From contig NZ_JALEBH010000001.1 of assembly GCF_022758885.1 (NCBI RefSeq), positions 2,697,501 to 2,761,500 of the forward strand: a stretch of 64,000 nt of DNA. The letters run 5' to 3'. Below are positions 1-64,000 of the stretch, piece by piece (position 1 is the first letter of the stretch; every line of letters starts with the position of its first letter). The notes beneath the pieces are model-generated. The model saw only the letters and a list, made by a program, of their open reading frames with translations, made no database searches and was not told where the DNA came from. A program made the translations under genes and the position numbers. This DNA comes from Sphingobium sp. BYY-5 (lineage in GTDB: Bacteria; Pseudomonadota; Alphaproteobacteria; Sphingomonadales; Sphingomonadaceae).

Positions 1-511
1 CTGCCTCGCGCGTGGGGCTGTTGCGTCCCTCCGCCGCGACCAGCAGCGCGCCCTGGATCGTCGCGCCGCTCGCCAGCGTCAGCGTGACGCCATCCTCATT
101 GCGATCGACATGGGTCGCACGGTCGGGCTGGAAGCGGGTCAGGTTTTCGGCGGTGGCCGCCGTCTGCGCCAGGGCGATGCGCAGGTCGCGATTGGGGACC
201 ATCGTCCCCATCACGCCATCATCCGCGTCCGGCGCGAAATCGAGCGCGCCCGGCTCCAGCCCGTCGCTGACCCAGATGCGGTCTATCGGGCAGCCCTTGC
301 CTTCCAGATGCTGGCCCACGCCGATCGCCGACAGCATGGCGAAACTGGTCGAACTGATCGCCGACACGCGCCCGTCGAAGCCGGCGGCGGTCGTGTCGAC
401 CGGATCGGCCGGATCGATCACGGCGGTCGTCACGCCATGGCGGGAAAGAGCGATGCCCAGGGTGAGGCCCACCAGGCCCCCGCCCAATATCACGACGTCG
501 AAGTGTTCCAT
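1..511 (-). CDS. UbiH/COQ6-family FAD-dependent hydroxylase, N-terminal part
   Basis: The 5' part of a flavoprotein monooxygenase; the 3' end lies left of the window. The first ~170 residues start MEHFDVVILGGGLVGLTLG, a Rossmann dinucleotide-binding loop (GxGxxG type). Around residue 45 is DGRVSAISSTSF, the signature that UbiH/UbiF/COQ6 ring hydroxylases of ubiquinone biosynthesis share. The known family role is O2-dependent ring hydroxylation of ubiquinone precursors at the membrane. Which ring position is used cannot be told from this part. The start is the ATG at 509-511, the only one giving the complete FAD motif. A coq7 gene elsewhere in the window fits the same pathway. Confidence 0.85.
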   Translation of the reverse strand, partial: MEHFDVVILGGGLVGLTLGIALSRHGVTTAVIDPADPVDTTAAGFDGRVSAISSTSFAMLSAIGVGQHLEGKGCPIDRIWVSDGLEPGALDFAPDADDGVMGTMVPNRDLRIALAQTAATAENLTRFQPDRATHVDRNEDGVTLTLASGATIQGALLVAAEGRNSPTREA

Positions 512-570
512 GGGGGAGTGTCTAGGCGCTTGGGAGGGGATTGGGAAGCGACCTGGATCAAATAGCATGT

Positions 571-590
571 GCTCCTGCGAAAGCAGGAGC
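571..590. repeat. REP-like hairpin, left half of a split pair
   Basis: A perfect 8-bp stem, GCTCCTGC, closed by a GAAA tetraloop. Its reverse complement lies at 2952-2971 on the other side of the insertion element. Removing the IS leaves two inverted hairpins about 31 nt apart, the architecture of a REP doublet (BIME-like) in the spacer between the ubiH-like gene and ilvE. Confidence 0.75.
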
Positions 591-1326
591 CTAGGTGTAT
601 AGTCCCATCATGTGATGGTGTAGATTTGACCTCATCACAACGGAGGGAGCTATGGGCCAGGTTCTCCACGGCAGCGCCAAGACCACGCACGCCATTCGAG
701 GCGAGCTACAGCGATCGCAAGCTTCGGTCGCGAACCTCGCGAAGCGATACGGGATCAACGAGAAAACCGTCTTGAAGTGGCGCAAGCGGCAGTCGGTCGA
801 AGACCTGCCGATGGGGCCAAAAGAGCGCCGCAGCACCGTCCTCTCGCCCATGGAAGAAGCCGCTATTGTTGCTCTGCGCGTACAGGCGAGGCTTCCGTTG
901 GACGATGTTTACATCGCGCTGAAGGACGTGATCCCACATCTGACGCGGTCGTCGCTGCATCGCTGCCTGCAGCGGCACGGGATCAGTCGCCTGCCCAAAG
1001 CGGACCGCGAGAAACCCAAGAAGTTCAAGGCCTACGAGATCGGCTATTTCCACATCGATATCGCCGAACTGCGACACGAGGGCGGCAAGGCTTTCCTCTA
1101 TGTCGCTGTCGATCGCACATCAAAGCTGGTCTTTGCCCGCATCTATCGCAGGGCGACCAAGATGGTGGCAGCCGGCTTCCTCAAATCGCTGATCCGCACA
1201 GTGCCCTACAAAATCCACACTGTACTGACTGATAATGGCGTGCAGTTCGCTCAGTTCGAGCGCGGCACGGGTCTGAAGCGTCCCGGGTTTTCCGGAGGCT
1301 CCGAACTGTGAGAAGGAGCATCCGGT

Positions 1327-1650
1327 ATGAGCAAGATGGGAAACAGATTTTCGCCTGAGGTCCGTGATCGAGCGGTGCGAATGGTTGGCGAGCACCGTGC
1401 GGATTACGGCTCGGAATGGGAGGCGATGAGTTCGATTGCCTCGAAGATCGGCTGCACGGCCGAGACGCTGCGCCGCTGGTGCCGCACGGAGGCAGGCCGA
1501 CGGGCGGCACCAGCGGCGCAGGGTGTTGATGATAAGGCCCGGCTCAAGCTGCTGGAGCGCGAGGTCAAGGAGCTCCGTCGAGCCAACGAGATCCTTCGCA
1601 AGGCGTCGGCATATTTTGCGATGGCGGAGCTCGACCGCCGCGAGAGATGA
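1327..1650 (+). CDS. IS3-family transposase OrfA
   Basis: A protein of 107 residues that binds the element ends. It starts [20 protein letters not shown], typical of the HTH_Tnp_1 fold, and has the recognition-helix region [10 protein letters not shown] near residues 38-50. A C-terminal leucine-zipper-like stretch ([20 protein letters not shown]) is the OrfA oligomerisation helix. The stop TGA at 1648-1650 overlaps the ATG of orfB at 1647 as ATGA, so OrfB can be made by coupling or as a -1 frameshift OrfAB fusion. Confidence 0.93.
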
Positions 1651-2555
1651 TGATGTCGTTCATCGACGTCCATCGCGAGGACCTGGGTATCGAGCCGATC
1701 TGCCGCGAACTGGCGATCGCCCCGTCCTCCTATCACGAACACGCGGCCCGTCTTGCCGATCCGGCGAAGCGTTCCGCCCGTGCGCGCCGGGATGACGACA
1801 TGTGCGAGCAGATCCGGCGCGTTCACGAGGCCAGCTTCGGACTCTACGGCTCGCGCAAGGTCTGGCATCAGTTGCGGCGCGAGGGCCTTGATGTCGCCAA
1901 GTGCACGGTCGAGCGACTGATGCGTAGCATGCGGCTGGCCGGTATTCGTCGAGGGAAGAAGACGACCACGACCGTCAGCAATCCCAAGGCGCCATGCCCG
2001 CTCGACAAGGTGAACCGGGAGTTTCGTGTGGACCGGCCGAACGCCCTGTGGGTAGTCGATTTCACCTATGTCCACACCTGGGCAGGGTTCGTTTACGTGG
2101 CCTTCGTGATCGATGCCTATGCGCGGCGCATCGTGGGCTGGAAGGTCAGTACTTCAGCCACGGCCGGGTTCGTTCTGGATGCCCTTGAGCAGGCGATCCA
2201 TGCGCGCAGACCCGGCCCGGATGACGGCTTGATCCACCACAGCGACAGGGGCGTGCAATACCTCGCCATGAACTACACCCAGCGCCTGGCGGAGGCCAAC
2301 CTCGTGCCCTCGGTCGGCAGCGTCGGCGACAGTTACGACAATGCTTTGGCCGAGACGATCAATGGCCTTTACAAGGCCGAGGTCATCTGGCGCCAGCGGT
2401 CCTGGCCAAGCGCATCGGCGGTGGAAATGGCGACGCTGAGCTGGGTCGACTGGTACAACAACCATCGCCTTTTCGGCCCGCTCGGCTACATCCCACCCGC
2501 CGAGGCCGAAGCTAACTACTATGCGGCCATTGAGACCCTCGATATGGCTGCCTGA
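1647..2555 (+). CDS. IS3-family transposase OrfB (DDE integrase)
   Basis: A 302-residue catalytic subunit. The HTH_21-like N-terminus contains [14 protein letters not shown]. The rve integrase core shows the three acidic residues in [19 protein letters not shown] and [14 protein letters not shown], followed by the usual [19 protein letters not shown] end motif. All catalytic positions are intact, so the enzyme is probably functional. It lies in the -1 frame relative to orfA with an ATGA overlap. Confidence 0.95.
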
Positions 2556-2951
2556 GTCAAACTGCACAGCCTCCAGAAAACCCGGGACGCTTCAGTCTGA
2601 TCTTCCCGCACATCTTCGGTCGTGTCGCCCAGGAGAATGGTATCGAGCATCGGCTGACCAAGCCCTACCATCCCTGGACCAACGGTCAGGCCGAACGCAT
2701 GGTGCGGACCATCAAGGAAGCAACCGTCAAATCCTTCCATTATGCTTCCATCGTCGAGTTGCGACGACACGTCCGTGACTGGCTGATAGCCTACAACTTC
2801 GCCAAGCAGCTCAAGGCTCTCAGGTTCAAAACCCCTTACGAGGCCATCGACGAACTCTGGAAATCAAAGCCAGACGTCTTTATCGTCAAGCCACACCATC
2901 ACATGATGGGACTAAACAACTAGGGCGCCAAAGCACGCCGTTCGACCCTGG

Positions 2952-2971
2952 GCTCCTGCTTTCGCAGGAGC
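2952..2971. repeat. REP-like hairpin, right half of a split pair
   Basis: GCTCCTGC-TTTC-GCAGGAGC, the exact reverse complement of the hairpin at 571-590. It lies 17 bp beyond the ilvE stop. Together the two hairpins would have formed one inverted doublet before the IS481 insertion. Confidence 0.75.
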
Positions 2972-2987
2972 ACGCAGAGTCCCGAAT

Positions 2988-4079
<1,092 letters not shown>

Positions 4080-4235
4080 GGTGAGTCTCCTTTTCTGGCT
4101 CGGACGGGGCCGCCTATGTCACAGAGCGGCTCATGAAACAATTGGTCATATGTACTGACCCATTTTTCCGGAAAAGTGCCAGTCGCGCCCACCTGGACTC
4201 TTCCCGCGCCGCAACCGCCCCGCTATCGCTGGCCG

Positions 4236-5255
4236 ATGCACTTTTTTTCCGACAATGCCACGCCGATCTCCCCCGAAATCCTGGCCGCGATCGCCGCCGC
4301 CGACCGGGCCGACCATGGTTATGATGGCGACGCATGGAGCGCGCGGCTGGACGGCGCTTTTTCGGACCTGTTCGAAACGCGGGTGAAAGCGCTGTGGATA
4401 TCCACCGGCACGGCGGCGAACAGCATCGCGCTCGCCTGCCTCTGCCCGCCCTATGGTGGCGTGCTGACCCATGAGGAGGCGCATATCGTCGTCGACGAAT
4501 GCGGCGCGCCCGGCTTCTTCACCCATGGCGCGACGCTGATGCCGCTGCCGGGGGAGGGTGCGAAGCTGACGCCCGAAACAATGATCGAACGGTTGAAGGC
4601 GATCCGCCCCGACGTGCATCAGGTGCCGGCGCGCGCGATCAGCATCACCAACGCCACCGAATATGGGCTGGTCTACACGCCGGAGGAGGTCGCGGCGCTG
4701 GGGGATGTGGCGAAGGCGCATGGCCTGGGCTTCCACATGGACGGTGCGCGCTTCGCCAATGCGGCGGCGCATCTGGCCTGTGCGCCCGCCGACGTCACAT
4801 GGCGCGCGGGCGTGGAGGCGCTGAGCTTCGGCTGCGTCAAGAATGGCGGCATGGTGGGCGAGGCTTTGCTCTTCTTCGGCCCGCAGGCCGAGGCGCGCGC
4901 GGTCGAGGCGAAGCGCTGGCGCAAGCGGTCGGGCCATCTCTTTTCCAAGGGGCGCTATCTCGCCGCGCAGATATTGGCGATGGTCGAGGACGATCTGTGG
5001 CTGCGCAACGCCCGCGCGGCCAATGCCGCGGCGCAGGCCCTGGCGGAGGCGGCGACCGGACGGCTGATGCATAAGGTGCAGGCCAATGAATTGTTCGTGC
5101 GGCTGACGGCAGAGGAGGCCGCCGCCCTGCGCGCGCAAGGCTTCGATTTCTACGATTGGGGGGAGGGCGCGGCGCGGCTCGTTACCAACTGGGCGCAGGA
5201 TGCGGCGAGCGTCGTGCCGTTGGCGGCAGCGCTCCGGGCGCTTGACCATGGCTGA
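4236..5255 (+). CDS. threonine aldolase-like PLP enzyme (beta-eliminating lyase family)
   Basis: A protein of 339 residues of the PLP fold-type I Beta_elim_lyase family, to which low-specificity L-threonine aldolases belong (threonine to glycine plus acetaldehyde). It begins MHFFSDNATPISPEILAAI. The substrate/PLP regions are STGTAANSIAL, HMDGARFANAAAH and the lysine segment SFGCVKNGGMVGE. An in-frame ATG 60 bp upstream would add a poorly conserved Pro-rich stretch, so 4236 is preferred. It overlaps the next gene by 8 bp and is probably cotranscribed with it. Exact substrate is inferred from family only. Confidence 0.82.
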   Translation: MHFFSDNATPISPEILAAIAAADRADHGYDGDAWSARLDGAFSDLFETRVKALWISTGTAANSIALACLCPPYGGVLTHEEAHIVVDECGAPGFFTHGATLMPLPGEGAKLTPETMIERLKAIRPDVHQVPARAISITNATEYGLVYTPEEVAALGDVAKAHGLGFHMDGARFANAAAHLACAPADVTWRAGVEALSFGCVKNGGMVGEALLFFGPQAEARAVEAKRWRKRSGHLFSKGRYLAAQILAMVEDDLWLRNARAANAAAQALAEAATGRLMHKVQANELFVRLTAEEAAALRAQGFDFYDWGEGAARLVTNWAQDAASVVPLAAALRALDHG

Positions 5256-6144
5256 GGACAGGAGGGGCGGTGTCGCCCTGCCCTTCATTCTGGTGACGCT
5301 GATCTGGAGTTCGACCTGGATCGTCATCCGCGACCAGATCGGATCGGTTCCGGCCAGTTGGTCGGTCTGTTATCGCTTCCTGCTCGCGGGGGTCGCCATG
5401 GCCGCCTTTGCCAAATGGCGCGGCGTTCCCCTGTGGATCGGCTGGCGCGGCCTGGCCTATGCCGCGCTGCTGGGCGTGGCGCAGTTCGTGCTGAACTTCA
5501 ACTTCGTCTATCGTGCGGAATATTATCTCACCTCCGGCGTGGTGGCGGTCGTCTACGCGATGCTGCTGATCCCCAATTCGATCCTGGCCTTCCTCATCTT
5601 CCGCCAGCCGGTCGGCCGCGCCTTCATCGGCGGGTCGGTGGTGGCGGTGACGGGCATCGTCCTGATGTTGGGCCATGAATATCATGCGGCGACGGTGCGG
5701 CCCGATATGGTGCTGCTGGGCGCGGCCTTCTCGTTCGCCGGGCTGATGAGCGCATCGACCGCCAATGTCATGCAGGGAATGGAGATCGCCCGACGGCTGC
5801 CGATGGTGGCGGTGCTGGCCTGGGCGATGCTGATCGGCGCGGGCGTGGACGCGCTCTTCGCCTGGGTGACGGTCGGGCCGCCGACCTTCGATCCGCGCCT
5901 TGGCTATATATTGGGCGTCGGCTGGCTGGGTCTGGCCGGGTCGGTCGTGACCTTCCCGCTCTATTTCACCCTGATCCAGCGCATGGGCGCGGGCCGCGCA
6001 GCCTATACCAGCGTCCTCATCCCGGTGATCGCGATGCTGATCTCCACCATGGCGGAGGGCTATCGCTGGTCGGCGCTGGCGATGATCGGCGCGGTGCTGG
6101 CGGTCGCCGGGATGGCGATCGCGCTGCGTTCCAAGGCGGCTTAG
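5248..6144 (+). CDS. EamA/DMT-superfamily transporter
   Basis: An inner-membrane protein of 298 residues with about ten hydrophobic helices and the two-fold EamA repeat. It begins FILVTLIWSSTWIVIRDQIG, the typical first EamA helix with W-S/G-S-x-W. The family exports amino acids or other metabolites; the substrate is unknown. The ATG at 5248 lies inside the end of the aldolase-like gene, suggesting translational coupling. The pair could handle amino-acid turnover and efflux, which is inference. Confidence 0.85.
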   Translation: MAEDRRGGVALPFILVTLIWSSTWIVIRDQIGSVPASWSVCYRFLLAGVAMAAFAKWRGVPLWIGWRGLAYAALLGVAQFVLNFNFVYRAEYYLTSGVVAVVYAMLLIPNSILAFLIFRQPVGRAFIGGSVVAVTGIVLMLGHEYHAATVRPDMVLLGAAFSFAGLMSASTANVMQGMEIARRLPMVAVLAWAMLIGAGVDALFAWVTVGPPTFDPRLGYILGVGWLGLAGSVVTFPLYFTLIQRMGAGRAAYTSVLIPVIAMLISTMAEGYRWSALAMIGAVLAVAGMAIALRSKAA

Positions 6145-6308
6145 CGGAAGGCGCCCGGTTGGTAGCGCAGCTTGGCGGCGTTCACCTTGTCGAGCAGGCT
6201 GGCGATCGATTCGGACGACGCGGCGGCGCGACCGGGCGCGGAATGATCGTGCATCCTATGGCTGAGCGCGGAAAAGGCCCTGTCGATACGGGCGTCGATG
6301 CGGGTCAT
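6141..6308 (-). CDS. small conserved-looking protein, 55 residues
   Basis: The short frame starts MTRIDARIDRAFSALSHRMH and ends AAKLRYQPGAFR. A GGGAAG ribosome-binding sequence lies 5-6 nt before the ATG at 6306-6308. The composition is soluble and helical, and no domain was recognised. Its stop (complement of TTA 6141-6143) overlaps the stop of the convergent transporter gene by 4 bp. Support is the RBS, the codon bias and the exact filling of the gap; function is unknown. Confidence 0.45.
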   Translation of the reverse strand: MTRIDARIDRAFSALSHRMHDHSAPGRAAASSESIASLLDKVNAAKLRYQPGAFR

Positions 6309-6397
6309 GGGACTTCCCTTGTGAAGCGATGTCCCCCTTTTCCGCCAGTCCGGTTAACAAGGCGTAAACCATGAGGCGGGCCGCATCGGAGGCCGCA

Positions 6398-7195
6398 TCA
6401 GAAGCAGGCGCGCAGCCCTTCGCGATAAGTGGGATAGCGGGGGGACCAGCCGAGCAGGCGCTTGGCGCGGCCGTTCGCCACCCGGCGGTTTTCAGCGTAG
6501 AAGGACCGCGCCATCGGGGAAAGCTGCGCCTCCTCCAGGCTCAGCAGCGGCGGGAGCGGCTGGCCGAGGATCGCACAGGCTTCCTCGATCAAACGGTTTT
6601 GCGCGCAGGGCAGATCATCGGACAGATTGTAGATGCCGGGCGGGCCGCGGCGGAGCGCGGCGACGATGCCCGCGACGATATCGTCGATATGGGCACGGCT
6701 GAACACCTGATCGGGCAGGTCGATGCGATGTGCGCGTCCCTCCCGCACGCGGTCGAGCGCCGAACGGCCGGGGCCGTAGATGCCGGGCAGGCGGAAACGG
6801 CGGATGTCGGGGCGGAGCGCACCCCAATCGGCATCGGCCTGCGCGCGCGCGACGCGGTGGCCCAGGCGCATGGGGCTGGATTCATCGACCCAGGCGCCCG
6901 CCGCATTGCCATAGACGCCGGTGGAGGAGAGGTAGCCGGTCCAGATCGCGTGGGCGGCTCCTATGGCAGGACCGTAGCGGGTCAGGACGGGATCGACCTC
7001 GCCTTCGGGCGGGACGGAGGAGAGGATGTGGGTCGCCTGCACTATGGCGACGCGGACGGCGCTGTCGTCATCGAAGGCGAAGGTTTCGGCATCGGCCGCG
7101 CGGCGGACGCCGGTGATGCGCCAGCCTTCGGCGCGCAGGCGGGTCGCGAGGCGCGATGCGGTATAGCCCATCCCCAGGATCAGCATATGGGGCAT
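6398..7195 (-). CDS. NAD(P)-dependent SDR, epimerase-like (YeeZ type)
   Basis: A soluble protein of 265 residues with an extended SDR Rossmann start, MPHMLILGMGYTASRLATRL. Motifs include GYLSSTGVYGN, the active-site Ser/Tyr region, FRLPGIYGPGRS and IYNLSDD. It resembles the short sugar-epimerase-like YeeZ proteins; no substrate is known. It starts 12 bp after the sufA stop on the same strand, so it is probably the last gene of the suf transcript. Confidence 0.8.
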   Translation of the reverse strand: MPHMLILGMGYTASRLATRLRAEGWRITGVRRAADAETFAFDDDSAVRVAIVQATHILSSVPPEGEVDPVLTRYGPAIGAAHAIWTGYLSSTGVYGNAAGAWVDESSPMRLGHRVARAQADADWGALRPDIRRFRLPGIYGPGRSALDRVREGRAHRIDLPDQVFSRAHIDDIVAGIVAALRRGPPGIYNLSDDLPCAQNRLIEEACAILGQPLPPLLSLEEAQLSPMARSFYAENRRVANGRAKRLLGWSPRYPTYREGLRACF

Positions 7196-7207
7196 GGGCG
7201 GCGATCC

Positions 7208-7567
7208 TCAGACCGTGAAGCTCTCGCCGCAGCCGCAACTGCCCTTGGCATTGGGATTGTTGAAGACGAAGCCAGCGGTGAAGTCGTCCTCCACCCAGTC
7301 CATGGTCGATCCGATCAGGTAGAGCACCGACGCACCGTCGATATAGAGGACACCGCCGGGCGTTTCGATCTTCTCGTCGAACCTGGCTTCCTCGCGCACA
7401 TAGTCGACCGAATAGGCAAGGCCCGAACAGCCGCGCTTGGGCGTCGACAGCTTGACCCCGATCGCGCCTTCGGGCGCCTGGGCCATCAGGTCGGCAATGC
7501 GCTGCTGCGCGCTCGGCATCAGGATGACGGCGGCAGGACGGGCGCGAACCTTGGTTTCGACGGTCAT
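7208..7567 (-). CDS. sufA: SufA-type iron-sulfur cluster carrier
   Basis: An A-type carrier (HesB/IscA fold) of 119 residues that accepts and transfers Fe-S clusters. The three conserved cysteines are visible: one in PKRGCSGLAY and two in the C-terminal SCGCGESF. FNNPNAKGSCGCG is the classical signature. The start is ATG 7567, which overlaps the sufT stop by one base (TGATG). A longer in-frame extension upstream lies inside sufT and is rejected. Confidence 0.93.
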   Translation of the reverse strand: MTVETKVRARPAAVILMPSAQQRIADLMAQAPEGAIGVKLSTPKRGCSGLAYSVDYVREEARFDEKIETPGGVLYIDGASVLYLIGSTMDWVEDDFTAGFVFNNPNAKGSCGCGESFTV

Positions 7568-8016
7568 CAGAGCATCCCCAGTTCGAGCTTGGCTTCGTCC
7601 GACATTTTCTGCGGGTCCCATGGCGGGTCCCAGACGAGGTTGACCTGTGCGTCACCGACGCCCGGCACCGCACCGACGCGCAGTTCGACTTCGCCCGGCA
7701 TGGATTCGGCGACCGGGCAATGCGGCGTGGTCAGCGTCATGGTGACGACGGCATGGCCGTCCTCCGTCACGTCGACGCCGTAGATCAGGCCCAGATCATA
7801 GATATTGACCGGAATTTCCGGGTCGTAGATTTCCTTGAGCGCATCGATGATCGCTTCATACAGGTCGCCGCCCGGCTCGCCCTTGGGGGCGTCGGATGGC
7901 TGTGCGCTCAGGAACCCGTCGAGATAATCGCGCTGGCGCGGCTCCTCGACCCGCGCCTTGGGCGGTGCTTCGACGGCGTCTACTTCTTCCACCATGATCC
8001 TGTTTTCCTCGGTCAT
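7567..8016 (-). CDS. sufT: SufT / MIP18-family (DUF59) Fe-S assembly protein
   Basis: A protein of 149 residues. A variable charged N-terminus is followed by the MIP18/DUF59 domain from about residue 55: LKEIYDPEIPVNIYDLGLIY, then MTLTTPHCPVAESMP with the conserved cysteine, and DPPWDPQKMSDEAK. SufT proteins assist Fe-S maturation in SUF operons. The start overlaps the sufS stop (ATGA) and the stop abuts sufA, so the three are translationally coupled. Confidence 0.92.
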   Translation of the reverse strand: MTEENRIMVEEVDAVEAPPKARVEEPRQRDYLDGFLSAQPSDAPKGEPGGDLYEAIIDALKEIYDPEIPVNIYDLGLIYGVDVTEDGHAVVTMTLTTPHCPVAESMPGEVELRVGAVPGVGDAQVNLVWDPPWDPQKMSDEAKLELGML

Positions 8017-9218
8017 CCGAAGATCTTCCTTACCCGTTCAAGTCCCGCGACCAGCGCATCCACATCGCTTTCGTCGCTATAGATGCCGAAGCTCGCCCGT
8101 GCGGTCGCCTCAACGCCCAGATGGCGCATCAGCGGCTGGGCGCAATGATGCCCGGCGCGGATCGCGACACCCGTTTCGTCCAATATGGTGCCGACATCGT
8201 GCGGATGCACCCCCTCGACCTCGAAAGAGAGGATGCCGGCCGAATCTTCCGGCCCGAAGACGCGCACGCTGTTGAGGCTTTGCAGCGCGGCCCGCGCCTT
8301 GGCCACCAGCGCGCCTTCATGGGCATGGACCCGATCGAGGCCGATGGCCTGCACATAATCGATCGCCGCCGACAGGCCGACGACGCCGGTGATATGCGGC
8401 GTCCCGGCTTCGAACCGGGTCGGCGCGGGGGCGTAGGTCGTCTTCTCGAACGTCACCTTGTCGATCATCGACCCGCCCCCCTGATAGGGCGGCATGGCGT
8501 CGAGCAGCTCCTTGCGCGCCCACAGCACGCCGATGCCGGTCGGGCCGTAGAGCTTGTGCGCGGAAAAGACGTAGAAATCGCAACCGAGCGCCGTCACATC
8601 GACGGCAAGGCGCGGCACCGCCTGGCAACCGTCGATCAAAATCTTCGCGCCAACCATATGGGCGATGTCGGCGGCGCGGCGCACGTCGAGCAGGCTGCCC
8701 AGCACGTTCGACACATGGGCCAGCGCGACCATCCTGTGCGCGGGCGTAATCATCGCGCGCATCGCGTCGAGATCGATCCGGCCGTCGGCGGTCAGCGGCA
8801 CGACGTCGATATGGGCGCCGATCTTTTCCGCGACCATCTGCCACGGCACGATATTGCTGTGATGCTCCAGCATCGACAGCAGGATGCGATCGCCGGCTTT
8901 GAGCTGCGTCCCAGCCCAGCATTGCGCGACCAGGTTGATGCCCTCGGTCGCGCCGCGGACATAGACGATCTCGCTGTCCGATGCTGCGCCGATGAAGTCC
9001 GCAACCTTGCGCCGCGCCGCTTCATAGGCGAGCGTCATATTGGCCGAGCGTTCATAGACGCCGCGATGGACCGTCGCATAATCCGGGCCATAGGCGCGGG
9101 CGATGGCGTCGATCACGGCATTGGGCTTCTGCGCGGTGGCGGCGCTGTCGAGATAGTGCCAGTCGCCGACACCAGGGAAATCATCGCGAAGCCGCAAAGT
9201 CTGGGCGAGATCGGTCAT
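8013..9218 (-). CDS. sufS: cysteine desulfurase SufS
   Basis: A group II PLP-dependent desulfurase of 401 residues that takes sulfur from cysteine and hands persulfide to SufE. The PLP lysine is in FSAHKLYGPTGIG. The persulfide cysteine, about C359, is in RAGHHCAQPLMRH. Start MTDLAQTLRLRDDFPG at 9218 overlaps the sufD stop by ATGA; an upstream in-frame extension lies inside sufD. Its partner SufE is encoded 19 kb away at 27953-28405. Confidence 0.96.
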   Translation of the reverse strand: MTDLAQTLRLRDDFPGVGDWHYLDSAATAQKPNAVIDAIARAYGPDYATVHRGVYERSANMTLAYEAARRKVADFIGAASDSEIVYVRGATEGINLVAQCWAGTQLKAGDRILLSMLEHHSNIVPWQMVAEKIGAHIDVVPLTADGRIDLDAMRAMITPAHRMVALAHVSNVLGSLLDVRRAADIAHMVGAKILIDGCQAVPRLAVDVTALGCDFYVFSAHKLYGPTGIGVLWARKELLDAMPPYQGGGSMIDKVTFEKTTYAPAPTRFEAGTPHITGVVGLSAAIDYVQAIGLDRVHAHEGALVAKARAALQSLNSVRVFGPEDSAGILSFEVEGVHPHDVGTILDETGVAIRAGHHCAQPLMRHLGVEATARASFGIYSDESDVDALVAGLERVRKIFG

Positions 9219-9967
9219 ACCAGCGTCTCCAGCTTGGCGATCGCGGCGGCTTCCAGCCTGTCCTTGACCGCTTCGTCGGCCACATCGTCGAACACGCCGG
9301 CGACGAAGGAGCGCAGCAGCAGCGTCTTGGCCGTCGCCGGGTCCATGCCGCGGCTGGCCATGTAGAACAGCGCCGCCTTGTCCAGTTCGCCCACGGTAGC
9401 GCCATGCGCGCATTTGACGTCATCGGCGTAGATTTCCAGCTCCGGCTTCGCGTTGGCCGTGGCGGTGCGGTCGAGCAGCATTGCCTTCACCGACTGGAAG
9501 GCGTCCGTGCGCTGCGCGTCGCGGGCTACGTTGATGCTGCCCAGATAGCTCCCCGTCGCGCGCTGGCCCAGGATCGATCGGATGGTCTGGCCGCTGGTCG
9601 AATCCGGCTTCGCATGGGTGACGGCGGTGATGATTTCCAGCACCTGGTCCCCGCCGCCGATGATCGCGCCGTTCAGTTCGAAATGCGCGTTGCTGCCGAG
9701 CGTGACGGTGAAGGTCACGCGACCCAGCTTGCCGCCGATATTCAGCACATGGAAATCGCACCGCGCGCCGTCGGCGATGGTGATGACATAGTCATGCACC
9801 GCCGCCACGCCGTCGGTCGCGTCCTGCAACAGGTGATGGCGCGCCGTTTCCCCGGCGGCGACATCGATGCGCGTCGGGGCGGGCAAGGGCCAGATGGCGG
9901 CGACAGCCTCCAGATCGCTGTAACGCCATTCCTCGAGCTTGCGCGTGGGCAGGGCGAGGGCGGTCAT
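9215..9967 (-). CDS. sufD: SufD subunit of SufBCD scaffold (short form)
   Basis: A protein of 250 residues of the SufB/SufD beta-helix family. It begins ALPTRKLEEWRYSDLEAV, the usual SufD N-terminal KxEEWRY motif, and ends with SRGMDPATAKTLLLRSFVAGV and VADEAVKDRLE. It is shorter than the ~400-residue enterobacterial SufD, having lost part of the N-terminal helical region, as is common in sphingomonads. SufBC2D assembles clusters de novo. Its stop is coupled to the sufS start. Confidence 0.92.
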   Translation of the reverse strand: MTALALPTRKLEEWRYSDLEAVAAIWPLPAPTRIDVAAGETARHHLLQDATDGVAAVHDYVITIADGARCDFHVLNIGGKLGRVTFTVTLGSNAHFELNGAIIGGGDQVLEIITAVTHAKPDSTSGQTIRSILGQRATGSYLGSINVARDAQRTDAFQSVKAMLLDRTATANAKPELEIYADDVKCAHGATVGELDKAALFYMASRGMDPATAKTLLLRSFVAGVFDDVADEAVKDRLEAAAIAKLETLV

Positions 9968-9977
9968 GACCGAACCT

Positions 9978-10043
9978 CCTCCGCGGCTCCGCGGCTCCGC
10001 GTGAGAAAAATTTGTTCACGCGGAGGCGCGGAGACGCGGAGAG
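9978..10043. repeat. CTCCGCG palindromic repeat (copy 1)
   Basis: An imperfect hairpin with arms built from CTCCGCGGCTCCGCGTGA and TTCACGCGGAGGCGCGGAG around an AT-rich AAAAATTTG loop. The same element occurs at 21342-21415. Here it lies in the 97-bp sufC-sufD spacer inside the operon. Confidence 0.75.
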
Positions 10044-10064
10044 AAAGAGAGATGCCGGCGGCGC

Positions 10065-10811
10065 TCATGCGGCAACCACCTCCGCATAGCCCTCACGCTC
10101 CAGTTCCAGCGCGAGTTCGGGGCCGCCCGACTTCACGATCCGGCCCGCCGCCAGCACATGCACGAAGTCCGGCTTCACATAGTCCAGCAGGCGCTGATAA
10201 TGGGTGATGAGCAGCACCGCCTTGTCCGGCTTGCGCATGATGCTGTTGATCCCTGCGCCCACGATCTTGAGCGCGTCGATGTCGAGGCCGGAGTCGGTTT
10301 CGTCCAGGATCGCCAGCTTCGGGTCGAGAATGCCCATCTGCACCATTTCGGCGCGCTTCTTTTCGCCGCCCGAAAAGCCGACATTCACCGGGCGCTTCAA
10401 CATTTCCATGTCGAGGCCGAGGAGGCCGGCCTTTTCCTTGGCCAGCTTTATGAACTCGCCGCCATTATATTCCTTTTCGCCGCGCGCACGGCGCTGGCTG
10501 TTCAGGCTCTCGCGCAGGAATTGCAGGTTGGACACGCCGGGGATTTCGACGGGATATTGGAAGCCCAGGAACAGGCCGGCGGCGGCGCGCTCATGCGGCT
10601 CCAGTTCGAACAGGTCTGTGCCCTCGAACGTCGCGGCGCCGCTGGTCACGTCATAGCCGGGACGGCCGCCCAGCGTATAGGCCAGCGTCGACTTGCCCGC
10701 GCCGTTCGGCCCCATGATCGCGTGGATTTCGCCCGCGTTGATGGAGAGCGACAGGCCTTTCAGGATCGCCTTGCCGTCGATTTCGTTGGTGAGGTTGTCG
10801 ATATTAAGCAT
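10065..10811 (-). CDS. sufC: SufC ATPase of SUF system
   Basis: An ABC-type ATPase of 248 residues that powers the SufBCD scaffold in the cytosol. It has Walker A GPNGAGKSTLAYTLGG, a Q-loop FLGFQYPVEIPGV, the SufC-type signature VGFSGGEKKRAEM and Walker B LAILDETDSGLDIDALK. ATG 10811 is chosen; a TTG codon directly before it could extend it by one residue. It is separated from the upstream gene by a 144-bp repeat. Confidence 0.96.
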   Translation of the reverse strand: MLNIDNLTNEIDGKAILKGLSLSINAGEIHAIMGPNGAGKSTLAYTLGGRPGYDVTSGAATFEGTDLFELEPHERAAAGLFLGFQYPVEIPGVSNLQFLRESLNSQRRARGEKEYNGGEFIKLAKEKAGLLGLDMEMLKRPVNVGFSGGEKKRAEMVQMGILDPKLAILDETDSGLDIDALKIVGAGINSIMRKPDKAVLLITHYQRLLDYVKPDFVHVLAAGRIVKSGGPELALELEREGYAEVVAA

Positions 10812-10843
10812 CAATTTGTCCCGGCAGTGCGGCTTGAGTTTCG

Positions 10844-10987
10844 ATCCTCCCCTGTAAGGGGAGGTGGCAGGCCAAAGGCCTGACGGAGGGGTGTCCCGCT
10901 ATCGAGAGGGGTGACACCCCTCCACCGGCTCCGCCGGTCCCCTTCAGCAGAGTCACGCGCCTCTGCTGAACCTTACAGGGGAGGATT
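10844..10987. repeat. CCTCCCC/GGGGAGG complex palindromic repeat (copy 1)
   Basis: The segment starts TCCTCCCCTGTAAGGGGAGG and ends CCTTACAGGGGAGGA. Inside is GGAGGGGTGTCCCGCTATCGA followed by GGGTGACACCCCTCC. A homologous copy in reverse orientation lies at 42181-42302. The copy here contains several nested hairpins, one of them CAGCAGAG/CTCTGCTG. Confidence 0.75.
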
Positions 10988-11010
10988 AAAGATGCAGCAC
11001 CCGGCGTCAT

Positions 11011-11466
11011 TTATCCCTCATGCGCGCGCTGGAGCGTCCGTGCGGTCCAGAAGGCCATGTCGCGCACATCGCCCGGCGCGGGGAACAGCGTGTCGATATG
11101 ACGCTTGATCGGCATATAGGGCCACCAGTCGGCACCGGGTTCGGGCGCGCCCTTTTCCAGCAGGGCGACGACAAATTCGCTGACCGGGCCCATGCGGGCG
11201 AGGTTGGGCGCTTTCGCCTTGTGGAACGCCTTGTCGGTGCGCAGCTTCTCGGTGAAGGCGACGTCGCCCTTCTCCAGCGCGGCACGGCTTTCCGCCTCGA
11301 ACGCATCGAGATCGCCGAAATCCTTGAGCGCGCGCGGTTCCAGCTCGCCCTCTTCCAGCTCATAATCCTCGGTCAGGATACGGATCGCGGCGGTCCATGC
11401 CTGGCCATTGCCGACATCCTCCGCGAAATCCGCGAGGGCATCCTGAATATCGTCTTCGTCGCTCAT
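11011..11466 (-). CDS. unknown acidic protein inside suf operon
   Basis: A protein of 151 residues with no recognised domain. It is acidic and helical (MSDEDDIQDALADFAEDVGN), with a C-terminal region WWPYMPIKRHIDTLFPAPGD and FWTARTLQRA. It contains no cysteine and no signal peptide. It lies between sufB and sufC on the same strand, 87 bp after sufB, so it is probably cotranscribed. A role in Fe-S assembly is only a guess from position. Confidence 0.75.
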   Translation of the reverse strand: MSDEDDIQDALADFAEDVGNGQAWTAAIRILTEDYELEEGELEPRALKDFGDLDAFEAESRAALEKGDVAFTEKLRTDKAFHKAKAPNLARMGPVSEFVVALLEKGAPEPGADWWPYMPIKRHIDTLFPAPGDVRDMAFWTARTLQRAHEG

Positions 11467-11553
11467 CTGTTGCTCGTCTTCTCGTTGATCTCAAAAAGCC
11501 CCTCCCCTGAAGGGGAGTTTAGGCGGCGTGCCTGATCCAGAGGGTCTGGTCGA

Positions 11554-13034
<1,481 letters not shown>

Positions 13035-13038
<4 letters not shown>

Positions 13039-13445
13039 GCCATTTCTCGTGTCAGGCTGGCGATGGTTACGCTCGCAAGCGCTTCGCGGATCGCGTTGTT
13101 CGCCACATTCATGTGCGGGCGGATGCGGCAATCCTGTTCCAGATTGCAGTCATGCGTGCCCATTTCGCTACAGGCGGTCATGGCGATCGGTCCTTCGACC
13201 GCTTCCACCACATCGGCCAGGGTGATCGCAGCGGGCGGGCGGGAGAGGCGCACGCCACCGCCCGTGCCCCGGCTCGATTCGAGCAGCCCCGCCGCCGACA
13301 GCCGGCTCACCAGCTTCTGCGCGGTGGGCAGGGGGATACCGGTTTCAGCCGACAGCGTGGTCGCGTTCATCCTGGCCGCTCCGCAATGGCGCGCGGCGGC
13401 GGACATCAACACGACCGCATAGTCAGCGAAGCTCGATAATTTCAT
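13035..13445 (-). CDS. Rrf2-family regulator of suf operon (SufR/IscR-like)
   Basis: A winged-helix Rrf2 protein of 136 residues. It begins [20 protein letters not shown], with the recognition region [20 protein letters not shown]. Three cysteines in [18 protein letters not shown] are placed like the 2Fe-2S ligands of IscR/SufR, so it can plausibly sense cluster status and autoregulate. It is the first gene of the suf operon and coupled to sufB by ATGA. Confidence 0.9.
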
Positions 13446-13450
13446 ATCCG

Positions 13451-13467
13451 TTGCGAACCATTCTCAA
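13451..13467. promoter_or_regulatory. Fur-box-like dyad upstream of suf operon
   Basis: TTGCGAACCATTCTCAA is a 7-3-7 dyad. On the minus strand it reads TTGAGAATGGTTCGCAA and resembles the Fur consensus TGAGAATGATTCTCA. It ends 6 nt before the ATG of the Rrf2 gene. A second dyad, ATCGGA-N9-TCCGAT, overlaps it at 13468-13488. Iron control of SUF by Fur-type regulators is established in other bacteria; its use here is inference. Confidence 0.45.
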
Positions 13468-13565
13468 ATCGGACCGATTCCATCCGATTGGGTGCATGTG
13501 GTCGCAAGCGGGCGCTTAATCAAGGAAATTCTGCACGAAAATGCGCCGACAAGGACAGGATAAGG

Positions 13566-14510
13566 TCAACTCAACCGGTTGAGCACGGCCACATCGCCGC
13601 CAAGCGAACGGCGTAGCAGGGTAAGTTGCGCCACGGCCGATGGCTCGGTCTGCAACTGATGTGGGGTGAGGCCGATGAAATGCTTGATTTCACGGATGAA
13701 ATGCGACTGGTCGTAAAAGCCGCCCTCATCGCATAATTGCTGCCAGCTTTCGCCGTCCAGCGCGATTCGCGCCGAACAGCGCAGCGCGCGATATTTGCGC
13801 GCCAGCAGCTTGGGCGGGGCGCCATAATATTTGTTGGTGAGGCGGGCGAGTTGGCGTGGCGACAGTTCGGTGGTCTCCACCAGCGCCTCGATCCGTGGCG
13901 ATCCTTCGTCCATCAACCAGGCGTCGACCGCCCCAAGCAACGCCCATGTCGCCTTGCGCACCGGCTTGGTCAGGCGGCCAAGTTCCTTCCAGCACAGCGC
14001 CGCCATCTCTTCGGCCTGGCTGTCGTCCATCTTGCGCAACCGGTCGAGCAGCGAGGCATAGGCCGACCCGCGATCGGTCGCCATGTCGCACAGCCGGTCG
14101 GCGAGGATGTTCGCATCGCCGCCATGAAGCGACATCCAGCCGGCCGGAAGCAGCGATATGCCAAGGACCCGCGCCTGGCCTTCCAGCGCGAAACGGGTCG
14201 CGCCCATGGTCGGCCCCAGCAGGCAGACCTGCGGCGTCGCCATGACCGCGCCGTCCTGGAAATGATAATTGCCGCCGCCCGCCAGCATGAAACGCAATTG
14301 TGGCACATCGGCACGGGTTGCGTCGGAATATTGATCGGCGGTGACGGTGAAGAGGTAGAGTGAACCGAAATAGGCGCGCAAATGTTCAGGCGGTGCGAAA
14401 TAGCGCAGCCGAACCGGTCCCTGTGCCGCGGCGACCGTGTAGGAAAGCGGTCCTCTGGCGTCCGGAAGAGCGACATTGCTCCCCGGCTCATTTGATGGAT
14501 GCAACCCCAT
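13566..14510 (-). CDS. AraC-family transcriptional regulator
   Basis: About 314 residues. The N-terminal effector domain of unknown ligand has YFAPPEHLRAYFGSLYLF and FMLAGGGNYHFQDG. The C-terminal AraC double HTH spans about residues 200-290: TELSPRQLARLTNKYYGAPP and ALDGESWQQLCDEGGFYDQS, then HFIREIKHFIGLTPHQ. ATG 14510 is preceded by GGGGTGAAGA; a GTG at 14519 would add three residues. It is divergent from pyrD. The target genes are unknown. Confidence 0.88.
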   Translation of the reverse strand: MGLHPSNEPGSNVALPDARGPLSYTVAAAQGPVRLRYFAPPEHLRAYFGSLYLFTVTADQYSDATRADVPQLRFMLAGGGNYHFQDGAVMATPQVCLLGPTMGATRFALEGQARVLGISLLPAGWMSLHGGDANILADRLCDMATDRGSAYASLLDRLRKMDDSQAEEMAALCWKELGRLTKPVRKATWALLGAVDAWLMDEGSPRIEALVETTELSPRQLARLTNKYYGAPPKLLARKYRALRCSARIALDGESWQQLCDEGGFYDQSHFIREIKHFIGLTPHQLQTEPSAVAQLTLLRRSLGGDVAVLNRLS

Positions 14511-14606
14511 ATTCTTCACCCCAGGCGAGAACTATGCGCCAATTTTGCCCCGACGCAAGCGACAGGATTGAAAAAGCGTCTTTTTCACGCCTTGTTCCCA
14601 TGCCGG

Positions 14607-14642
14607 AAAAAAATGACCCGACGGTTCAGCACCGCCGGGTCA
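14607..14642 (-). terminator. intrinsic terminator on minus strand in divergent spacer
   Basis: On the minus strand TGACCCGGCGG pairs with CCGTCGGGTCA (7 bp, a bulge, then 3 bp) and is followed at once by seven T. It faces away from pyrD, and no minus-strand gene lies between it and the pyrD start, so any transcript it ends must begin within 14643-14860. See findings. Confidence 0.6.
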
Positions 14643-14859
14643 GGAAAAGGTCTCATCGGCCATGGGCCTAAGAGCCTTCGGGTCGCAAGGCTGCTTTACG
14701 TCCGAATCAGGGAAATATTATTGGATGGATCGGACATTTTTCCGTCTCAAACAGTCTCATTCATGACGTTTCCTGTCATGAAATGTCATGAGGGACCGGA
14801 TGTGGCCCTTCCGCCACAGTGACTCGACGGGCGCGCACGCCGCTGGCATAGCCCCGCCC
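14643..14859. other. divergent AraC/pyrD spacer, no gene seen
   Basis: The 349-bp spacer between the AraC gene and pyrD must hold both promoters. It contains hairpin-forming stretches AGCCTT-N8-AAGGCT and GTCCGA/TCGGAC and two ATGAC-type inverted repeats near 14762-14790. On the minus strand a 13-codon frame MSDPSNNISLIRT precedes the terminator at 14607-14642. I could not assign a promoter. Confidence 0.4.
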
Positions 14860-15912
14860 ATGTCCTATCGCCTGATCCGTCCCCTCCTCTTCGCGCTCGA
14901 TGCCGAACGCGCCCATCATCTCTCGATCGCCGCCCTGCGGATGATGCCGACGCCAAAGCCGCTGGCGGTCGATCCGATGCTGGAAACGACGGTGGCGGGC
15001 ATCCGCTTTCCCAATCCGGTGGGGCTGGCGGCGGGCTATGACAAGGATGGCCGCATCGCGCACAAGATGCATGGCCTCGGCTTCGGCTTTGCCGAACTGG
15101 GCACGCTGACCCCGCTCGCCCAGCCCGGCAACCCGCAGCCGCGCCTGTTCCGCCTGGTGGAGGATCGCGCGGTCATCAACCGGTTCGGCTTCAACAATGG
15201 CGGGCAGGGCGCGGCGGCGGACCGCATCGCCCGTTACCGCCGTCCGGCGGGCGACGGCCCCGTCATCGGCATCAATATCGGTGCGAACAAGGATGCGACC
15301 GCTGCGGGACGCGGCGTCGCCGACTATGTGACCGGCGTCACCTGCATGGCGCCGCTGGCCGATTATCTGACGGTCAACATCTCCTCCCCCAATACGCCCG
15401 GCCTGCGCGCGTTGCAGGATCGCGCCGCGCTCGACCAGTTGCTGGGCGCGGTCATGGCCGCGCGCGGCAGCGGCACGACGCCGATCTTCCTGAAGGTCGC
15501 GCCCGACCTGGAGCCGGCCGATGTGGAAGATATCGCCGCCGCCTGCCTCGACCACCGGATCGACGCGCTGATCGTGTCCAACACCACCATCACCCGGCCC
15601 GCGCTGCGATCGGCCCATGCGGGGGAGGCGGGGGGGCTGTCGGGTGCGCCGCTCACCGACCTGTCGCTGGCGCGGCTCAAGGATTTCCGTCGCCTGCTGG
15701 GCGCGCGCCTGCCGCTGATCGGGGTGGGCGGCATCGCCAACGCCGACCAGGCCTATGCCCGCATCCGCGCCGGGGCGTCGCTGGTGCAGCTCTATAGCGC
15801 GCTGGTCTATGAGGGGCCGTATCTGGCCCGGCGGATCAATGCGGGCCTCAAGGCGCGGATGGCGCGCGACGGCATCGCCACCATAGAGCAGGCGATCGGC
15901 ATCGACGCCTGA
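14860..15912 (+). CDS. pyrD: dihydroorotate dehydrogenase, class 2
   Basis: A membrane-associated, quinone-linked FMN enzyme of 350 residues that oxidises dihydroorotate to orotate in pyrimidine synthesis. The class-2 N-terminal extension is MSYRLIRPLLFALDAERAHH. FMN/substrate motifs are GLAAGYDKDG, GFGFAELGTLT, NRFGFNNGG and VNISSPNTPGLR with the class-2 catalytic serine, followed by IGVGGI near the end. ATG 14860 is preferred over an in-frame ATG 72 bp upstream, because homologues start here. Confidence 0.95.
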   Translation: MSYRLIRPLLFALDAERAHHLSIAALRMMPTPKPLAVDPMLETTVAGIRFPNPVGLAAGYDKDGRIAHKMHGLGFGFAELGTLTPLAQPGNPQPRLFRLVEDRAVINRFGFNNGGQGAAADRIARYRRPAGDGPVIGINIGANKDATAAGRGVADYVTGVTCMAPLADYLTVNISSPNTPGLRALQDRAALDQLLGAVMAARGSGTTPIFLKVAPDLEPADVEDIAAACLDHRIDALIVSNTTITRPALRSAHAGEAGGLSGAPLTDLSLARLKDFRRLLGARLPLIGVGGIANADQAYARIRAGASLVQLYSALVYEGPYLARRINAGLKARMARDGIATIEQAIGIDA

Positions 15913-15963
15913 AAGGCGCGAAGGCGGGTTGCGAAACGCAACCGGGGCGGTAGGGTGCGGGCC

Positions 15964-17664
15964 ATGATCTCCCGCTTGTCCGGCCTGCTGGCCTCCTTCG
16001 CTCTGGTTGCTTTCCTCCCCGCTCCGCTTGCGGCGCGCGAGCCGGTATCGACCAACGCCACCGTCTCCGCCGCCGACCCGCGCGCCGCGCAGGCGGGGCA
16101 GGAAATCCTGCGCAAGGGCGGCAGCGCCACCGACGCCGCAATCGCGATGATGCTGGCGCTCAATGTCGTGGAGCCGCATAATAGCGGCATCGGCGGCGGC
16201 GGCTTCCTGATGCATCATGACGGCCGGACCGGCGTGCTGGAATCGATCGACGGGCGCGAGACGGCGCCGGCCGCCGCCCGGCCCGATCGCTTCATCGGTC
16301 CCGATGGAAAGCCGCTCGCCTTCCGCGACGCCTGGCCGGGCGGTTATTCGGTCGGCGTGCCGGGCAATCTGCGCCTTGCCTGGGACGCGCACAGCAAATG
16401 GGGCAAGCTGCCCTGGGCCGACCTGTTCCAGCCCGCCATCCGTTATGCGGAGGAAGGGTTCGAGGTGCGCGAGCGGCTCGACACCGCGATGCGGGCGGTT
16501 GCGCCGATCTGGGCTGACTTCCCCGAGATCCAGAAATATTTCTGGATCGACGGCAAGCCCGCGCCCAAGGGCACGATCCTCAAGAACCCGCCGCTTGCCG
16601 CCCTGTTCAAACGCATCGCGGCGGAAGGGCCGGACGCCTTCTACAAGGGCGAGAATGCGACGATGATCGCCGCCGCCGTCACCAACGCGCCGAAAAATCC
16701 GGTGCCGATGACGGAAGCGGACATCGCCGGCTACCAGGCCAAGCCGCGCAAGCCCGTTTGCGGCAGATATCGCGTCTATACCGTGTGCGGCATGGGGCCG
16801 GTCTCTTCGGGCGGCGTCACCGTGCTGGAGATATTGAGCATGGTCGAACGCTTCCCGCTGGCGCAGTGGGGCAAGGACGATCCGCGATCCTGGCATGTGA
16901 TCGGCGAAGCGATGCAGCTTGCCTATGCCGACCGCGACACCTGGCTGGGCGATCCCGACTTCGTGTCGGTGCCGCTCAGCGGCATGATCGACCCCGCTTA
17001 CCTGAAGCAGCGTTCCGCGCTGATCCGGCTGAACAAGGCGCTGACCGCCTACAGGCCCGGCACCCCGCCCGGCGCGCAGCCGCGCACCACCGCGCTGCCC
17101 CAGCCCGAAAGCGGCACCAGCCATTTCGTCGCGGTGGATCATGATGGCGACATCGCCGCCTGGACCTCCACCATCGAGAGCTTCTTCGGCAGCCAGCTGG
17201 TGGCCAATGGCGTCATCCTCAACAACGAACTGACCGATTTCAGTCTGTCCCCGGAAAAGGACGGCGCGCCCGTCGCCAACCGGGTGGAGGCCGGTAAGCG
17301 GCCGCTGTCGTCCATGTCGCCGACCATCGTCTATGACGAGAAGGGGATGCCCATCTTCACCGTCGGCGCGGCGGGCGGCAAGACCATCATCATGCAGGTG
17401 GCCAAGGCGCTGATCGCCCATTTCGACTGGGGCCTGTCCGCGCAGGATTCGATCGCCCAGGGCCTGATCTTCTTCGACGGCAACGGGCTGGTGCTGGAGC
17501 AGGGGACGTCGCTGGAGGCGATGAAGACGCCGCTGGAGAAGCTGGGCCATCGCGTGACCGTCAGCCGCCTCGGTCTCAAGGCCAATGCCGCCGAACGGAT
17601 GCCCGACGGCCGCTGGGTCGGCGCCGCCGATCCGCGCAGCCCCGGCGTGTCGTTGCAGGAATAA
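15964..17664 (+). CDS. ggt: gamma-glutamyltransferase (periplasmic)
   Basis: An autoprocessing Ntn-hydrolase of 566 residues that hydrolyses or transfers the gamma-glutamyl group of glutathione. A signal peptide covers about the first 23 residues (LLASFALVAFLPAPLAA). The large subunit has GGSATDAAIAMMLALNVVEP and NSGIGGGGF. The nucleophile of the small subunit is T385 in ESGTSHFVAVD, the self-cleavage point. PLSSMSPTIVYD and GAAGGKTI complete the active site. ATG 15964 is chosen over a GTG three codons upstream. Confidence 0.94.
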   Translation: MISRLSGLLASFALVAFLPAPLAAREPVSTNATVSAADPRAAQAGQEILRKGGSATDAAIAMMLALNVVEPHNSGIGGGGFLMHHDGRTGVLESIDGRETAPAAARPDRFIGPDGKPLAFRDAWPGGYSVGVPGNLRLAWDAHSKWGKLPWADLFQPAIRYAEEGFEVRERLDTAMRAVAPIWADFPEIQKYFWIDGKPAPKGTILKNPPLAALFKRIAAEGPDAFYKGENATMIAAAVTNAPKNPVPMTEADIAGYQAKPRKPVCGRYRVYTVCGMGPVSSGGVTVLEILSMVERFPLAQWGKDDPRSWHVIGEAMQLAYADRDTWLGDPDFVSVPLSGMIDPAYLKQRSALIRLNKALTAYRPGTPPGAQPRTTALPQPESGTSHFVAVDHDGDIAAWTSTIESFFGSQLVANGVILNNELTDFSLSPEKDGAPVANRVEAGKRPLSSMSPTIVYDEKGMPIFTVGAAGGKTIIMQVAKALIAHFDWGLSAQDSIAQGLIFFDGNGLVLEQGTSLEAMKTPLEKLGHRVTVSRLGLKANAAERMPDGRWVGAADPRSPGVSLQE

Positions 17665-17934
17665 GGCAGGCCCAAGCCGGGCGGCGTAGGCAAATGCGGA
17701 CATAAACCCTCCCCTTACAGAGGAGGATGATCGAAGACGGCCAGTTTTTGCCATCCATGTCGAAATGGCCTTGCCCGTGACCAGACTTAGAGCACGCTGC
17801 GTTCAATCCGACGCAGCTGGCTCCAATCTTGCCACTGCCCCTTACATTACAAATTGGCAACTTTTGATGCTGGCGCTTTGCCTGGCTTTGCAACGTCGAT
17901 ATTCTTCGACGCGAACCCGACAGGGAGGTTGTTT

Positions 17935-18399
17935 ATGATGCGGCCTGCTACTTGCTTGCATATCATTGCTGGCACGATTCTCGCGGCAACGCTGCTTCCA
18001 AGTAGCGGAACGGCTCAAACCTACCTCGTTCGCAAAGTCGGATCGACGTCGCCAAAGGGCTATGACGACGTACATATTTCGAAAGCCGCAATCGCCGGGC
18101 AGCAGGTACGGATATGGTGGGCAACGCTTTTGAATCCCGACTGCACCGCAGCCGGTACGATGACCACCCAGATTCTGGATCAGCCTCGCCACGGTCAGGT
18201 CCGCATCTCCGACGACCTCTTCTATCCCAATTTCGTTCAGCCTAATCCGCGCGCATCATGTGACAGGCAAAAGTCGCCGGGGAAGCAGGCTTTCTATACC
18301 GCTGATGCCGGTTTCCATGGTCACGACAAGCTCGTCATCAACAATGCCACTTCGGAGGGCAGGATCAGGCGGATCATCGTTGATATCGACGTGCGATAA
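17935..18399 (+). CDS. small secreted protein of unknown function
   Basis: A protein of 154 residues. A signal peptide (LHIIAGTILAATLLPSSGTAQ) is followed by a mature part of about 127 residues with two cysteines (NPDCTAAG and RASCDRQ), possibly a disulfide pair. The repeated pattern G-QV-RI and FYTADAGFHGHDKL suggests a beta-rich fold. GGGAGG at 17923-17928 is a strong RBS for ATG 17935 or 17938. Codon use is less GC-biased than in its neighbours, hinting at acquisition. No family was recognised. Confidence 0.75.
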   Translation: MMRPATCLHIIAGTILAATLLPSSGTAQTYLVRKVGSTSPKGYDDVHISKAAIAGQQVRIWWATLLNPDCTAAGTMTTQILDQPRHGQVRISDDLFYPNFVQPNPRASCDRQKSPGKQAFYTADAGFHGHDKLVINNATSEGRIRRIIVDIDVR

Positions 18400-18443
18400 C
18401 CAAGCCGACTGTACCCTGCCCACCCCATTCCCAAGTCAAAAAA

Positions 18444-18474
18444 AGGGCGGCCTTTCGAGCCGCCCTTTCCTTTT
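18444..18474. terminator. bidirectional intrinsic terminator
   Basis: AAAGGGCGGC and GCCGCCCTTT form a 10-bp stem with a small loop. It is flanked by an A-run on the left and TCCTTTTTCC on the right, so it can end both the secreted-protein gene on the plus strand and the aminopeptidase gene on the minus strand. Confidence 0.85.
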
Positions 18475-18479
18475 TCCGC

Positions 18480-21134
18480 TTATTTCTTCGCCGCGAACCA
18501 GGCGTTGGTGGGCGCCTTCAACCGGCTTCGCGTCTCGATCCGCGTCTTGATCGCGGCGATCGCGCGGTCGACCACCTTGCGCGATTCGGGCGTCAGATAC
18601 TGGGTCGCATAGGCGTCCAGCTTCGTCACCATCGCCGGGTCGGCCGATCCGCCGCCCAGCCGCGCAAGGGCCTGGCTGCGCGCCGACACGTCGATCAGCG
18701 CCTCATATTGCGCCTTGTGCGCCAGCACATAGTCCACCGCCTGCATCGGATGCGCCGCGCCGACCTGTCCGATGATCGCGGCGCTGGTGGTCTTGCCCGG
18801 TTCGTCGGTCAGGGCGAGGTCGAGCGCCTGGCTTCCCAGCTTCTCGTCCTTCGCCTTGCCCAGCAGCGCATAGAGCGTGCTCTTTTCCAGGTCGCTCTTC
18901 GCGCCCCTGGCCATGACGCGCAGTCTGTCCCAGGTCGCCTGGTCGGCATTTTGCGCGATAATGCCCAGCCAGACGTTGCGCAGCGGCCCGTCCAGCGCGG
19001 CCGGATTGCCCGCCAGCGCGGCGAAGCGCTTGTTCGCTTTGGCCACCACGGCCTTGTCGCCCATGCTGCCCAGGGTCGCGATCAGGCTGGAGCGCAGCAC
19101 CGGCACCTGCGGGCTTTCACCGGCCTTGGCGTCATAGCCGATCGCCGCCAGCACCGGGGTCAGCTTCTTCGACGCATAGGCCGCGACCCGCGCCTGGCCG
19201 GTCGCATCGCCCTCCAGCATGTCATAGCTGCTCTTGAGATAGCCGGGCACCTCGGCCAGCACTGCCGGGCTGCCGTTGGCGGGCACCGCGTCGACCAGGT
19301 CCAGCGCCAGCCCGACCGGTTGATATCCGCCCAGCGCGAGCTGGAAATTGTCGGCCAGCAGGCCGGTCTGGTCGATGCTGGCGAGCGTGCCGAAATCCCT
19401 GGCCAGCGCCTTGACGTTCGCTTCGGGATAGAGCGAGCGATAATAGCCCGTCTGCCCCGCATTGATGACATAGGCGCCACAACCCGGCAGCGTGACCTGC
19501 CCCCTGCCGCCGGTCAGGATCAGGCGTTGCGCCTCGCCGCCCAGCGTCTGCGCCTTCACCGGCACGTTCCAGCTTTGCGGCGCCTTGTCTTTGGCGTCGC
19601 GGCTGAACTCGCCCTGGCTCAGCGTCAGCAGCGTGTTGCCGCCCTGGCACTGGGCGCTCTCCACCTTGACCAGCGGAATGCCCGGCTTGGACGTGAAGTC
19701 ATGCGCGATGCTGACCAGCCCTGTGGCACCTGCGCCCTCGACCGCCTTCCACAGGTCGTCGGTCACGGTGTTGCCATAGGCGTGGGCCTTCATGTAGCTG
19801 CGGATGCCGCTGCGCCAGACATCCTCGCCGGCATAGCCTTCCAGCATGGTGATGACGGCTTCGCCCTTCTGATAGGTGATGGCGTCGAACGCCTGGTTCA
19901 CCTCGTCCACCGTATGGATTTTCTGCACCACGGGATGGGTGGTCCTGAGCGCATCCAGGCTCATCGCGGCCTCGCGCCCGTCGACGCGGGAGAGCAGGGT
20001 TTCCCATTGCGGGTTCAGCTTGTCCGTGACCTTGGTCGCCATCCAGCTCGCAAAGCCCTCGTTCAGCCAGAGATCGTCCCACCAGGCCATGGTGACGAGG
20101 TCGCCGAACCATTGGTGCGCCATTTCATGCGCGACGATTTCGTAGATGGTGCGGCGCGTCTCTTCGGAGGTGAAGCGCGGATCGACCAGCAGAGCGCGTT
20201 CGAAGGTGAAGATCGCACCCCAATTCTCCATCGCGCTGAAAAACTGGCTCTGGCCCGGCCCGGCGACATTATCCAGCTTGGGCAGGGGGAAGGGAACGCC
20301 GAAATAGTCGTTATAATAAGGCAGGATCGCCGCCGACGCATCGAGCGCCAGTTGCGCCTTGCCGGTATTGCCCCTGCCGGTGATGACGCCGACTTCGGTC
20401 GGCCCGGCCATCTTGGTCGCGCGGTCCAGTTCGCCCAGGCCGAAGAACAGCAGGTAGGAGGACATTTTCGGGCTGGTGCCGAACGTCACCAGCTTCTTCG
20501 CTCCGCCCAGATCCTTGCTTGTTTTGACCGGCATGTTGCCGACCGCCAGTTGGTCCGCCGGGACGACGGCCGACAGGTCGAAGGTCGCCTTGTAGCTCGG
20601 TTCGTCGAAGCTCGGCACGAAGCGGCGGGCGTCGGGCGCTTCGAACTGGGTGAAGAGCGCGCGCTTCGCGGCCCCCGCATTGTCGGTATAGTCGAGCGCG
20701 AACAGGCCATTGGCCTGCTGGTTGATGACGCCGGCATAGGTGACGTTGAGCTTGTAGCTGCCCGGCTGGATCGGCTTGCCGAAATCGAAGGTCACGGTCT
20801 GCGCATCGGCGTCGATCTTTGCCGTGCCGGTGATCGCCTGGCCTTTCGCCGGGGTCAGGGTGACGGTGGAGAAGGTCAGGTCGGCGGCGTTCAGCACCAG
20901 CGCGGGCAATGTCGCGGCGACGCTGACGTCGATCGTCACCTTGCCGGTGAATGTCAGATTCGCCGCGTCGGGCGTCACCTCGATCGCATAATGGCTGGGC
21001 GCGGCGCCGCGCGGCAACTGGGTGGTGATGTCCGCCGCCGGACCGGTGGGCGCGGCGCCCTGCGCCAGTGCGGGGGTGGCCAGGGCGATCGGGGCGGCCG
21101 CGATCAGCAGCGGCAGGATTTTGGAGAAGGACAT
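18480..21134 (-). CDS. M1-family metallo-aminopeptidase, exported
   Basis: A zinc aminopeptidase of 884 residues (PepN/ERAP-like) that releases N-terminal residues from peptides. A signal peptide (MSFSKILPLLIAAAPIALA, cut near AQG) places it in the periplasm. The exopeptidase motif is FFSAMENWG. The zinc site is VAHEMAHQWFGD with the third ligand in WLNEGFASW, and the catalytic Tyr region follows. A C-terminal ERAP1_C-like helical domain occupies about residues 520-860. Confidence 0.94.
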   Translation of the reverse strand: MSFSKILPLLIAAAPIALATPALAQGAAPTGPAADITTQLPRGAAPSHYAIEVTPDAANLTFTGKVTIDVSVAATLPALVLNAADLTFSTVTLTPAKGQAITGTAKIDADAQTVTFDFGKPIQPGSYKLNVTYAGVINQQANGLFALDYTDNAGAAKRALFTQFEAPDARRFVPSFDEPSYKATFDLSAVVPADQLAVGNMPVKTSKDLGGAKKLVTFGTSPKMSSYLLFFGLGELDRATKMAGPTEVGVITGRGNTGKAQLALDASAAILPYYNDYFGVPFPLPKLDNVAGPGQSQFFSAMENWGAIFTFERALLVDPRFTSEETRRTIYEIVAHEMAHQWFGDLVTMAWWDDLWLNEGFASWMATKVTDKLNPQWETLLSRVDGREAAMSLDALRTTHPVVQKIHTVDEVNQAFDAITYQKGEAVITMLEGYAGEDVWRSGIRSYMKAHAYGNTVTDDLWKAVEGAGATGLVSIAHDFTSKPGIPLVKVESAQCQGGNTLLTLSQGEFSRDAKDKAPQSWNVPVKAQTLGGEAQRLILTGGRGQVTLPGCGAYVINAGQTGYYRSLYPEANVKALARDFGTLASIDQTGLLADNFQLALGGYQPVGLALDLVDAVPANGSPAVLAEVPGYLKSSYDMLEGDATGQARVAAYASKKLTPVLAAIGYDAKAGESPQVPVLRSSLIATLGSMGDKAVVAKANKRFAALAGNPAALDGPLRNVWLGIIAQNADQATWDRLRVMARGAKSDLEKSTLYALLGKAKDEKLGSQALDLALTDEPGKTTSAAIIGQVGAAHPMQAVDYVLAHKAQYEALIDVSARSQALARLGGGSADPAMVTKLDAYATQYLTPESRKVVDRAIAAIKTRIETRSRLKAPTNAWFAAKK

Positions 21135-21341
21135 AAGATTTCAGACTCCGACACGTCTTGAAAGGCGCAATGAGACACTATCACGCGCCGCTATGAACGC
21201 GGGATCGGTCCTTTCGCCACGGGGGTCAAGTGAACTATCCGCAAGAGAATGTCGTTGGTCGAACCCTGTTGGCCGTTCGTCAAGCAGGAAGCGCCGCAGG
21301 CAATGAACCTTGTGCTGCCATACCGCGCAACCGGTGCCTGT
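21135..21341. other. intergenic stretch upstream of aminopeptidase gene
   Basis: With the two repeats that follow it, this makes a 421-bp gene-free region between the aminopeptidase gene and queF. It must hold the aminopeptidase promoter. I recognise no gene or RNA in it. Confidence 0.4.
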
Positions 21342-21415
21342 CCCTCCGCGTCTCCGCGCCTCCGCGTGAACAAATTTGGTTCGCGCGGAGGCGCGGAGAC
21401 GCGGAGAAGAAAGAG
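21342..21415. repeat. CTCCGCG palindromic repeat (copy 2)
   Basis: CTCCGCGTCTCCGCGCCTCC pairs with GGAGGCGCGGAGACGCGGAG around GTGAACAAATTTGGTTCGC. It is nearly identical to the element at 9978-10043, but with more complete arms. Confidence 0.8.
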
Positions 21416-21439
21416 GCAGTCTTCCGGTGAGGAGGCGGC

Positions 21440-21559
21440 TTAGAATTTGTTTGAAAATGCGCCTATCGGCGCATTGCGGCACCGGCCTTCAAACGAGTCA
21501 CGTGCCTCGTTTGAAGGCCGGTGCGGTCTCAAAATGCGCATTTTCAAACAGACTCTTAG
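21440..21559. repeat. TTTGAAAATGCGC palindromic element (copy 1)
   Basis: A 120-bp element. It begins TTAGAATTTGTTTGAAAATG and ends CATTTTCAAACAGACTCTTA. It holds a perfect 16-bp inner stem, CCGGCCTTCAAACGAG, with its complement (21482-21521). Related elements lie at 28563-28645 and 32736-32822. The right-hand TTA (21556-21558) is also the stop codon of queF on the minus strand. Confidence 0.8.
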
Positions 21560-22017
21560 CCCCGCCCGCGATAGCCCGGTACGTCCTGCGACGGCAGCCA
21601 CAGTCCGGCCGGTGGTTCGCCCGATTGCCAGAAAACGTCGATTGGGATGCCGCCGCGCGGATACCAGTAACCGCCGATGCGCAGCCAGATCGGCTGCATC
21701 TCGGTGAACAGCCGCTCGCCGATGCCCACGGTGCAATCCTCGTGGAAGGCGGCATGGTTGCGGAAGGCGCCCAGGAACAGCTTCAGCGACTTGGATTCGA
21801 CGATTGTTCCGCCCGGCGCATAGTCGATCACCAGATGGGCGAAGTCGGGCTGGCCCGTCACCGGGCAGAGCGAGGTGAATTCGGGCGCGGTGAAGCGCAC
21901 CAGATAGGGCTTGCCGGGGCGCGGATTGGGAACATAATCCAGCACGGCCTCTTCCGGCCGGGCGGGAAGCGCACTGGTCTGGCCCAGATGCAGCGGAGTC
22001 GAGGAAAGGTCAGTCAT
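21556..22017 (-). CDS. queF: 7-cyano-7-deazaguanine reductase (QueF)
   Basis: A short-form QueF (unimodular T-fold) of 153 residues that reduces preQ0 to preQ1 with NADPH in queuosine synthesis. Motifs are [16 protein letters not shown], with the catalytic cysteine and the aspartate downstream, [15 protein letters not shown] and HEDC. Start [12 protein letters not shown] at 22017. The TAA stop lies inside the terminal sequence of a palindromic repeat. Confidence 0.95.
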
Positions 22018-22105
22018 GCCGCGCCGTCTACGCCATCGCACGCTTGATGTCATCGTTCCGCATTGTTCACTTGCGGTTCAGTCATTCTTGTGCCTTGGCG
22101 GCGGG

Positions 22106-23344
22106 ATGGGGTTCCCGGTTCGTCTGTTTCTTCTTGCCGCCGCGCCGTTGTTGCTGGCTGCGCCTGTTCATGCGCAGCAGGCACAGGAGCCGGCTCCGAC
22201 ATTTTCCCTGCCGCCCGCCGGCACTGCCCCGGCGCCCAATCCGAACCGGCAGGGGCCGGAACTGGACGTGTATCGCGACCAGCCGCGCACGGCGCCCCCA
22301 GTCGTGGCGCCGACCGTCGTGCCCCCGCCCGTTCCCGTGCAGCCCGCGCCGACGCCCCAGTCTACCCCTCCGCGTCCGATGCCGGTGCGACCCGCGCCCG
22401 AACAACCACGCGCCACGCGCCCGGCCGAGCGGGAAGCGCCAGCCACCGTGCAACCGACGCCCGCACCGGTCGCGCCGACCAATGCCGTCGAACCAACGAA
22501 CGAAACCGCGCCCATCATCGCGCCATCGCTTCCCGCGCCGGCGACCAACGCCGTCGAAACGCCCGAAGCCGTCCCTGCCATACCGACGGAGCAGGGGAGC
22601 AAGCTGCCCTGGGTCATCGGCGGCGCACTGGCGCTCGTCGCGCTGGCTGCTTTCCTGCTGTTGCGCCGCCGCCGTCCGGTAGAGGTAGAGGAAGAACCGG
22701 CTCCGCCAGCGGTGGAGGTTCCACCGCCCGCGCCTGCCCCTGTCGCCCCCCCTGCGCCGGTGGAGTCCGCTCCCCCGCCGCCAGCGCCAGTCGCTGCGCC
22801 CGAACAACGGATCGCCACCACCGGCCGCCCCTGGCTCGACATGGACATGGCTGTCAGCCAGGCGCGCTATTCGCTGATGGGCCTGACCATCGTCTACAGC
22901 CTCATTCTTCATAATCGCGGCGACCGCCCCGCGCAGGATATCCTGATCCGCGGCATCGTCGGCAATGCGGGCGCGCAGCAGCAGGCGTTGCTCCAGGGCT
23001 TCTTTGCCGGCGACGATGGCCTGCCGCTTCACAGCGCGGTGTCGATCGAACCGGGCGAGACGCGTCAGCTTGCTGGCGAACTGCGCCTGTCGCCTGAACA
23101 GATCGTGCCGGTGGAAATGGGCCAGCGCAGCCTGCTGATCCCGCTCGCCGCCTTCGACCTCGCCTATCGCTGGGACGCGGTGGAGGACGAAGCGCTGGGC
23201 CATGGCCGCACCGCGCGCGCCTTCATCGTCGGGCAGGAGCAGGAGCCTCGCGCCGCCCGCCTCGCGCCCCTGCGCCTGGATCAAGGACCGCGCCAATATC
23301 GCCGCCCGGCCGCTCGCGCCGCGGCGGAACTGGCTCCCGCCTGA
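22106..23344 (+). CDS. proline-rich single-span membrane protein
   Basis: A protein of 412 residues. A signal-like helix (VRLFLLAAAPLLLAAPVHAQ) is followed by ~150 residues very rich in Pro/Ala. A transmembrane helix (WVIGGALALVALAAFLLLRRRR) comes next, then a second Pro-rich linker and a C-terminal domain of ~140 residues (RPWLDMDMAVSQARYSLMGL) that looks beta-rich. The Pro-rich periplasmic part could span the envelope, but function is unknown. The start ATG 22106 follows a GGCGGCGGG RBS-like stretch. It is divergent from queF. Confidence 0.85.
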   Translation: MGFPVRLFLLAAAPLLLAAPVHAQQAQEPAPTFSLPPAGTAPAPNPNRQGPELDVYRDQPRTAPPVVAPTVVPPPVPVQPAPTPQSTPPRPMPVRPAPEQPRATRPAEREAPATVQPTPAPVAPTNAVEPTNETAPIIAPSLPAPATNAVETPEAVPAIPTEQGSKLPWVIGGALALVALAAFLLLRRRRPVEVEEEPAPPAVEVPPPAPAPVAPPAPVESAPPPPAPVAAPEQRIATTGRPWLDMDMAVSQARYSLMGLTIVYSLILHNRGDRPAQDILIRGIVGNAGAQQQALLQGFFAGDDGLPLHSAVSIEPGETRQLAGELRLSPEQIVPVEMGQRSLLIPLAAFDLAYRWDAVEDEALGHGRTARAFIVGQEQEPRAARLAPLRLDQGPRQYRRPAARAAAELAPA

Positions 23345-23413
23345 AGCCATCTCTTTCCAGCCCCGGCAGGCCCGCCTAGAAGAAGCCGAGGAACAAGGAC
23401 ATAAGGGACCCGC

Positions 23414-24259
23414 ATGACCATCTTCGTTTCCACCGAGTGGCTCGCTGCCGAACTGGGCAAGTCGGATTTGCGCATCCTGGATGCCAGCCTGTTCCTGCCC
23501 GGCACGCCGCGCGACGCCCGCGCCGAGTTTGAGGCCGCCCATATCCCCGGCGCGGCCTTTCTCGATCTTGATACGCTGGCCGACCCGATCGATCCCGCGC
23601 CGCATAGCTTGCCGCCCGACGCGCTGATGACGCAGCGTGTCCAGGCGCTGGGCATCGATGCCGACAGCCGCATCATCCTCTATGACAACAGCCCCATCCG
23701 CAGCGCCGCGCGCGCCTGGTGGATGATGCGTCTCTATGGTGTCGGCGCGTCGGCCGCGATTCTCGACGGCGGCCTGCCCAAATGGCTGGCGGAGGGGCGG
23801 TCCACGGACAGCGGTGCCGCCATTCCCGCCCCCGGCACTGCTGTCGCCCGCATCGACCGCGCGCAGGTGCGTACCAAGGCCGATCTGCGCGCCAATATCG
23901 ACAGCGGTAACGCCCAGGTGCTGGACGCCCGTGGCGCCGGCCGCTTCACCGGCACGGAGGCGGAGCCACGCCCCGGCATGGCGTCGGGCCATATTCCCGG
24001 ATCGCGCAACCTGCCCTATTCCGCGCTGTTCGCGGCCGACAACAGCCTGAAATCGCCCGATGAACTGCGCGCCCTTTATGAAGGCGCTGGCATCGACCTT
24101 AACCGTCCCGTCATCACGACCTGCGGCAGCGGCGTCACTGCCGCCATCCTGCTCGCGGGCCTCGAATCGCTCGGCAAGACCGATATCGGCCTCTATGACG
24201 GAAGCTGGTCCGAATGGGGCTTCGATCCCGCGACACCGAAAGCGACAGGTGCGGCATGA
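23414..24259 (+). CDS. sseA: 3-mercaptopyruvate sulfurtransferase (rhodanese family)
   Basis: A protein of 281 residues with two rhodanese domains. It transfers sulfur from 3-mercaptopyruvate to thiophilic acceptors. The N-terminal inactive domain has DASLFLPGTPRDARAEFEAA and the C-terminal domain carries the active cysteine in TTCGSGVTAAILLAGL; the CGSGVTA loop is typical of mercaptopyruvate rather than thiosulfate enzymes. The stop overlaps the start of metC (ATGA), linking it to sulfur amino-acid metabolism. Confidence 0.93.
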   Translation: MTIFVSTEWLAAELGKSDLRILDASLFLPGTPRDARAEFEAAHIPGAAFLDLDTLADPIDPAPHSLPPDALMTQRVQALGIDADSRIILYDNSPIRSAARAWWMMRLYGVGASAAILDGGLPKWLAEGRSTDSGAAIPAPGTAVARIDRAQVRTKADLRANIDSGNAQVLDARGAGRFTGTEAEPRPGMASGHIPGSRNLPYSALFAADNSLKSPDELRALYEGAGIDLNRPVITTCGSGVTAAILLAGLESLGKTDIGLYDGSWSEWGFDPATPKATGAA

Positions 24260-25485
24260 GCGACGACGCTTTCGACAAGGATGAACGCAAGCCGCTGACC
24301 AGATTGGCGCAGGCGGGCCGCAAGCCCGAATGGACCGGTATGCCCGGCCAGCCCGGCAGCATCGTCAGCCCGCCGGTCTGGCGCGCCTCGACCATCCTCT
24401 ATGACGATGTTGCCCATTTGCGGAAGGCGGCGGGCAGCAGCACGCATGAGCGCCTCTTCTACGGGCGCAAGGGTACGCCGACCGCCTGGTCGCTGGCCGA
24501 TGCGCTCACCGAAATGGAACCGGGCGCGGAGGGGACGATGCTCTTCCCCTCGGGCGTGGCGGCGATCGCCTGCGCGCTGATGGCGGTGCTCAGGCCCGGC
24601 GACCGGCTGCTGATGGTCGACAGCACCTATGATCCGACCCGCAATTTCTGCCAGCAACTGCTGAAGAATTACGGCATCGAAACAGTCTATTATGATCCCG
24701 CGACCGTCCGGTTCGATGCCTATCTTGAGGCTGGCCCCATCCGCGCCATCTTCCTCGAAAGCCCCGGCAGCCTGACCTTCGAGGTGCAGGACATCCCCGC
24801 CATCACCGCCTGGGCCAGGGCGAACGGGGTCGTCACCCTGCTCGACAATACATGGGCGACGCCGCTCTATTTCCCGGCCTTGTCCCATGGCGTCGACATC
24901 TCGATCCTCGCCTGCACCAAATATATTGTCGGCCATTCGGACGTGATGATCGGCAGCGTCACCGCCAATGCGGACTGGTTCGCGAAGGTCCGCCAGACCG
25001 CCTATCTGTTCGGCCAGATGACCAGCCCCGACGACGCCTGGCTCGCCGCGCGCGGGCTGCGCACGCTGGGCGTCCGGTTGCGGCAGCATCAGGACAGCGC
25101 GCTCGCCATCGCCCGCTGGCTCAAGGACCAGCCCGATGTCGCCAGCGTCCTCCACCCGGCGCTGCCCGATTGCCCCGGCCATGCGCTGTGGCAGCGGGAT
25201 TTCAGCGGCTCCTCAGGCCTCTTCACCTTCATCCTGCGCGGCGGCGATGAACAGGCGCGCGCGGCGCTGATCGACGGACTCGCCCATTTCGGCATCGGCT
25301 ATAGCTGGGGCGGCTTTGAGAGCCTGGCGCTGCCGGTCGATCCGGCCCGCTATCGCAGTGCGACGACATGGCAAGCGGAAGGCCCCGCCGTCCGCCTGCA
25401 TATTGGTCTGGAAGACCCGGCGGACCTGATCGCGGACCTCGACGCCGGTCTCGCCCGCTTCCGCGCGATCCGCGACGCAGGCTGA
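24256..25485 (+). CDS. metC: cystathionine beta-lyase
   Basis: A Cys/Met-metabolism PLP enzyme of 409 residues that splits cystathionine into homocysteine, pyruvate and ammonia. Features are RLFYGRKGTPTAWSLADALT, the PLP lysine in LACTKYIVGHSDVMIGS and the C-terminal SWGGFESLALP. The bacterial beta-lyase subgroup is preferred over gamma-synthase from the YGRxGTPT and WGG(F/Y)ESL motifs. It is translationally coupled to sseA by an ATGA overlap. Confidence 0.93.
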   Translation: MSDDAFDKDERKPLTRLAQAGRKPEWTGMPGQPGSIVSPPVWRASTILYDDVAHLRKAAGSSTHERLFYGRKGTPTAWSLADALTEMEPGAEGTMLFPSGVAAIACALMAVLRPGDRLLMVDSTYDPTRNFCQQLLKNYGIETVYYDPATVRFDAYLEAGPIRAIFLESPGSLTFEVQDIPAITAWARANGVVTLLDNTWATPLYFPALSHGVDISILACTKYIVGHSDVMIGSVTANADWFAKVRQTAYLFGQMTSPDDAWLAARGLRTLGVRLRQHQDSALAIARWLKDQPDVASVLHPALPDCPGHALWQRDFSGSSGLFTFILRGGDEQARAALIDGLAHFGIGYSWGGFESLALPVDPARYRSATTWQAEGPAVRLHIGLEDPADLIADLDAGLARFRAIRDAG

Positions 25486-25509
25486 GCGTGTGGAAGCAGA
25501 TATCCCGAA

Positions 25510-25711
25510 CCTAGGCCAAGATCGACATTCACGGTATTAGGTGCTTCCTACGCCGTCATGCCGGACCCTTCGGCAGGCTCAGGACAGGCTTGATCCGGCA
25601 TCCAGAGTCGCAGGTGCCGCCCTTTGTGGCCCTGGATGCCGGATCAAGTCCGGCATGACGTTGAAAATGAAGCCAGGGCTTCTGCTTTAACCCGAATGTC
25701 GATCCGCCCTG
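25510..25711. repeat. composite inverted repeat with GATCGACATTC ends (copy 1)
   Basis: The left end is CCTAGGCCAAGATCGACATT and the right end, reverse complemented, AGGGCGGATCGACATTCGGG. Between them lies a nested palindrome, GTCATGCCGGA...TCCGGCATGACG (25552-25662), that itself contains CTTGATCCGGCATCCAG and its complement. The same outer sequence with a much shorter core occurs in reverse orientation at 28443-28566. Confidence 0.8.
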
Positions 25712-26047
25712 ATATTCCTCTCCCTTGAAGGGGAGGATTTTCATAGGGTCCGCACGCCTCCCTTGCCCCTGTTCAGCAAGCGCGTTTGTAAACGCCGTCA
25801 TCGCCAAAACCCTATCCCGCCCCCCATGCACCACAGGGACCGGCCGATGCCGCCTGTCCGATCTTGTTGCAGTCCAGCAACATTAAGGCAGCAAAAGACA
25901 TCAAACAGCAATAAATTCTTGTGCGCCGCAGCGTAGAAAGGCATTTCCAGCATCGTTGAGGCAGCCCGCCCGTCCCGATCGGGAACAGAGAGGCAGGCGT
26001 CTGAACGCAGGCGGGACGATCGCAGAACCACCATCAAGGGGAATCCC
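25712..26047. other. intergenic region upstream of TorF porin gene
   Basis: 336 bp without a gene. It starts with another CTCCCTTGAAGGGGAGGA hairpin (25725-25742) and holds a GTTGCAGTCCAGCAAC stem at 25865-25881 and TCCCGATCGGGA at 25975-25986 in what is probably the porin's 5' leader. AAGGGGAA just before the ATG is the likely RBS. No promoter was assigned with confidence. Confidence 0.4.
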
Positions 26048-26800
26048 ATGCGTAAGTCCATCATCGGCCTCTCGGCCCCTGTTCTTATCGGCGTTCTTGC
26101 CGCCATTTCGGCGCCGGCCATGGCCCAGGACGCGCCGACCTCAGATCTCACCGTCACCGGCAATGCGGCTGTCGTCACCGACTATCGCTTCCGCGGCATT
26201 TCGCAGACCGACAGGCGCTTCGCCCTGCAGGGCGGCATCACCGTCAGCCATAGTTCGGGCCTCTATGTGTCGACCTGGGGCAGCTCGATCGACGATTATG
26301 TCGCGTCGGGCAGCGACCAGGAGCTGGACCTGATCGCGGGCTATACCAAGACCATCGGCGCGGCCACGGTCGATGTCGGCGTCCTCTATTATTATTATCC
26401 CGGCTCCGGCGGGGCGAATACCGACTTCGTCGAGCCTTATGCCTCGGTAAAGGGCACGTTCGGCCCTGCCACCGCCAAGCTGACCGTCAATTACGCGCCC
26501 AAGGCGAAGGCGCTGTCGGTCGGCAACGGCAAGGAGGATAATCTCTATGTCGGGGGCGACCTGTCGGCCTCCATCCCCAATACGCCGCTGGGCGTGTCCG
26601 CGCATCTGGGCCACAGCTTCGGTCCCAGCTATCTGACCATCGGCAAGGAATATACCGACTGGAATATCGGCGCGACCTACACCTGGAGCCACCTGACCTT
26701 CGGCGTTTCCTATGTCGACACCGACAAGTCGAGCTTCAGCCCCAGCGGCCGCAACATCGCCAAGGCGGGCATCGTCGGATCGGTCACAGCCTCCTTCTGA
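26048..26800 (+). CDS. TorF-family putative outer-membrane porin
   Basis: A protein of 250 residues. A signal peptide (SIIGLSAPVLIGVLAAISAPAM, cut after MAQ) precedes a beta-barrel of alternating hydrophobic strands ending in a C-terminal Phe. The TorF/Gcw_chp start motif is NAAVVTDYRFRGISQTD. The family is outer-membrane and often linked to nitrogen or small-solute uptake, but no amtB/glnK lies nearby here. It is followed by its own terminator. Confidence 0.88.
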   Translation: MRKSIIGLSAPVLIGVLAAISAPAMAQDAPTSDLTVTGNAAVVTDYRFRGISQTDRRFALQGGITVSHSSGLYVSTWGSSIDDYVASGSDQELDLIAGYTKTIGAATVDVGVLYYYYPGSGGANTDFVEPYASVKGTFGPATAKLTVNYAPKAKALSVGNGKEDNLYVGGDLSASIPNTPLGVSAHLGHSFGPSYLTIGKEYTDWNIGATYTWSHLTFGVSYVDTDKSSFSPSGRNIAKAGIVGSVTASF

Positions 26801-26823
26801 TCCCATCCTATTTCCGAATCTGG

Positions 26824-26860
26824 GCAAGGCCGCGACTTCCGAAAGGGGTTGCGGCCTTTT
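26824..26860 (+). terminator. intrinsic terminator after TorF porin gene
   Basis: AAGGCCGCGAC pairs with GTTGCGGCCTT around TTCCGAAAGGG, and is followed by TTTCGCG. The stem is strong and the T-run short. Confidence 0.7.
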
Positions 26861-26918
26861 CGCGTCTTGGGCGCTATTACGGGTCGCACCGGCGCGCCCA
26901 CGCCCCTATAATGGCTCC

Positions 26919-27440
26919 ATGTCGCCCATTTCCCTCCTGCTGGTCTTCGTCGTCACCGTCGCCGCGATGGAGGGCTTCGCCTATGTCATGCACCGCTGGG
27001 TGATGCACGGCCCCGGCTGGTTCCTGCACGCGAGCCACCACAGGCCCAGAACCGGCTGGTTCGAGGCGAACGACCTCTATTTCGTGATCTTCGCCATGCC
27101 TTCCATCCTGCTGCTGCTGGGCGGGGTGCAATGGGGCTGGGGCAATTGGGCGACGGCGTGCGGTGCCGGGATCGCCGCCTATGGCGCCATCTATCTCGGC
27201 TTTCACGACATCATCGTCCATCAGCGGGTGAAACACCGCTATGTCGCGCGCTCGCGCTACATGAAGCGCATCGTCCAGGCCCATCGCCTCCACCATGCAG
27301 TGGAAACGAAGGAGGGGACGGTCAGCTTCGGTTTCCTGGTCGCCCCCCATCCAAACGCGCTCAAGCGCGAACTGGCCCGTCGCCATCGGGCCGGCGTGCG
27401 TGCTCCTGCTATTTCGGCAGATCCAGCCCCGCGACATTGA
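26919..27440 (+). CDS. crtZ: beta-carotene hydroxylase CrtZ
   Basis: A membrane di-iron hydroxylase of 173 residues that adds 3-hydroxyl groups to beta-carotene (zeaxanthin route), giving the yellow pigments typical of sphingomonads. Histidine boxes are HRWVMHGPGWFLHASHH, GFHDIIVHQRVKHR and HRLHHAVETKEG. Three to four hydrophobic helices are present. ATG 26919 is chosen; another ATG 8 nt upstream is out of frame. Its last 32 bp overlap the 3' end of the convergent lipoprotein gene. Confidence 0.94.
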   Translation: MSPISLLLVFVVTVAAMEGFAYVMHRWVMHGPGWFLHASHHRPRTGWFEANDLYFVIFAMPSILLLLGGVQWGWGNWATACGAGIAAYGAIYLGFHDIIVHQRVKHRYVARSRYMKRIVQAHRLHHAVETKEGTVSFGFLVAPHPNALKRELARRHRAGVRAPAISADPAPRH

Positions 27441-27903
27441 ACTGGAAGGGCGTGGTCTCGTTCTTCGGTCCGGTGGCCAGATCGACCTTCACCGCCTTGG
27501 ACGCGGCGATCACCTTATAGGCATTTTGCGACGGCGCGATCTCGATCCCGTCATCGGTGTCGGTCATCCGGCCCGTCCAGCGATGGGTCTTGCCGTCGTC
27601 GCCGGTCGCGCTGACCGCACAATCGGACATGTCGCAGTGGAAGGGCGCACCGACCAGCTTCACCGTCACGATCTTCTCGCCGTTGCTCATCGGCTGGACC
27701 AGCAGGACGGAGAAAGTGTCCGACGCGGTCATGGTCTGCACGCTGTTGGTGCTGCCGATATAGGCGAGCTTCGCCTTGGCGCCTTGCCCGCCCTCATATT
27801 TCCAGACATGGCCGATCTGGTCGCGCTGGGTCGGTCCCGCCTTGTCCCCGGACGAGCAGGCGGCCAGCAGGCCGATCGATGCCAGGGCGATGATGTGACG
27901 CAT
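27409..27903 (-). CDS. predicted lipoprotein of unknown function
   Basis: A protein of 164 residues. It has a lipobox signal peptide (MRHIIALASIGLLAACSS) with the modified cysteine at about residue 16. The mature domain is small and beta-rich (IVTVKLVGAPFHCDMSDCAV) with two further cysteines that could pair. No family was recognised. It overlaps the convergent crtZ gene by 32 bp at the 3' end. Confidence 0.8.
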   Translation of the reverse strand: MRHIIALASIGLLAACSSGDKAGPTQRDQIGHVWKYEGGQGAKAKLAYIGSTNSVQTMTASDTFSVLLVQPMSNGEKIVTVKLVGAPFHCDMSDCAVSATGDDGKTHRWTGRMTDTDDGIEIAPSQNAYKVIAASKAVKVDLATGPKNETTPFQFNVAGLDLPK

Positions 27904-27952
27904 AAACTGTCTCCTTGTGACAAGAAGACAACGCGCTCGCTCCAATCCCGTT

Positions 27953-28405
27953 TCAGGCGTAGCGGTCGGCCGTTTCGCGGATCAGGGCAATCATGTTGGG
28001 GATGCCCTGGGTACGGTTGGAACTGAGCTGGTTGCGAAGGTCGAAGGGCGCGAGCGCGCCTTCGATGTCGGTCGCGCCGATCTGCGCGGGCGCGCGGTCC
28101 TGCACCGTCAGCAGCACCAGCGCGATGATCCCCTTGGTGATCGCGGCATTGCTGTCGGCCAGGAAATGCAGCCTGCCCCCCTTACCGGAATCGGCGTCCA
28201 GCACCGTGGGATAGACCCACACGGCCGCCGAACAGCCGCGCACCAGTGTTGCATCGGTCTTGAGCGCGTCGGGCATGGCTTCCAGCGTGCGCCCCAGGTC
28301 GATCAGCAGGCGATAGCGATCGTCCGCGTCGAGAAATTCATATTCTTCCTGAAGATCGGCCAGGGCAGGCATGGGGGCAGGCACGGGGGCGGGCATCTCG
28401 GTCAT
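27953..28405 (-). CDS. sufE: SufE sulfur acceptor
   Basis: A protein of 150 residues that takes persulfide from SufS and passes it to SufB. After a Pro-rich N-terminus it shows YRLLIDLGRTL and the acceptor cysteine in LVRGCSAAVWVYP. GIIALVLLTVQDRAP and the C-terminal LSSNRTQGIPNMIALIRETA complete the family pattern. It lies about 19 kb from the suf operon, next to the lipoprotein gene. Confidence 0.94.
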   Translation of the reverse strand: MTEMPAPVPAPMPALADLQEEYEFLDADDRYRLLIDLGRTLEAMPDALKTDATLVRGCSAAVWVYPTVLDADSGKGGRLHFLADSNAAITKGIIALVLLTVQDRAPAQIGATDIEGALAPFDLRNQLSSNRTQGIPNMIALIRETADRYA

Positions 28406-28442
28406 GCCCGCCCATATAAGGCCATTGCGGCGCGGCGAAAGC

Positions 28443-28566
28443 CCTAGGGCCGATCGACATTCAGATTAAAGCAGAAGCCTAAGCCTCATTTTCAATGTCA
28501 TGCCGGATCAGGTCCGGCATGACGGCTTGGGAAGTGCCTAAAACTGTGAATGTCGATCCGCCCTAA
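28443..28566. repeat. composite inverted repeat with GATCGACATTC ends (copy 2)
   Basis: Ends CCTAGGGCCGATCGACATTC and, reverse complemented, CTTAGGGCGGATCGACATTC. Internal markers TTAAAGCAGAAGCC, TCATTTTCAATGTCATGCC and GGAAGTGCCTAA match the copy at 25510-25711 read on the opposite strand. The core here is only GTCATGCCGGATCAGGTCCG plus its complement. Confidence 0.8.
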
Positions 28567-28645
28567 GAGTCGGTTTGAGAATACGCCTTTTCGGCGCATT
28601 GCTGTACTGGCCCTCTCTCCCGCGCATTTTCAAACAACATCTAAG
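28563..28645. repeat. TTTGAAAATGCGC palindromic element (copy 2)
   Basis: Begins CTAAGAGTCGGTTTGAGAAT and ends GCGCATTTTCAAACAACATC. It shares TTTTCGGCGCATTGC with copies 1 and 3. It directly abuts the composite repeat on its left and lies about 10 bp from the acs stop codon on its right. Confidence 0.7.
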
Positions 28646-28654
28646 CGTAAGCGC

Positions 28655-30598
28655 CTAGCCCTGACGATTGGCGACCAGATTATCCACCACCGACGGGTCG
28701 GCCAGCGTGCTGGTGTCGCCCAGCGCCTGCGCCGACACTTCCCCCTCGGCAATCTTGCGCAGGATACGGCGCATGATCTTGCCGCTGCGGGTCTTGGGCA
28801 GGCCCGGCGCGAACTGGATCGCGTCGGGGGTGGCGATCGGGCCGATTTCGGTGCGCACCCACTGCACCAAAGTCTTGCGCAGCGCGTCGCTCGCTTCCTC
28901 GCCGCTGTTCAGAGTGACATAGGCATAGATGCCCTGGCCCTTGATATCGTGGGGGAAGCCGACCACCGCCGCCTCGGCCACGCTTTCGTGCAGCACCAGC
29001 GCGCTTTCGACTTCGGCCGTGCCCATGCGGTGGCCCGACACGTTGATGACGTCATCGACCCGGCCGGTGATCCAGTAATAGCCGTCCGCGTCCCGCCGCG
29101 CGCCGTCGCCGGTGGTATATTTGCCGGGGAAGGTGGTGAAATAGGTCTGGAAGAAACGTTCATGGTCGCCCCAGACGGTGCGCATCTGGCCCGGCCAGCT
29201 TTGGGCGATGACCAGATTGCCTTCGGCCGCGCCCTCCTGCACCACGCCTTCGGCATCGACGATCTGCGGCACCACGCCGGGCAGGGGGAAGGTGGCGGAG
29301 CCGGGTTTGAGGTCGGTGGCGCCCGGCGTCGGCGCAATCATCGCCGCGCCCGTCTCGGTCTGCCACCAGGTATCGATGATCGGGCAGCGATCCTCGCCGA
29401 CGACATGATGATACCAACGCCACGCCTCCGGGTTGATCGGCTCGCCCACCGTGCCCAGCAGGCGCAGCGAGGCGCGGCTGGTCTTCGTGACGAAATCATC
29501 GCCCTCCTTCATCAGCGCGCGCAGCGCCGTGGGGGCGGTGAAGAGGGTCTGTACCTGATGCCGGTCGACCACTTCCCAGATGCGGCTGGGCGTCGGATAG
29601 TTCGGCACGCCCTCATACATCAGCGTCGTCGCGCCGTTCGCCAGCGGGCCATAGACGATATAGCTGTGTCCCGTGACCCAGCCGATATCGGCGGCGCACC
29701 AGTAGATGTCGCCGGGGCGATAGTCGAAGCACAGCTCATGCGTCAGGCTGGCCCAGAGCAGATAGCCGCCGGTCGTGTGCAGCACGCCCTTGGGCTTGCC
29801 GGTCGACCCGGAGGTGTAGAGGATGAACAGCGGGTCTTCCGCATTCATCGGTTCGGGCGCGCAGTCGGGCGACACCCTGGCGGTTTCCTCATGCAGCCAC
29901 AGGTCGCGGCCGTCCTTCATCGTCACCGCGCCGCCGGTGGCCTTCACCACCACGACCTTCCTGACACACGGGCATTCGCGCAGCGCCGCATCGACATTGG
30001 CCTTCAAGGGCACCGTCTTGCCGGCACGGCGTCCTTCGTCGGCGGTGATGACCAGCGTCGAATCGCAATCGATGATGCGGCCGGCCAGCGCTTCGGGAGA
30101 GAAACCGCCGAAGACGACGCTGTGGATCGCGCCGATCCGCGCGCAGGCGAGCAGGGCGAAGGCGGCCTCCGGGATCATCGGCAGGTAGATGGTGATCCGG
30201 TCGCTCTTCTTCGCGCCGGCGGCCTTCAGCACATTGGCGATGCGGCACACCTCCTCATGCACCTGCGCGTAGCTATAGCGGCGCGGCGCGGCATCGGGCG
30301 AATCGGGTTCCCAGATGATCGCGGTCTGCTCCGCGCGTTCGGCCAGGTGGCGGTCGATGCAATTGACGCTGACGTTGAGCACGCCGTCGGCGAACCATTT
30401 CACCCCGAAATCACCCTCGGCAAAGCTGCTTTCATTGGTCCGGGTGGGCGGCGCGATCCAGTCGAGGCGCTGCGCCCGCTCCAGCCAATAGGCGTGGGAA
30501 TCGTCGATCGAGCGGGCATAATCCGCTTCCCGCGCCGACCGGTCCATCAGTGCCGTTGAGGCCCAGTTGTCCGGCACCGGGAAGAAATCGTCAGACAT
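28655..30598 (-). CDS. acs: acetyl-CoA synthetase
   Basis: An AMP-forming acetate:CoA ligase of 647 residues. ANL-superfamily motifs are [15 protein letters not shown] (P-loop), [31 protein letters not shown] and the hinge [16 protein letters not shown]. The catalytic lysine is in [12 protein letters not shown] and in this family is regulated by acetylation. Start [14 protein letters not shown] at 30598; an in-frame extension upstream is not conserved-looking. It appears to be transcribed alone. Confidence 0.96.
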
Positions 30599-30782
30599 CA
30601 AGCATCCTTTCCGTAGCGAAACTGTTTCCGCTGCTCCTTCTATCCCCAACCTAGCGCGATCGGAAGCGAGGTCCATGCCGTTTGAGGTCGTTCTTTTGGA
30701 GAATCGGACCGAAGCCTGCGCGCCTCATTTTCCTAATTTGTCGCTTCCCCGAACGCGCGGGCGCGCCTAACAGGAATCGTCT

Positions 30783-31454
30783 ATGTGGCTTCTCTATCAA
30801 TTCCCGCTTTGTCCCTTTTCCCGCAAGGTCCGGCTTCTCCTGGGTGAGAAGGGGATCGGCTATGATCTGGTGCGCGAATCGCCCTGGATGATGCGCGACG
30901 AGTTTCTCGATCTGAACCCGGCCGGGACCACGCCGGTGATGGTGGATCAGGAGCGCGGCATCACCCTGATCGACAGCCAGGCGATGTGCGAATATTTCGA
31001 GGAGACGGTGGAAAAATTCCCGCTCATCTCCGGCACCGCTGCTGGCCGGGCGGAGGTGCGGCGGCTGACCGCCTTTTTCGACCAGAATTTCTACGGCGAT
31101 GTCGTCGGCCCCTTGCTGCACGAGCGGATGAAGAAGCGGCTGGTGGAGCGCGCTTCGCCCGATGCGCGCGTGCTGCGTGAGGCGATGAAGCGCGCCAATG
31201 TCCATATGGACTATATGGATTATCTGCTCGACCATCGGAGCTGGATGGCGGGCGCGACGCTCAGCCTGGCCGATATCGCGGCGGCGGCGCATCTGTCGGT
31301 CGCGGACTATCTGGGCGGCATCGACTGGGCGGGGCATGAGCCGGTCAAGCGCTGGTATGCCGGCTTCAAGTCACGCCCGTCCTTCCGCCCCCTGCTTTCG
31401 GAGCGGATGGAGGTCATCACGCCTCCGCCCCATTATGAAAAGCCGGATTTCTAG
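30783..31454 (+). CDS. glutathione S-transferase family protein
   Basis: A soluble protein of 223 residues. The thioredoxin-like N-domain starts MWLLYQFPLCPFSRKVRLLL, with a CPFS motif in place of the usual Tyr/Ser, suggesting a thiol-active (omega/beta-like) enzyme. TTPVMVDQERG and ITLIDSQAMCEYFEE bind glutathione. The C-terminal helical domain has SLADIAAAAHLSVADYLGG. The substrate is unknown. The stop is TAG in CTAG (31451-31454), followed at once by a CCCTCCC-type hairpin. Confidence 0.88.
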   Translation: MWLLYQFPLCPFSRKVRLLLGEKGIGYDLVRESPWMMRDEFLDLNPAGTTPVMVDQERGITLIDSQAMCEYFEETVEKFPLISGTAAGRAEVRRLTAFFDQNFYGDVVGPLLHERMKKRLVERASPDARVLREAMKRANVHMDYMDYLLDHRSWMAGATLSLADIAAAAHLSVADYLGGIDWAGHEPVKRWYAGFKSRPSFRPLLSERMEVITPPPHYEKPDF

Positions 31455-31461
31455 GGCAGAT

Positions 31462-31503
31462 TTCCCTCCCGCTTGCGGGAGGGATCAGGGGAGGGGGCTC
31501 CCT
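31462..31503. repeat. CCCTCCC hairpin downstream of GST gene
   Basis: TTCCCTCCCGCTTGCGGGAG forms a 7-bp stem with a short loop and is followed by GGGAGGGGGCTCCCTCCC. It may act as a terminator-like barrier between the convergent GST and GGDEF genes and is related in style to the CCTCCCC repeats. Confidence 0.5.
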
Positions 31504-31509
31504 CCCTTC

Positions 31510-32661
31510 TCAATCCGTTTCCGTCGCCAGATAGACGCGGTTGCGGCCATGTTCCTTGGCCAGGTAAAGCGCCCGATCCGCCGCCTTGAGCGCGCCGCGC
31601 GGATCGTCATAGGCCAGTACATTGGCGACGCCGGCGGAAAAGCTCACCCGTTCCATCCGCTCGCCATTGGCCCGGTTGACCAGGCTGCGATTGGCCAGAT
31701 CCTCGCGCACGCCGTCCACCGCCTCGCAGGTTTCGGCCGCTGTCTTGCCGCGGAACAGCATCACGAACTCCTCGCCGCCATGGCGCGCGACATGGCAGCG
31801 GTCGTTCGATATCCTGGCCAGCAGCCCGGCGACGAATTTAAGCACCCGGTCGCCCGTGTCATGGCCATGGGTGTCGTTGATGCGCTTGAAATGATCGATA
31901 TCGCAGAAGGCGACCGACAGCGGTTCCTGCAGCTTGTGCGCCAGCACCAGCTCCTCGCGCAGCACGCCGTCGAAGGCGCGGCGGTTGGGCAGGCCGGTCA
32001 GATGGTCATGCTCGGCGGCGCGGCGCGCATTTTCCAGGCTGGATTTCAGCGCATGGGTCTGTTTCTGATTCTCGCGCAACTGGCTTTCCACCTGCCGCGT
32101 CTTTTCCACCATCGACCGGGTCAGGCCGACCAGGCGCGACAGGATCGGCTCGCTGTCGCCGCCGGCGGCCAGATCCTTGGCCTGCTTCTGCAGGGCGGCG
32201 CCATAATCCTTGGCGGAATTGCGCGATTCATGCATCAGGCCGGTGAACTGGTTCAGATTTTCCTCGACCTTGTCGAGCATCGAGGCGAGCGCTTCGGGCG
32301 TCACCTCGTCGGCGCGCTGTTCGGAGGCGATCGATTCGATCCAATTGTTGGTGATCTTGCCGCGCTCCATCATCACCGCGCGGATCGCTTTTTCGATGCC
32401 GATATTCGCGCCGGTCAGATAGTCGAGCGCGACGCTGAAATTGATCGGCGTCAGGTCCAGGTCATGGGCGAAGAGGAAGTCGCCAATGTCCGCGTAAAGC
32501 TGGCGGCGGCGATTGACTTCCCGGTTGGAAGCGCCGCCGGGGCGCGACCGCCCTTCTTCGGATTCCTCTTCATCTGGCTTGCCCGAAAGGCCTCTGGCCC
32601 AACGGGTCAGTCGGTCGGTCAGTCCATCATAGGGACTTGTGGAAGAGTCTGCCCCGGTCAT
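31510..32661 (-). CDS. GGDEF-domain diguanylate cyclase
   Basis: A cytosolic protein of 383 residues. The N-terminal ~200 residues are helical (ADIGDFLFAHDLDLTPINFS, then a predicted coiled coil VEKTRQVESQLRENQKQTHA). The GGDEF domain spans about 215-375: DHLTGLPNRRAFDG, FCDIDHFKRINDTHGHDTGD and the active loop RHGGEEFVMLF. The catalytic GGEEF is intact, so c-di-GMP synthesis is likely. The inhibitory RxxD site before the loop is absent (NDRCHVAR occupies it). No transmembrane segment was seen. Confidence 0.92.
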   Translation of the reverse strand: MTGADSSTSPYDGLTDRLTRWARGLSGKPDEEESEEGRSRPGGASNREVNRRRQLYADIGDFLFAHDLDLTPINFSVALDYLTGANIGIEKAIRAVMMERGKITNNWIESIASEQRADEVTPEALASMLDKVEENLNQFTGLMHESRNSAKDYGAALQKQAKDLAAGGDSEPILSRLVGLTRSMVEKTRQVESQLRENQKQTHALKSSLENARRAAEHDHLTGLPNRRAFDGVLREELVLAHKLQEPLSVAFCDIDHFKRINDTHGHDTGDRVLKFVAGLLARISNDRCHVARHGGEEFVMLFRGKTAAETCEAVDGVREDLANRSLVNRANGERMERVSFSAGVANVLAYDDPRGALKAADRALYLAKEHGRNRVYLATETD

Positions 32662-32735
32662 GCTCGCTATAACGGTCGTAGCAAAACAAGGTTAAGGATA
32701 TGCCTGCAAAGAAACGCAAGCGCAATGATCTTGAA

Positions 32736-32822
32736 GCCTGTTCGGAAATGCACGGAAGAGCGCGTTTTTTGAGAGCCGGTGCGGCAATGCGCCGAAAGGC
32801 GCATCCGCAAACAGGCTCCTAG
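32736..32822. repeat. TTTGAAAATGCGC palindromic element (copy 3)
   Basis: Begins AAGCCTGTTCGGAAATGCAC and ends CGCATCCGCAAACAGGCTCC, then TAG. The inner GAGAGCCGGTGCGGCAATGC matches copy 1. The terminal CTAG (32819-32822) contains the stop codon of the LysR gene on the minus strand. Confidence 0.7.
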
Positions 32823-33700
32823 ATATCGGCCGCCACCAGCCAGTCGCGGAAGATGCGCACGGCCCGCGTCTGCAGCGCGCGCGGGCGGCAGACGAAGAAA
32901 TAGCGATAGGGGCTTTCGACATGGATCGGGAACAGCCGCACCAGCCGCGGGTCGCCCGATTGTTCGAAATGGCTGGCGTGCATCACCGCCACCCCCAGCC
33001 CCTGCGCGGCCGCCTCCAGCATCAACTGGCCCGAATCATAATTGTCGACGGCAAGCGGTTGCAGGTCGGACAGGCCTGCCGCTTCCTTCCATGCTTCGAA
33101 GGACAGCGCCATGTCGCGGTGGAGCAATATGGTCTGCTGCGCCAGTTCTTCGGGCGAATTGAGCGCATGTGGTCCTTCGAGCAACTGCCGCCGCCCGATC
33201 AGATAGACTTCCTCATGATCCAGTTCATGCGCGTAGAGCGCTGGATCGATGTCCTTGGCCATCAGCACGATCGCCGCATCCAACCCTTCGCCCAGTCGCG
33301 CGATGGCGTGAGGGGTGGTTTCGATATCGATATGGAGCTGGGGATGCTGCTGCCGCAACTGGCCGAGATGCGGGAAAAGGCGCTGGGTGGCAAAAAGCGG
33401 CATCACCGCGAGCCGCAGGCGCAACTGGTTGCCGCCGCTCTGGATATTCTCCAGCGCCTGGCTGAGCGAATCCAGCGCCGGCGCGATGTCGTCGAGCAGC
33501 CTCTGGCCGTCGATATTGATCTCCAGCGCCTGATGCTTGCGGTCGAACAGCGGGCGGCCGATGAAACGTTCGAGCGCCTGGACGCGCCGACTGAGGGCAG
33601 GAGTCGAAAGCGCAAGCTCTTCCGCCGCGGCCTTTACGGAACCGAGGCGGGCAACCTGAACAAAGGCCTCCAGGGCCGTAAGGGGCGGCAGTCTGCGCAT
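32819..33700 (-). CDS. LysR-family transcriptional regulator (GcvA-like)
   Basis: A protein of 293 residues. The N-terminal winged helix is MRRLPPLTALEAFVQVARLG followed by LSTPALSRRVQALERFIGRP. The LysR substrate domain spans about 90-290 with DIETTPHAIARLGEGLDAAI, the GcvA subgroup pattern. The inducer is unknown. The TAG stop falls inside a palindromic repeat. The region to its right holds no adjacent divergent target gene except the distant Cdc48-like gene. Confidence 0.9.
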   Translation of the reverse strand: MRRLPPLTALEAFVQVARLGSVKAAAEELALSTPALSRRVQALERFIGRPLFDRKHQALEINIDGQRLLDDIAPALDSLSQALENIQSGGNQLRLRLAVMPLFATQRLFPHLGQLRQQHPQLHIDIETTPHAIARLGEGLDAAIVLMAKDIDPALYAHELDHEEVYLIGRRQLLEGPHALNSPEELAQQTILLHRDMALSFEAWKEAAGLSDLQPLAVDNYDSGQLMLEAAAQGLGVAVMHASHFEQSGDPRLVRLFPIHVESPYRYFFVCRPRALQTRAVRIFRDWLVAADI

Positions 33701-33885
33701 AACCTGTCAAAAATCCGAAGCCGATCCGCTGCGCCGCGTCAATTCTGTTTATCGAACGGCGCGCGTTCCGGTTCCAAGCATCCTCTCCATAATGAGCAGG
33801 AAAAAGCGGAAAATGGCAAGATGCAATTTTTGCAACTCACCAGATTATTTCGCACTTGCAAAAAACCACGTTGCAGTGCACATAG
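33701..33885. other. intergenic region upstream of the candidate RNA
   Basis: With 33886-34036 this is a 336-bp gap between the LysR gene and the Cdc48-like gene. It is distinctly AT-richer than its surroundings. A possible promoter is TTGCAA at 33856-33861 with ACATAG 18 bp further. CATCCTCTCC occurs at 33779-33788 and again at 33901-33910. Confidence 0.35.
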
Positions 33886-33950
33886 AAACGGCCTTTCAGG
33901 CATCCTCTCCTAAAACTTTCAGGGCTGGCTTTCGGGCTGGCCCTTTTTTT
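33886..33950 (+). ncRNA. candidate small RNA or leader ending in an intrinsic terminator
   Basis: A promoter-like TTGCAA-N18-ACATAG would start a transcript near 33890 of about 60 nt, containing CATCCTCTCCTAAAACTTTC before the terminator at 33921-33950. No plus-strand gene lies upstream, so the terminator ends either a free small RNA or the leader of the Cdc48-like gene. The CCUCUCC stretch resembles anti-Shine-Dalgarno loops of alphaproteobacterial small RNAs. This is inference only. Confidence 0.35.
33921..33950 (+). terminator. strong intrinsic terminator
   Basis: AGGGCTGGC and GCTGGCCCT form a 9-bp stem with two G-U pairs around TTTCGG, followed by seven T. It lies about 87 bp before the start of the Cdc48-like gene. 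Confidence 0.75.
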
Positions 33951-34036
33951 GTCCTGTCATGGTGCAACCATGGGGACTTTCCTAACGTCGCTGCGTTTCC
34001 TATCTCGTTACGGGAACGATAAGGACAGGATGGCTC

Positions 34037-36325
34037 GTGGCCGATCAGGAAAGAACAGGACGCAGGATTCAGGTCGCCAATGCGCGGCCGGAGGATGCAG
34101 GGCGCGGTCTTGCCCGGTTGCCGCTCGCGGTGATGGCCGAATTGCATCTCAGCGAAGGCGACATGATCGAGATTGTCGGCAAGCGCACGACACCGGCGCG
34201 CGTGGTGCGGCCCTACAAGGAAGATGAGGGGCTGGACGTGGTCCGCCTCGACGGTTTGCAGCGTGCCAATGCCGGCGTGGGGTCGGGTGATTTCGTCCAG
34301 ATCGCCAGGGTGGACCCGCGTCCGGCCCAGCGCGTCGTGTTCGCACCTGCACAAAATAACCTACGATTACAGGGCAATCCCGAAGCGCTGAAGCGAGTTT
34401 TCTTCCAGCGGCCGCTCACGGCGGGGGATGTGGTGGCGACCGCGGGCCAGCAGCAGGTGCCCCCCGGCGACATGCCGCCCCAGTTGCGTCAGATGCTCGC
34501 GGCCCCTGCTTATGCGCTACAGGAAATCCGGCTCGTCGTCGTGTCGACCACGCCCAAGGGCATCGTCCATATCGACGCGGATACCGAGGTGGAACTGCGC
34601 GCCGAATATGAGGAGCCGCGCGAATCCCGCCGTGCCGACGTGACCTATGACGATGTCGGCGGCATGGCCGAAGCGATCGACCAGTTGCGCGAGATGGTGG
34701 AGCTGCCCCTGCGCTATCCCGAATTGTTCGAGCGGCTGGGGGTCGATCCGCCCAAGGGCGTCCTGCTCCATGGCCCGCCGGGAACGGGCAAGACGCGCCT
34801 CGCCCGCGCCGTCGCCAATGAATCCGAAGCCGAATTCTTCCTCATCAACGGCCCGGAGATCATGGGATCGGCCTATGGCGAGTCGGAAAAGAAGCTGCGG
34901 GAGATTTTCGAGGAAGCGACCGCGGCCGTGCCCTCGATCCTCTTCATCGATGAGATCGATTCGATCGCGCCCAAGCGCGGCAATGTGACCGGCGAGACGG
35001 AAAAGCGTCTCGTCGCCCAGTTGCTGACGCTGATGGACGGGCTGGAACCGCGCACCAACCTGGTCGTCATCGCCGCGACCAACCGGCCCGAAGCGATCGA
35101 CGAAGCGCTGCGCCGTCCCGGCCGCTTCGACCGCGAGATCATCGTCGGCGTTCCCGACGAACGCGGCCGGCGCGAGATATTGGGCATCCATACCCGGGGT
35201 ATGCCGCTGGGTGACCGGGTCGACCTGGGCGAACTCGCTCGCATGACCTATGGCTTTGTCGGGGCGGATATGGCCGCGCTCACCCGCGAGGCCGCGATCG
35301 AGACGGTGCGCCGCTTCATGCCGCGCCTCAACCTGGAGGAAGGGACGATCCCGCCCGACGTGCTAGAGGAACTCTCCGTCACGCGGGAGGATTTCATGGC
35401 CGCGATCAAGCGTGTCCAGCCGTCCGCCATGCGCGAGGTGATGGTGCAGGCGCCCAATATCGGCTGGTCCGATATCGGCGGTCTGGACGATGCCCAGATG
35501 CGCCTGAAGGAAGGGGTGGAGCTGCCGCTCAAGGACCCCGAAGCCTTCCGCCGCATCGGCATCCGCCCGGCCAAGGGATTCCTGCTCTACGGCCCACCCG
35601 GCACCGGCAAGACGCTGCTGGCCAAGGCGGTCGCGCGCGAAGCGCAGGCCAATTTCATCGCCACCAAGTCGAGCGACCTCCTGTCCAAATGGTATGGTGA
35701 GAGCGAGCAGCAGATTGCGCGCCTCTTCGCCCGCGCGCGACAGGTGGCGCCGACGGTCATCTTCATCGACGAACTGGACAGTCTGGTCCCCGCGCGTGGC
35801 GGCGGCCTGGGCGAACCGGCGGTGACGGAGCGGGTGGTCAACACCATCCTCGCCGAGATGGACGGGCTGGAGGAATTGCAATCGGTGGTGGTGATTGGCG
35901 CGACCAACCGGCCGACCCTGGTCGATCCGGCGCTGCTGCGGCCGGGCCGTTTCGACGAGCTGATCTATGTGCCCGTCCCCGACCAAGCCGGGCGCAGGCG
36001 CATCCTGGCTATCCACACCGGGAAGATGCCGCTTGCCGGCGATGTCGATCTCGACAGGCTGGCGGAGAGGACCGAGCGCTTCACCGGCGCGGACCTGGAG
36101 GATCTGTCGCGTCGCGCTGGTCTGGTCGCGTTGCGCCAGTCGCTCCGCGTCGAGGCCGTGACGATGGCCCATTTCGAGGCGGCGCTGGAGGAAACCCGCG
36201 CATCCGTCACGCCTGAGATGGAGCGTGAATATGAACAGATCCAGGCGACGCTGAAACAGAGCGCGATGCAGGTCGATCCGATCGGCTTCGTGACGCCGGG
36301 CATGTTGCGCGCGCGGGAGCGCTGA
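34037..36325 (+). CDS. Cdc48/VCP-like double AAA+ ATPase
   Basis: A 762-residue homologue of eukaryotic Cdc48/p97 and archaeal VAT. It has an N-domain (about 1-190: double-psi barrel RIQVANARPEDAGRGLARL and the barrel following it) and two AAA modules. D1 has Walker A GPPGTGKTRLA near residue 246 and Walker B ILFIDEIDSIAPKR. D2 has GPPGTGKTLLA near 519 and VIFIDELDSLVPARGG. Arginine fingers RRPGRFDR and LRPGRFDE are intact. The family unfolds proteins as a hexamer. Start GTG 34037 follows AGGA at 6 nt; a nearby ATG (34030) is out of frame. Confidence 0.93.
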   Translation: MADQERTGRRIQVANARPEDAGRGLARLPLAVMAELHLSEGDMIEIVGKRTTPARVVRPYKEDEGLDVVRLDGLQRANAGVGSGDFVQIARVDPRPAQRVVFAPAQNNLRLQGNPEALKRVFFQRPLTAGDVVATAGQQQVPPGDMPPQLRQMLAAPAYALQEIRLVVVSTTPKGIVHIDADTEVELRAEYEEPRESRRADVTYDDVGGMAEAIDQLREMVELPLRYPELFERLGVDPPKGVLLHGPPGTGKTRLARAVANESEAEFFLINGPEIMGSAYGESEKKLREIFEEATAAVPSILFIDEIDSIAPKRGNVTGETEKRLVAQLLTLMDGLEPRTNLVVIAATNRPEAIDEALRRPGRFDREIIVGVPDERGRREILGIHTRGMPLGDRVDLGELARMTYGFVGADMAALTREAAIETVRRFMPRLNLEEGTIPPDVLEELSVTREDFMAAIKRVQPSAMREVMVQAPNIGWSDIGGLDDAQMRLKEGVELPLKDPEAFRRIGIRPAKGFLLYGPPGTGKTLLAKAVAREAQANFIATKSSDLLSKWYGESEQQIARLFARARQVAPTVIFIDELDSLVPARGGGLGEPAVTERVVNTILAEMDGLEELQSVVVIGATNRPTLVDPALLRPGRFDELIYVPVPDQAGRRRILAIHTGKMPLAGDVDLDRLAERTERFTGADLEDLSRRAGLVALRQSLRVEAVTMAHFEAALEETRASVTPEMEREYEQIQATLKQSAMQVDPIGFVTPGMLRARER

Positions 36326-36334
36326 TGACTGGCC

Positions 36335-36363
36335 GGACGGCGGATTGAACCCATCCGCCGTCC
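36335..36363 (+). terminator. stem-loop after Cdc48-like gene
   Basis: GGACGGCGGAT-TGAACCC-ATCCGCCGTCC is a perfect 11-bp stem beginning 9 bp after the stop codon. It has no T-run after it, so it may stabilise the 3' end rather than terminate alone. Confidence 0.5.
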
Positions 36364-36452
36364 GCGCGTTCGATCTCAAGGCGTGCAAAGCCGCTTGCCA
36401 GCGGCTGCCAATTTTGCGACGCCGGAACCGACAGTCAGACAGGCAGATATTG

Positions 36453-37100
36453 ATGGCCTCCATTCCCTTCAAAGATAAGAAGAAAACGGTCTCGACGGGC
36501 GCCAAGGGCGCTACTTTCCTCAGCCAGTGGGGCATGTTCTTCCGGCAGTTCGTCAAACATCCCGGCATGATCGGCTCGATCATTCCGTCTTCGCAGGCGT
36601 TGGTCGATGCGGTGCTGGACCAGGTGGACTGGAGCCGGACCCGGCTGTTCGTCGAATATGGACCGGGCGTGGGCACCTTCACCCGTTCCATATTGGACCG
36701 CCTGCATCCCGACGCGATCCTGCTGGCGATCGATATCAACCTCGATTTCGTAGCTTATCTGGAAGCCCAGATCGACGATCCACGGCTGCGCGTGGTTCAT
36801 GGATCAGCGGCTGACGTGCGCCGTTTCATCCGGGAGGCGGGTCATCACCAGGCCGATTATGTGCTGTCGGGCATTCCCTTCTCCACCCTGCCCGATGGCG
36901 TGGGCAAAACCATATGCGCTGAAACTCGCATAGCGTTGCGGTCGGGCGGCGAACTCCTGATCTACCAATATTCGCGCTATGTGCGCCGTCTGCTCGACCC
37001 GCTGTTCGGTGCGGTCAACGACCGGCTGGAATGGCGCAATATTCCGCCCTGTCGGATATTTCGCGCTATGAAGGAAGAGAGTCTGGCCCAGGCGGCCTGA
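36453..37100 (+). CDS. SAM-dependent methyltransferase, PmtA-like
   Basis: A protein of 215 residues with a class I methyltransferase fold. The SAM loop is [17 protein letters not shown] near residue 68. [15 protein letters not shown] is the ribose-binding acidic strand and [12 protein letters not shown] the catalytic strand. The N-terminal amphipathic [17 protein letters not shown] is shared with phosphatidylethanolamine N-methyltransferases (PmtA) of alphaproteobacteria. Lipid methylation is therefore likely but not proven. ATG 36453 is chosen for this N-terminus. Confidence 0.8.
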
Positions 37101-37180
37101 TTCTCCCGATACAGATCGGCCATTTTGGCTTCCTTCGCTTTCATGCTAAGCCGCCGCGCGACTGCATGGCGAGACCCTCG

Positions 37181-38446
37181 ATGAACGACCTGACCCAGAC
37201 TCCCGAAATGCTGATCGCAACGTTGGGCGCGCGCGCGCGTAGTGTCGCGACCGTGATCGCGCAGGCGAGCGATGCGCAGAAGGCTGACGCACTGCGCCGC
37301 GCCGCGCAGGCGCTGCGGGATCAGGCGCCGGCGATCCTCGCCGCCAATGCGCGCGACATGGACAATGCCGTCGCCAACGGCCTCTCATCCGCCCTGCTCG
37401 ACCGGCTGAAGCTGGACGAGGGCCGGATTGCCGCTGCCGCCGCTGGCGTGGAGCAGGTCGCCAGCCTCGACAATCCGCTGGGCAGCGTGATCGACAAGCA
37501 AGTCCGGCCCAACGGGCTGGAACTGTCGCGCGTGCGCGTGCCGCTGGGCGTCATCGGCATCATCTATGAAAGCCGCCCCAATGTGACGGCGGATGCCGCC
37601 GCCCTCTGCCTGCGCGCGGGCAATGCGGTGATCCTGCGCGGCGGCAGCGAGGCGAAGGAAAGCAACCGCGCCATCCACGCCGCCATGGTTGAAGGGATCG
37701 TCGCCGCAGGCCTGCCGGCGGAGGCGGTGCAACTGATTCCCACTACCGATCGCGCGGTGGTTGGCGCGCTGCTCAAGGCGGCGGAGTTTGTCGACCTGAT
37801 CGTGCCGCGCGGTGGCAAGAGCCTGGTCGCGCGCGTGCAGGAGGAAGCGCGCGTGCCCGTGCTCGCCCATCTCGACGGCATCAATCACAGCTATGTTGAC
37901 GGCGCGGCTGATCCCGCCATGGCGCTCACGCTGGTGGTCAATGCCAAGATGCGTCGCACCGGCATTTGCGGTGCGACCGAAACCGTGCTGATCGACCGCG
38001 CATTTCAGCAGGCGCCCGCGCTGGTGAAGGCGCTGCTCGACGCCCAGTGCGAAGTGCGCGGTGACGATGCGGTGCGGGCGATGGATGGCCGGGTGAAGCC
38101 CGCTTCCGACGAGGATTGGGATACCGAATATCTCGACGCCATCGTGTCGGTGCGGCTGGTCGATGGCGTGGAGGAGGCGATTGCGCATATCGCCGCCCAT
38201 GCCAGCCACCATACCGATGCGATCATCACTGAGGATGCTGCCAGGGCCGAGCATTTCCTCAACGCCGTCGACAGCGCGATCGTGATGTGGAACGCCTCCA
38301 CCCAGTTCGCCGATGGCGGCGAATTCGGCCTGGGCGCGGAAATCGGCATTTCCACCGGCCGCCTCCACGCACGTGGCCCGGTGGCGCTGGAAGGGCTGAC
38401 GACCTATAAATGGATCGTGCGCGGAACGGGACAGGTGCGGCCTTAA
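37181..38446 (+). CDS. proA: glutamate-5-semialdehyde dehydrogenase
   Basis: A protein of 421 residues that reduces gamma-glutamyl phosphate to the semialdehyde, the second step of proline synthesis. ALDH-family motifs are [35 protein letters not shown] and the catalytic cysteine in [14 protein letters not shown]. The C-terminal [20 protein letters not shown] is typical of ProA. Start [10 protein letters not shown]; an in-frame ATG at 37166 could add five residues. No proB lies next to it in this window. Confidence 0.95.
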
Positions 38447-38457
38447 AGACTAGCTCC

Positions 38458-38525
38458 CGCCGTTCGGGCTGAGCGAAGTCGAAGCCCTTGTCTGAGCGGA
38501 GGCGAAGGCATCTCCCTGCGGACGG
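38458..38525. repeat. GTTCGGGCTGAGCGAAGTCGAAG repeat fragment
   Basis: CGTTCGGGCTGAGCGAAGTC followed by GAAGCCCTTGTC is a partly palindromic sequence of the type often dispersed between genes in sphingomonads. It fills the spacer between the convergent proA and kdsA genes. Only one copy was recognised here, with a related CTTCGGCAGGCTCAGGACAG inside the repeat at 25510-25711. Confidence 0.5.
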
Positions 38526-38533
38526 CTGGGGAT

Positions 38534-39370
38534 TTACCCCTTCACCACCGCATCGATCGCCTTGAGCTTTGCCAGCATCGGCGCGACCCATTCCAGCGGC
38601 AGCATCACCGGCCCGTCGGACGGCGCATGGTCGGGATCGTCATGCGCCTCGGCAAAGATCGCCGCGACCCCGGCCGCCACCGCGCTGCGCGCCAGCAGCG
38701 GCGCGAACTCGCGCTGTCCGCCCGACGCGGACCCAAGGCCTCCGGGCTGCTGCACCGAATGGGTGGCGTCGAACACCACCGGATAGCCGGTCTGCGCCAT
38801 GGTCGGCAGCGCGCGCATGTCGCTGACCAGCGTGTTGTAGCCGAAGCTCGCCCCGCGTTCGGTCAGCAGGATGCGCTCGTTTCCGGTGGAGGCGAGCTTC
38901 TGCGCCACCGCCGCCATGTCCCAGGGAGCAAGGAACTGCCCCTTCTTGACGTTGATGACCGCGCCGGTCCGCCCCGCCGCGACCAGCAGGTCGGTCTGGC
39001 GGCAGAGGAAGGCGGGGATCTGCAATATGTCCACCACCTGCGCCGCCGCCTCGACCTGCTCCGGTCCATGAATGTCGGTCAGCACCGGGCAGCCCAGCGC
39101 TGCCTTGACCTCTGCCAATATCGCAAGCCCCGCGTCGATACCGACACCGCGCCGGCCCGACACCGACGTCCGGTTCGCCTTGTCGAAGCTGCTCTTGAAG
39201 ATGAAGGGCACGCCGGCCTTGTCTGCCTTGCCTGCCAGCGCGTCGGCCATGAACAGCGCATGGTCGCGGCTTTCGATCTGGCACGGGCCGGAAATCAGGA
39301 CGAAGGGCAGATCGTTGCCGATCGTCACCGAACCGACCGTCACATGTTTGGATTCTGTCATGGCGCTCAT
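38534..39370 (-). CDS. kdsA: 3-deoxy-8-phosphooctulonate synthase (KDO8P synthase)
   Basis: A protein of 278 residues that condenses phosphoenolpyruvate with arabinose 5-phosphate for the Kdo sugar of lipid A/LPS. Motifs are [52 protein letters not shown] and [14 protein letters not shown]. Two starts are possible, 39370 and 39361; the first overlaps the stop of the upstream 97-residue gene as ATGA, suggesting coupling. Confidence 0.95.
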
Positions 39371-39660
39371 TTGGGCGCTTTGGCGAAGCGGCGCAACAAC
39401 TGCCCGCGCCACAGCCCCTTGCCCGGATGATAATTCCAGCAGAACCAGCCAAACGCCAGACAGGCAAGCAAGGATGGCAGCGCCATCGGGTCGCCGTTGG
39501 ATTTCATGTGGCGGTAAAATATCATATCCGCGCGCCACCGGTCGCGTTCGCTGCCGCCGCCGTTGATGCCGTACATGTTGTCATGCTTCCGGCAACCGAC
39601 ATTGCGGTTGTATTTGCGGTGGTCGATGAAATAGCAGTAGTCGCGTTCGGGCGTGGTCAT
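39367..39660 (-). CDS. small phospholipase-A2-like membrane protein
   Basis: A protein of 97 residues. The N-terminal half contains [15 protein letters not shown] followed by [13 protein letters not shown]-x-x-H-D with a downstream Ala-Asp on a helix is the catalytic pattern of phospholipase A2 folds. The C-terminal half has one hydrophobic helix ([16 protein letters not shown]) that could anchor it. The start ATG 39660 lies 15 bp from the divergent lipase-like gene, and the stop overlaps kdsA. The PLA2 assignment rests on motif only. Confidence 0.65.
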
Positions 39661-39675
39661 GCGCCAATTAGGGCG

Positions 39676-40806
39676 ATGCAGTTGGAAAAGTTCAAGCGTA
39701 AAGTCTTCTACCTGGGTGGTTTCGATCCGCGCGGCGTTCGTTTTTATCACCAGCTCTATCGTGAGCAGGCCGCCCGCCATGCCGCGCTGACCGGTCAGCC
39801 GCTTGCTGTCAGCGCGCGCCGCACAGGTCCGGCCAGCTCCGCGATCTGGACGGTGGACAATCCCAAGAATGGGGTCGAGACCGACTATGAATATTTCCGG
39901 TGGGAGGATCTGGTCGGCAAGGTCTGGATTCGCAATCCGCTGACGCTCGCCCTCCGCTCGATTGCCACCTATGCCGGCCATGCCCGTTTCATGCAGTTCG
40001 GGCGGATGCGCAGGTTGCGGCACGGTCCGGTCATCACCATCCTCTACCCGCCTGTGCTGGCGCTGCTGATTCCGCTGCTGCTCGCGCTCGTCCCCGCACT
40101 CGTGCTTTCGCTGCTGGTTCCCTTCTGGGCCGCCGCGCTGGTCGGCATCGCGATCAGCGCGCTGCTGTCGGGGCGCCTGCTCAACAAGCTGGTCGTCCCC
40201 TGGCTGCTGCGCTTTCTCTATTACCATCATTGCCTTGCCGCCGACGGACCGGGCGACGCGCTCGATGCCCGCATCGATCAGTTCGCGGAGCGCATCGCGC
40301 AGGAACTGGACGGCGACTGGGACGAAGTGCAATTCGTCACGCACAGCGCGGGGACGATCCTGGGAATGCGCCTGATGCGCCGTCTGCTCGCCCTGCGCGG
40401 CGGGCGGTTGCCGGATCATTTCGTGATGCTGGGCCTGGGGCAGGTGGTGCCGGTCATCGGCCTGCGCCGCGATGCCGCCTGGTATCATGACGATCTCAGG
40501 GCATTGGCGGACAAGTCATTCCGTTATGTCGATATCAGTTCGCCGCCCGACGGCGCGGCCTATTACAACGTCAATCCGTTCCATCTTGTCGCGGATCACC
40601 ATGCGGCGCGTGTCGACATGCTATCGCCGCGCTTCCACCTCTTCTATGATCCGGAAAATTATCATGGCGGCTGGTCGAACAAATATGAGGCGCATTTCGA
40701 TTATCTGCGCGTGGGCGACCGCCTGTCCCCGCTCGACTTCATCAGCCTGACCGCAGGCCGCCGCACCGTGGACGACGCCGTAGCCGCCTTCAGGACGATT
40801 CCGTGA
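39676..40806 (+). CDS. lipase-like alpha/beta-hydrolase with membrane hairpin
   Basis: A protein of 376 residues. The N-terminal region KRKVFYLGGFDPRG resembles the first strand of a hydrolase fold. Two hydrophobic helices at about 122-170 (ALLIPLLLALVPALVLSLLV, then WAAALVGIAISALLSG) are followed by a nucleophile-elbow-like VQFVTHSAGTILGM (HSAG in place of GxSxG). FHLFYDPENYHGGW lies near the C-terminus. No family name is certain; a membrane-bound lipid hydrolase is the best guess. Its stop overlaps the GTG of the P450 gene (GTGA). Confidence 0.7.
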   Translation: MQLEKFKRKVFYLGGFDPRGVRFYHQLYREQAARHAALTGQPLAVSARRTGPASSAIWTVDNPKNGVETDYEYFRWEDLVGKVWIRNPLTLALRSIATYAGHARFMQFGRMRRLRHGPVITILYPPVLALLIPLLLALVPALVLSLLVPFWAAALVGIAISALLSGRLLNKLVVPWLLRFLYYHHCLAADGPGDALDARIDQFAERIAQELDGDWDEVQFVTHSAGTILGMRLMRRLLALRGGRLPDHFVMLGLGQVVPVIGLRRDAAWYHDDLRALADKSFRYVDISSPPDGAAYYNVNPFHLVADHHAARVDMLSPRFHLFYDPENYHGGWSNKYEAHFDYLRVGDRLSPLDFISLTAGRRTVDDAVAAFRTIP

Positions 40807-42173
40807 CCGATCTTTTCACGCCGCCTTATCCCCAGCCGCCGAAAACGAAGCGCGGCCTCGTCAAGCGTTTCCTGAGCGGCTGGCATAGCTGGATTCACGT
40901 CCTCTTCGACAAGAGCTACACGATGAAGATGGGCGAGATCCGGATGCCCGGCCGGACCATGTATATCGCCAACGAACTGTCGCTGGTGGACCAGATATTG
41001 CGCGGCGGCACCGCCTTTCCCAAGCATAGCGAACTGGTCCGCAACCTCGATCCGCTGATCGGCAATTCGGTCTTCTCGGCCAATGGCGCGGACTGGGAAA
41101 GCCAGCGGGCGATGGTCAACCCCGCCTTCGCCCATACCGCGCTGGGCCGGTCCATGCCGCTGATGGTCGCGGCGGCCGATGACCTGCTCGCCCGGCTCGA
41201 CGCGGCGGACAGGAGCAGGCCGGTCGATATCGACCCGATGATGACCCATGTCGCGGCCGACATCATCTTCCGCACGCTCTTTTCCCAGACCCTGGACGAA
41301 CCGCGCTCCAACATCATCCACACCGCCTTCGGGCGGTTCCAGCGCCTTGCGCACAGCGCCTCGATGTTGCGCCTCTACGGCATTCCGGCGGGCTGGTTCG
41401 AGAAACGCTCGAAAGGCCCGGCCCGCGCCATCCATGATGTGTTCCGCCCGATCGTCGAGGCGCGTTACGAGGGCTATCATGCACGCGGGCAAACGGACCA
41501 GCGCGACATCCTCCAGTCGCTCATAGAGGCGAAGCACCCCGGAACTGGCGCGCCTTTCACCTGCGAACAGGTGATGGAGCAGGTTTCCACCATCTTCCTC
41601 GCCGGTCATGAAACCTCCGCCAGCACCATGACCTGGGCGCTCTACATGCTCGCCGAATGCGCCCATATCCAGGACCGGGTCCGCGTCGAGGTGACGGGGA
41701 TCGCGGGCGACGCGCCGCTGACCGCGCCGATGCTCAAGGATATGGGCCATGTCCGCAACATCTTCCGCGAGACCCTGCGCCTCTATCCCCCCGTCTCCTT
41801 CCTGCCGCGCGAAGTCACCTGCCCGATGGACATGCGCGACAAGCATCTGGAACAGGGCGCGATGCTGGTCGTCGCCCCCTGGCTGACCCAGCGCAACAAG
41901 GATAACTGGGCCTGCCCTCACAGCTTCGATCCCGACCGTTTCGACGACCCTGCCAATGCGGAGATGGCGAAACAGGCCTGGTTCCCCTTCGGCCGTGGCC
42001 CCCGCGTCTGCGTCGGCGCGGGCTTTGCCCAGCAGGAGGTGATGACGGTGATCGCGTCGGTCGTGCGTCGCTATCGCCTGACCGTGCCCGTCGGTTTCAA
42101 GCCCGAACCCATCAGCCGCCTCACCATCCGTCCGAAGACGGGGATGCCCTTGTTGTTCGAGCGGGTGGACTGA
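40803..42173 (+). CDS. cytochrome P450
   Basis: A haem monooxygenase of 456 residues. The I-helix oxygen motif is FLAGHETSASTMTW, the K-helix ExxR is in ETLRLYPPVSFLPRE, and the haem loop FPFGRGPRVCVGAGFA carries the thiolate cysteine near residue 402. There is no N-terminal membrane anchor. The layout resembles fatty-acid/alkane hydroxylating or CYP4-like bacterial P450s, but the substrate is unknown. The GTG start overlaps the stop of the lipase-like gene, so both are one transcription unit, probably acting on lipids. Confidence 0.92.
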   Translation: MTDLFTPPYPQPPKTKRGLVKRFLSGWHSWIHVLFDKSYTMKMGEIRMPGRTMYIANELSLVDQILRGGTAFPKHSELVRNLDPLIGNSVFSANGADWESQRAMVNPAFAHTALGRSMPLMVAAADDLLARLDAADRSRPVDIDPMMTHVAADIIFRTLFSQTLDEPRSNIIHTAFGRFQRLAHSASMLRLYGIPAGWFEKRSKGPARAIHDVFRPIVEARYEGYHARGQTDQRDILQSLIEAKHPGTGAPFTCEQVMEQVSTIFLAGHETSASTMTWALYMLAECAHIQDRVRVEVTGIAGDAPLTAPMLKDMGHVRNIFRETLRLYPPVSFLPREVTCPMDMRDKHLEQGAMLVVAPWLTQRNKDNWACPHSFDPDRFDDPANAEMAKQAWFPFGRGPRVCVGAGFAQQEVMTVIASVVRRYRLTVPVGFKPEPISRLTIRPKTGMPLLFERVD

Positions 42174-42180
42174 CCTATTA

Positions 42181-42302
42181 TCCTCCCCTGGAAGGGGAGG
42201 GGGACCGCTCGCAAAGCGAGTGGTGGAGGGGTGTCACCCTATCGATAACGGGACACCCCTCCGTCTGGCCTTCGGCCATCCACTTCCCCTTACAGGGGAG
42301 GA
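42181..42302. repeat. CCTCCCC/GGGGAGG complex palindromic repeat (copy 2)
   Basis: Ends TCCTCCCCTGGAAGGGGAGG and CCCCTTACAGGGGAGGA. Inside are GGAGGGGTGTCACCCTATCGAT and GGGACACCCCTCC, the reverse complement of the core in the copy at 10844-10987. It lies between the convergent P450 and transglutaminase-cluster genes. Confidence 0.75.
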
Positions 42303-42305
42303 TGC

Positions 42306-42479
42306 TCATCTCCCCGCCGGCACCTCGACCTGAATCTGCGCCGGGATCGGCGCGGCCATGATGGCGATCCCCGCCGCCAGTCCCAGCACGCCCCATACCC
42401 AGCGCTTCGCCCGCAAATCCACGACGCCGCGCGCCAGGCAATAGAGGCCTGCCAGAACCAGTATGACGGCGGCGATCAT
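42306..42479 (-). CDS. two-helix small membrane protein
   Basis: A protein of 57 residues: IAAVILVLAGLYCLARGVVD, then KRWVWGVLGLAAGIAIMAA, two hydrophobic helices separated by a basic turn, ending in VEVPAGR. Its ATG overlaps the stop of the transglutaminase-like gene by ATGA, so it is the last gene of that operon. No family was recognised. Confidence 0.65.
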   Translation of the reverse strand: MIAAVILVLAGLYCLARGVVDLRAKRWVWGVLGLAAGIAIMAAPIPAQIQVEVPAGR

Positions 42480-43366
42480 GCGACTTCCTCCTCTTGCGGC
42501 GCGACATCGACCATCACCCGCTGGCTCTGGCCCGCGCCGCCGACGAACAGCCCGTCCATCGGCGCGACATCGGCATAATCGCGGCCCATGGCGACGAACA
42601 GATGCCCATCGCCGGTGATGCAGCCATTGGTGGGATCAAAGCCGATCCACCCGCGCGTCGGTCCGCACCACAGCATCACCCAGGCGTGCATCGCGTCCGC
42701 GCCCACCAGCCGGGGCATCCCCGGCGGCGGCAGTGTGCGCAGATAGCCGCTGACATAGGCGGCGGGCAGCCCCGCCAGCCGCAGCGCGACCACCATGACA
42801 TGGGCGAAATCCTGGCACACGCCATGGCGTGCGGCAAAGGCGTCGGCGACGGGCGTGCCCGCGTCGGTGACGCCGGGCTGATAGGCGAACTCGGCCCGGA
42901 TGCGCCGCGCCAGGTCCAGCGCAGCGGCGACGATCGGGCGGTCGGGGGCTAGGCCCACGCCTGCCCACCGGCCGATCTCCGCCAGCATCGGCGCGCGCGT
43001 CGAGGCGTAGAGATAATGGGCTGGCGCGGCCGGTCCCATGTCCCGGTCGGCAAGCGCTGCCTGCGCCACCACGCCGATCGTCGGGTCGTCGCCTTGCGGG
43101 GCGATCGCGCGGCCCTGCACACCCGCGCGGAATCGGCTTTCGATCGTCAATTGCCGGATCGGGCTTTCGATTACCAGCCGCGCGACATGGACCGGCCAGC
43201 CGCTGGGCCGCGCTTCGATGATGGCCGGGGCGGGATCGACCGACAGCACATAGTCCGACGTCCATTGTCCCGGCCAGGGCGCGGGCTTCAATCGCAGGTT
43301 GAAGCGGGCCAGCCGCACGGGCGCGGCATAATGGAGCATGGTCCGGTGCCGGACATGATAGATCAT
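42476..43366 (-). CDS. transglutaminase-like cysteine protein
   Basis: A protein of 296 residues. The N-terminal beta domain (YHVRHRTMLHYAAPVRLARF) is the Bact_transglu_N type. The transglutaminase core follows with the catalytic triad C184 (RHGVCQDFAHV), H227 (ADAMHAWVML) and D244 (GFDPTNGC). It has no signal peptide. The family forms or cleaves isopeptide/peptide bonds. Its start overlaps the stop of the ATP-grasp/alpha-E gene (ATGA), a gene pairing known as a predicted peptide-modification system. Confidence 0.9.
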   Translation of the reverse strand: MIYHVRHRTMLHYAAPVRLARFNLRLKPAPWPGQWTSDYVLSVDPAPAIIEARPSGWPVHVARLVIESPIRQLTIESRFRAGVQGRAIAPQGDDPTIGVVAQAALADRDMGPAAPAHYLYASTRAPMLAEIGRWAGVGLAPDRPIVAAALDLARRIRAEFAYQPGVTDAGTPVADAFAARHGVCQDFAHVMVVALRLAGLPAAYVSGYLRTLPPPGMPRLVGADAMHAWVMLWCGPTRGWIGFDPTNGCITGDGHLFVAMGRDYADVAPMDGLFVGGAGQSQRVMVDVAPQEEEVA

Positions 43367-45831
43367 GCGAGCATGTCCGGGCTTTCGGTCTTGCGGACCT
43401 GCAGGAAATAGCGCTGGCCGATCGCGTCGGACAAGGCGAACAGCCGGCTTTCGGCGTCGGCGATATCCGCTTGTGTCAGCACATCGCCGGTCAGCGGCGC
43501 CAGTCGCGCCACCAGCGCATCGGCCAGCCGGTGCGGCTCTTCCGGCATTCCGTCGGCGCGCAGGGTGGGCAGGGCCGCGACATGCTCGGCCAGCCGCAGT
43601 GCCTGCCAGGCAATGGCGCGCGGGTTGTACGGCTCCAGCGCCAGCATATCGCGCACCGGGGCAAGCGCCGGGCCGGTGAGGTAGCGGGTGCGATAGCTGA
43701 TCTGGCTGTCCATCAGGTCGAGCAGCACGGTCAGATCATCGTCCGACGCTTGGTCGCCGCCGAACAGGCTGATGAGGCGACAGCCATTGACCGCCCGCTC
43801 CATCCGCCGGCCCATATCGTGGAAGCGCCAGCCGTCCGTTCGCCCCATATTTTCCGCCGCCAGCCCCGCCAGCGCGGAAATCCGTTCGATCATGCGCGAC
43901 GATGCGTCAAGCAGCGTCTCCGTAACCGCGCCATCGAAGGGAGGAAGGGGCAGGCGCACTAGCCGCCAGAAATCGCTGGCCAGCCGGTCGCGCAGCCCTT
44001 CGCCGATATTGGCGACCACGCCCATCAGCGCGCGCACGCTGCCGGGCTGGTTTCCGTCACCCAGCGCTGTGGCGCAGAGTGGCCCGACCGCCGCGCCGCT
44101 GCCCGGCACCGCCCCCCACCGTGCAAGCTGATCGACCAGCCGCGCCATGGTCGGGCTGGCGAGCGACGGGCCAAGGTCCGCCTCGATCGACCCGCCAGCA
44201 ATGGCGCGGATCAGGCGCAGCGTCATTTCGGCCCGCTCGATATAACGCCCCAGCCAGAAGAGATTGTCCGCCGCCTTGGCCGGCAACATCCCGCCGATCC
44301 GCCGGATGGCGGGCGCGCCGCCGCCCAGCAGCCCACCCCCCATTAGACTGTCGAGCGGCACCGGCTTGCCGTCGATCACGCACATGTCCGCCGACATGTC
44401 CCCCTGGCCCATCAGCGCGGCGCGAATGTCGCCATGCCCCGCCAGCCGTGCGAAGGCGCCCGGCATCACCCGCCACTGGCCCGCGCCGTCCCGCGCGACG
44501 AAGATGCGCAGGGTGAAGGGCAGGGGGGTGAGACGCCCGTCGATCACCGCCGGGGTGGTGGACAGCTTCACCACCTCCTGCCCCACATAATCCATCGGCC
44601 GCCGCGCCATCGCCTCCAGCAACGCTGCGCGCTGCGCCTCGTCCAGCGATGCGCCGGGGATGAAATGCGCGCCCGGCAGCCCGGCCACATCCTGGTCGAA
44701 GGCGGAACCGACCACCAGATTGTCCATCTGCGCTTCGACATGCGCGCTCTCGCGCGGCTGGCCGCACCACCAGGTTGCGATATTGGGCAGGATCAGCTCC
44801 GCCCCCAGCATCGCCTTGGCAAGCTGCGGCAGGAAAGCGGCGAAGGCGCGCGATTCGATTACCCCCGCGCCCGGCCAGTTGCTGACCATCAGCCCGCCAT
44901 GCGCGCAGGCGTCATACAGGTCGGGCACGCCGATCCGCGACTTGCCGTCGAACGCGAGCGGATCGAGGAAGCGGCTGTCCATCCAGCGCCACAAGCCGTC
45001 GACCCGCTTCAACCCCTGGATCGTCCGTACGAACAATCGCCCGTCCGACACGATAAGGTCATCGCCCTCGACCAGCAGTAGGCCCAGATAGCGGGCGAGA
45101 TGCGCCTGTTCGGCATAGCTCTGGTTGAAGCGGCCCGGCGTCAGCAGGCCGATGCGTGGGTCCGACCGGGCGCAATCGGCCGCCAGCCCCCGGCGCAGAT
45201 CAGCGAAGAAGGGGGCCAGACGGCGTGCGTTCATCGCGCCCAGCAGGTCGCCGGTGGCGCGCGACAGGGCCAGGCGATTTTCCAGCGCATAACCGACGCC
45301 CACCGGCGTCCTCACCCGGTCCGCCAGCACCCGCCATTCGCCATTGGGGCCGCGCCCGATATCGGCGGCGTAGAAATGGAGGTGATGGCCGTGCGGCGGC
45401 GGCGTGCCGGTCATCACCTGCCAATGGTGCGGGCTGCCGGTGACAATGCTGGCCGGCAGCTTGCCGTCGCGCACCAGCGACCGCGTCGAATAAATGTCGG
45501 CGAGCACCCGGTCGAGCAGTTGCGCGCGCTGAGTCAGGCCGCTTTCGATATGCGCCCATTCGGCCGCGCCGATCAGCAGCGGCACGGGGCCGAGCGGCCA
45601 AGCCCGTTCCTGTTCGTCGCCGGTCAGGCGAAAGGCGAGGCCCAGGTCTGCCGCCTGCCGCCCGACATGGTCGGCCAGCGTCGCCGGATCGCCCTTCGCC
45701 TGGATCGACAGCCGCTCCAGCATCGCGCGCCAATGCGCCGCCAGTTCGGGCGACGCGCCCGCGAACAGGTCGCCCTGCGGCGCAGAAGCCAGATAGGCGT
45801 CCGCCCAGTCTAGTCGGGTTTCGGTATCCAC
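43363..45831 (-). CDS. circularly permuted ATP-grasp and alpha-E domain fusion
   Basis: An 822-residue fusion. The N-terminal ~470 residues are a circularly permuted type 2 ATP-grasp (DUF404/407-like): RVLADRVRTPVGVGYALENR, LTPGRFNQSYAEQAHLARYL and RIFVARDGAGQWRVMPGAFARL. The C-terminal ~330 residues are an alpha-E (DUF403) helical domain beginning ADNLFWLGRYIERAEMTLRL. ATP-grasp enzymes ligate carboxylates to amines, so amide bond formation is the likely activity. GTG start at 45829-45831 with AAGGA before it. Often two separate genes, here fused. Confidence 0.9.
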   Translation of the reverse strand: MDTETRLDWADAYLASAPQGDLFAGASPELAAHWRAMLERLSIQAKGDPATLADHVGRQAADLGLAFRLTGDEQERAWPLGPVPLLIGAAEWAHIESGLTQRAQLLDRVLADIYSTRSLVRDGKLPASIVTGSPHHWQVMTGTPPPHGHHLHFYAADIGRGPNGEWRVLADRVRTPVGVGYALENRLALSRATGDLLGAMNARRLAPFFADLRRGLAADCARSDPRIGLLTPGRFNQSYAEQAHLARYLGLLLVEGDDLIVSDGRLFVRTIQGLKRVDGLWRWMDSRFLDPLAFDGKSRIGVPDLYDACAHGGLMVSNWPGAGVIESRAFAAFLPQLAKAMLGAELILPNIATWWCGQPRESAHVEAQMDNLVVGSAFDQDVAGLPGAHFIPGASLDEAQRAALLEAMARRPMDYVGQEVVKLSTTPAVIDGRLTPLPFTLRIFVARDGAGQWRVMPGAFARLAGHGDIRAALMGQGDMSADMCVIDGKPVPLDSLMGGGLLGGGAPAIRRIGGMLPAKAADNLFWLGRYIERAEMTLRLIRAIAGGSIEADLGPSLASPTMARLVDQLARWGAVPGSGAAVGPLCATALGDGNQPGSVRALMGVVANIGEGLRDRLASDFWRLVRLPLPPFDGAVTETLLDASSRMIERISALAGLAAENMGRTDGWRFHDMGRRMERAVNGCRLISLFGGDQASDDDLTVLLDLMDSQISYRTRYLTGPALAPVRDMLALEPYNPRAIAWQALRLAEHVAALPTLRADGMPEEPHRLADALVARLAPLTGDVLTQADIADAESRLFALSDAIGQRYFLQVRKTESPDMLA

Positions 45832-45841
45832 CGGATCATCC

Positions 45842-48800
45842 TTAGCCGCCCGGATGCCGGAACCGCAAATCGAGCGTCATCGGAAACTCGCCCGGCAATT
45901 CGGCGGGCGGCATGTCGACTTGCCCCGGCGTATGGCCATGATCCTGGAACCGCGCTTTGCGCCGCGATTCCGCTTCATAGCCGTTGATCGGCAGCGTGTC
46001 GTAATTGCGCCCGCCCGGATGCACGACATGGTAGACGCAGCCGCCCAGCGATCGCCCGCTCCAGCTATCCAGCACATCGAAGGTCAGCGGCGCGTTGACC
46101 GGCAGGTTGGGGTGCAGGCAATTGGCGGGCGCCCATGCCTTGTACCGCACGCCGCCCACCCCCTCGCCGGGTACCGCCGTTGCCGTCATCGGCACCCGCC
46201 GTCCGTTGCAGGTGACGATATGGCGGCCCGCGATCAGGCCGGTGGCGCGCAGTTGCAGCCGCTCGGTCGAACTGTCGACATAGCGCACCGTCCCGCCGAT
46301 CGCGCCGGTTTCGCCCAGCACGTTCCACGGTTCCAGCGCGTGGCTGACCTCCAGCCCGACGCCGCCCGCATCGACCGCGCCATGGACGGGGAAGCGGAAC
46401 TGGCGCTGCGCCTCGAACCAGTTGGGATCGAAGTCGTAGCCCGCGCCCTTCAGATCGCCCAGCACCTCCAGGAAATCGGCCCAGACGAAATGGGGCAGCA
46501 TGAACCGGTCGTGCAGCGCCGTGCCCCAGCGCACCAGCCCGCCCTGTTGCGGCTGGCGCCAGAACCAGGCGGCAAGCGCCCGGATCAGCAATTGCTGCGC
46601 CAGGCTCATCCTGGGTTCGGGTGGCATTTCGAAACCGCGAAACTCCAGCAGCCCCAGCCGCCCGGTCGGACCATCGGGCGAGAACATCTTGTCGATACAG
46701 ATTTCGGTGCGATGGGTGTTGCCCGTCACGTCGACCAGCAGGTTGCGGAACAACCGGTCGACCAGCCAGGGCGGCGGCAATTTATCCACGCCCTCGACAA
46801 TCGGATCGGGCACCTGTGCCAGCGCGATCTCCAGCTCGTACAGGCCATCATGCCGCGCCTCGTCGATGCGCGGCGCCTGGCTCGTCGGGCCGATGCAAAG
46901 CCCGGAGAAGAGATAGGAGAGGGCGGGATGCCGCTGCCAGTAGAGGACAAAGCTCTTGAGCAGGTCAGGCCGCCGGATGAAGGGCGAATCCTCCAGGCTC
47001 GGCCCGCCCAGCACGATATGATTGCCCCCGCCGGTGCCGACCGACCGGCCATCGACCATGAACTTGTCGGCGGTAAGCTGGCATTCGCGCGCGGCCGCAT
47101 AGAGGCGTTCGGTTATGTCCACCGTCTCGTCCCAACTCGCGGCGGGCTGGACATTCACCTCGATCACGCCGGGGTCGGGTGTGGCTTTCAGCACCTGCAA
47201 GCGCGGGTCGGGCGGCGGGGCATAGCCCTCGATCCGCACGGGGATGCGGGTCGCCTCGGCCACCGCCTCCACCTGCGCCACCAGTTCCAGATAATCCTCC
47301 AGCGCCTGTACCGGCGGCAGGAAGACGGAGAGATAATAGCCGCGCGGCTCGATGGTGACGGCGGTGCGCACCGCACCCTCGATCATCACCTGTTCGACCC
47401 GCTCCTGCGGCGCGGCGCCGCCCTCGACCTCACCGACGCGCTGCACCGGCTGGGCGTGCGCTTCCTCGTACGTCGCCGCTTCGCTGACCTGCGTGCGGAA
47501 ATCGGGCATCGGCCCGCGCGGTTCGCTGGTGTCGCGCGGGTGGATATAGGGATAGTCGGATGGCGGCACATAGGGCAGCGACCCCAGCGGCAGGCGGTAT
47601 CCCAGCGCCGAATCCCCCGGCACTGCGAACAGCTTGCCCCGGCGCAACTGCCAGATCTCGCTCTGCCAGCGCGGGGTGGCGACGGCGCTCTGCCAGCGCT
47701 GCACCGGCAGCACATAGCCGACCGGCTGGTCCAGCCCGCGCGCGAACGCCTTCACCATCCGCGCCCGCGCTTCGGGATCGCTGATCTTGGGGTCGTCCGG
47801 CGATGCATTGACCGGCAGATCGGCCTCCTTGACCGCCCAGACCACCGGGTCTTCGTAGACAGCGTGGGTATAGCCGGCGGACAAGCCCATATTGTCCGCC
47901 ATATGCGCCAGGAAAGCCCGCGCATCCTCCGCGCCGATGGTTCGCGCTCCCGCCGGTGCCTCATCAGCGGCGATCAGGTCTGCATTGCGCCACACCGGCA
48001 CGCCGTCCTTGCGCCAATAGACGGCATAGGCCCAGCGCGGCAGGCTTTCGCCCGGATACCATTTGCCCTGACCATGGTGCAGCAGGCCGCCCGGCGCGAA
48101 CTCGGCGCGCAGCTTGCGGATGAGGCGATCGGCAAAGCCGGCCTTGGTCGGTCCCACCGCATCGCCATTCCATTCGCCCGCCTCGCCGCCATCCTCCGCG
48201 ACGAAGGTCGGCTCGCCCCCGGTGGTCAGGCGCACGTCCTGGCGCTCCAGGTCGGCGTCCACCTTGGCCCCCAACGCCATCACCGCGTCCCAGCGCGCGT
48301 CGGTGAAGGGCTTGGTGATCCGCACCGCTTCGGCAATGCGCGACACGCCCATGGCGAAATGGAAATCGACCTCGGCCGGCTCGGCCATGCCGCTGATCGG
48401 CGCAGCGGAGCGATAATGTGGCGTCGCGCAGAGCGGGATATGGCCTTCGCCCGCGAACATGCCGCTGGTCGCGTCCAGCGCCACCCAGCCCGCGCCCGGC
48501 ACATAGGCCTCCGCCCAGGCATGGAGGTCGACCACATCCTGCGTCACGCCCTTCGGCCCTTCCAGCGGCTCGACATCGGCGACCAACTGGATCGAATAGC
48601 CCGACACGAAACGTGCGGCGAACCCCAGCCGCCGCAGCAATTGCACCAGCAACCAGGCCGAATCGCGGCAGGAGCCGGTGCCGATCTCCAGCGTCTCCTC
48701 CGGGCTTTGCACGCCCGTCTCCATGCGGATGACATAGCCGACGCGCTGCTGGAGCCGCCGGTTCACCTCGACCAGGAAATCGACCGTCCGCTCTTGATGC

Positions 48801-49204
48801 CCGTGATGTTCGGCGACCAGCGCGTCGAACAGCGGGCCTTGTTCTTCCAGGTCGAAATAGGCGGCCAGATCGGTCTTGATCTGCTCGTCATAGGCGAAGG
48901 GGTAATTTTCCGCATAGGGTTCGACGAAGAAATCGAACGGATTGATGATGTCGAGATCGGCGAGCAGGTCGACCTCGATCGAGAAATGATCGACCGGATC
49001 GGGAAAGACGATCCGCGCCAGCCAGTTGCCGTGCGGGTCCTGCTGCCAGTTGAGGAAATGGCCCGCAGGCTCGATCTTCAGCGCATAATTGGGCACCCTG
49101 GTCCGGCTGTGCGGCGCAGGACGGAGGCGGATCACCTGCGGTCCTAGTCGGATCGGGCGGCTATAGCGGTAGGACGTCAGGTGGTGGAGCGCGGCCTTGA
49201 GCAT
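45842..49204 (-). CDS. large transglutaminase-DUF2126 protein
   Basis: A protein of 1120 residues. The N-terminal Bact_transglu_N domain ([20 protein letters not shown]) is followed by a transglutaminase core with C179 ([11 protein letters not shown]), H228 ([10 protein letters not shown]) and D244 ([10 protein letters not shown]). The rest, about 290-1120, is the DUF2126 region, which is glutamine-synthetase-like in appearance (TAAEXQ-type [48 protein letters not shown]). It precedes the ATP-grasp/alpha-E gene by 10 bp and should be cotranscribed. Confidence 0.9.
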
Positions 49205-49306
49205 AAGCGGATCAAACGCCACCCCCTGCTGCAATGCAACAACCAATCGGTCGCGCGGCAAAGTTTCCTGTCATACCAGCATATATTGATGGGGACTCAT
49301 GAAGAC

Positions 49307-49376
49307 CTGTTCCCCGGCGAAGGCCGGGGTCCAGTTCCACGGCGCGAACTGGACCCCGGCCTTCGCCGGGGAACAG
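49307..49376. repeat. perfect 30-bp hairpin repeat
   Basis: Arms of exactly 30 bp, beginning CTGTTCCCCGGCGAAGGCCG, pair around a 10-nt loop CCACGGCGCG. The half-element TTCCCCGGCGAAGGCCGGGG is itself a palindrome. It lies in the 246-bp gap between the DUF2126 gene and the prolyl oligopeptidase gene. Confidence 0.85.
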
Positions 49377-49450
49377 CAACCAGTCGATCCTGATGAGTCA
49401 TTCTCTACGCAGTCTGGCATAAGGGGCGGATGCTTCAGGCTTTCGCCGCT

Positions 49451-51553
49451 CTACTTCCCCTCCAACTGCTGGCTGAAATAGACCATCTGCATCGCCTGCA
49501 ACCGCGCGCCCTGTTCGATGTCGGCGTCGCCCGAATGGCCGCCGGCTATATCCTCGTAGAAATGATAGGGGATGCCATAATCCTTCAGCCGCGCCGCGAA
49601 TTTGCGGGCGTGCTGCGGGCCGACGCGGTCGTCCTTGGTCGTGGTCCAGATATAGGGCGTGGGATAATGCACGCCCTTGCGGATGTTCGCATAGGGCGAA
49701 ATCTTCTCCAGGAACGCCTTCTCCGCCGGTACGGAGACGCTGCCATATTCGTCCACCCAGGACGCGCCGGCCGCGATCTGCTCGTAACGGATCATGTCGA
49801 GCAACGGCACCTGGATCACCACCCCGTTCCACAGGTCGGGATGCTGGTTGAACTCCACCCCCATCAGCAGCCCGCCATTGGACCCGCCATAGATGCCGAA
49901 TTTGGCGGGGGATGACAGTTTCCGCGCGAAGATATCCTGCGCCACGGCGGCGAAGTCGTCATAGATGATCTGCCGCTTGGTCTTCAGCCCCGCCTCATGC
50001 CAGGCCGGGCCGAACTCGCCGCCGCCCCGGATATTGGCAAGGACGAAGCTGTTGCCCCGTTCCAGCCACAGCTTGCCGGTGATCGCGGCATAGCTGGGCG
50101 TCATCGGCACCTCGAAGCCGCCATAGGCGGTCATGATCGTCGGGGTGGCGCCGTCCTTCTTCATATCCTTCCGATGGACGATGAAATAGGGAATCTTCGT
50201 CCCGTCGGTCGATGTGGCTTCAAACTGTTCGACCACCAGCCCCGCCGCGTCGAAGCGCGCGGGCATCGCCTTCACCTGAACCGGCTTGGGATCGGCGGCA
50301 TCCATTGCCCAGAGCGTCGTCGGCGCCAGGAATCCGGCCACCGACAGATAGGCCTTGTCGCTCTTGTCGGTCGCTGTCGCGATCGAGATGGTGGCATTGT
50401 CGGGCAGCGTGACCGGCTTGCTCGTCCAGCCCGCCGTCCCCGGCGTCAGCACCTGCACTCGCCCGCGCACATTGTCATTGATTGCCAGGATGACATGGCC
50501 CTTCGTCGCCGCCACACCGTCGATCGACTGGCGCGCATTGGGCGCGAACAGGATTTGCGGCTTCAGCGTCTCGCCCGATTGTAAGGCTTTCAGCGGCACG
50601 GCGGCCAGCGATCCGCTCGGCACGGTCACGCCGCCGCTGGTCCACGCCTCGCTGGTCTGGATCAACACCTGGCCCTCGACCATGCCCTGCAATTGGCTCT
50701 TGGCCGGCAGCGGCAGCTTCTTCACGCCGCTTGTCCCGACCAGATAGGTCTCGTTGCCGAAGAAGGTCACGCCGCGATAGAGGAAGGCAGCGCGGTTGCC
50801 CGATCCGTCCGACAGGATGAGGGGGAAGGTGCCGACCTGATCGCTCGCTTCGCCGCGATAGATTTCCTTCGCCGCCGACAGCGATTCGCCGCGCTTCAGC
50901 ATCTTGACCACGAAGGGATAGCCCGACCTGGTCATCGTCCCTTCTCCCCAGTCGCGGGCGATGAGGATGGTCTCCCTGTCCAGCCACCCCTCATTCTGCT
51001 TCGACTTGGGAATGTCGAACCCGCCCTGCACGAACTGGCCCGTTTCCAGGTCGAACTCGCGCAGCGTCACGGCGTCCTCGCCGCCGTCGGACAGGTTGAT
51101 GAGCGCCAGCCGCTCCTCCGGGTTCAGGACGGTCGCGCCCTTCCACACCCATTTCCTGCCTTCCGCCTTGGACAGGGCGTCGAGGTCCAGCACGATGGTC
51201 CAGTGGGGCGCGTCGGTCGCATAATCGGCTTCGCTGGTGTAACGCCACACGCCCTGCGGATGATCGGCATCGCGCCAGAAATTATAGACCCGGCCATGGA
51301 TCAGCATCGGCATGGCAATCCGGTCCTTGGCCGACGCGATGGCCAGCGCCTGCCTGTAGTAACCGGCATAGCGCGGATCATTCTGGAAGGCGGCGACGGT
51401 CGCCTCATTCTCCGCCTCCACCCATTGCATCGCGCGCGGGCCGGTCCAATCCTCCAGCCACACGAACGGATCGTCGGCGGGCGGGGGAGGCGTTGGCGCA
51501 CCGGCGCCGGTCAGAAGGGCAGCGGAAACCAAGCTCATCATCCTTTTCTTCAT
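49451..51553 (-). CDS. prolyl oligopeptidase-family serine peptidase
   Basis: An S9A peptidase of 700 residues. A weak signal peptide (MKKRMMSLVSAALLTGAGAP) is followed by a beta-propeller (about 40-420) and the hydrolase domain. The nucleophile serine is in YGGSNGGLLMG, the aspartate in TTTKDDRVGPQHA and the histidine in DIAGGHSGDAD. It cuts peptides after proline or similar residues, probably in the periplasm. The start overlaps the stop of the 98-residue membrane protein (ATGA). Confidence 0.92.
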   Translation of the reverse strand: MKKRMMSLVSAALLTGAGAPTPPPPADDPFVWLEDWTGPRAMQWVEAENEATVAAFQNDPRYAGYYRQALAIASAKDRIAMPMLIHGRVYNFWRDADHPQGVWRYTSEADYATDAPHWTIVLDLDALSKAEGRKWVWKGATVLNPEERLALINLSDGGEDAVTLREFDLETGQFVQGGFDIPKSKQNEGWLDRETILIARDWGEGTMTRSGYPFVVKMLKRGESLSAAKEIYRGEASDQVGTFPLILSDGSGNRAAFLYRGVTFFGNETYLVGTSGVKKLPLPAKSQLQGMVEGQVLIQTSEAWTSGGVTVPSGSLAAVPLKALQSGETLKPQILFAPNARQSIDGVAATKGHVILAINDNVRGRVQVLTPGTAGWTSKPVTLPDNATISIATATDKSDKAYLSVAGFLAPTTLWAMDAADPKPVQVKAMPARFDAAGLVVEQFEATSTDGTKIPYFIVHRKDMKKDGATPTIMTAYGGFEVPMTPSYAAITGKLWLERGNSFVLANIRGGGEFGPAWHEAGLKTKRQIIYDDFAAVAQDIFARKLSSPAKFGIYGGSNGGLLMGVEFNQHPDLWNGVVIQVPLLDMIRYEQIAAGASWVDEYGSVSVPAEKAFLEKISPYANIRKGVHYPTPYIWTTTKDDRVGPQHARKFAARLKDYGIPYHFYEDIAGGHSGDADIEQGARLQAMQMVYFSQQLEGK

Positions 51554-51846
51554 GTCCGTTGAGTCTCCCCCATCTGCAACCGCCCCCTCACATAGCGCCG
51601 CCGCAGCACCGCGCTGGCCACCAGCAGCGGCAGGGCAGCCAGGCAGGCGATCAATCCCAGCAGGACCGGCGACCAGCCGCCAATATTGTGGATGCCAAAG
51701 GCCGACGGCGCGATCAGCAGCAGCGCGCCGATCGCCAGCAGCCATAACCCCCAGCGTCGCGGCCACACCGCCACCATGCGCATTTCGTGCCGCCAGGCCT
51801 TGCGGCCGGCCCTGGTCGAAAGATCGGGGGGCTGATGATCCAACAT
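51550..51846 (-). CDS. small two-helix membrane protein
   Basis: A protein of 98 residues. A basic soluble N-terminus (LSTRAGRKAWRHEMRM) is followed by two helices, WGLWLLAIGALLLIAPSAFG and LLGLIACLAALPLLVASAVL, and a basic tail. No family was recognised. Its stop is coupled to the peptidase start; it lies divergent to the TPP riboswitch. Confidence 0.7.
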   Translation of the reverse strand: MLDHQPPDLSTRAGRKAWRHEMRMVAVWPRRWGLWLLAIGALLLIAPSAFGIHNIGGWSPVLLGLIACLAALPLLVASAVLRRRYVRGRLQMGETQRT

Positions 51847-51848
51847 AG

Positions 51849-54332
<2,484 letters not shown>

Positions 54333-54352
54333 GGCGTTGTCTTAGCGTTCAG

Positions 54353-54381
54353 GGAGTCGCGCCCGGTCGCGGCGCGACTCC
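54353..54381 (+). terminator. stem-loop after thiC
   Basis: GGAGTCGCG and CGCGACTCC form a 9-bp stem around CCCGGTCGCGG, starting about 20 bp after the thiC stop. The T-run is missing, so termination is uncertain. Confidence 0.4.
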
Positions 54382-54411
54382 TGCAATCCCCCGTTCTGGA
54401 GGTTTCGTCCA

Positions 54412-54822
54412 ATGACCTATGCGCGTGACGCCGTCGGCCCTTTCTATCATGGCACACGCGCCGACCTGTCGCCGGGCGACCTTATCGTACCCGGCTTCGC
54501 GTCCAACTATGGCACGGGCAAGGTTGCGTCCTGGGTCTATCTCACCGGCACGCTCGAAGCGGCGATATGGGGCTGCGAACTGGCGGTGGGCGAGGGGCGC
54601 GAACGCATCTACATTGTCGAACCGACCGGTCCCTTTGTCGATGATCCCAACCTCACCGACCAAAAATTCCCCGGCAACCCGACGCAATCCTATCGCTCGC
54701 GCGAACCGTTGCGCGTCATGGGAGAAATCGTTGAATGGCAGGGGCATTCCGCCGACCAGTTACAGGCCATGAAGGATCACCTCGCCCGCTTGAGCGCGCA
54801 GGGTATAGAAGCCATCGACTGA
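54412..54822 (+). CDS. arr: rifamycin ADP-ribosyltransferase Arr
   Basis: A protein of 136 residues that transfers ADP-ribose from NAD to rifamycins and inactivates them. Family motifs are GPFYHGTRADLSPGDLIVPG, with the active histidine, then SWVYLTGTLEAAIWGCELA and YIVEPTGPFVDDPNLTDQ with the conserved aspartates, followed by FPGNPTQSYRSREPLRV. It is full length compared with known Arr proteins. It is a single gene after thiC and before a toxin-antitoxin pair. Confidence 0.93.
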   Translation: MTYARDAVGPFYHGTRADLSPGDLIVPGFASNYGTGKVASWVYLTGTLEAAIWGCELAVGEGRERIYIVEPTGPFVDDPNLTDQKFPGNPTQSYRSREPLRVMGEIVEWQGHSADQLQAMKDHLARLSAQGIEAID

Positions 54823-54831
54823 TCGGTCCTT

Positions 54832-54864
54832 TTGTCGTCCCATCGACTATGTTATAACCCCCGT
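54832..54864 (+). promoter_or_regulatory. promoter/operator of the AbrB-Doc pair
   Basis: TTGTCG at 54832-54837 and TATGTTATAAC at 54848-54858 look like -35 and -10 boxes. They contain the palindrome GTTATAAC (54851-54858), a candidate autoregulatory operator. The first ATG at 54865 has no Shine-Dalgarno and lies 7 nt after the -10 region, so the transcript would be leaderless or nearly so. Confidence 0.45.
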
Positions 54865-55092
54865 ATGAACATGCCCCTCAAAATCACGAAGATCGGCAAT
54901 AGCGCCGGGGTGATCCTGCCCAAGGAGCTGTTGGCGCATCTTCACGCCGTCGCCGGTGACAGCCTTTCGGTGATTCTCACGCCGCGCGGGATCGAACTTT
55001 CCGCTGCCGAGCCGGATTTCGACGCTCAGATGGCCGCCGCGCGCGAAGTCATGGCACGGCGCAAGCGGGCGCTGCGCGAACTCGCAGAATAA
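54865..55092 (+). CDS. AbrB/MazE-fold antitoxin
   Basis: A protein of 75 residues with a SpoVT-AbrB swapped-hairpin DNA-binding domain: PLKITKIGNSAGVILPKELL. A C-terminal helix (DAQMAAAREVMARRKRALRE) should wrap the toxin. It should neutralise the Doc-type toxin next to it and repress the operon. The stop shares a base with the toxin start (TAATG). Starts at 54865 or 54871 are both possible. Confidence 0.9.
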   Translation: MNMPLKITKIGNSAGVILPKELLAHLHAVAGDSLSVILTPRGIELSAAEPDFDAQMAAAREVMARRKRALRELAE

Positions 55093-55487
55093 TGGCGCGG
55101 GAAAGCTGGGTCTGGGTCACGCTCGCCGTGGCCGAGGCCGCTCATGCCGAACAGGTTGCCGAACATGGCGGCGGAAGCGACGCACTGCGCGATCGCGGCC
55201 TGTTCGAAAGCGCCATGGCCCGGCCGCAGCAGATCGCCCATTATGGCGAACCCGATGTCGCCGCGCTGGCGGCCGCTTATGCCTATGGCCTCGCGCGCAA
55301 CCATCCCTTCATCGACGGCAACAAGCGGATCGCGGCGGTCGTCAGCGAAACCTTTCTGATGCTCAATGGCTATAATCTGATGGCGACGGACGCCGAACTG
55401 GTCGTCGCCTTTCTCGAACTCGCCGCCGGCACACTCTCGGAGGAAGAATTGGCCGACTGGTTCCGCCAGCATCTAGCCGACGGCTGA
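55092..55487 (+). CDS. Doc-type (Fic-fold) toxin
   Basis: A protein of 131 residues. The Fic/Doc active loop is NHPFIDGNKRIAAVV, with the lysine variant (GNK) that marks Doc kinases acting on EF-Tu rather than AMPylating Fic proteins (GNG). LRDRGLFESAMARPQQ is the usual N-terminal Doc pattern. The partner is an AbrB-type rather than the classical Phd antitoxin, a combination also known in alphaproteobacteria. Confidence 0.92.
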   Translation: MARESWVWVTLAVAEAAHAEQVAEHGGGSDALRDRGLFESAMARPQQIAHYGEPDVAALAAAYAYGLARNHPFIDGNKRIAAVVSETFLMLNGYNLMATDAELVVAFLELAAGTLSEEELADWFRQHLADG

Positions 55488-55544
55488 GGACGCCCCGCGC
55501 AAATCCCCTTTCCTACTCGGATTTGCTCTGATCTATCCTGTCGG

Positions 55545-55820
55545 ATGGAACAGAACCCCTCATCCCCCATCGACCGCGCGCACTGGACTCCGGCCAAGCA
55601 GCGCAGTTTCCTCACCGCCCTGCTCAACATCGGCAGCGTCACCCATGCCGCGCGTGCGGCGGGCATGTCGCGCTCCAGCGCGCATCGCCTGCGCCGGCGT
55701 CTTGCCGGCACGCCGTTCGACCGGACTTGGGACCGGGCGCTGGCGCTGCACGCTCGCCGTCTGGCCGATCCTTTCGCGCTTGAAATCCAACAGCCTGCCG
55801 CGTCGAAGCGGCGTGGGTGA
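55545..55820 (+). CDS. small helix-turn-helix protein
   Basis: A protein of 91 residues. WTPAKQRSFLTALLNIGSVT followed by HAARAAGMSRSSAHRLRRRL is a clear HTH of the phage-terminase/transposase-like type. AGTPFDRTWDRALALHARRL makes up the end. Proteins with this layout are frequent in sphingomonads but without known function. It stands alone, downstream of the toxin-antitoxin pair. Confidence 0.75.
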   Translation: MEQNPSSPIDRAHWTPAKQRSFLTALLNIGSVTHAARAAGMSRSSAHRLRRRLAGTPFDRTWDRALALHARRLADPFALEIQQPAASKRRG

Positions 55821-55983
55821 CGCGGGGGTGGCGCATTCATGGCGCATCCCAGTCGCTTCGGTGTCGCGTTTCGGTCGCCTTTGCGGCGCAAATGACCAAA
55901 ATCGGGCTAAAATTGCTCCAGACGGTGTGAACTTCGCCCGATCCCGCCGCGATGCTCGATCCGCGTCCGCAGGCGCGGCGTCT

Positions 55984-56646
55984 TCAGCCCTCGATCGCCA
56001 CGACCCCGCGCCGCTTCTTCCAGTCCAGCGACACCGCGATCCGTTGCCCCCAACTGCCGTCCCAGTCGGTGGTCAGCCCATGCGCCTCCAACTGCTCGAC
56101 GACGCGATGCCCGATCGCGATCGCGGCCTCCTCGCCTTCGGCACAGGCGCCGTAGTTCAGATAGAGACCATGGCCCTCCACCGCCGATTCGGTGTCCTGC
56201 ATATGGAAAAAGGCATAGCCGTCCGCCGCTTCTCCCGCCTTCTGCACCGCCTCGACCTCGTCCCATATCTCGGACGCGCCGCAGGTGCCGCAGCAGGTGA
56301 AATTCTGCCGCGCAATCACCCCTTCCTCTTCCAGCGCGGCGAAGGCGGCGTCCAGCCGGTCGCAGTCGGTCGCTTCGGTCCAGCCCTGCTCGGCGGTGCG
56401 ATGCTCGGCCAGCGCCGCGCGCAGCGCCGCCGACGCTTCGATCCGCAGCGTCGGCCGGGGTAATTCCTCGTCGAACTGGTCGTGCGCGTTGGTCAGGATG
56501 GCGTCCTCATCATAGAAGCCGCCCGCAACATCGCGTCGCACCTGATCGCGCAACGCCTCTATCGGGTCATAAGAGGGAATGTCCTTCCGCGGCTCTGTGG
56601 TGGTCGCCCTGGTCCCGAAAATCCGATTCCACAAAGTTCCGAACAT
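55984..56646 (-). CDS. DUF6891-like protein
   Basis: A cytosolic protein of 220 residues. It has LRDQVRRDVAGGFYDEDAIL near residue 32, NFTCCGTCGASEIWDEVEA with CC-x-x-C in the middle, and GYAFFHMQDTESAVEGHGLY. The cysteines could bind metal. The C-terminus has LTTDWDGSWGQRIAVSLDWK. This is the pattern of the uncharacterised DUF6891 family (assignment from memory). Function unknown. Confidence 0.75.
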   Translation of the reverse strand: MFGTLWNRIFGTRATTTEPRKDIPSYDPIEALRDQVRRDVAGGFYDEDAILTNAHDQFDEELPRPTLRIEASAALRAALAEHRTAEQGWTEATDCDRLDAAFAALEEEGVIARQNFTCCGTCGASEIWDEVEAVQKAGEAADGYAFFHMQDTESAVEGHGLYLNYGACAEGEEAAIAIGHRVVEQLEAHGLTTDWDGSWGQRIAVSLDWKKRRGVVAIEG

Positions 56647-56799
56647 GCGCTCGTCTTGCCTCCCGCGCTGTGTCGCGTGGCCATATCATGCCGCGCTCCG
56701 CTGGAAAGGGAAAGGGGGGATGAGGGGGAGATGCAGCGGCTATCTCTGGGGCGTTCCGTTTCCGCGCCATTGGATAAGCGCGTCGCAGCGCCTAAATAG

Positions 56800-58656
56800 A
56801 TGCAAATGCCGCCTTCAACGCCCGATTCCACGCCGATCCCGCCCATATGGGCCACGATGCGGCGTTTCCTGCCCTATCTATGGCCTGCCGATGCGCCCGC
56901 GTTGCGCCGCCGCGTCGTGCTGGCCATGGTGCTGGTGCTGCTGGCCAAGGCGATCAGCCTCGCCATGCCCTTCGCCTACAAAGCGGCGGTCGATCGCATG
57001 GCGCCGGGGCTGGAACCCGCCGTCGGTCTCGCCATCGCCCTGGTGGTCGCCTATGCCGGCGCCCGCTTCGGCAGCGTGTTTTTCGACAACCTGCGCAACG
57101 CCGTGTTCGAAAGCGTGGGGCAGGAGGCCGGCCGGCGCCTGTCCGACGCCGTCTTCGTCCATCTCCACCGCCTGTCGCTGCGCTTCCACCTCGACCGCCG
57201 CACCGGCGCCGTCACCCGGATCGTCGAGCGCGGCACCAAGAGCATCGATACGATGCTCTATTTCCTGCTCTTCAACATCGCCCCGACCCTGATCGAACTG
57301 GCGGCGGTCTGTGCCATCTTCCTCGTGAAGTTCGGTCCCGGCCTGGTGGCCGCGACGCTGGCGATGGTCGCGCTCTATATCTGGTTTACCCGCACCGTCA
57401 CCGAATGGCGCAACCAGCTTCGCCGCGACATGGTGGACATGGACACCAGCGCCGTCGCCCATGCCGTCGACAGCCTGCTGAACTTCGAGACGGTCAAATA
57501 TTTCGGGGCGGAAGACCGGGAGGCGAAGCGCTACGGCACCGCCATGCGCCGCTATGCCCAGGCGGCGGTGAAATCGGAAAACAGTCTCGCCTGGCTCAAT
57601 ATCGGCCAGTCGTTCATCACCAACCTGATGATGGCGGGCGCCATGGGCTACACCGTCTGGGGCTGGAGCCGGGGGCAGTTCACGACCGGCGACGTGGTGC
57701 TGGTGAACACGCTTTTGAGCCAGCTTTTCCGCCCGCTCGACCTGCTCGGCATGGTGTATCGCACCATTCGCCAGGGGCTGATCGACATGGAGGCTATGTA
57801 CAAGCTGATCGACACTCAGGCGGAGGTCGCCGATGCGCCCGATGCCCCACGGCTGTTGGTGGCGGGCGGGGAAGTCCGCTTCGATCATGTCCGCTTCGGC
57901 TATGATCCCGAACGTGAAATCCTCCACGGCGTCAGCTTCACCGTCCCGGCGGGCAGGACGCTGGCGATCGTCGGCCCGTCGGGCGCGGGCAAGTCCACCA
58001 TCGCCCGCATCCTCTTCCGCTTCTACGATATTCAGGGCGGCAGGGTGACGATCGACGGGCAGGATATCGCCGGAGTCGGCCAGCAGTCGCTGCGCGCCGC
58101 GATCGGCATCGTGCCGCAGGACATGGTGCTGTTCAATGACACGGTCGGCTATAATATCGGCTATGGCCGCGAGGGCGCGACCCAGGTGGAGATCGAGGCG
58201 GCGGCCAGGGCGGCATCGATCCACGACTTCATCATCAGCCTGCCGCAGGGCTATGACACGCGCGTGGGCGAACGTGGCCTGAAACTCTCAGGGGGTGAGA
58301 AACAGCGCGTCGCCATCGCCCGCACGCTGCTGAAAGATCCGCCGGTGCTGGTGCTCGACGAAGCGACCAGCGCGCTCGACAGCCGCACCGAAACCGAAAT
58401 CCAGACCGTCCTGCGCGACATCAGCCGCAAGCGCACCACGCTGGTGGTGGCGCATCGCCTCTCCACCGTGGTCGATGCCGACGAGATTATCGTGCTGGAC
58501 AAGGGCCGCGTCGTAGAGCGCGGCCGCCATGCCGACCTGGTCCGTGCCGATGGCCTCTACGCCACCATGTGGGCACGTCAGGCGGCGGAGCGGGCGGTCA
58601 CGCCGGCCGAACCGGGCGTCGAGGATATGTTCGAAGTGGTGCCGCCTTTATCTTAG
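56800..58656 (+). CDS. Atm1-like ABC exporter (fused membrane and ATPase)
   Basis: A half-transporter of 618 residues. The six-helix membrane domain spans about 30-330 and contains LSLRFHLDRRTGAVTRIVER and SLLNFETVKYFGAEDREAKR, both typical of the Atm1/HMT1 subfamily. The ATPase domain has GPSGAGKSTIARIL, LSGGEKQRVAIARTL and LVLDEATSALDSRTE. Family members export glutathione-linked sulfur or metal adducts. The TAG stop (58654-58656) lies in the TTAG end of the following palindromic element. Confidence 0.92.
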   Translation: MQMPPSTPDSTPIPPIWATMRRFLPYLWPADAPALRRRVVLAMVLVLLAKAISLAMPFAYKAAVDRMAPGLEPAVGLAIALVVAYAGARFGSVFFDNLRNAVFESVGQEAGRRLSDAVFVHLHRLSLRFHLDRRTGAVTRIVERGTKSIDTMLYFLLFNIAPTLIELAAVCAIFLVKFGPGLVAATLAMVALYIWFTRTVTEWRNQLRRDMVDMDTSAVAHAVDSLLNFETVKYFGAEDREAKRYGTAMRRYAQAAVKSENSLAWLNIGQSFITNLMMAGAMGYTVWGWSRGQFTTGDVVLVNTLLSQLFRPLDLLGMVYRTIRQGLIDMEAMYKLIDTQAEVADAPDAPRLLVAGGEVRFDHVRFGYDPEREILHGVSFTVPAGRTLAIVGPSGAGKSTIARILFRFYDIQGGRVTIDGQDIAGVGQQSLRAAIGIVPQDMVLFNDTVGYNIGYGREGATQVEIEAAARAASIHDFIISLPQGYDTRVGERGLKLSGGEKQRVAIARTLLKDPPVLVLDEATSALDSRTETEIQTVLRDISRKRTTLVVAHRLSTVVDADEIIVLDKGRVVERGRHADLVRADGLYATMWARQAAERAVTPAEPGVEDMFEVVPPLS

Positions 58657-58755
58657 AGCATTTTCTAGTCAGGTGATGCCACCTGACTAGAAAATGCGTT
58701 AAACCAAAAACTTAGAAGGGTTGATCCGATGCAATCGGATCGCAAACCGTTCTAA
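58653..58755. repeat. TTAGAGCATTTTC palindromic element
   Basis: The left hairpin GCATTTTCTAGTCAGGTG pairs with CACCTGACTAGAAAATGC (58658-58698). It is followed by AGAAGGGTTGATCCGATGC and a GATCCGATGCAATCGGATC stem, ending CCGTTCTAAG. TTAG at the left end contains the stop of the ABC gene, and CTAA at the right end the stop of the convergent gene at 58752. Confidence 0.8.
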
Positions 58756-59153
58756 GGCTCGCCCTGGCTCTGCTGCATCCGTCGTTCTGCGAACCATTGC
58801 GCCAGCATCTGGGCGGTGCAGCCCGTAAAGCCGCCCGCGCCGTTGGCCGAGCAACTGTTGGGCAGATTCTGCCGCTGCACCTGCTCCATCGTTGCCACCT
58901 GGCTGCCCCAGCCGGGACCGCCCGTGGGCGCCGGCTTTTCGCGCAGCTTCTTGGGAATACGATACCGTTCGGATTCCGGTCGCCGGGCGCAGACGACGAT
59001 CTCGTCGCCCTTGCCCTGCGGACAAGGATCATCGCCATAGACGAGCAAGTTGATGGTCCGTTCCGGCGGCGGCTCCGGTTGCGCTGCCACCGGAAGGGGA
59101 AGCAGGGCGACCAGCGTGAGGCCGATCAGGGGAAGTGCGCCTTGGCGTGGCAT
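58752..59153 (-). CDS. secreted cysteine-containing protein, paralogue A
   Basis: A protein of 133 residues. A signal peptide (GALPLIGLTLVALLPLPVAAQ) is followed by LLVYGDDPCPQGKGDEIVVC, then ARRPESERYRIPKKLRE and NSCSANGAGGFTGCTAQML. There are four cysteines in two pairs, conserved with its neighbour at 59247-59798. The family is unknown to me. Its TAG stop lies in the end of the palindromic element. Confidence 0.8.
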   Translation of the reverse strand: MPRQGALPLIGLTLVALLPLPVAAQPEPPPERTINLLVYGDDPCPQGKGDEIVVCARRPESERYRIPKKLREKPAPTGGPGWGSQVATMEQVQRQNLPNSCSANGAGGFTGCTAQMLAQWFAERRMQQSQGEP

Positions 59154-59246
59154 AGGGTCTTGTCCTTCATTCCCCCTGTGGCGAAATCTCCGGTACTGTC
59201 CCTGTCCCGGTCCTATGGTCAGGACGGTGCAGGGCCGCCCGAACCG

Positions 59247-59798
59247 TCATTTCTGCGGCGGCGTGGTGCCGTCCTGTTGCTGCTTGGCCTTGGCTTCGGC
59301 CGCTTCTTCGGCCTTGGCCTGCGCCTCGATCGCCTTGCTGTCCGCGTCGATGGTCGACAGGCGCTTGGCGCGTTCGGCTGCGACCAGATCCTTCCAGCTC
59401 GCATTGTCCGCCTGCTGTCGTTCCGCCTTGGCGAGGCGGGCAAGCTGGGCGAAGCAGCCGGTCGTGCCGCCGCTGCCCGACGGCGAACAGCTTTCGGTGC
59501 CCGACCGGCCGACATATTCCATCGACCGCACCCGTTCGCCCCATGCCTGATTGCTCGGCTTGTTGGGGTCGCCGCGCAACGGTTCGGGGATACGATAGCG
59601 TTCTTCCTCCCCCTTGCGCGCGCATACGACGATGTCGCCGCCTTGACTTTGCGGGCAGCTATCGTCGCCATAAACGATGACGATATTGACCTTTTCCGTA
59701 CTGCTGCTGGCGGCGTCGGATGCACTGTCCTGCTGCGCCAGCGCGGGGACGGCGGCGCCCATCAGGGCGAGCGTGGCGATCATCACTGTCTTCTTCAT
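59247..59798 (-). CDS. secreted cysteine-containing protein, paralogue B
   Basis: A protein of 183 residues with a signal peptide (MIATLALMGAAVPALAQ). The core VIVYGDDSCPQSQGGDIVVC, then EEERYRIPEPLRG and TESCSPSGSGGTTGCFAQL, matches paralogue A position by position, including all four cysteines. It adds a ~50-residue Ala/Lys/Gln-rich helical tail (AIEAQAKAEEAAEAKAKQQQ). Start MKKTVM at 59798. The two genes are a tandem duplication, possibly envelope structural proteins. Function unknown. Confidence 0.82.
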   Translation of the reverse strand: MKKTVMIATLALMGAAVPALAQQDSASDAASSSTEKVNIVIVYGDDSCPQSQGGDIVVCARKGEEERYRIPEPLRGDPNKPSNQAWGERVRSMEYVGRSGTESCSPSGSGGTTGCFAQLARLAKAERQQADNASWKDLVAAERAKRLSTIDADSKAIEAQAKAEEAAEAKAKQQQDGTTPPQK

Positions 59799-59811
59799 CT
59801 GTCCGTCCTTA

Positions 59812-60366
59812 TCAGATGCGCTTCGACAGCGCGATGGCGGCGCGGCAGCCCAGCCGAATGGCGCCGGACAAGAGGGGATAGGCCGGCGCCTGCTCCGCGC
59901 CATGAGCAAGGGCGGCGTCGCGATGCTCCAGTTCCTCCGCCTGGAAATCCGCGATGGCGGTGGAGAGTTCCAGATCGTCCGTGCCCAGTTGCTCCAACTG
60001 ATCGGCATAATGTTTGTCGATTTCCGTCTCGACCGCAGCGGTGCAGGCCATCGCGGCCTTCGGTCCCATGGCGGCGGTGACCGCGCCCAGGGCGAAACCG
60101 GCGACGTGCCAGAAAGGGGTGAGCGCAGTCGGGCGCACGCCGCGCCGCGCGATCATCGCGTCGAAGGCGGCGCGGTGCCGCTCCTCCTGCGCGGCCATGC
60201 CCGCGATCAGGCGGGCATAGGGATGGCGGTCGCCCATGACGGCAAGCTGCCCGGCATAGATGCGGGTGGCGCCGAACTCGCCCGCCTGGTCGACCCGCAC
60301 CATAGAGGCGCGGTCGGCATCGGTCAGCCTTTTGCCCGGTCGCGGGAAATCCTTGGAGGCGCTCAT
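59812..60366 (-). CDS. coq7: demethoxyubiquinone hydroxylase Coq7
   Basis: A membrane-associated di-iron monooxygenase of 184 residues for the late ring hydroxylation of ubiquinone. Iron ligands lie in RVDQAGEFGATRIY (Glu), AAQEERHRAAFD (Glu and His), AVETEIDKHYADQLEQL and DFQAEELEHRDAAL. It fits with the UbiH-like gene at the left edge. The start overlaps the dsbB stop (ATGA). Confidence 0.95.
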   Translation of the reverse strand: MSASKDFPRPGKRLTDADRASMVRVDQAGEFGATRIYAGQLAVMGDRHPYARLIAGMAAQEERHRAAFDAMIARRGVRPTALTPFWHVAGFALGAVTAAMGPKAAMACTAAVETEIDKHYADQLEQLGTDDLELSTAIADFQAEELEHRDAALAHGAEQAPAYPLLSGAIRLGCRAAIALSKRI

Positions 60367-60857
60367 GCTTTCCTCGCTTTCAACAGCAAGGCCAAGATGG
60401 CGAGCGCGACCGCGCCCGACAAGAGGCCGTTATAGCCGGCGAGCGAAATACCAAACAGGCTCCAGGGCGCGACATCGCAGCGAGTGATAGGGCTGGCCAT
60501 GATCTGGTTCAGCAGGTCGGCGGCGCTGCCGCTCGATGGAGAGGTGGAGCAGGTGGTCAGCCCTTCCCACCAGCCATATTCGACCCCGGCATGGAACAGA
60601 CCGATACCGCCGCTGATACCGACAGCCAGTCCCGCCAGCCCGGCGAACAGGGCGCTGATGCAGGCGCGTCCCTGTGCCGCATAGGCGACCAGCGCCAGCG
60701 GGATCGCCACCATATGGGGATAGCGCTGCCACCAGCACATTTCGCACGGGTGCAGCCCGCCAATATATTGGGAGGCATAGGCGCCGCCCAGCAGCAGCAG
60801 GGGTGTCAGCAGCGCGAGGGCGCGGGCCTTGGCGAGGGACGGGGATCGGTTCTTCAT
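60363..60857 (-). CDS. dsbB: disulfide bond formation protein B
   Basis: A protein of 164 residues with four transmembrane helices that reoxidises DsbA using quinone. Catalytic cysteine pairs are CEMCWWQRYPHMV near residue 37 and the periplasmic loop pair in TTCSTSPSS and SPITRCDVAPW. It is coupled to coq7, so the quinone reductant and a quinone biosynthesis step share one transcript. Confidence 0.92.
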   Translation of the reverse strand: MKNRSPSLAKARALALLTPLLLLGGAYASQYIGGLHPCEMCWWQRYPHMVAIPLALVAYAAQGRACISALFAGLAGLAVGISGGIGLFHAGVEYGWWEGLTTCSTSPSSGSAADLLNQIMASPITRCDVAPWSLFGISLAGYNGLLSGAVALAILALLLKARKA

Positions 60858-60927
60858 ACCAGCCCGCTTAAACCCTCACCCTGCTTTCGTCATGCTGAAC
60901 TTGTTGGCCGACCACAACCAGAAGGGG

Positions 60928-62280
60928 CTATTTCGCCCCCGGCTTGCGTGCGGCCATCTGCGCCTGGGCGATCGTCGCCGCGGGCGTGCCGGCCAGGCGC
61001 GAGATTGTCTTGAGCGCATAGTCGAGCTGGAAGTCGGTGACGCCCTTCTTTTTCAGGTCCTCGGCGGACATGGCGAAGCGCGGATCGTCCTTGCTGTCCT
61101 CTTCCAGCGCCACGTCGTCGGTCTTGATCTCGTTGATGAGATGGCGACGCAGATCGCTTTCGCGGAATTTGGGCCGGTTCTTGTAATCGGGGTCGGAAAG
61201 CTGCGGCACGCGGATATCGGGCTGGATGCCGCCTTCCTGCACGCTGCGGCCCGATGGCGTGTAATAGCGCGCGGTCGTCAGCTTCAGCGCCGTGGTGTTC
61301 GACAGTGGCAACATGGTCTGGACGCTGCCCTTGCCGAAGCTGCGTTCGCCCATCACCAGCGCGCGATGCTGGTCCTGCAACGCGCCCGCGACGATTTCCG
61401 ACGCGGAAGCCGAACCGGCATCGACCAGCACGATTATGGGCAGGCCCTTCGCATCGTCGCCCGGCTTGGCATAATAGCGTTCGACATCGCCCTTGGCCCG
61501 GCCGCGCTGCGACACGATCTCGCCGCGCTCTAGGAAGGTGTCGCTGACCGACACGGCTTCATCCAGCAAACCGCCGGGGTTGGAACGCAGGTCGAGGATA
61601 TAGCCGGTGGGTTTGTGGCTCAGGCTCTTGTCGATGCTGCGGATCGCCTGGCGCACGTCCGCCCCGGTATTGGCCGAGAAGCTGACGATGTTGATGACGC
61701 CGATGCCATTCTTCACTTCCCACTTCACCGGCTTCAACTGGATGATTTCGCGTGTGAGGGTGAGTTCGATGGGTTTGTCGCGGCCGGGGCGCACGATGGT
61801 CAGCTTGAGGCTGGTGCCCGGTGCGCCGCGCATCTTGTCCACTGCCTCGTCCAGCGTGCCGCCATAGATCAACTGGCCGTCAATATGCGTAATATAGTCG
61901 CCCGCCTTGATCCCCGCGCGCCAGGCCGGGGTATCCTGCGTCGGCGCGATCACCTTGACCGCGCCATCCTCCTGCGTGACGGACAGGCCCAGGCCGCCAT
62001 AGCTGCCCTCGGTCTGGGTGCGCAGATTCTGGAAGTCGCGCGCATCGAGGAACGATGAATGCGGGTCGAGGCTGGCGAGCATCCCGTCGATCGCGCCCTT
62101 TATGAGCTTTTCGTCGTCGACCTTTTCCACATAATCGCTGCGGACCTTCTGGAACACGTCCATGAATTCATCGAGCGCCTTGTAGCTCGACGCTTCCCCG
62201 TCGGCGAGTGCGGCGGTAGTGGCAGGAATGAGCGCAAGCGCCCCAAGCGCAACAGCGCCCTGGAGGAAGGTGGATTTCAT
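60928..62280 (-). CDS. ctpA: S41 carboxy-terminal processing peptidase (CtpA)
   Basis: A periplasmic protease of 450 residues. A signal peptide (TFLQGAVALGALALIPATTA) is followed by SSFLDARDFQNLRTQTEGSY, a PDZ domain (about 85-170) and the S41 core. The nucleophile is in VDAGSASASEIVAGAL and the general-base lysine in RSFGKGSVQTMLPL. Start MKSTFLQ with AAGGA upstream. It follows envC on the same strand, matching the division/peptidoglycan context in which CtpA-type proteases trim cell-wall enzymes. Confidence 0.94.
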   Translation of the reverse strand: MKSTFLQGAVALGALALIPATTAALADGEASSYKALDEFMDVFQKVRSDYVEKVDDEKLIKGAIDGMLASLDPHSSFLDARDFQNLRTQTEGSYGGLGLSVTQEDGAVKVIAPTQDTPAWRAGIKAGDYITHIDGQLIYGGTLDEAVDKMRGAPGTSLKLTIVRPGRDKPIELTLTREIIQLKPVKWEVKNGIGVINIVSFSANTGADVRQAIRSIDKSLSHKPTGYILDLRSNPGGLLDEAVSVSDTFLERGEIVSQRGRAKGDVERYYAKPGDDAKGLPIIVLVDAGSASASEIVAGALQDQHRALVMGERSFGKGSVQTMLPLSNTTALKLTTARYYTPSGRSVQEGGIQPDIRVPQLSDPDYKNRPKFRESDLRRHLINEIKTDDVALEEDSKDDPRFAMSAEDLKKKGVTDFQLDYALKTISRLAGTPAATIAQAQMAARKPGAK

Positions 62281-62392
62281 GGCTGTCCTTGGAGTCCGCA
62301 TCAATGGATCGATATAGGCCGATTCGCGCGCCAACGCAAAACCGGGCTTCGACCAATGTCGCTGTGCGACGATGAGCGTCGGGTTAATGCCG

Positions 62393-63625
62393 TCATCCCA
62401 GTCCTACCAGCGGTACGATATCGACCGGGCGGCCGTTGCGGCGCAGTTCGACGGTGATATTGGGCTGCTCCGCGCCGGTGATGCCGACCGGTTCGCCCTG
62501 GCGCACGCTGTCGCCTACCCGCGCGGTGACGCGGTGGAGGCCGGTGATGAGCGTGGTCCAGCCCTGGCCATGGTCGATGATGAGGATCTGGCCATAGTCG
62601 CGATAGGGTCCGGCGAAGGCGATGCGGCCGGCCGTCGGCGCGATGGCTTGCGCGCCCGGCTGCGTCACCAGGGTCAGGCCGCGTGAGCGCACGCCGCTGT
62701 CATTGACCTCGCCCATGCCGGTGACGAGCTGGCCGATCACAGGCAAACGATAGGGCGGCGGGCCGCCGGCAGAAGCCTCACGTTCAATGGCGGGGGCGCT
62801 AGCCTGATCGGGCCGGGCGGGGCGGAGCAGCGGGCCGGATAGGGCCGCCAGCCGGTCGCGCAGACTGCCCGCTTCTTCCAGCCGGTCCATCAGATCGACA
62901 ATATCGCGCGCCCGCTCGCCCAGTGCCAGCGCGCGGTCGCTTTCCAGCCCCGCATCGGCGCGATAGTCGCGGGCGGCGACACGCTTGCGCACCTCCAGCG
63001 AAGCGAGCGCGGCCTGTTGCTGCTTGCGGTCGGCCTGCGCCTGGGTCAGGGCGTCGGCGGCCTGTTGCGCGCTGGCGCGCAGGGCGCGGCTGCGCTCCAG
63101 TTCGGCGCGGAGGCCCGCAGTGCGCTGCTGGATGACCGGCAATATCTGGCCCAGCATGGCGCGCATATGGACGGCGTCGCCGACCGATCCGGGCTGCACC
63201 AGCGCCAGCGCCAGCGGGCGGCGAGCCATCATTTGCAGCGCGGCGGTCAGGCGGACCACTGGCTCCTGCCTGGCGGCGAGGCGGGCGGCCTGGATGCGCT
63301 GCATCCGGTTGAGGATGGCGATGCGGGCCTGCGCCGCCTGGATATCCGCCTCCGCCTGCTGGATGCGGGCGGCGACGGCGGCGGCGCGGCGGCGGGCCTG
63401 TTCGGCCTCGTCGCGGGCGGCGGTGGCCTGCTGCTCTAGGCGGGCGGAACGATCGCGCGCCTCGTCCGACTGGCGGCGCGCGTCCTTGAGCGCCTGCTGC
63501 TCCTGCGGCAGGGTGGTGCCAGCGGTGCCGGGCAGGATGATGGCGTCGCCATCGGCTGCGGGCAGGCGCGTGGCGGCGAGGGCCATCAGGCCCGCCAGTC
63601 CGCCAGCGATGATGATGGTGCGCAT
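62393..63625 (-). CDS. EnvC-like murein hydrolase activator (degenerate M23)
   Basis: A protein of 410 residues. A signal peptide (IIIAGGLAGLMALAATRLPA) is followed by a long coiled coil (about 40-270: QQALKDARRQSDEARDRSAR and RLEQQATAARDEAEQARRRA) and a C-terminal LytM/M23 fold (about 290-410: IAPTAGRIAFAGPYRDYGQI). The zinc motif HxxxD is replaced by RGLTLVTQPG and the HxH by GLHRV, so it should activate amidases rather than cut peptidoglycan. ATG 63625 is used; a GTG codon precedes it. Confidence 0.88.
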   Translation of the reverse strand: MRTIIIAGGLAGLMALAATRLPAADGDAIILPGTAGTTLPQEQQALKDARRQSDEARDRSARLEQQATAARDEAEQARRRAAAVAARIQQAEADIQAAQARIAILNRMQRIQAARLAARQEPVVRLTAALQMMARRPLALALVQPGSVGDAVHMRAMLGQILPVIQQRTAGLRAELERSRALRASAQQAADALTQAQADRKQQQAALASLEVRKRVAARDYRADAGLESDRALALGERARDIVDLMDRLEEAGSLRDRLAALSGPLLRPARPDQASAPAIEREASAGGPPPYRLPVIGQLVTGMGEVNDSGVRSRGLTLVTQPGAQAIAPTAGRIAFAGPYRDYGQILIIDHGQGWTTLITGLHRVTARVGDSVRQGEPVGITGAEQPNITVELRRNGRPVDIVPLVGLG

Positions 63626-63679
63626 CACCCGTTGCCCCGCCCTTGATCGCCCTTGCCTAGGGAAAAAAGCGAGGCGGTT

Positions 63680-63774
63680 CTAGTGTGGTGGATTTGAAAT
63701 ACGCCACATTATGGCGGCTTGGTAGGGAGCGTATTTCAAATCCATAAACCACACCGGAATCAAATATTTGCTAG
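63680..63774. repeat. CTAG-bounded palindromic element A
   Basis: Starts CTAGTGTGGTGGATTTGAAA, turns at CACATTATGGCGGC and returns as GCGTATTTCAAATCCATAAA, then CCACACC, ending ATTTGCTAG. The arms pair over GGATTTGAAATACGC. It shares its final CTAG with element B. Confidence 0.75.
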
Positions 63775-63846
63775 TGACCCTTGTGAATCTGAAGTTCGTT
63801 CAACGCCTACCAAATGGTGTGACGAACTTCATATTCGGGTCACTAG
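63771..63846. repeat. CTAG-bounded palindromic element B
   Basis: CTAGTGACCC at the left and GGGTCACTAG at the right. Inner arms GAAGTTCGTTCA and GTGACGAACTTC make a long imperfect hairpin. The right-hand CTAG contains the stop codon of rlmH on the minus strand. Confidence 0.8.
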
Positions 63847-64000
63847 CCTTCGCGATGATAGGGGTGGTTGGCGAGGATCGAGCAGGCGCGCCACAATTGT
63901 TCGGCCAACATCGCGCGGGCCATCATATGGGGCCATGTCATCGCGCCGAACGCGATCAGCAGGTCGGCATTGGCGCGGTCGGCATCGTCGAAGCCATCCG
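63843..64000 (-). CDS. rlmH: 23S rRNA pseudouridine(1915)-N3-methyltransferase, C-terminal part
   Basis: The last 51 codons are present; the gene continues right of the window. [20 protein letters not shown], then [19 protein letters not shown], is the SPOUT-knot C-terminus characteristic of RlmH. RlmH methylates pseudouridine 1915 in helix 69 of 23S rRNA. The TAG stop (complement of 63843-63845) lies in the terminal CACTAG of a palindromic element, so the last codons abut the repeat. Confidence 0.93.

Follow-up and report, generated by a model that had tools for sequence, protein, structure and literature searches.

Insertion sequences of the IS1031 subgroup of IS5, as described for ISLrh, use a TNA target, generate a 3-bp direct repeat and carry inverted repeats beginning with GAACCTGTC... 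(PMC12016507). Elements of the IS630/Tc1-mariner group duplicate TA (PMC2170065), and a preference of IS630 for CTAG is stated in the title of the study by Tenzen cited there. MITEPsy1 of Pseudomonas syringae, a MITE of ∼100 bp that is probably of the IS5 type, targets CTAG or YTAA; the available text of that report describes no stop-codon siting (PMC3189936). The eukaryotic PHIS/NuwaII transposons show the same ambiguity between TNA and CTNAG as found here, with conserved flanking C and G, and no link to stop codons is described in the available text (PMC4482050). A close precedent is provided by GTAG REPs, which are tied to RAYT transposases and whose termini often give TAG stop codons to the flanking ORFs (PMC3733652). 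Hairpins near stops are also known from the REPs of E. coli, which lie within 15 nt of stop codons, with translational effects reported for REPs (PMC12306157).

In the window (the whole stretch of Sphingobium DNA that was analysed, 64,000 nucleotides) and across the genus, we found mini-elements that often lie exactly in stop codons, more often than target availability predicts. The family A elements resembled the IS1031 subgroup in the TNA target and the 3-bp repeat, and probably also in the inverted repeat (GAACCTGT.. resembling GAGTCTGT..), but intact copies measured 45–175 bp, a transposase partner was not found, and within the genus most copies lay at stops. Family B shared with IS630/Tc1-mariner elements the TA duplication and the CTAG/YTAR target, with a DDE_3 IS in the same genome having GAGCGGTT ends; unlike those elements, it is a MITE built of two hairpins, and its similarity is short and confined to one end. 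In contrast to the E. coli REPs, the stop itself was the insertion target of the Sphingobium elements, and in contrast to the GTAG REPs, target duplications were present and no RAYT was found. No stop-codon-targeting MITE or IS was recognised among the open-licence papers searched.

Five stop codons at element boundaries

The first-pass annotation had placed the stops of five genes at the ends of palindromic elements of at least three unrelated families. By direct reading of the sequence, the outer boundary of an element coincided with the stop site in all five genes, and at least three unrelated families, the MITE families A, B and C, were indeed involved. The features are as follows.

21443–21555, minus strand: family A MITE at the queF stop; terminal inverted repeats GAATTTGTTTGAAAATGCGC / GAGTCTGTTTGAAAATGCGC; RNA fold z −10.06
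21556–21558, minus strand: queF stop; TTA, the right copy of the TTA target duplication of the family A element
28445–28565, no strand: element of family D, TAGGGCCGATCGACATTC..GAATGTCGATCCGCCCTA, flanked by TA and directly adjoining the family A element near acs
28567–28641, no strand: family A MITE near acs; target duplication TAA, target CTAAG; off the stop
32735–32818, minus strand: family A MITE at the LysR stop; left end diverged; fold z −3.76
32819–32821, minus strand: LysR stop; CTA on the forward strand, TAG in the gene; boundary of the family A element
58654–58656, plus strand: exporter stop; TAG, made of the target TA and the first G of the family B element
58656–58752, no strand: MITE of family B with two hairpins; its outer ends read GAGCATTTTC and GAACGG...; fold z −8.77 (58657–58751)
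58752–58754, minus strand: stop of the convergent gene; CTA on the forward strand, TAG in the gene; opposite end of the same family B element
63680–63846, no strand: composite element of family C, with CTAG flanking and separating its two hairpins; fold z −4.37 and −6.22
63843–63845, minus strand: rlmH stop; CTA within the terminal CTAG of the family C element

Pfam confirmed QueF, LysR and the ABC transporter, as well as acs (AMP-binding) and rlmH (SPOUT), and assigned no family to the convergent gene; Rfam at its gathering threshold found nothing at the elements. Gene calls came from a home-made dicodon caller, which may have misplaced the stop of a gene with a weak score. As had been noted before, one element (family B, 58656–58752) adjoined the stops of both the exporter and the convergent gene, its insertion point being the TA of a TTAA common to the two. 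The acs stop was likewise found within CTAG (28655–28658), 10 bp from the right target duplication of the nearby family A element, and the frame of an IS481-like transposase, in two parts (652–1311, then 2600–2923 beyond an IS3-type ORF), ended in CTAG at 2920–2923. CTAG was scarce, with 158 occurrences in 464 kb where composition predicts 1564. Strong hairpins lay directly 3′ of the queF and rlmH stops, with a possible influence on termination or mRNA decay.

Ends and target sites of the element families

The family A elements at queF, LysR and acs shared the ends GAGtCTGTTTGAAAATGCGC. The queF element was flanked by TTA at 21440–21442 and 21556–21558, and the LysR element had no perfect duplication (flanks CTTG/CTAG). 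When copies were paired by their ends alone, which makes the flank test independent of any selection for TNA, identical flanking 3-mers were observed in 19 of 36 copies, and all 19 were TNA; the other 17, the LysR copy included, count against the best explanation. TNA also preceded 55 of 71 unselected ends in the genus and 20 of 30 beyond it. The earlier view of CTAG/TTAG as the unit was only partly borne out: targets were palindromic and centred on TA or TNA, but family A duplicated TNA, often within CTNAG, and not a tetramer. A 4-bp duplication was rejected, with G-TAA..TAA-A and C-TGA..TGA-C copies fitting TNA only, and copies of the form G-TAA-GAG..CTC-TAA-A excluded a CTNAG duplication.

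In this genus, the family A target was mostly TWA, and best CTWAG. Intact copies at stops used TAA in 23 of 32 cases, compared with 86 of 428 stops in the sample, as expected if TWA is read. TWA was not exclusive, since the stops in the own-genome list (n = 22, single-end copies included) were TAA 10, TGA 8 and TAG 4. The flanking C/G was kept more strictly in the copies off stops (10 of 40; 0.85 vs 0.57). The family A end GAGTCTGTTTG was similar to GAACCTGTCTA of ISLrh in a single comparison. An autonomous partner, sought as family A end pairs 600–1700 bp apart with equal TNA, was not found in the examined part of the genomes, nor among the own IS5-type loci (L101–L104).

For family B, 20 listed matches and four own copies were inspected, and a clear end pair was obtained for 14 of the 24; the copy in the window was among the other 10. 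Once joined, the flanks gave YTAR in 13 of the 14 pairs; as a right-hand TA was a condition of pairing, the independent part of this test is confined to the outer Y and R. Stops were found at nine of the 14 copies, or seven of 12 once three copies of one orthologous locus were collapsed. One family B end has GAGCGGTT, with 8 bp in common with the IS630-type IS at L107–L109 (at that end only). This IS, with a DDE_3 transposase, occurred in three identical copies with TA flanks and ends GAGCGGTTTCC. The own IS5-type IS showed C-TA..TA-G at all four copies, two of them with a called gene stop at the end. A second family C copy (C2:140026–140192, 90% identity) also had its end at a called stop, and a second family D copy was nested in the internal CTAG of another family C copy (C1:1579525–1579905). 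Among 72,556 plasmid records, family B matched three, two of them over most of the element; family A and the Gluconacetobacter form gave one partial match each.

Stop codon positions in related genomes

It had been proposed that the elements supply the stop codons, and this did not hold where relatives could be compared. All 29 queF loci returned shared the stop codon position, and family A ends were absent from the 72 bases 3′ of the stop in these 29 relatives. The LysR stop was at the same position in 24 of 24 distinct loci (28 loci returned, from 24 genomes). In the sole relative with the exporter and convergent genes adjacent (G004, L074), both genes ended at a TTAA that carried no element. 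The idea that genes lost their own stops and now end inside an element, for which three own copies holding a called stop (C1:3014842, C1:1468890 and C2:246194) might speak, was rejected at the queF, LysR and exporter/convergent loci by the relatives' stop positions, and it is very improbable overall. Insertion duplicates or rebuilds the stop.

It is highly probable that the elements, being MITEs, depend on DDE transposases that act in trans and recognise short palindromic targets, the stops being kept on insertion. Family A would be served by an IS1031-type (IS5 family) enzyme that duplicates TNA, and families B, C and D by IS630/IS5-type enzymes acting on TA within CTAG, TTAA or CTAA; for A, C and D, we infer the enzyme. 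Such targets are scarce in GC-rich DNA, and one strand of every TNA reads as a stop trinucleotide. Insertion into a real stop would then give TNA...TNA and keep an in-frame stop in place, and in an insertion of the family B type the TA and the element's GAG would rebuild TAG. With an in-frame stop left at the same place, the coding sequence would be intact. A transposon duplicating TNA can thus occupy a stop codon and spare the gene, the chemistry of its insertion repairing its own potential damage.

The same palindromic, multi-copy and mostly extragenic character, together with the TAG stops given by GTAG termini, would suit a REP/BIME origin, with a RAYT tyrosine transposase as the mobilising enzyme. 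REPs are defined by a GTAG-tagged end and the lack of a target duplication. The window elements had no GTAG-tagged end, family A ending in GAG, and duplications of TNA (family A) and TA in YTAR (family B) were seen. The search for a RAYT-like transposase, which had been suggested, gave no PF01797 (Y1_Tnp) match in the own genome, while the control search gave matches in five of 14 genomes. With no RAYT gene found, this is not a REP system; a RAYT/REP origin was rejected on the target duplications and the missing transposase, and has hardly any probability left.

Placement at stop codons and its possible causes

Compared with random intergenic placement, stop placement was in excess, as had been anticipated. 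In the genus, own genome included, the stop was the target in 30 of the 39 family A copies that had a perfect TNA duplication and could be read on either side (40 paired copies, pairing requiring equal TNA flanks, minus one with a cut flank; 73 single-end copies were left out), whereas target availability predicts a share of 0.14–0.46. In the own genome, it was at the target in 21 of 27 sites, kept from 32 after dropping two matches due to chance, inside or close to coding DNA, two with the shared core palindrome only and one without a clear end. For comparison, 43 of 139 non-coding CTNAG sites (0.31) overlapped a stop. The siting of family A is strongly non-random within the genus. The mobilisation system with unusual site choice that had been postulated stood in part: the TNA, TA and CTAG rules are those of IS1031-type IS5 and IS630 elements, so that there is nothing new in the choice of site as such, but the closeness of family A to stops in this genus goes beyond these rules.

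It is quite conceivable, if somewhat short of probable, that insertion follows the motif everywhere and that selection purges most non-stop insertions. Only two of 39 intact copies lay inside called genes (three at first, one of them also a stop case), and once motif weights and a start guard of 150 bp were applied, the matched-region expectation climbed to 25.8 of 34, against 30 observed (P 0.0011); under the same guard the genome-wide expectation was still 0.39. Two PWM nulls, the matched-region one among them, were learned from the same copies and lean towards stops. An extended PWM expected 0.22–0.39, and 30 of 37 copies were observed at stops. Target preference and promoter avoidance fell short of the observed stop share, a point against the explanation by MITEs moved in trans. 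Pure tolerance also has to face other palindromes that do occupy spacers: in two unrelated families of the same genome, none of 13 intergenic copies was within 5 bp of a stop and all 13 were at least 49 bp away (of 27 spans, 14 were discounted as coding; a third control family yielded none).

These spacer palindromes and the excess over the PWM would fit an active direction to stops or gene 3′ ends beyond the sequence target, through a termination-linked DNA structure or a host factor, as would the non-coding copies off CTWAG targets, 22 of 24 of which were at stops compared with 107 of 420–792 TWA sites (copies with TGA/TCA targets being compared against TWA sites only). However, in the first 30 bp after genes most of the weighted target falls on the stop in any case (535 vs 165), a ratio not far from the 30 vs 4 observed, and for perfect CTWAG the excess faded without the sites <150 bp from starts (8:5 vs 12:15, P 0.25). 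Retention bias may be an alternative source of the excess, and the palindrome at 42180–42303 has its own place near a stop. Such direction is rather doubtful, and equally so is a self-healing strategy in which gene 3′ ends would offer family A a further signal of recognition or accessibility in addition to TNA, leading it to insert preferentially at stops and, by duplicating the stop of the host gene, to preserve it. Returning to the MITEs moved in trans, the known target rules account for much, with a residual preference for gene 3′ ends beyond them, and we infer that the remaining enrichment comes from an insertion bias to, or selective retention at, these ends. A testable question is raised, namely whether gene ends are reached by sequence alone or by a mark of translation or transcription termination.

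A further palindrome (42180–42303) was observed 6 bp from a stop, so that stop nearness is not unique to these MITE families. Outside the genus the siting was weaker, which counts against the best explanation: with left ends scored, a stop abutted the family A end in only six of 30 loci (30 of 36 sampled, some of them chance matches), and the target was TGA/TCA in 17 of 20 TNA cases.

Target sites of the family A elements

The genome of Sphingobium sp. BYY-5, of 4.70 Mb in two contigs, contains the window. Here, miniature inverted-repeat elements (families A–C) were found next to the genes for QueF, a LysR regulator, an ABC exporter, an unnamed convergent gene and RlmH. Reading of the window sequence placed all five stop codons where the first-pass annotation had located them. 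Besides the family A copies at queF and the LysR gene, the elements were:

28567–28641, family A element near acs
28445–28565, family D element abutting the acs element
58656–58752, family B element between the exporter and the convergent gene
63680–63846, family C element at rlmH

The ends of family A are GAGtCTGTTTGAAAATGCGC, many copies are ~153 bp long, and the queF copy has a very stable predicted hairpin fold (z –10.06). When copies were paired by their ends alone, identical 3-mers were observed on both sides in 19 of 36, all 19 being TNA; the middle base varied among copies and was constant inside each identical-flank copy. TNA also preceded 55 of 71 unselected ends in the genus (TWA 37, TGA/TCA 18). 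The favoured flanks are C 5' and G 3' of the target. Duplication of CTNAG was ruled out by flanks such as G-TAA..TAA-A. In its target, family A follows the IS1031 subgroup of IS5, for which PMC12016507 describes TNA. In other reports, TNA/CTNAG targets are given for PHIS transposons (PMC4482050), GTAG REPs often supply TAG to flanking ORFs (PMC3733652), and REPs are located near stops (PMC12306157). Searches of the open-licence literature returned no recognised report of MITEs that, in most copies of a family, have the stop codon as their target duplication.

Relative age of stop codons and insertions

Comparison with related sequences indicated that the stop codons predate the insertions. The first-pass annotation regarded the elements as the source of the stops, which was not borne out: relatives stop at the same codon in queF (29 of 29 loci fetched) and in the LysR gene (24 of 24 genomes; 28 loci were returned, 4 of them duplicates), and in one relative (G004, locus L074) the exporter and convergent genes are adjacent without the element, with stops overlapping in TTAA. 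A G-initial element entering the TA of TTAA would give TAG on both sides, matching the window arrangement. A-like sequence was found immediately 3' of the LysR stop in four loci (genomes G002, G009, G015 and G020), most clearly in L231 of G015. Directly past the LysR gene, an mmgR/suhB-type sRNA was matched at 33884–33958 (RF00519, 46.5 bits).

Excess at gene stops and its possible origin

Family A ends (≤1 mismatch) were present in 25 genomes, including BYY-5, of 94 Sphingobium genomes searched. At two of the loci in the genus (L221 and L222), the sequence surrounding the element matched that in contigs of Sphingobium sp. YR768 (L184) and Sphingobium terrigena (L193). Forty copies were paired with equal TNA flanks, and both flanks were visible in 39, of which 30 lay at a stop, 7 in a spacer and 2 in coding DNA; by distinct loci, the stop was hit at 29 of 37 sites. 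Placement at stops thus exceeded random intergenic placement, as the first-pass annotation had supposed: 30 were observed, against 13.0 expected of 36–37 for random TNA sites and 20.7 for motif-weighted sites in the same intergenic regions. With a 150-bp guard, 25.8 of 34 were expected in these regions versus 30 observed (P 0.0011). Perfect-CTWAG copies (8 stop, 5 spacer) showed a modest excess, with P of 0.007 against all sites and 0.25 with the 150-bp guard, and copies at other targets were at stops in 22 of 24.

In a background sample of 464 kb of the BYY-5 genome (448 called genes), the stop share among non-coding sites was 0.14 for TNA, 0.31 for CTNAG (43/139) and 0.21 for CTWAG (12/56); without near-start sites and divergent spacers it was at most 0.46 (CTNAG, 100-bp guard). 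This sample also holds two palindrome families unrelated to these elements, and none of their 13 intergenic copies lay 5 bp or less from a stop; 14 further spans were excluded as coding. The window has one more palindrome, from a family outside this control set (42180–42303, CCTCCCC arms), which begins 6 bp past the stop of 40803–42173.

Family A ends also occurred in Gluconacetobacter, Inquilinus, Neoroseomonas and others. There the target was mostly TGA/TCA (17 of 20 TNA cases), and a stop abutted the left end in only 6 of 30 loci (left ends were scored, and some loci are chance matches). This weaker siting counts against a general rule.

TAA was the stop used in 23 of 32 intact copies, and the BYY-5 list including single-end copies gave TAA 10, TGA 8 and TAG 4 of 22, so TWA is favoured, though not exclusive. 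The commonest stop in the sample was TGA (275/428 genes). This preference among stop types speaks for recognition of a sequence, not of stops as such. The flanking motif was kept more strictly in copies away from stops. Of the weighted target lying no more than 30 bp from gene ends, 535 fell at the stop versus 165 elsewhere, and the observed split of 30 versus 4 was not far from this. Two factors therefore combine. One is the TNA target, which near gene ends is usually the stop codon itself; the other is a confinement to gene ends beyond what the target explains. This confinement could be an insertion bias, in favour of which the control palindromes do live in spacers, although these are few, or it could reflect selective retention.

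Other families and repeats

In family B, the TA lay inside YTAR in 13 of 14 joined flanks, and GAGCGGTT was common to one of its ends and an IS630-type IS with three identical copies in the BYY-5 genome. One family B insertion (L334, L338, L339) is common to G018, G022 and G016, which implies that such insertions can persist across species; it lies at an overlapping convergent stop pair with joined flanks TTTAAA. Family C carries CTAG at both ends and the centre, and in one copy a family D element is nested inside the central CTAG. An IS5-type IS (827 bp including the C-TA and TA-G flanks) was within CTAG in 4 of 4 copies, 2 of them at a called gene stop. For a RAYT-like (REP-associated) transposase, which the first-pass annotation suggested looking for, a search of the BYY-5 genome gave no match.

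An IS481-like transposase frame (652–2923) is split by an IS3-type ORF (1647–2555); its NF033577 matches (652–1311 and 2600–2923) were both under cut-off, and the 3' piece terminates in CTAG (2920–2923). Further palindromic repeats were observed at 21344–21406, 25579–25658 and 49307–49376, the last with perfect 31-bp arms and an 8-nt loop. The window also contains a TPP riboswitch (51884–51995; RF00059, 64.8 bits) and a gene resembling Rifampin ADP-ribosyltransferase (54412–54822; NF033144, 213.8 bits).
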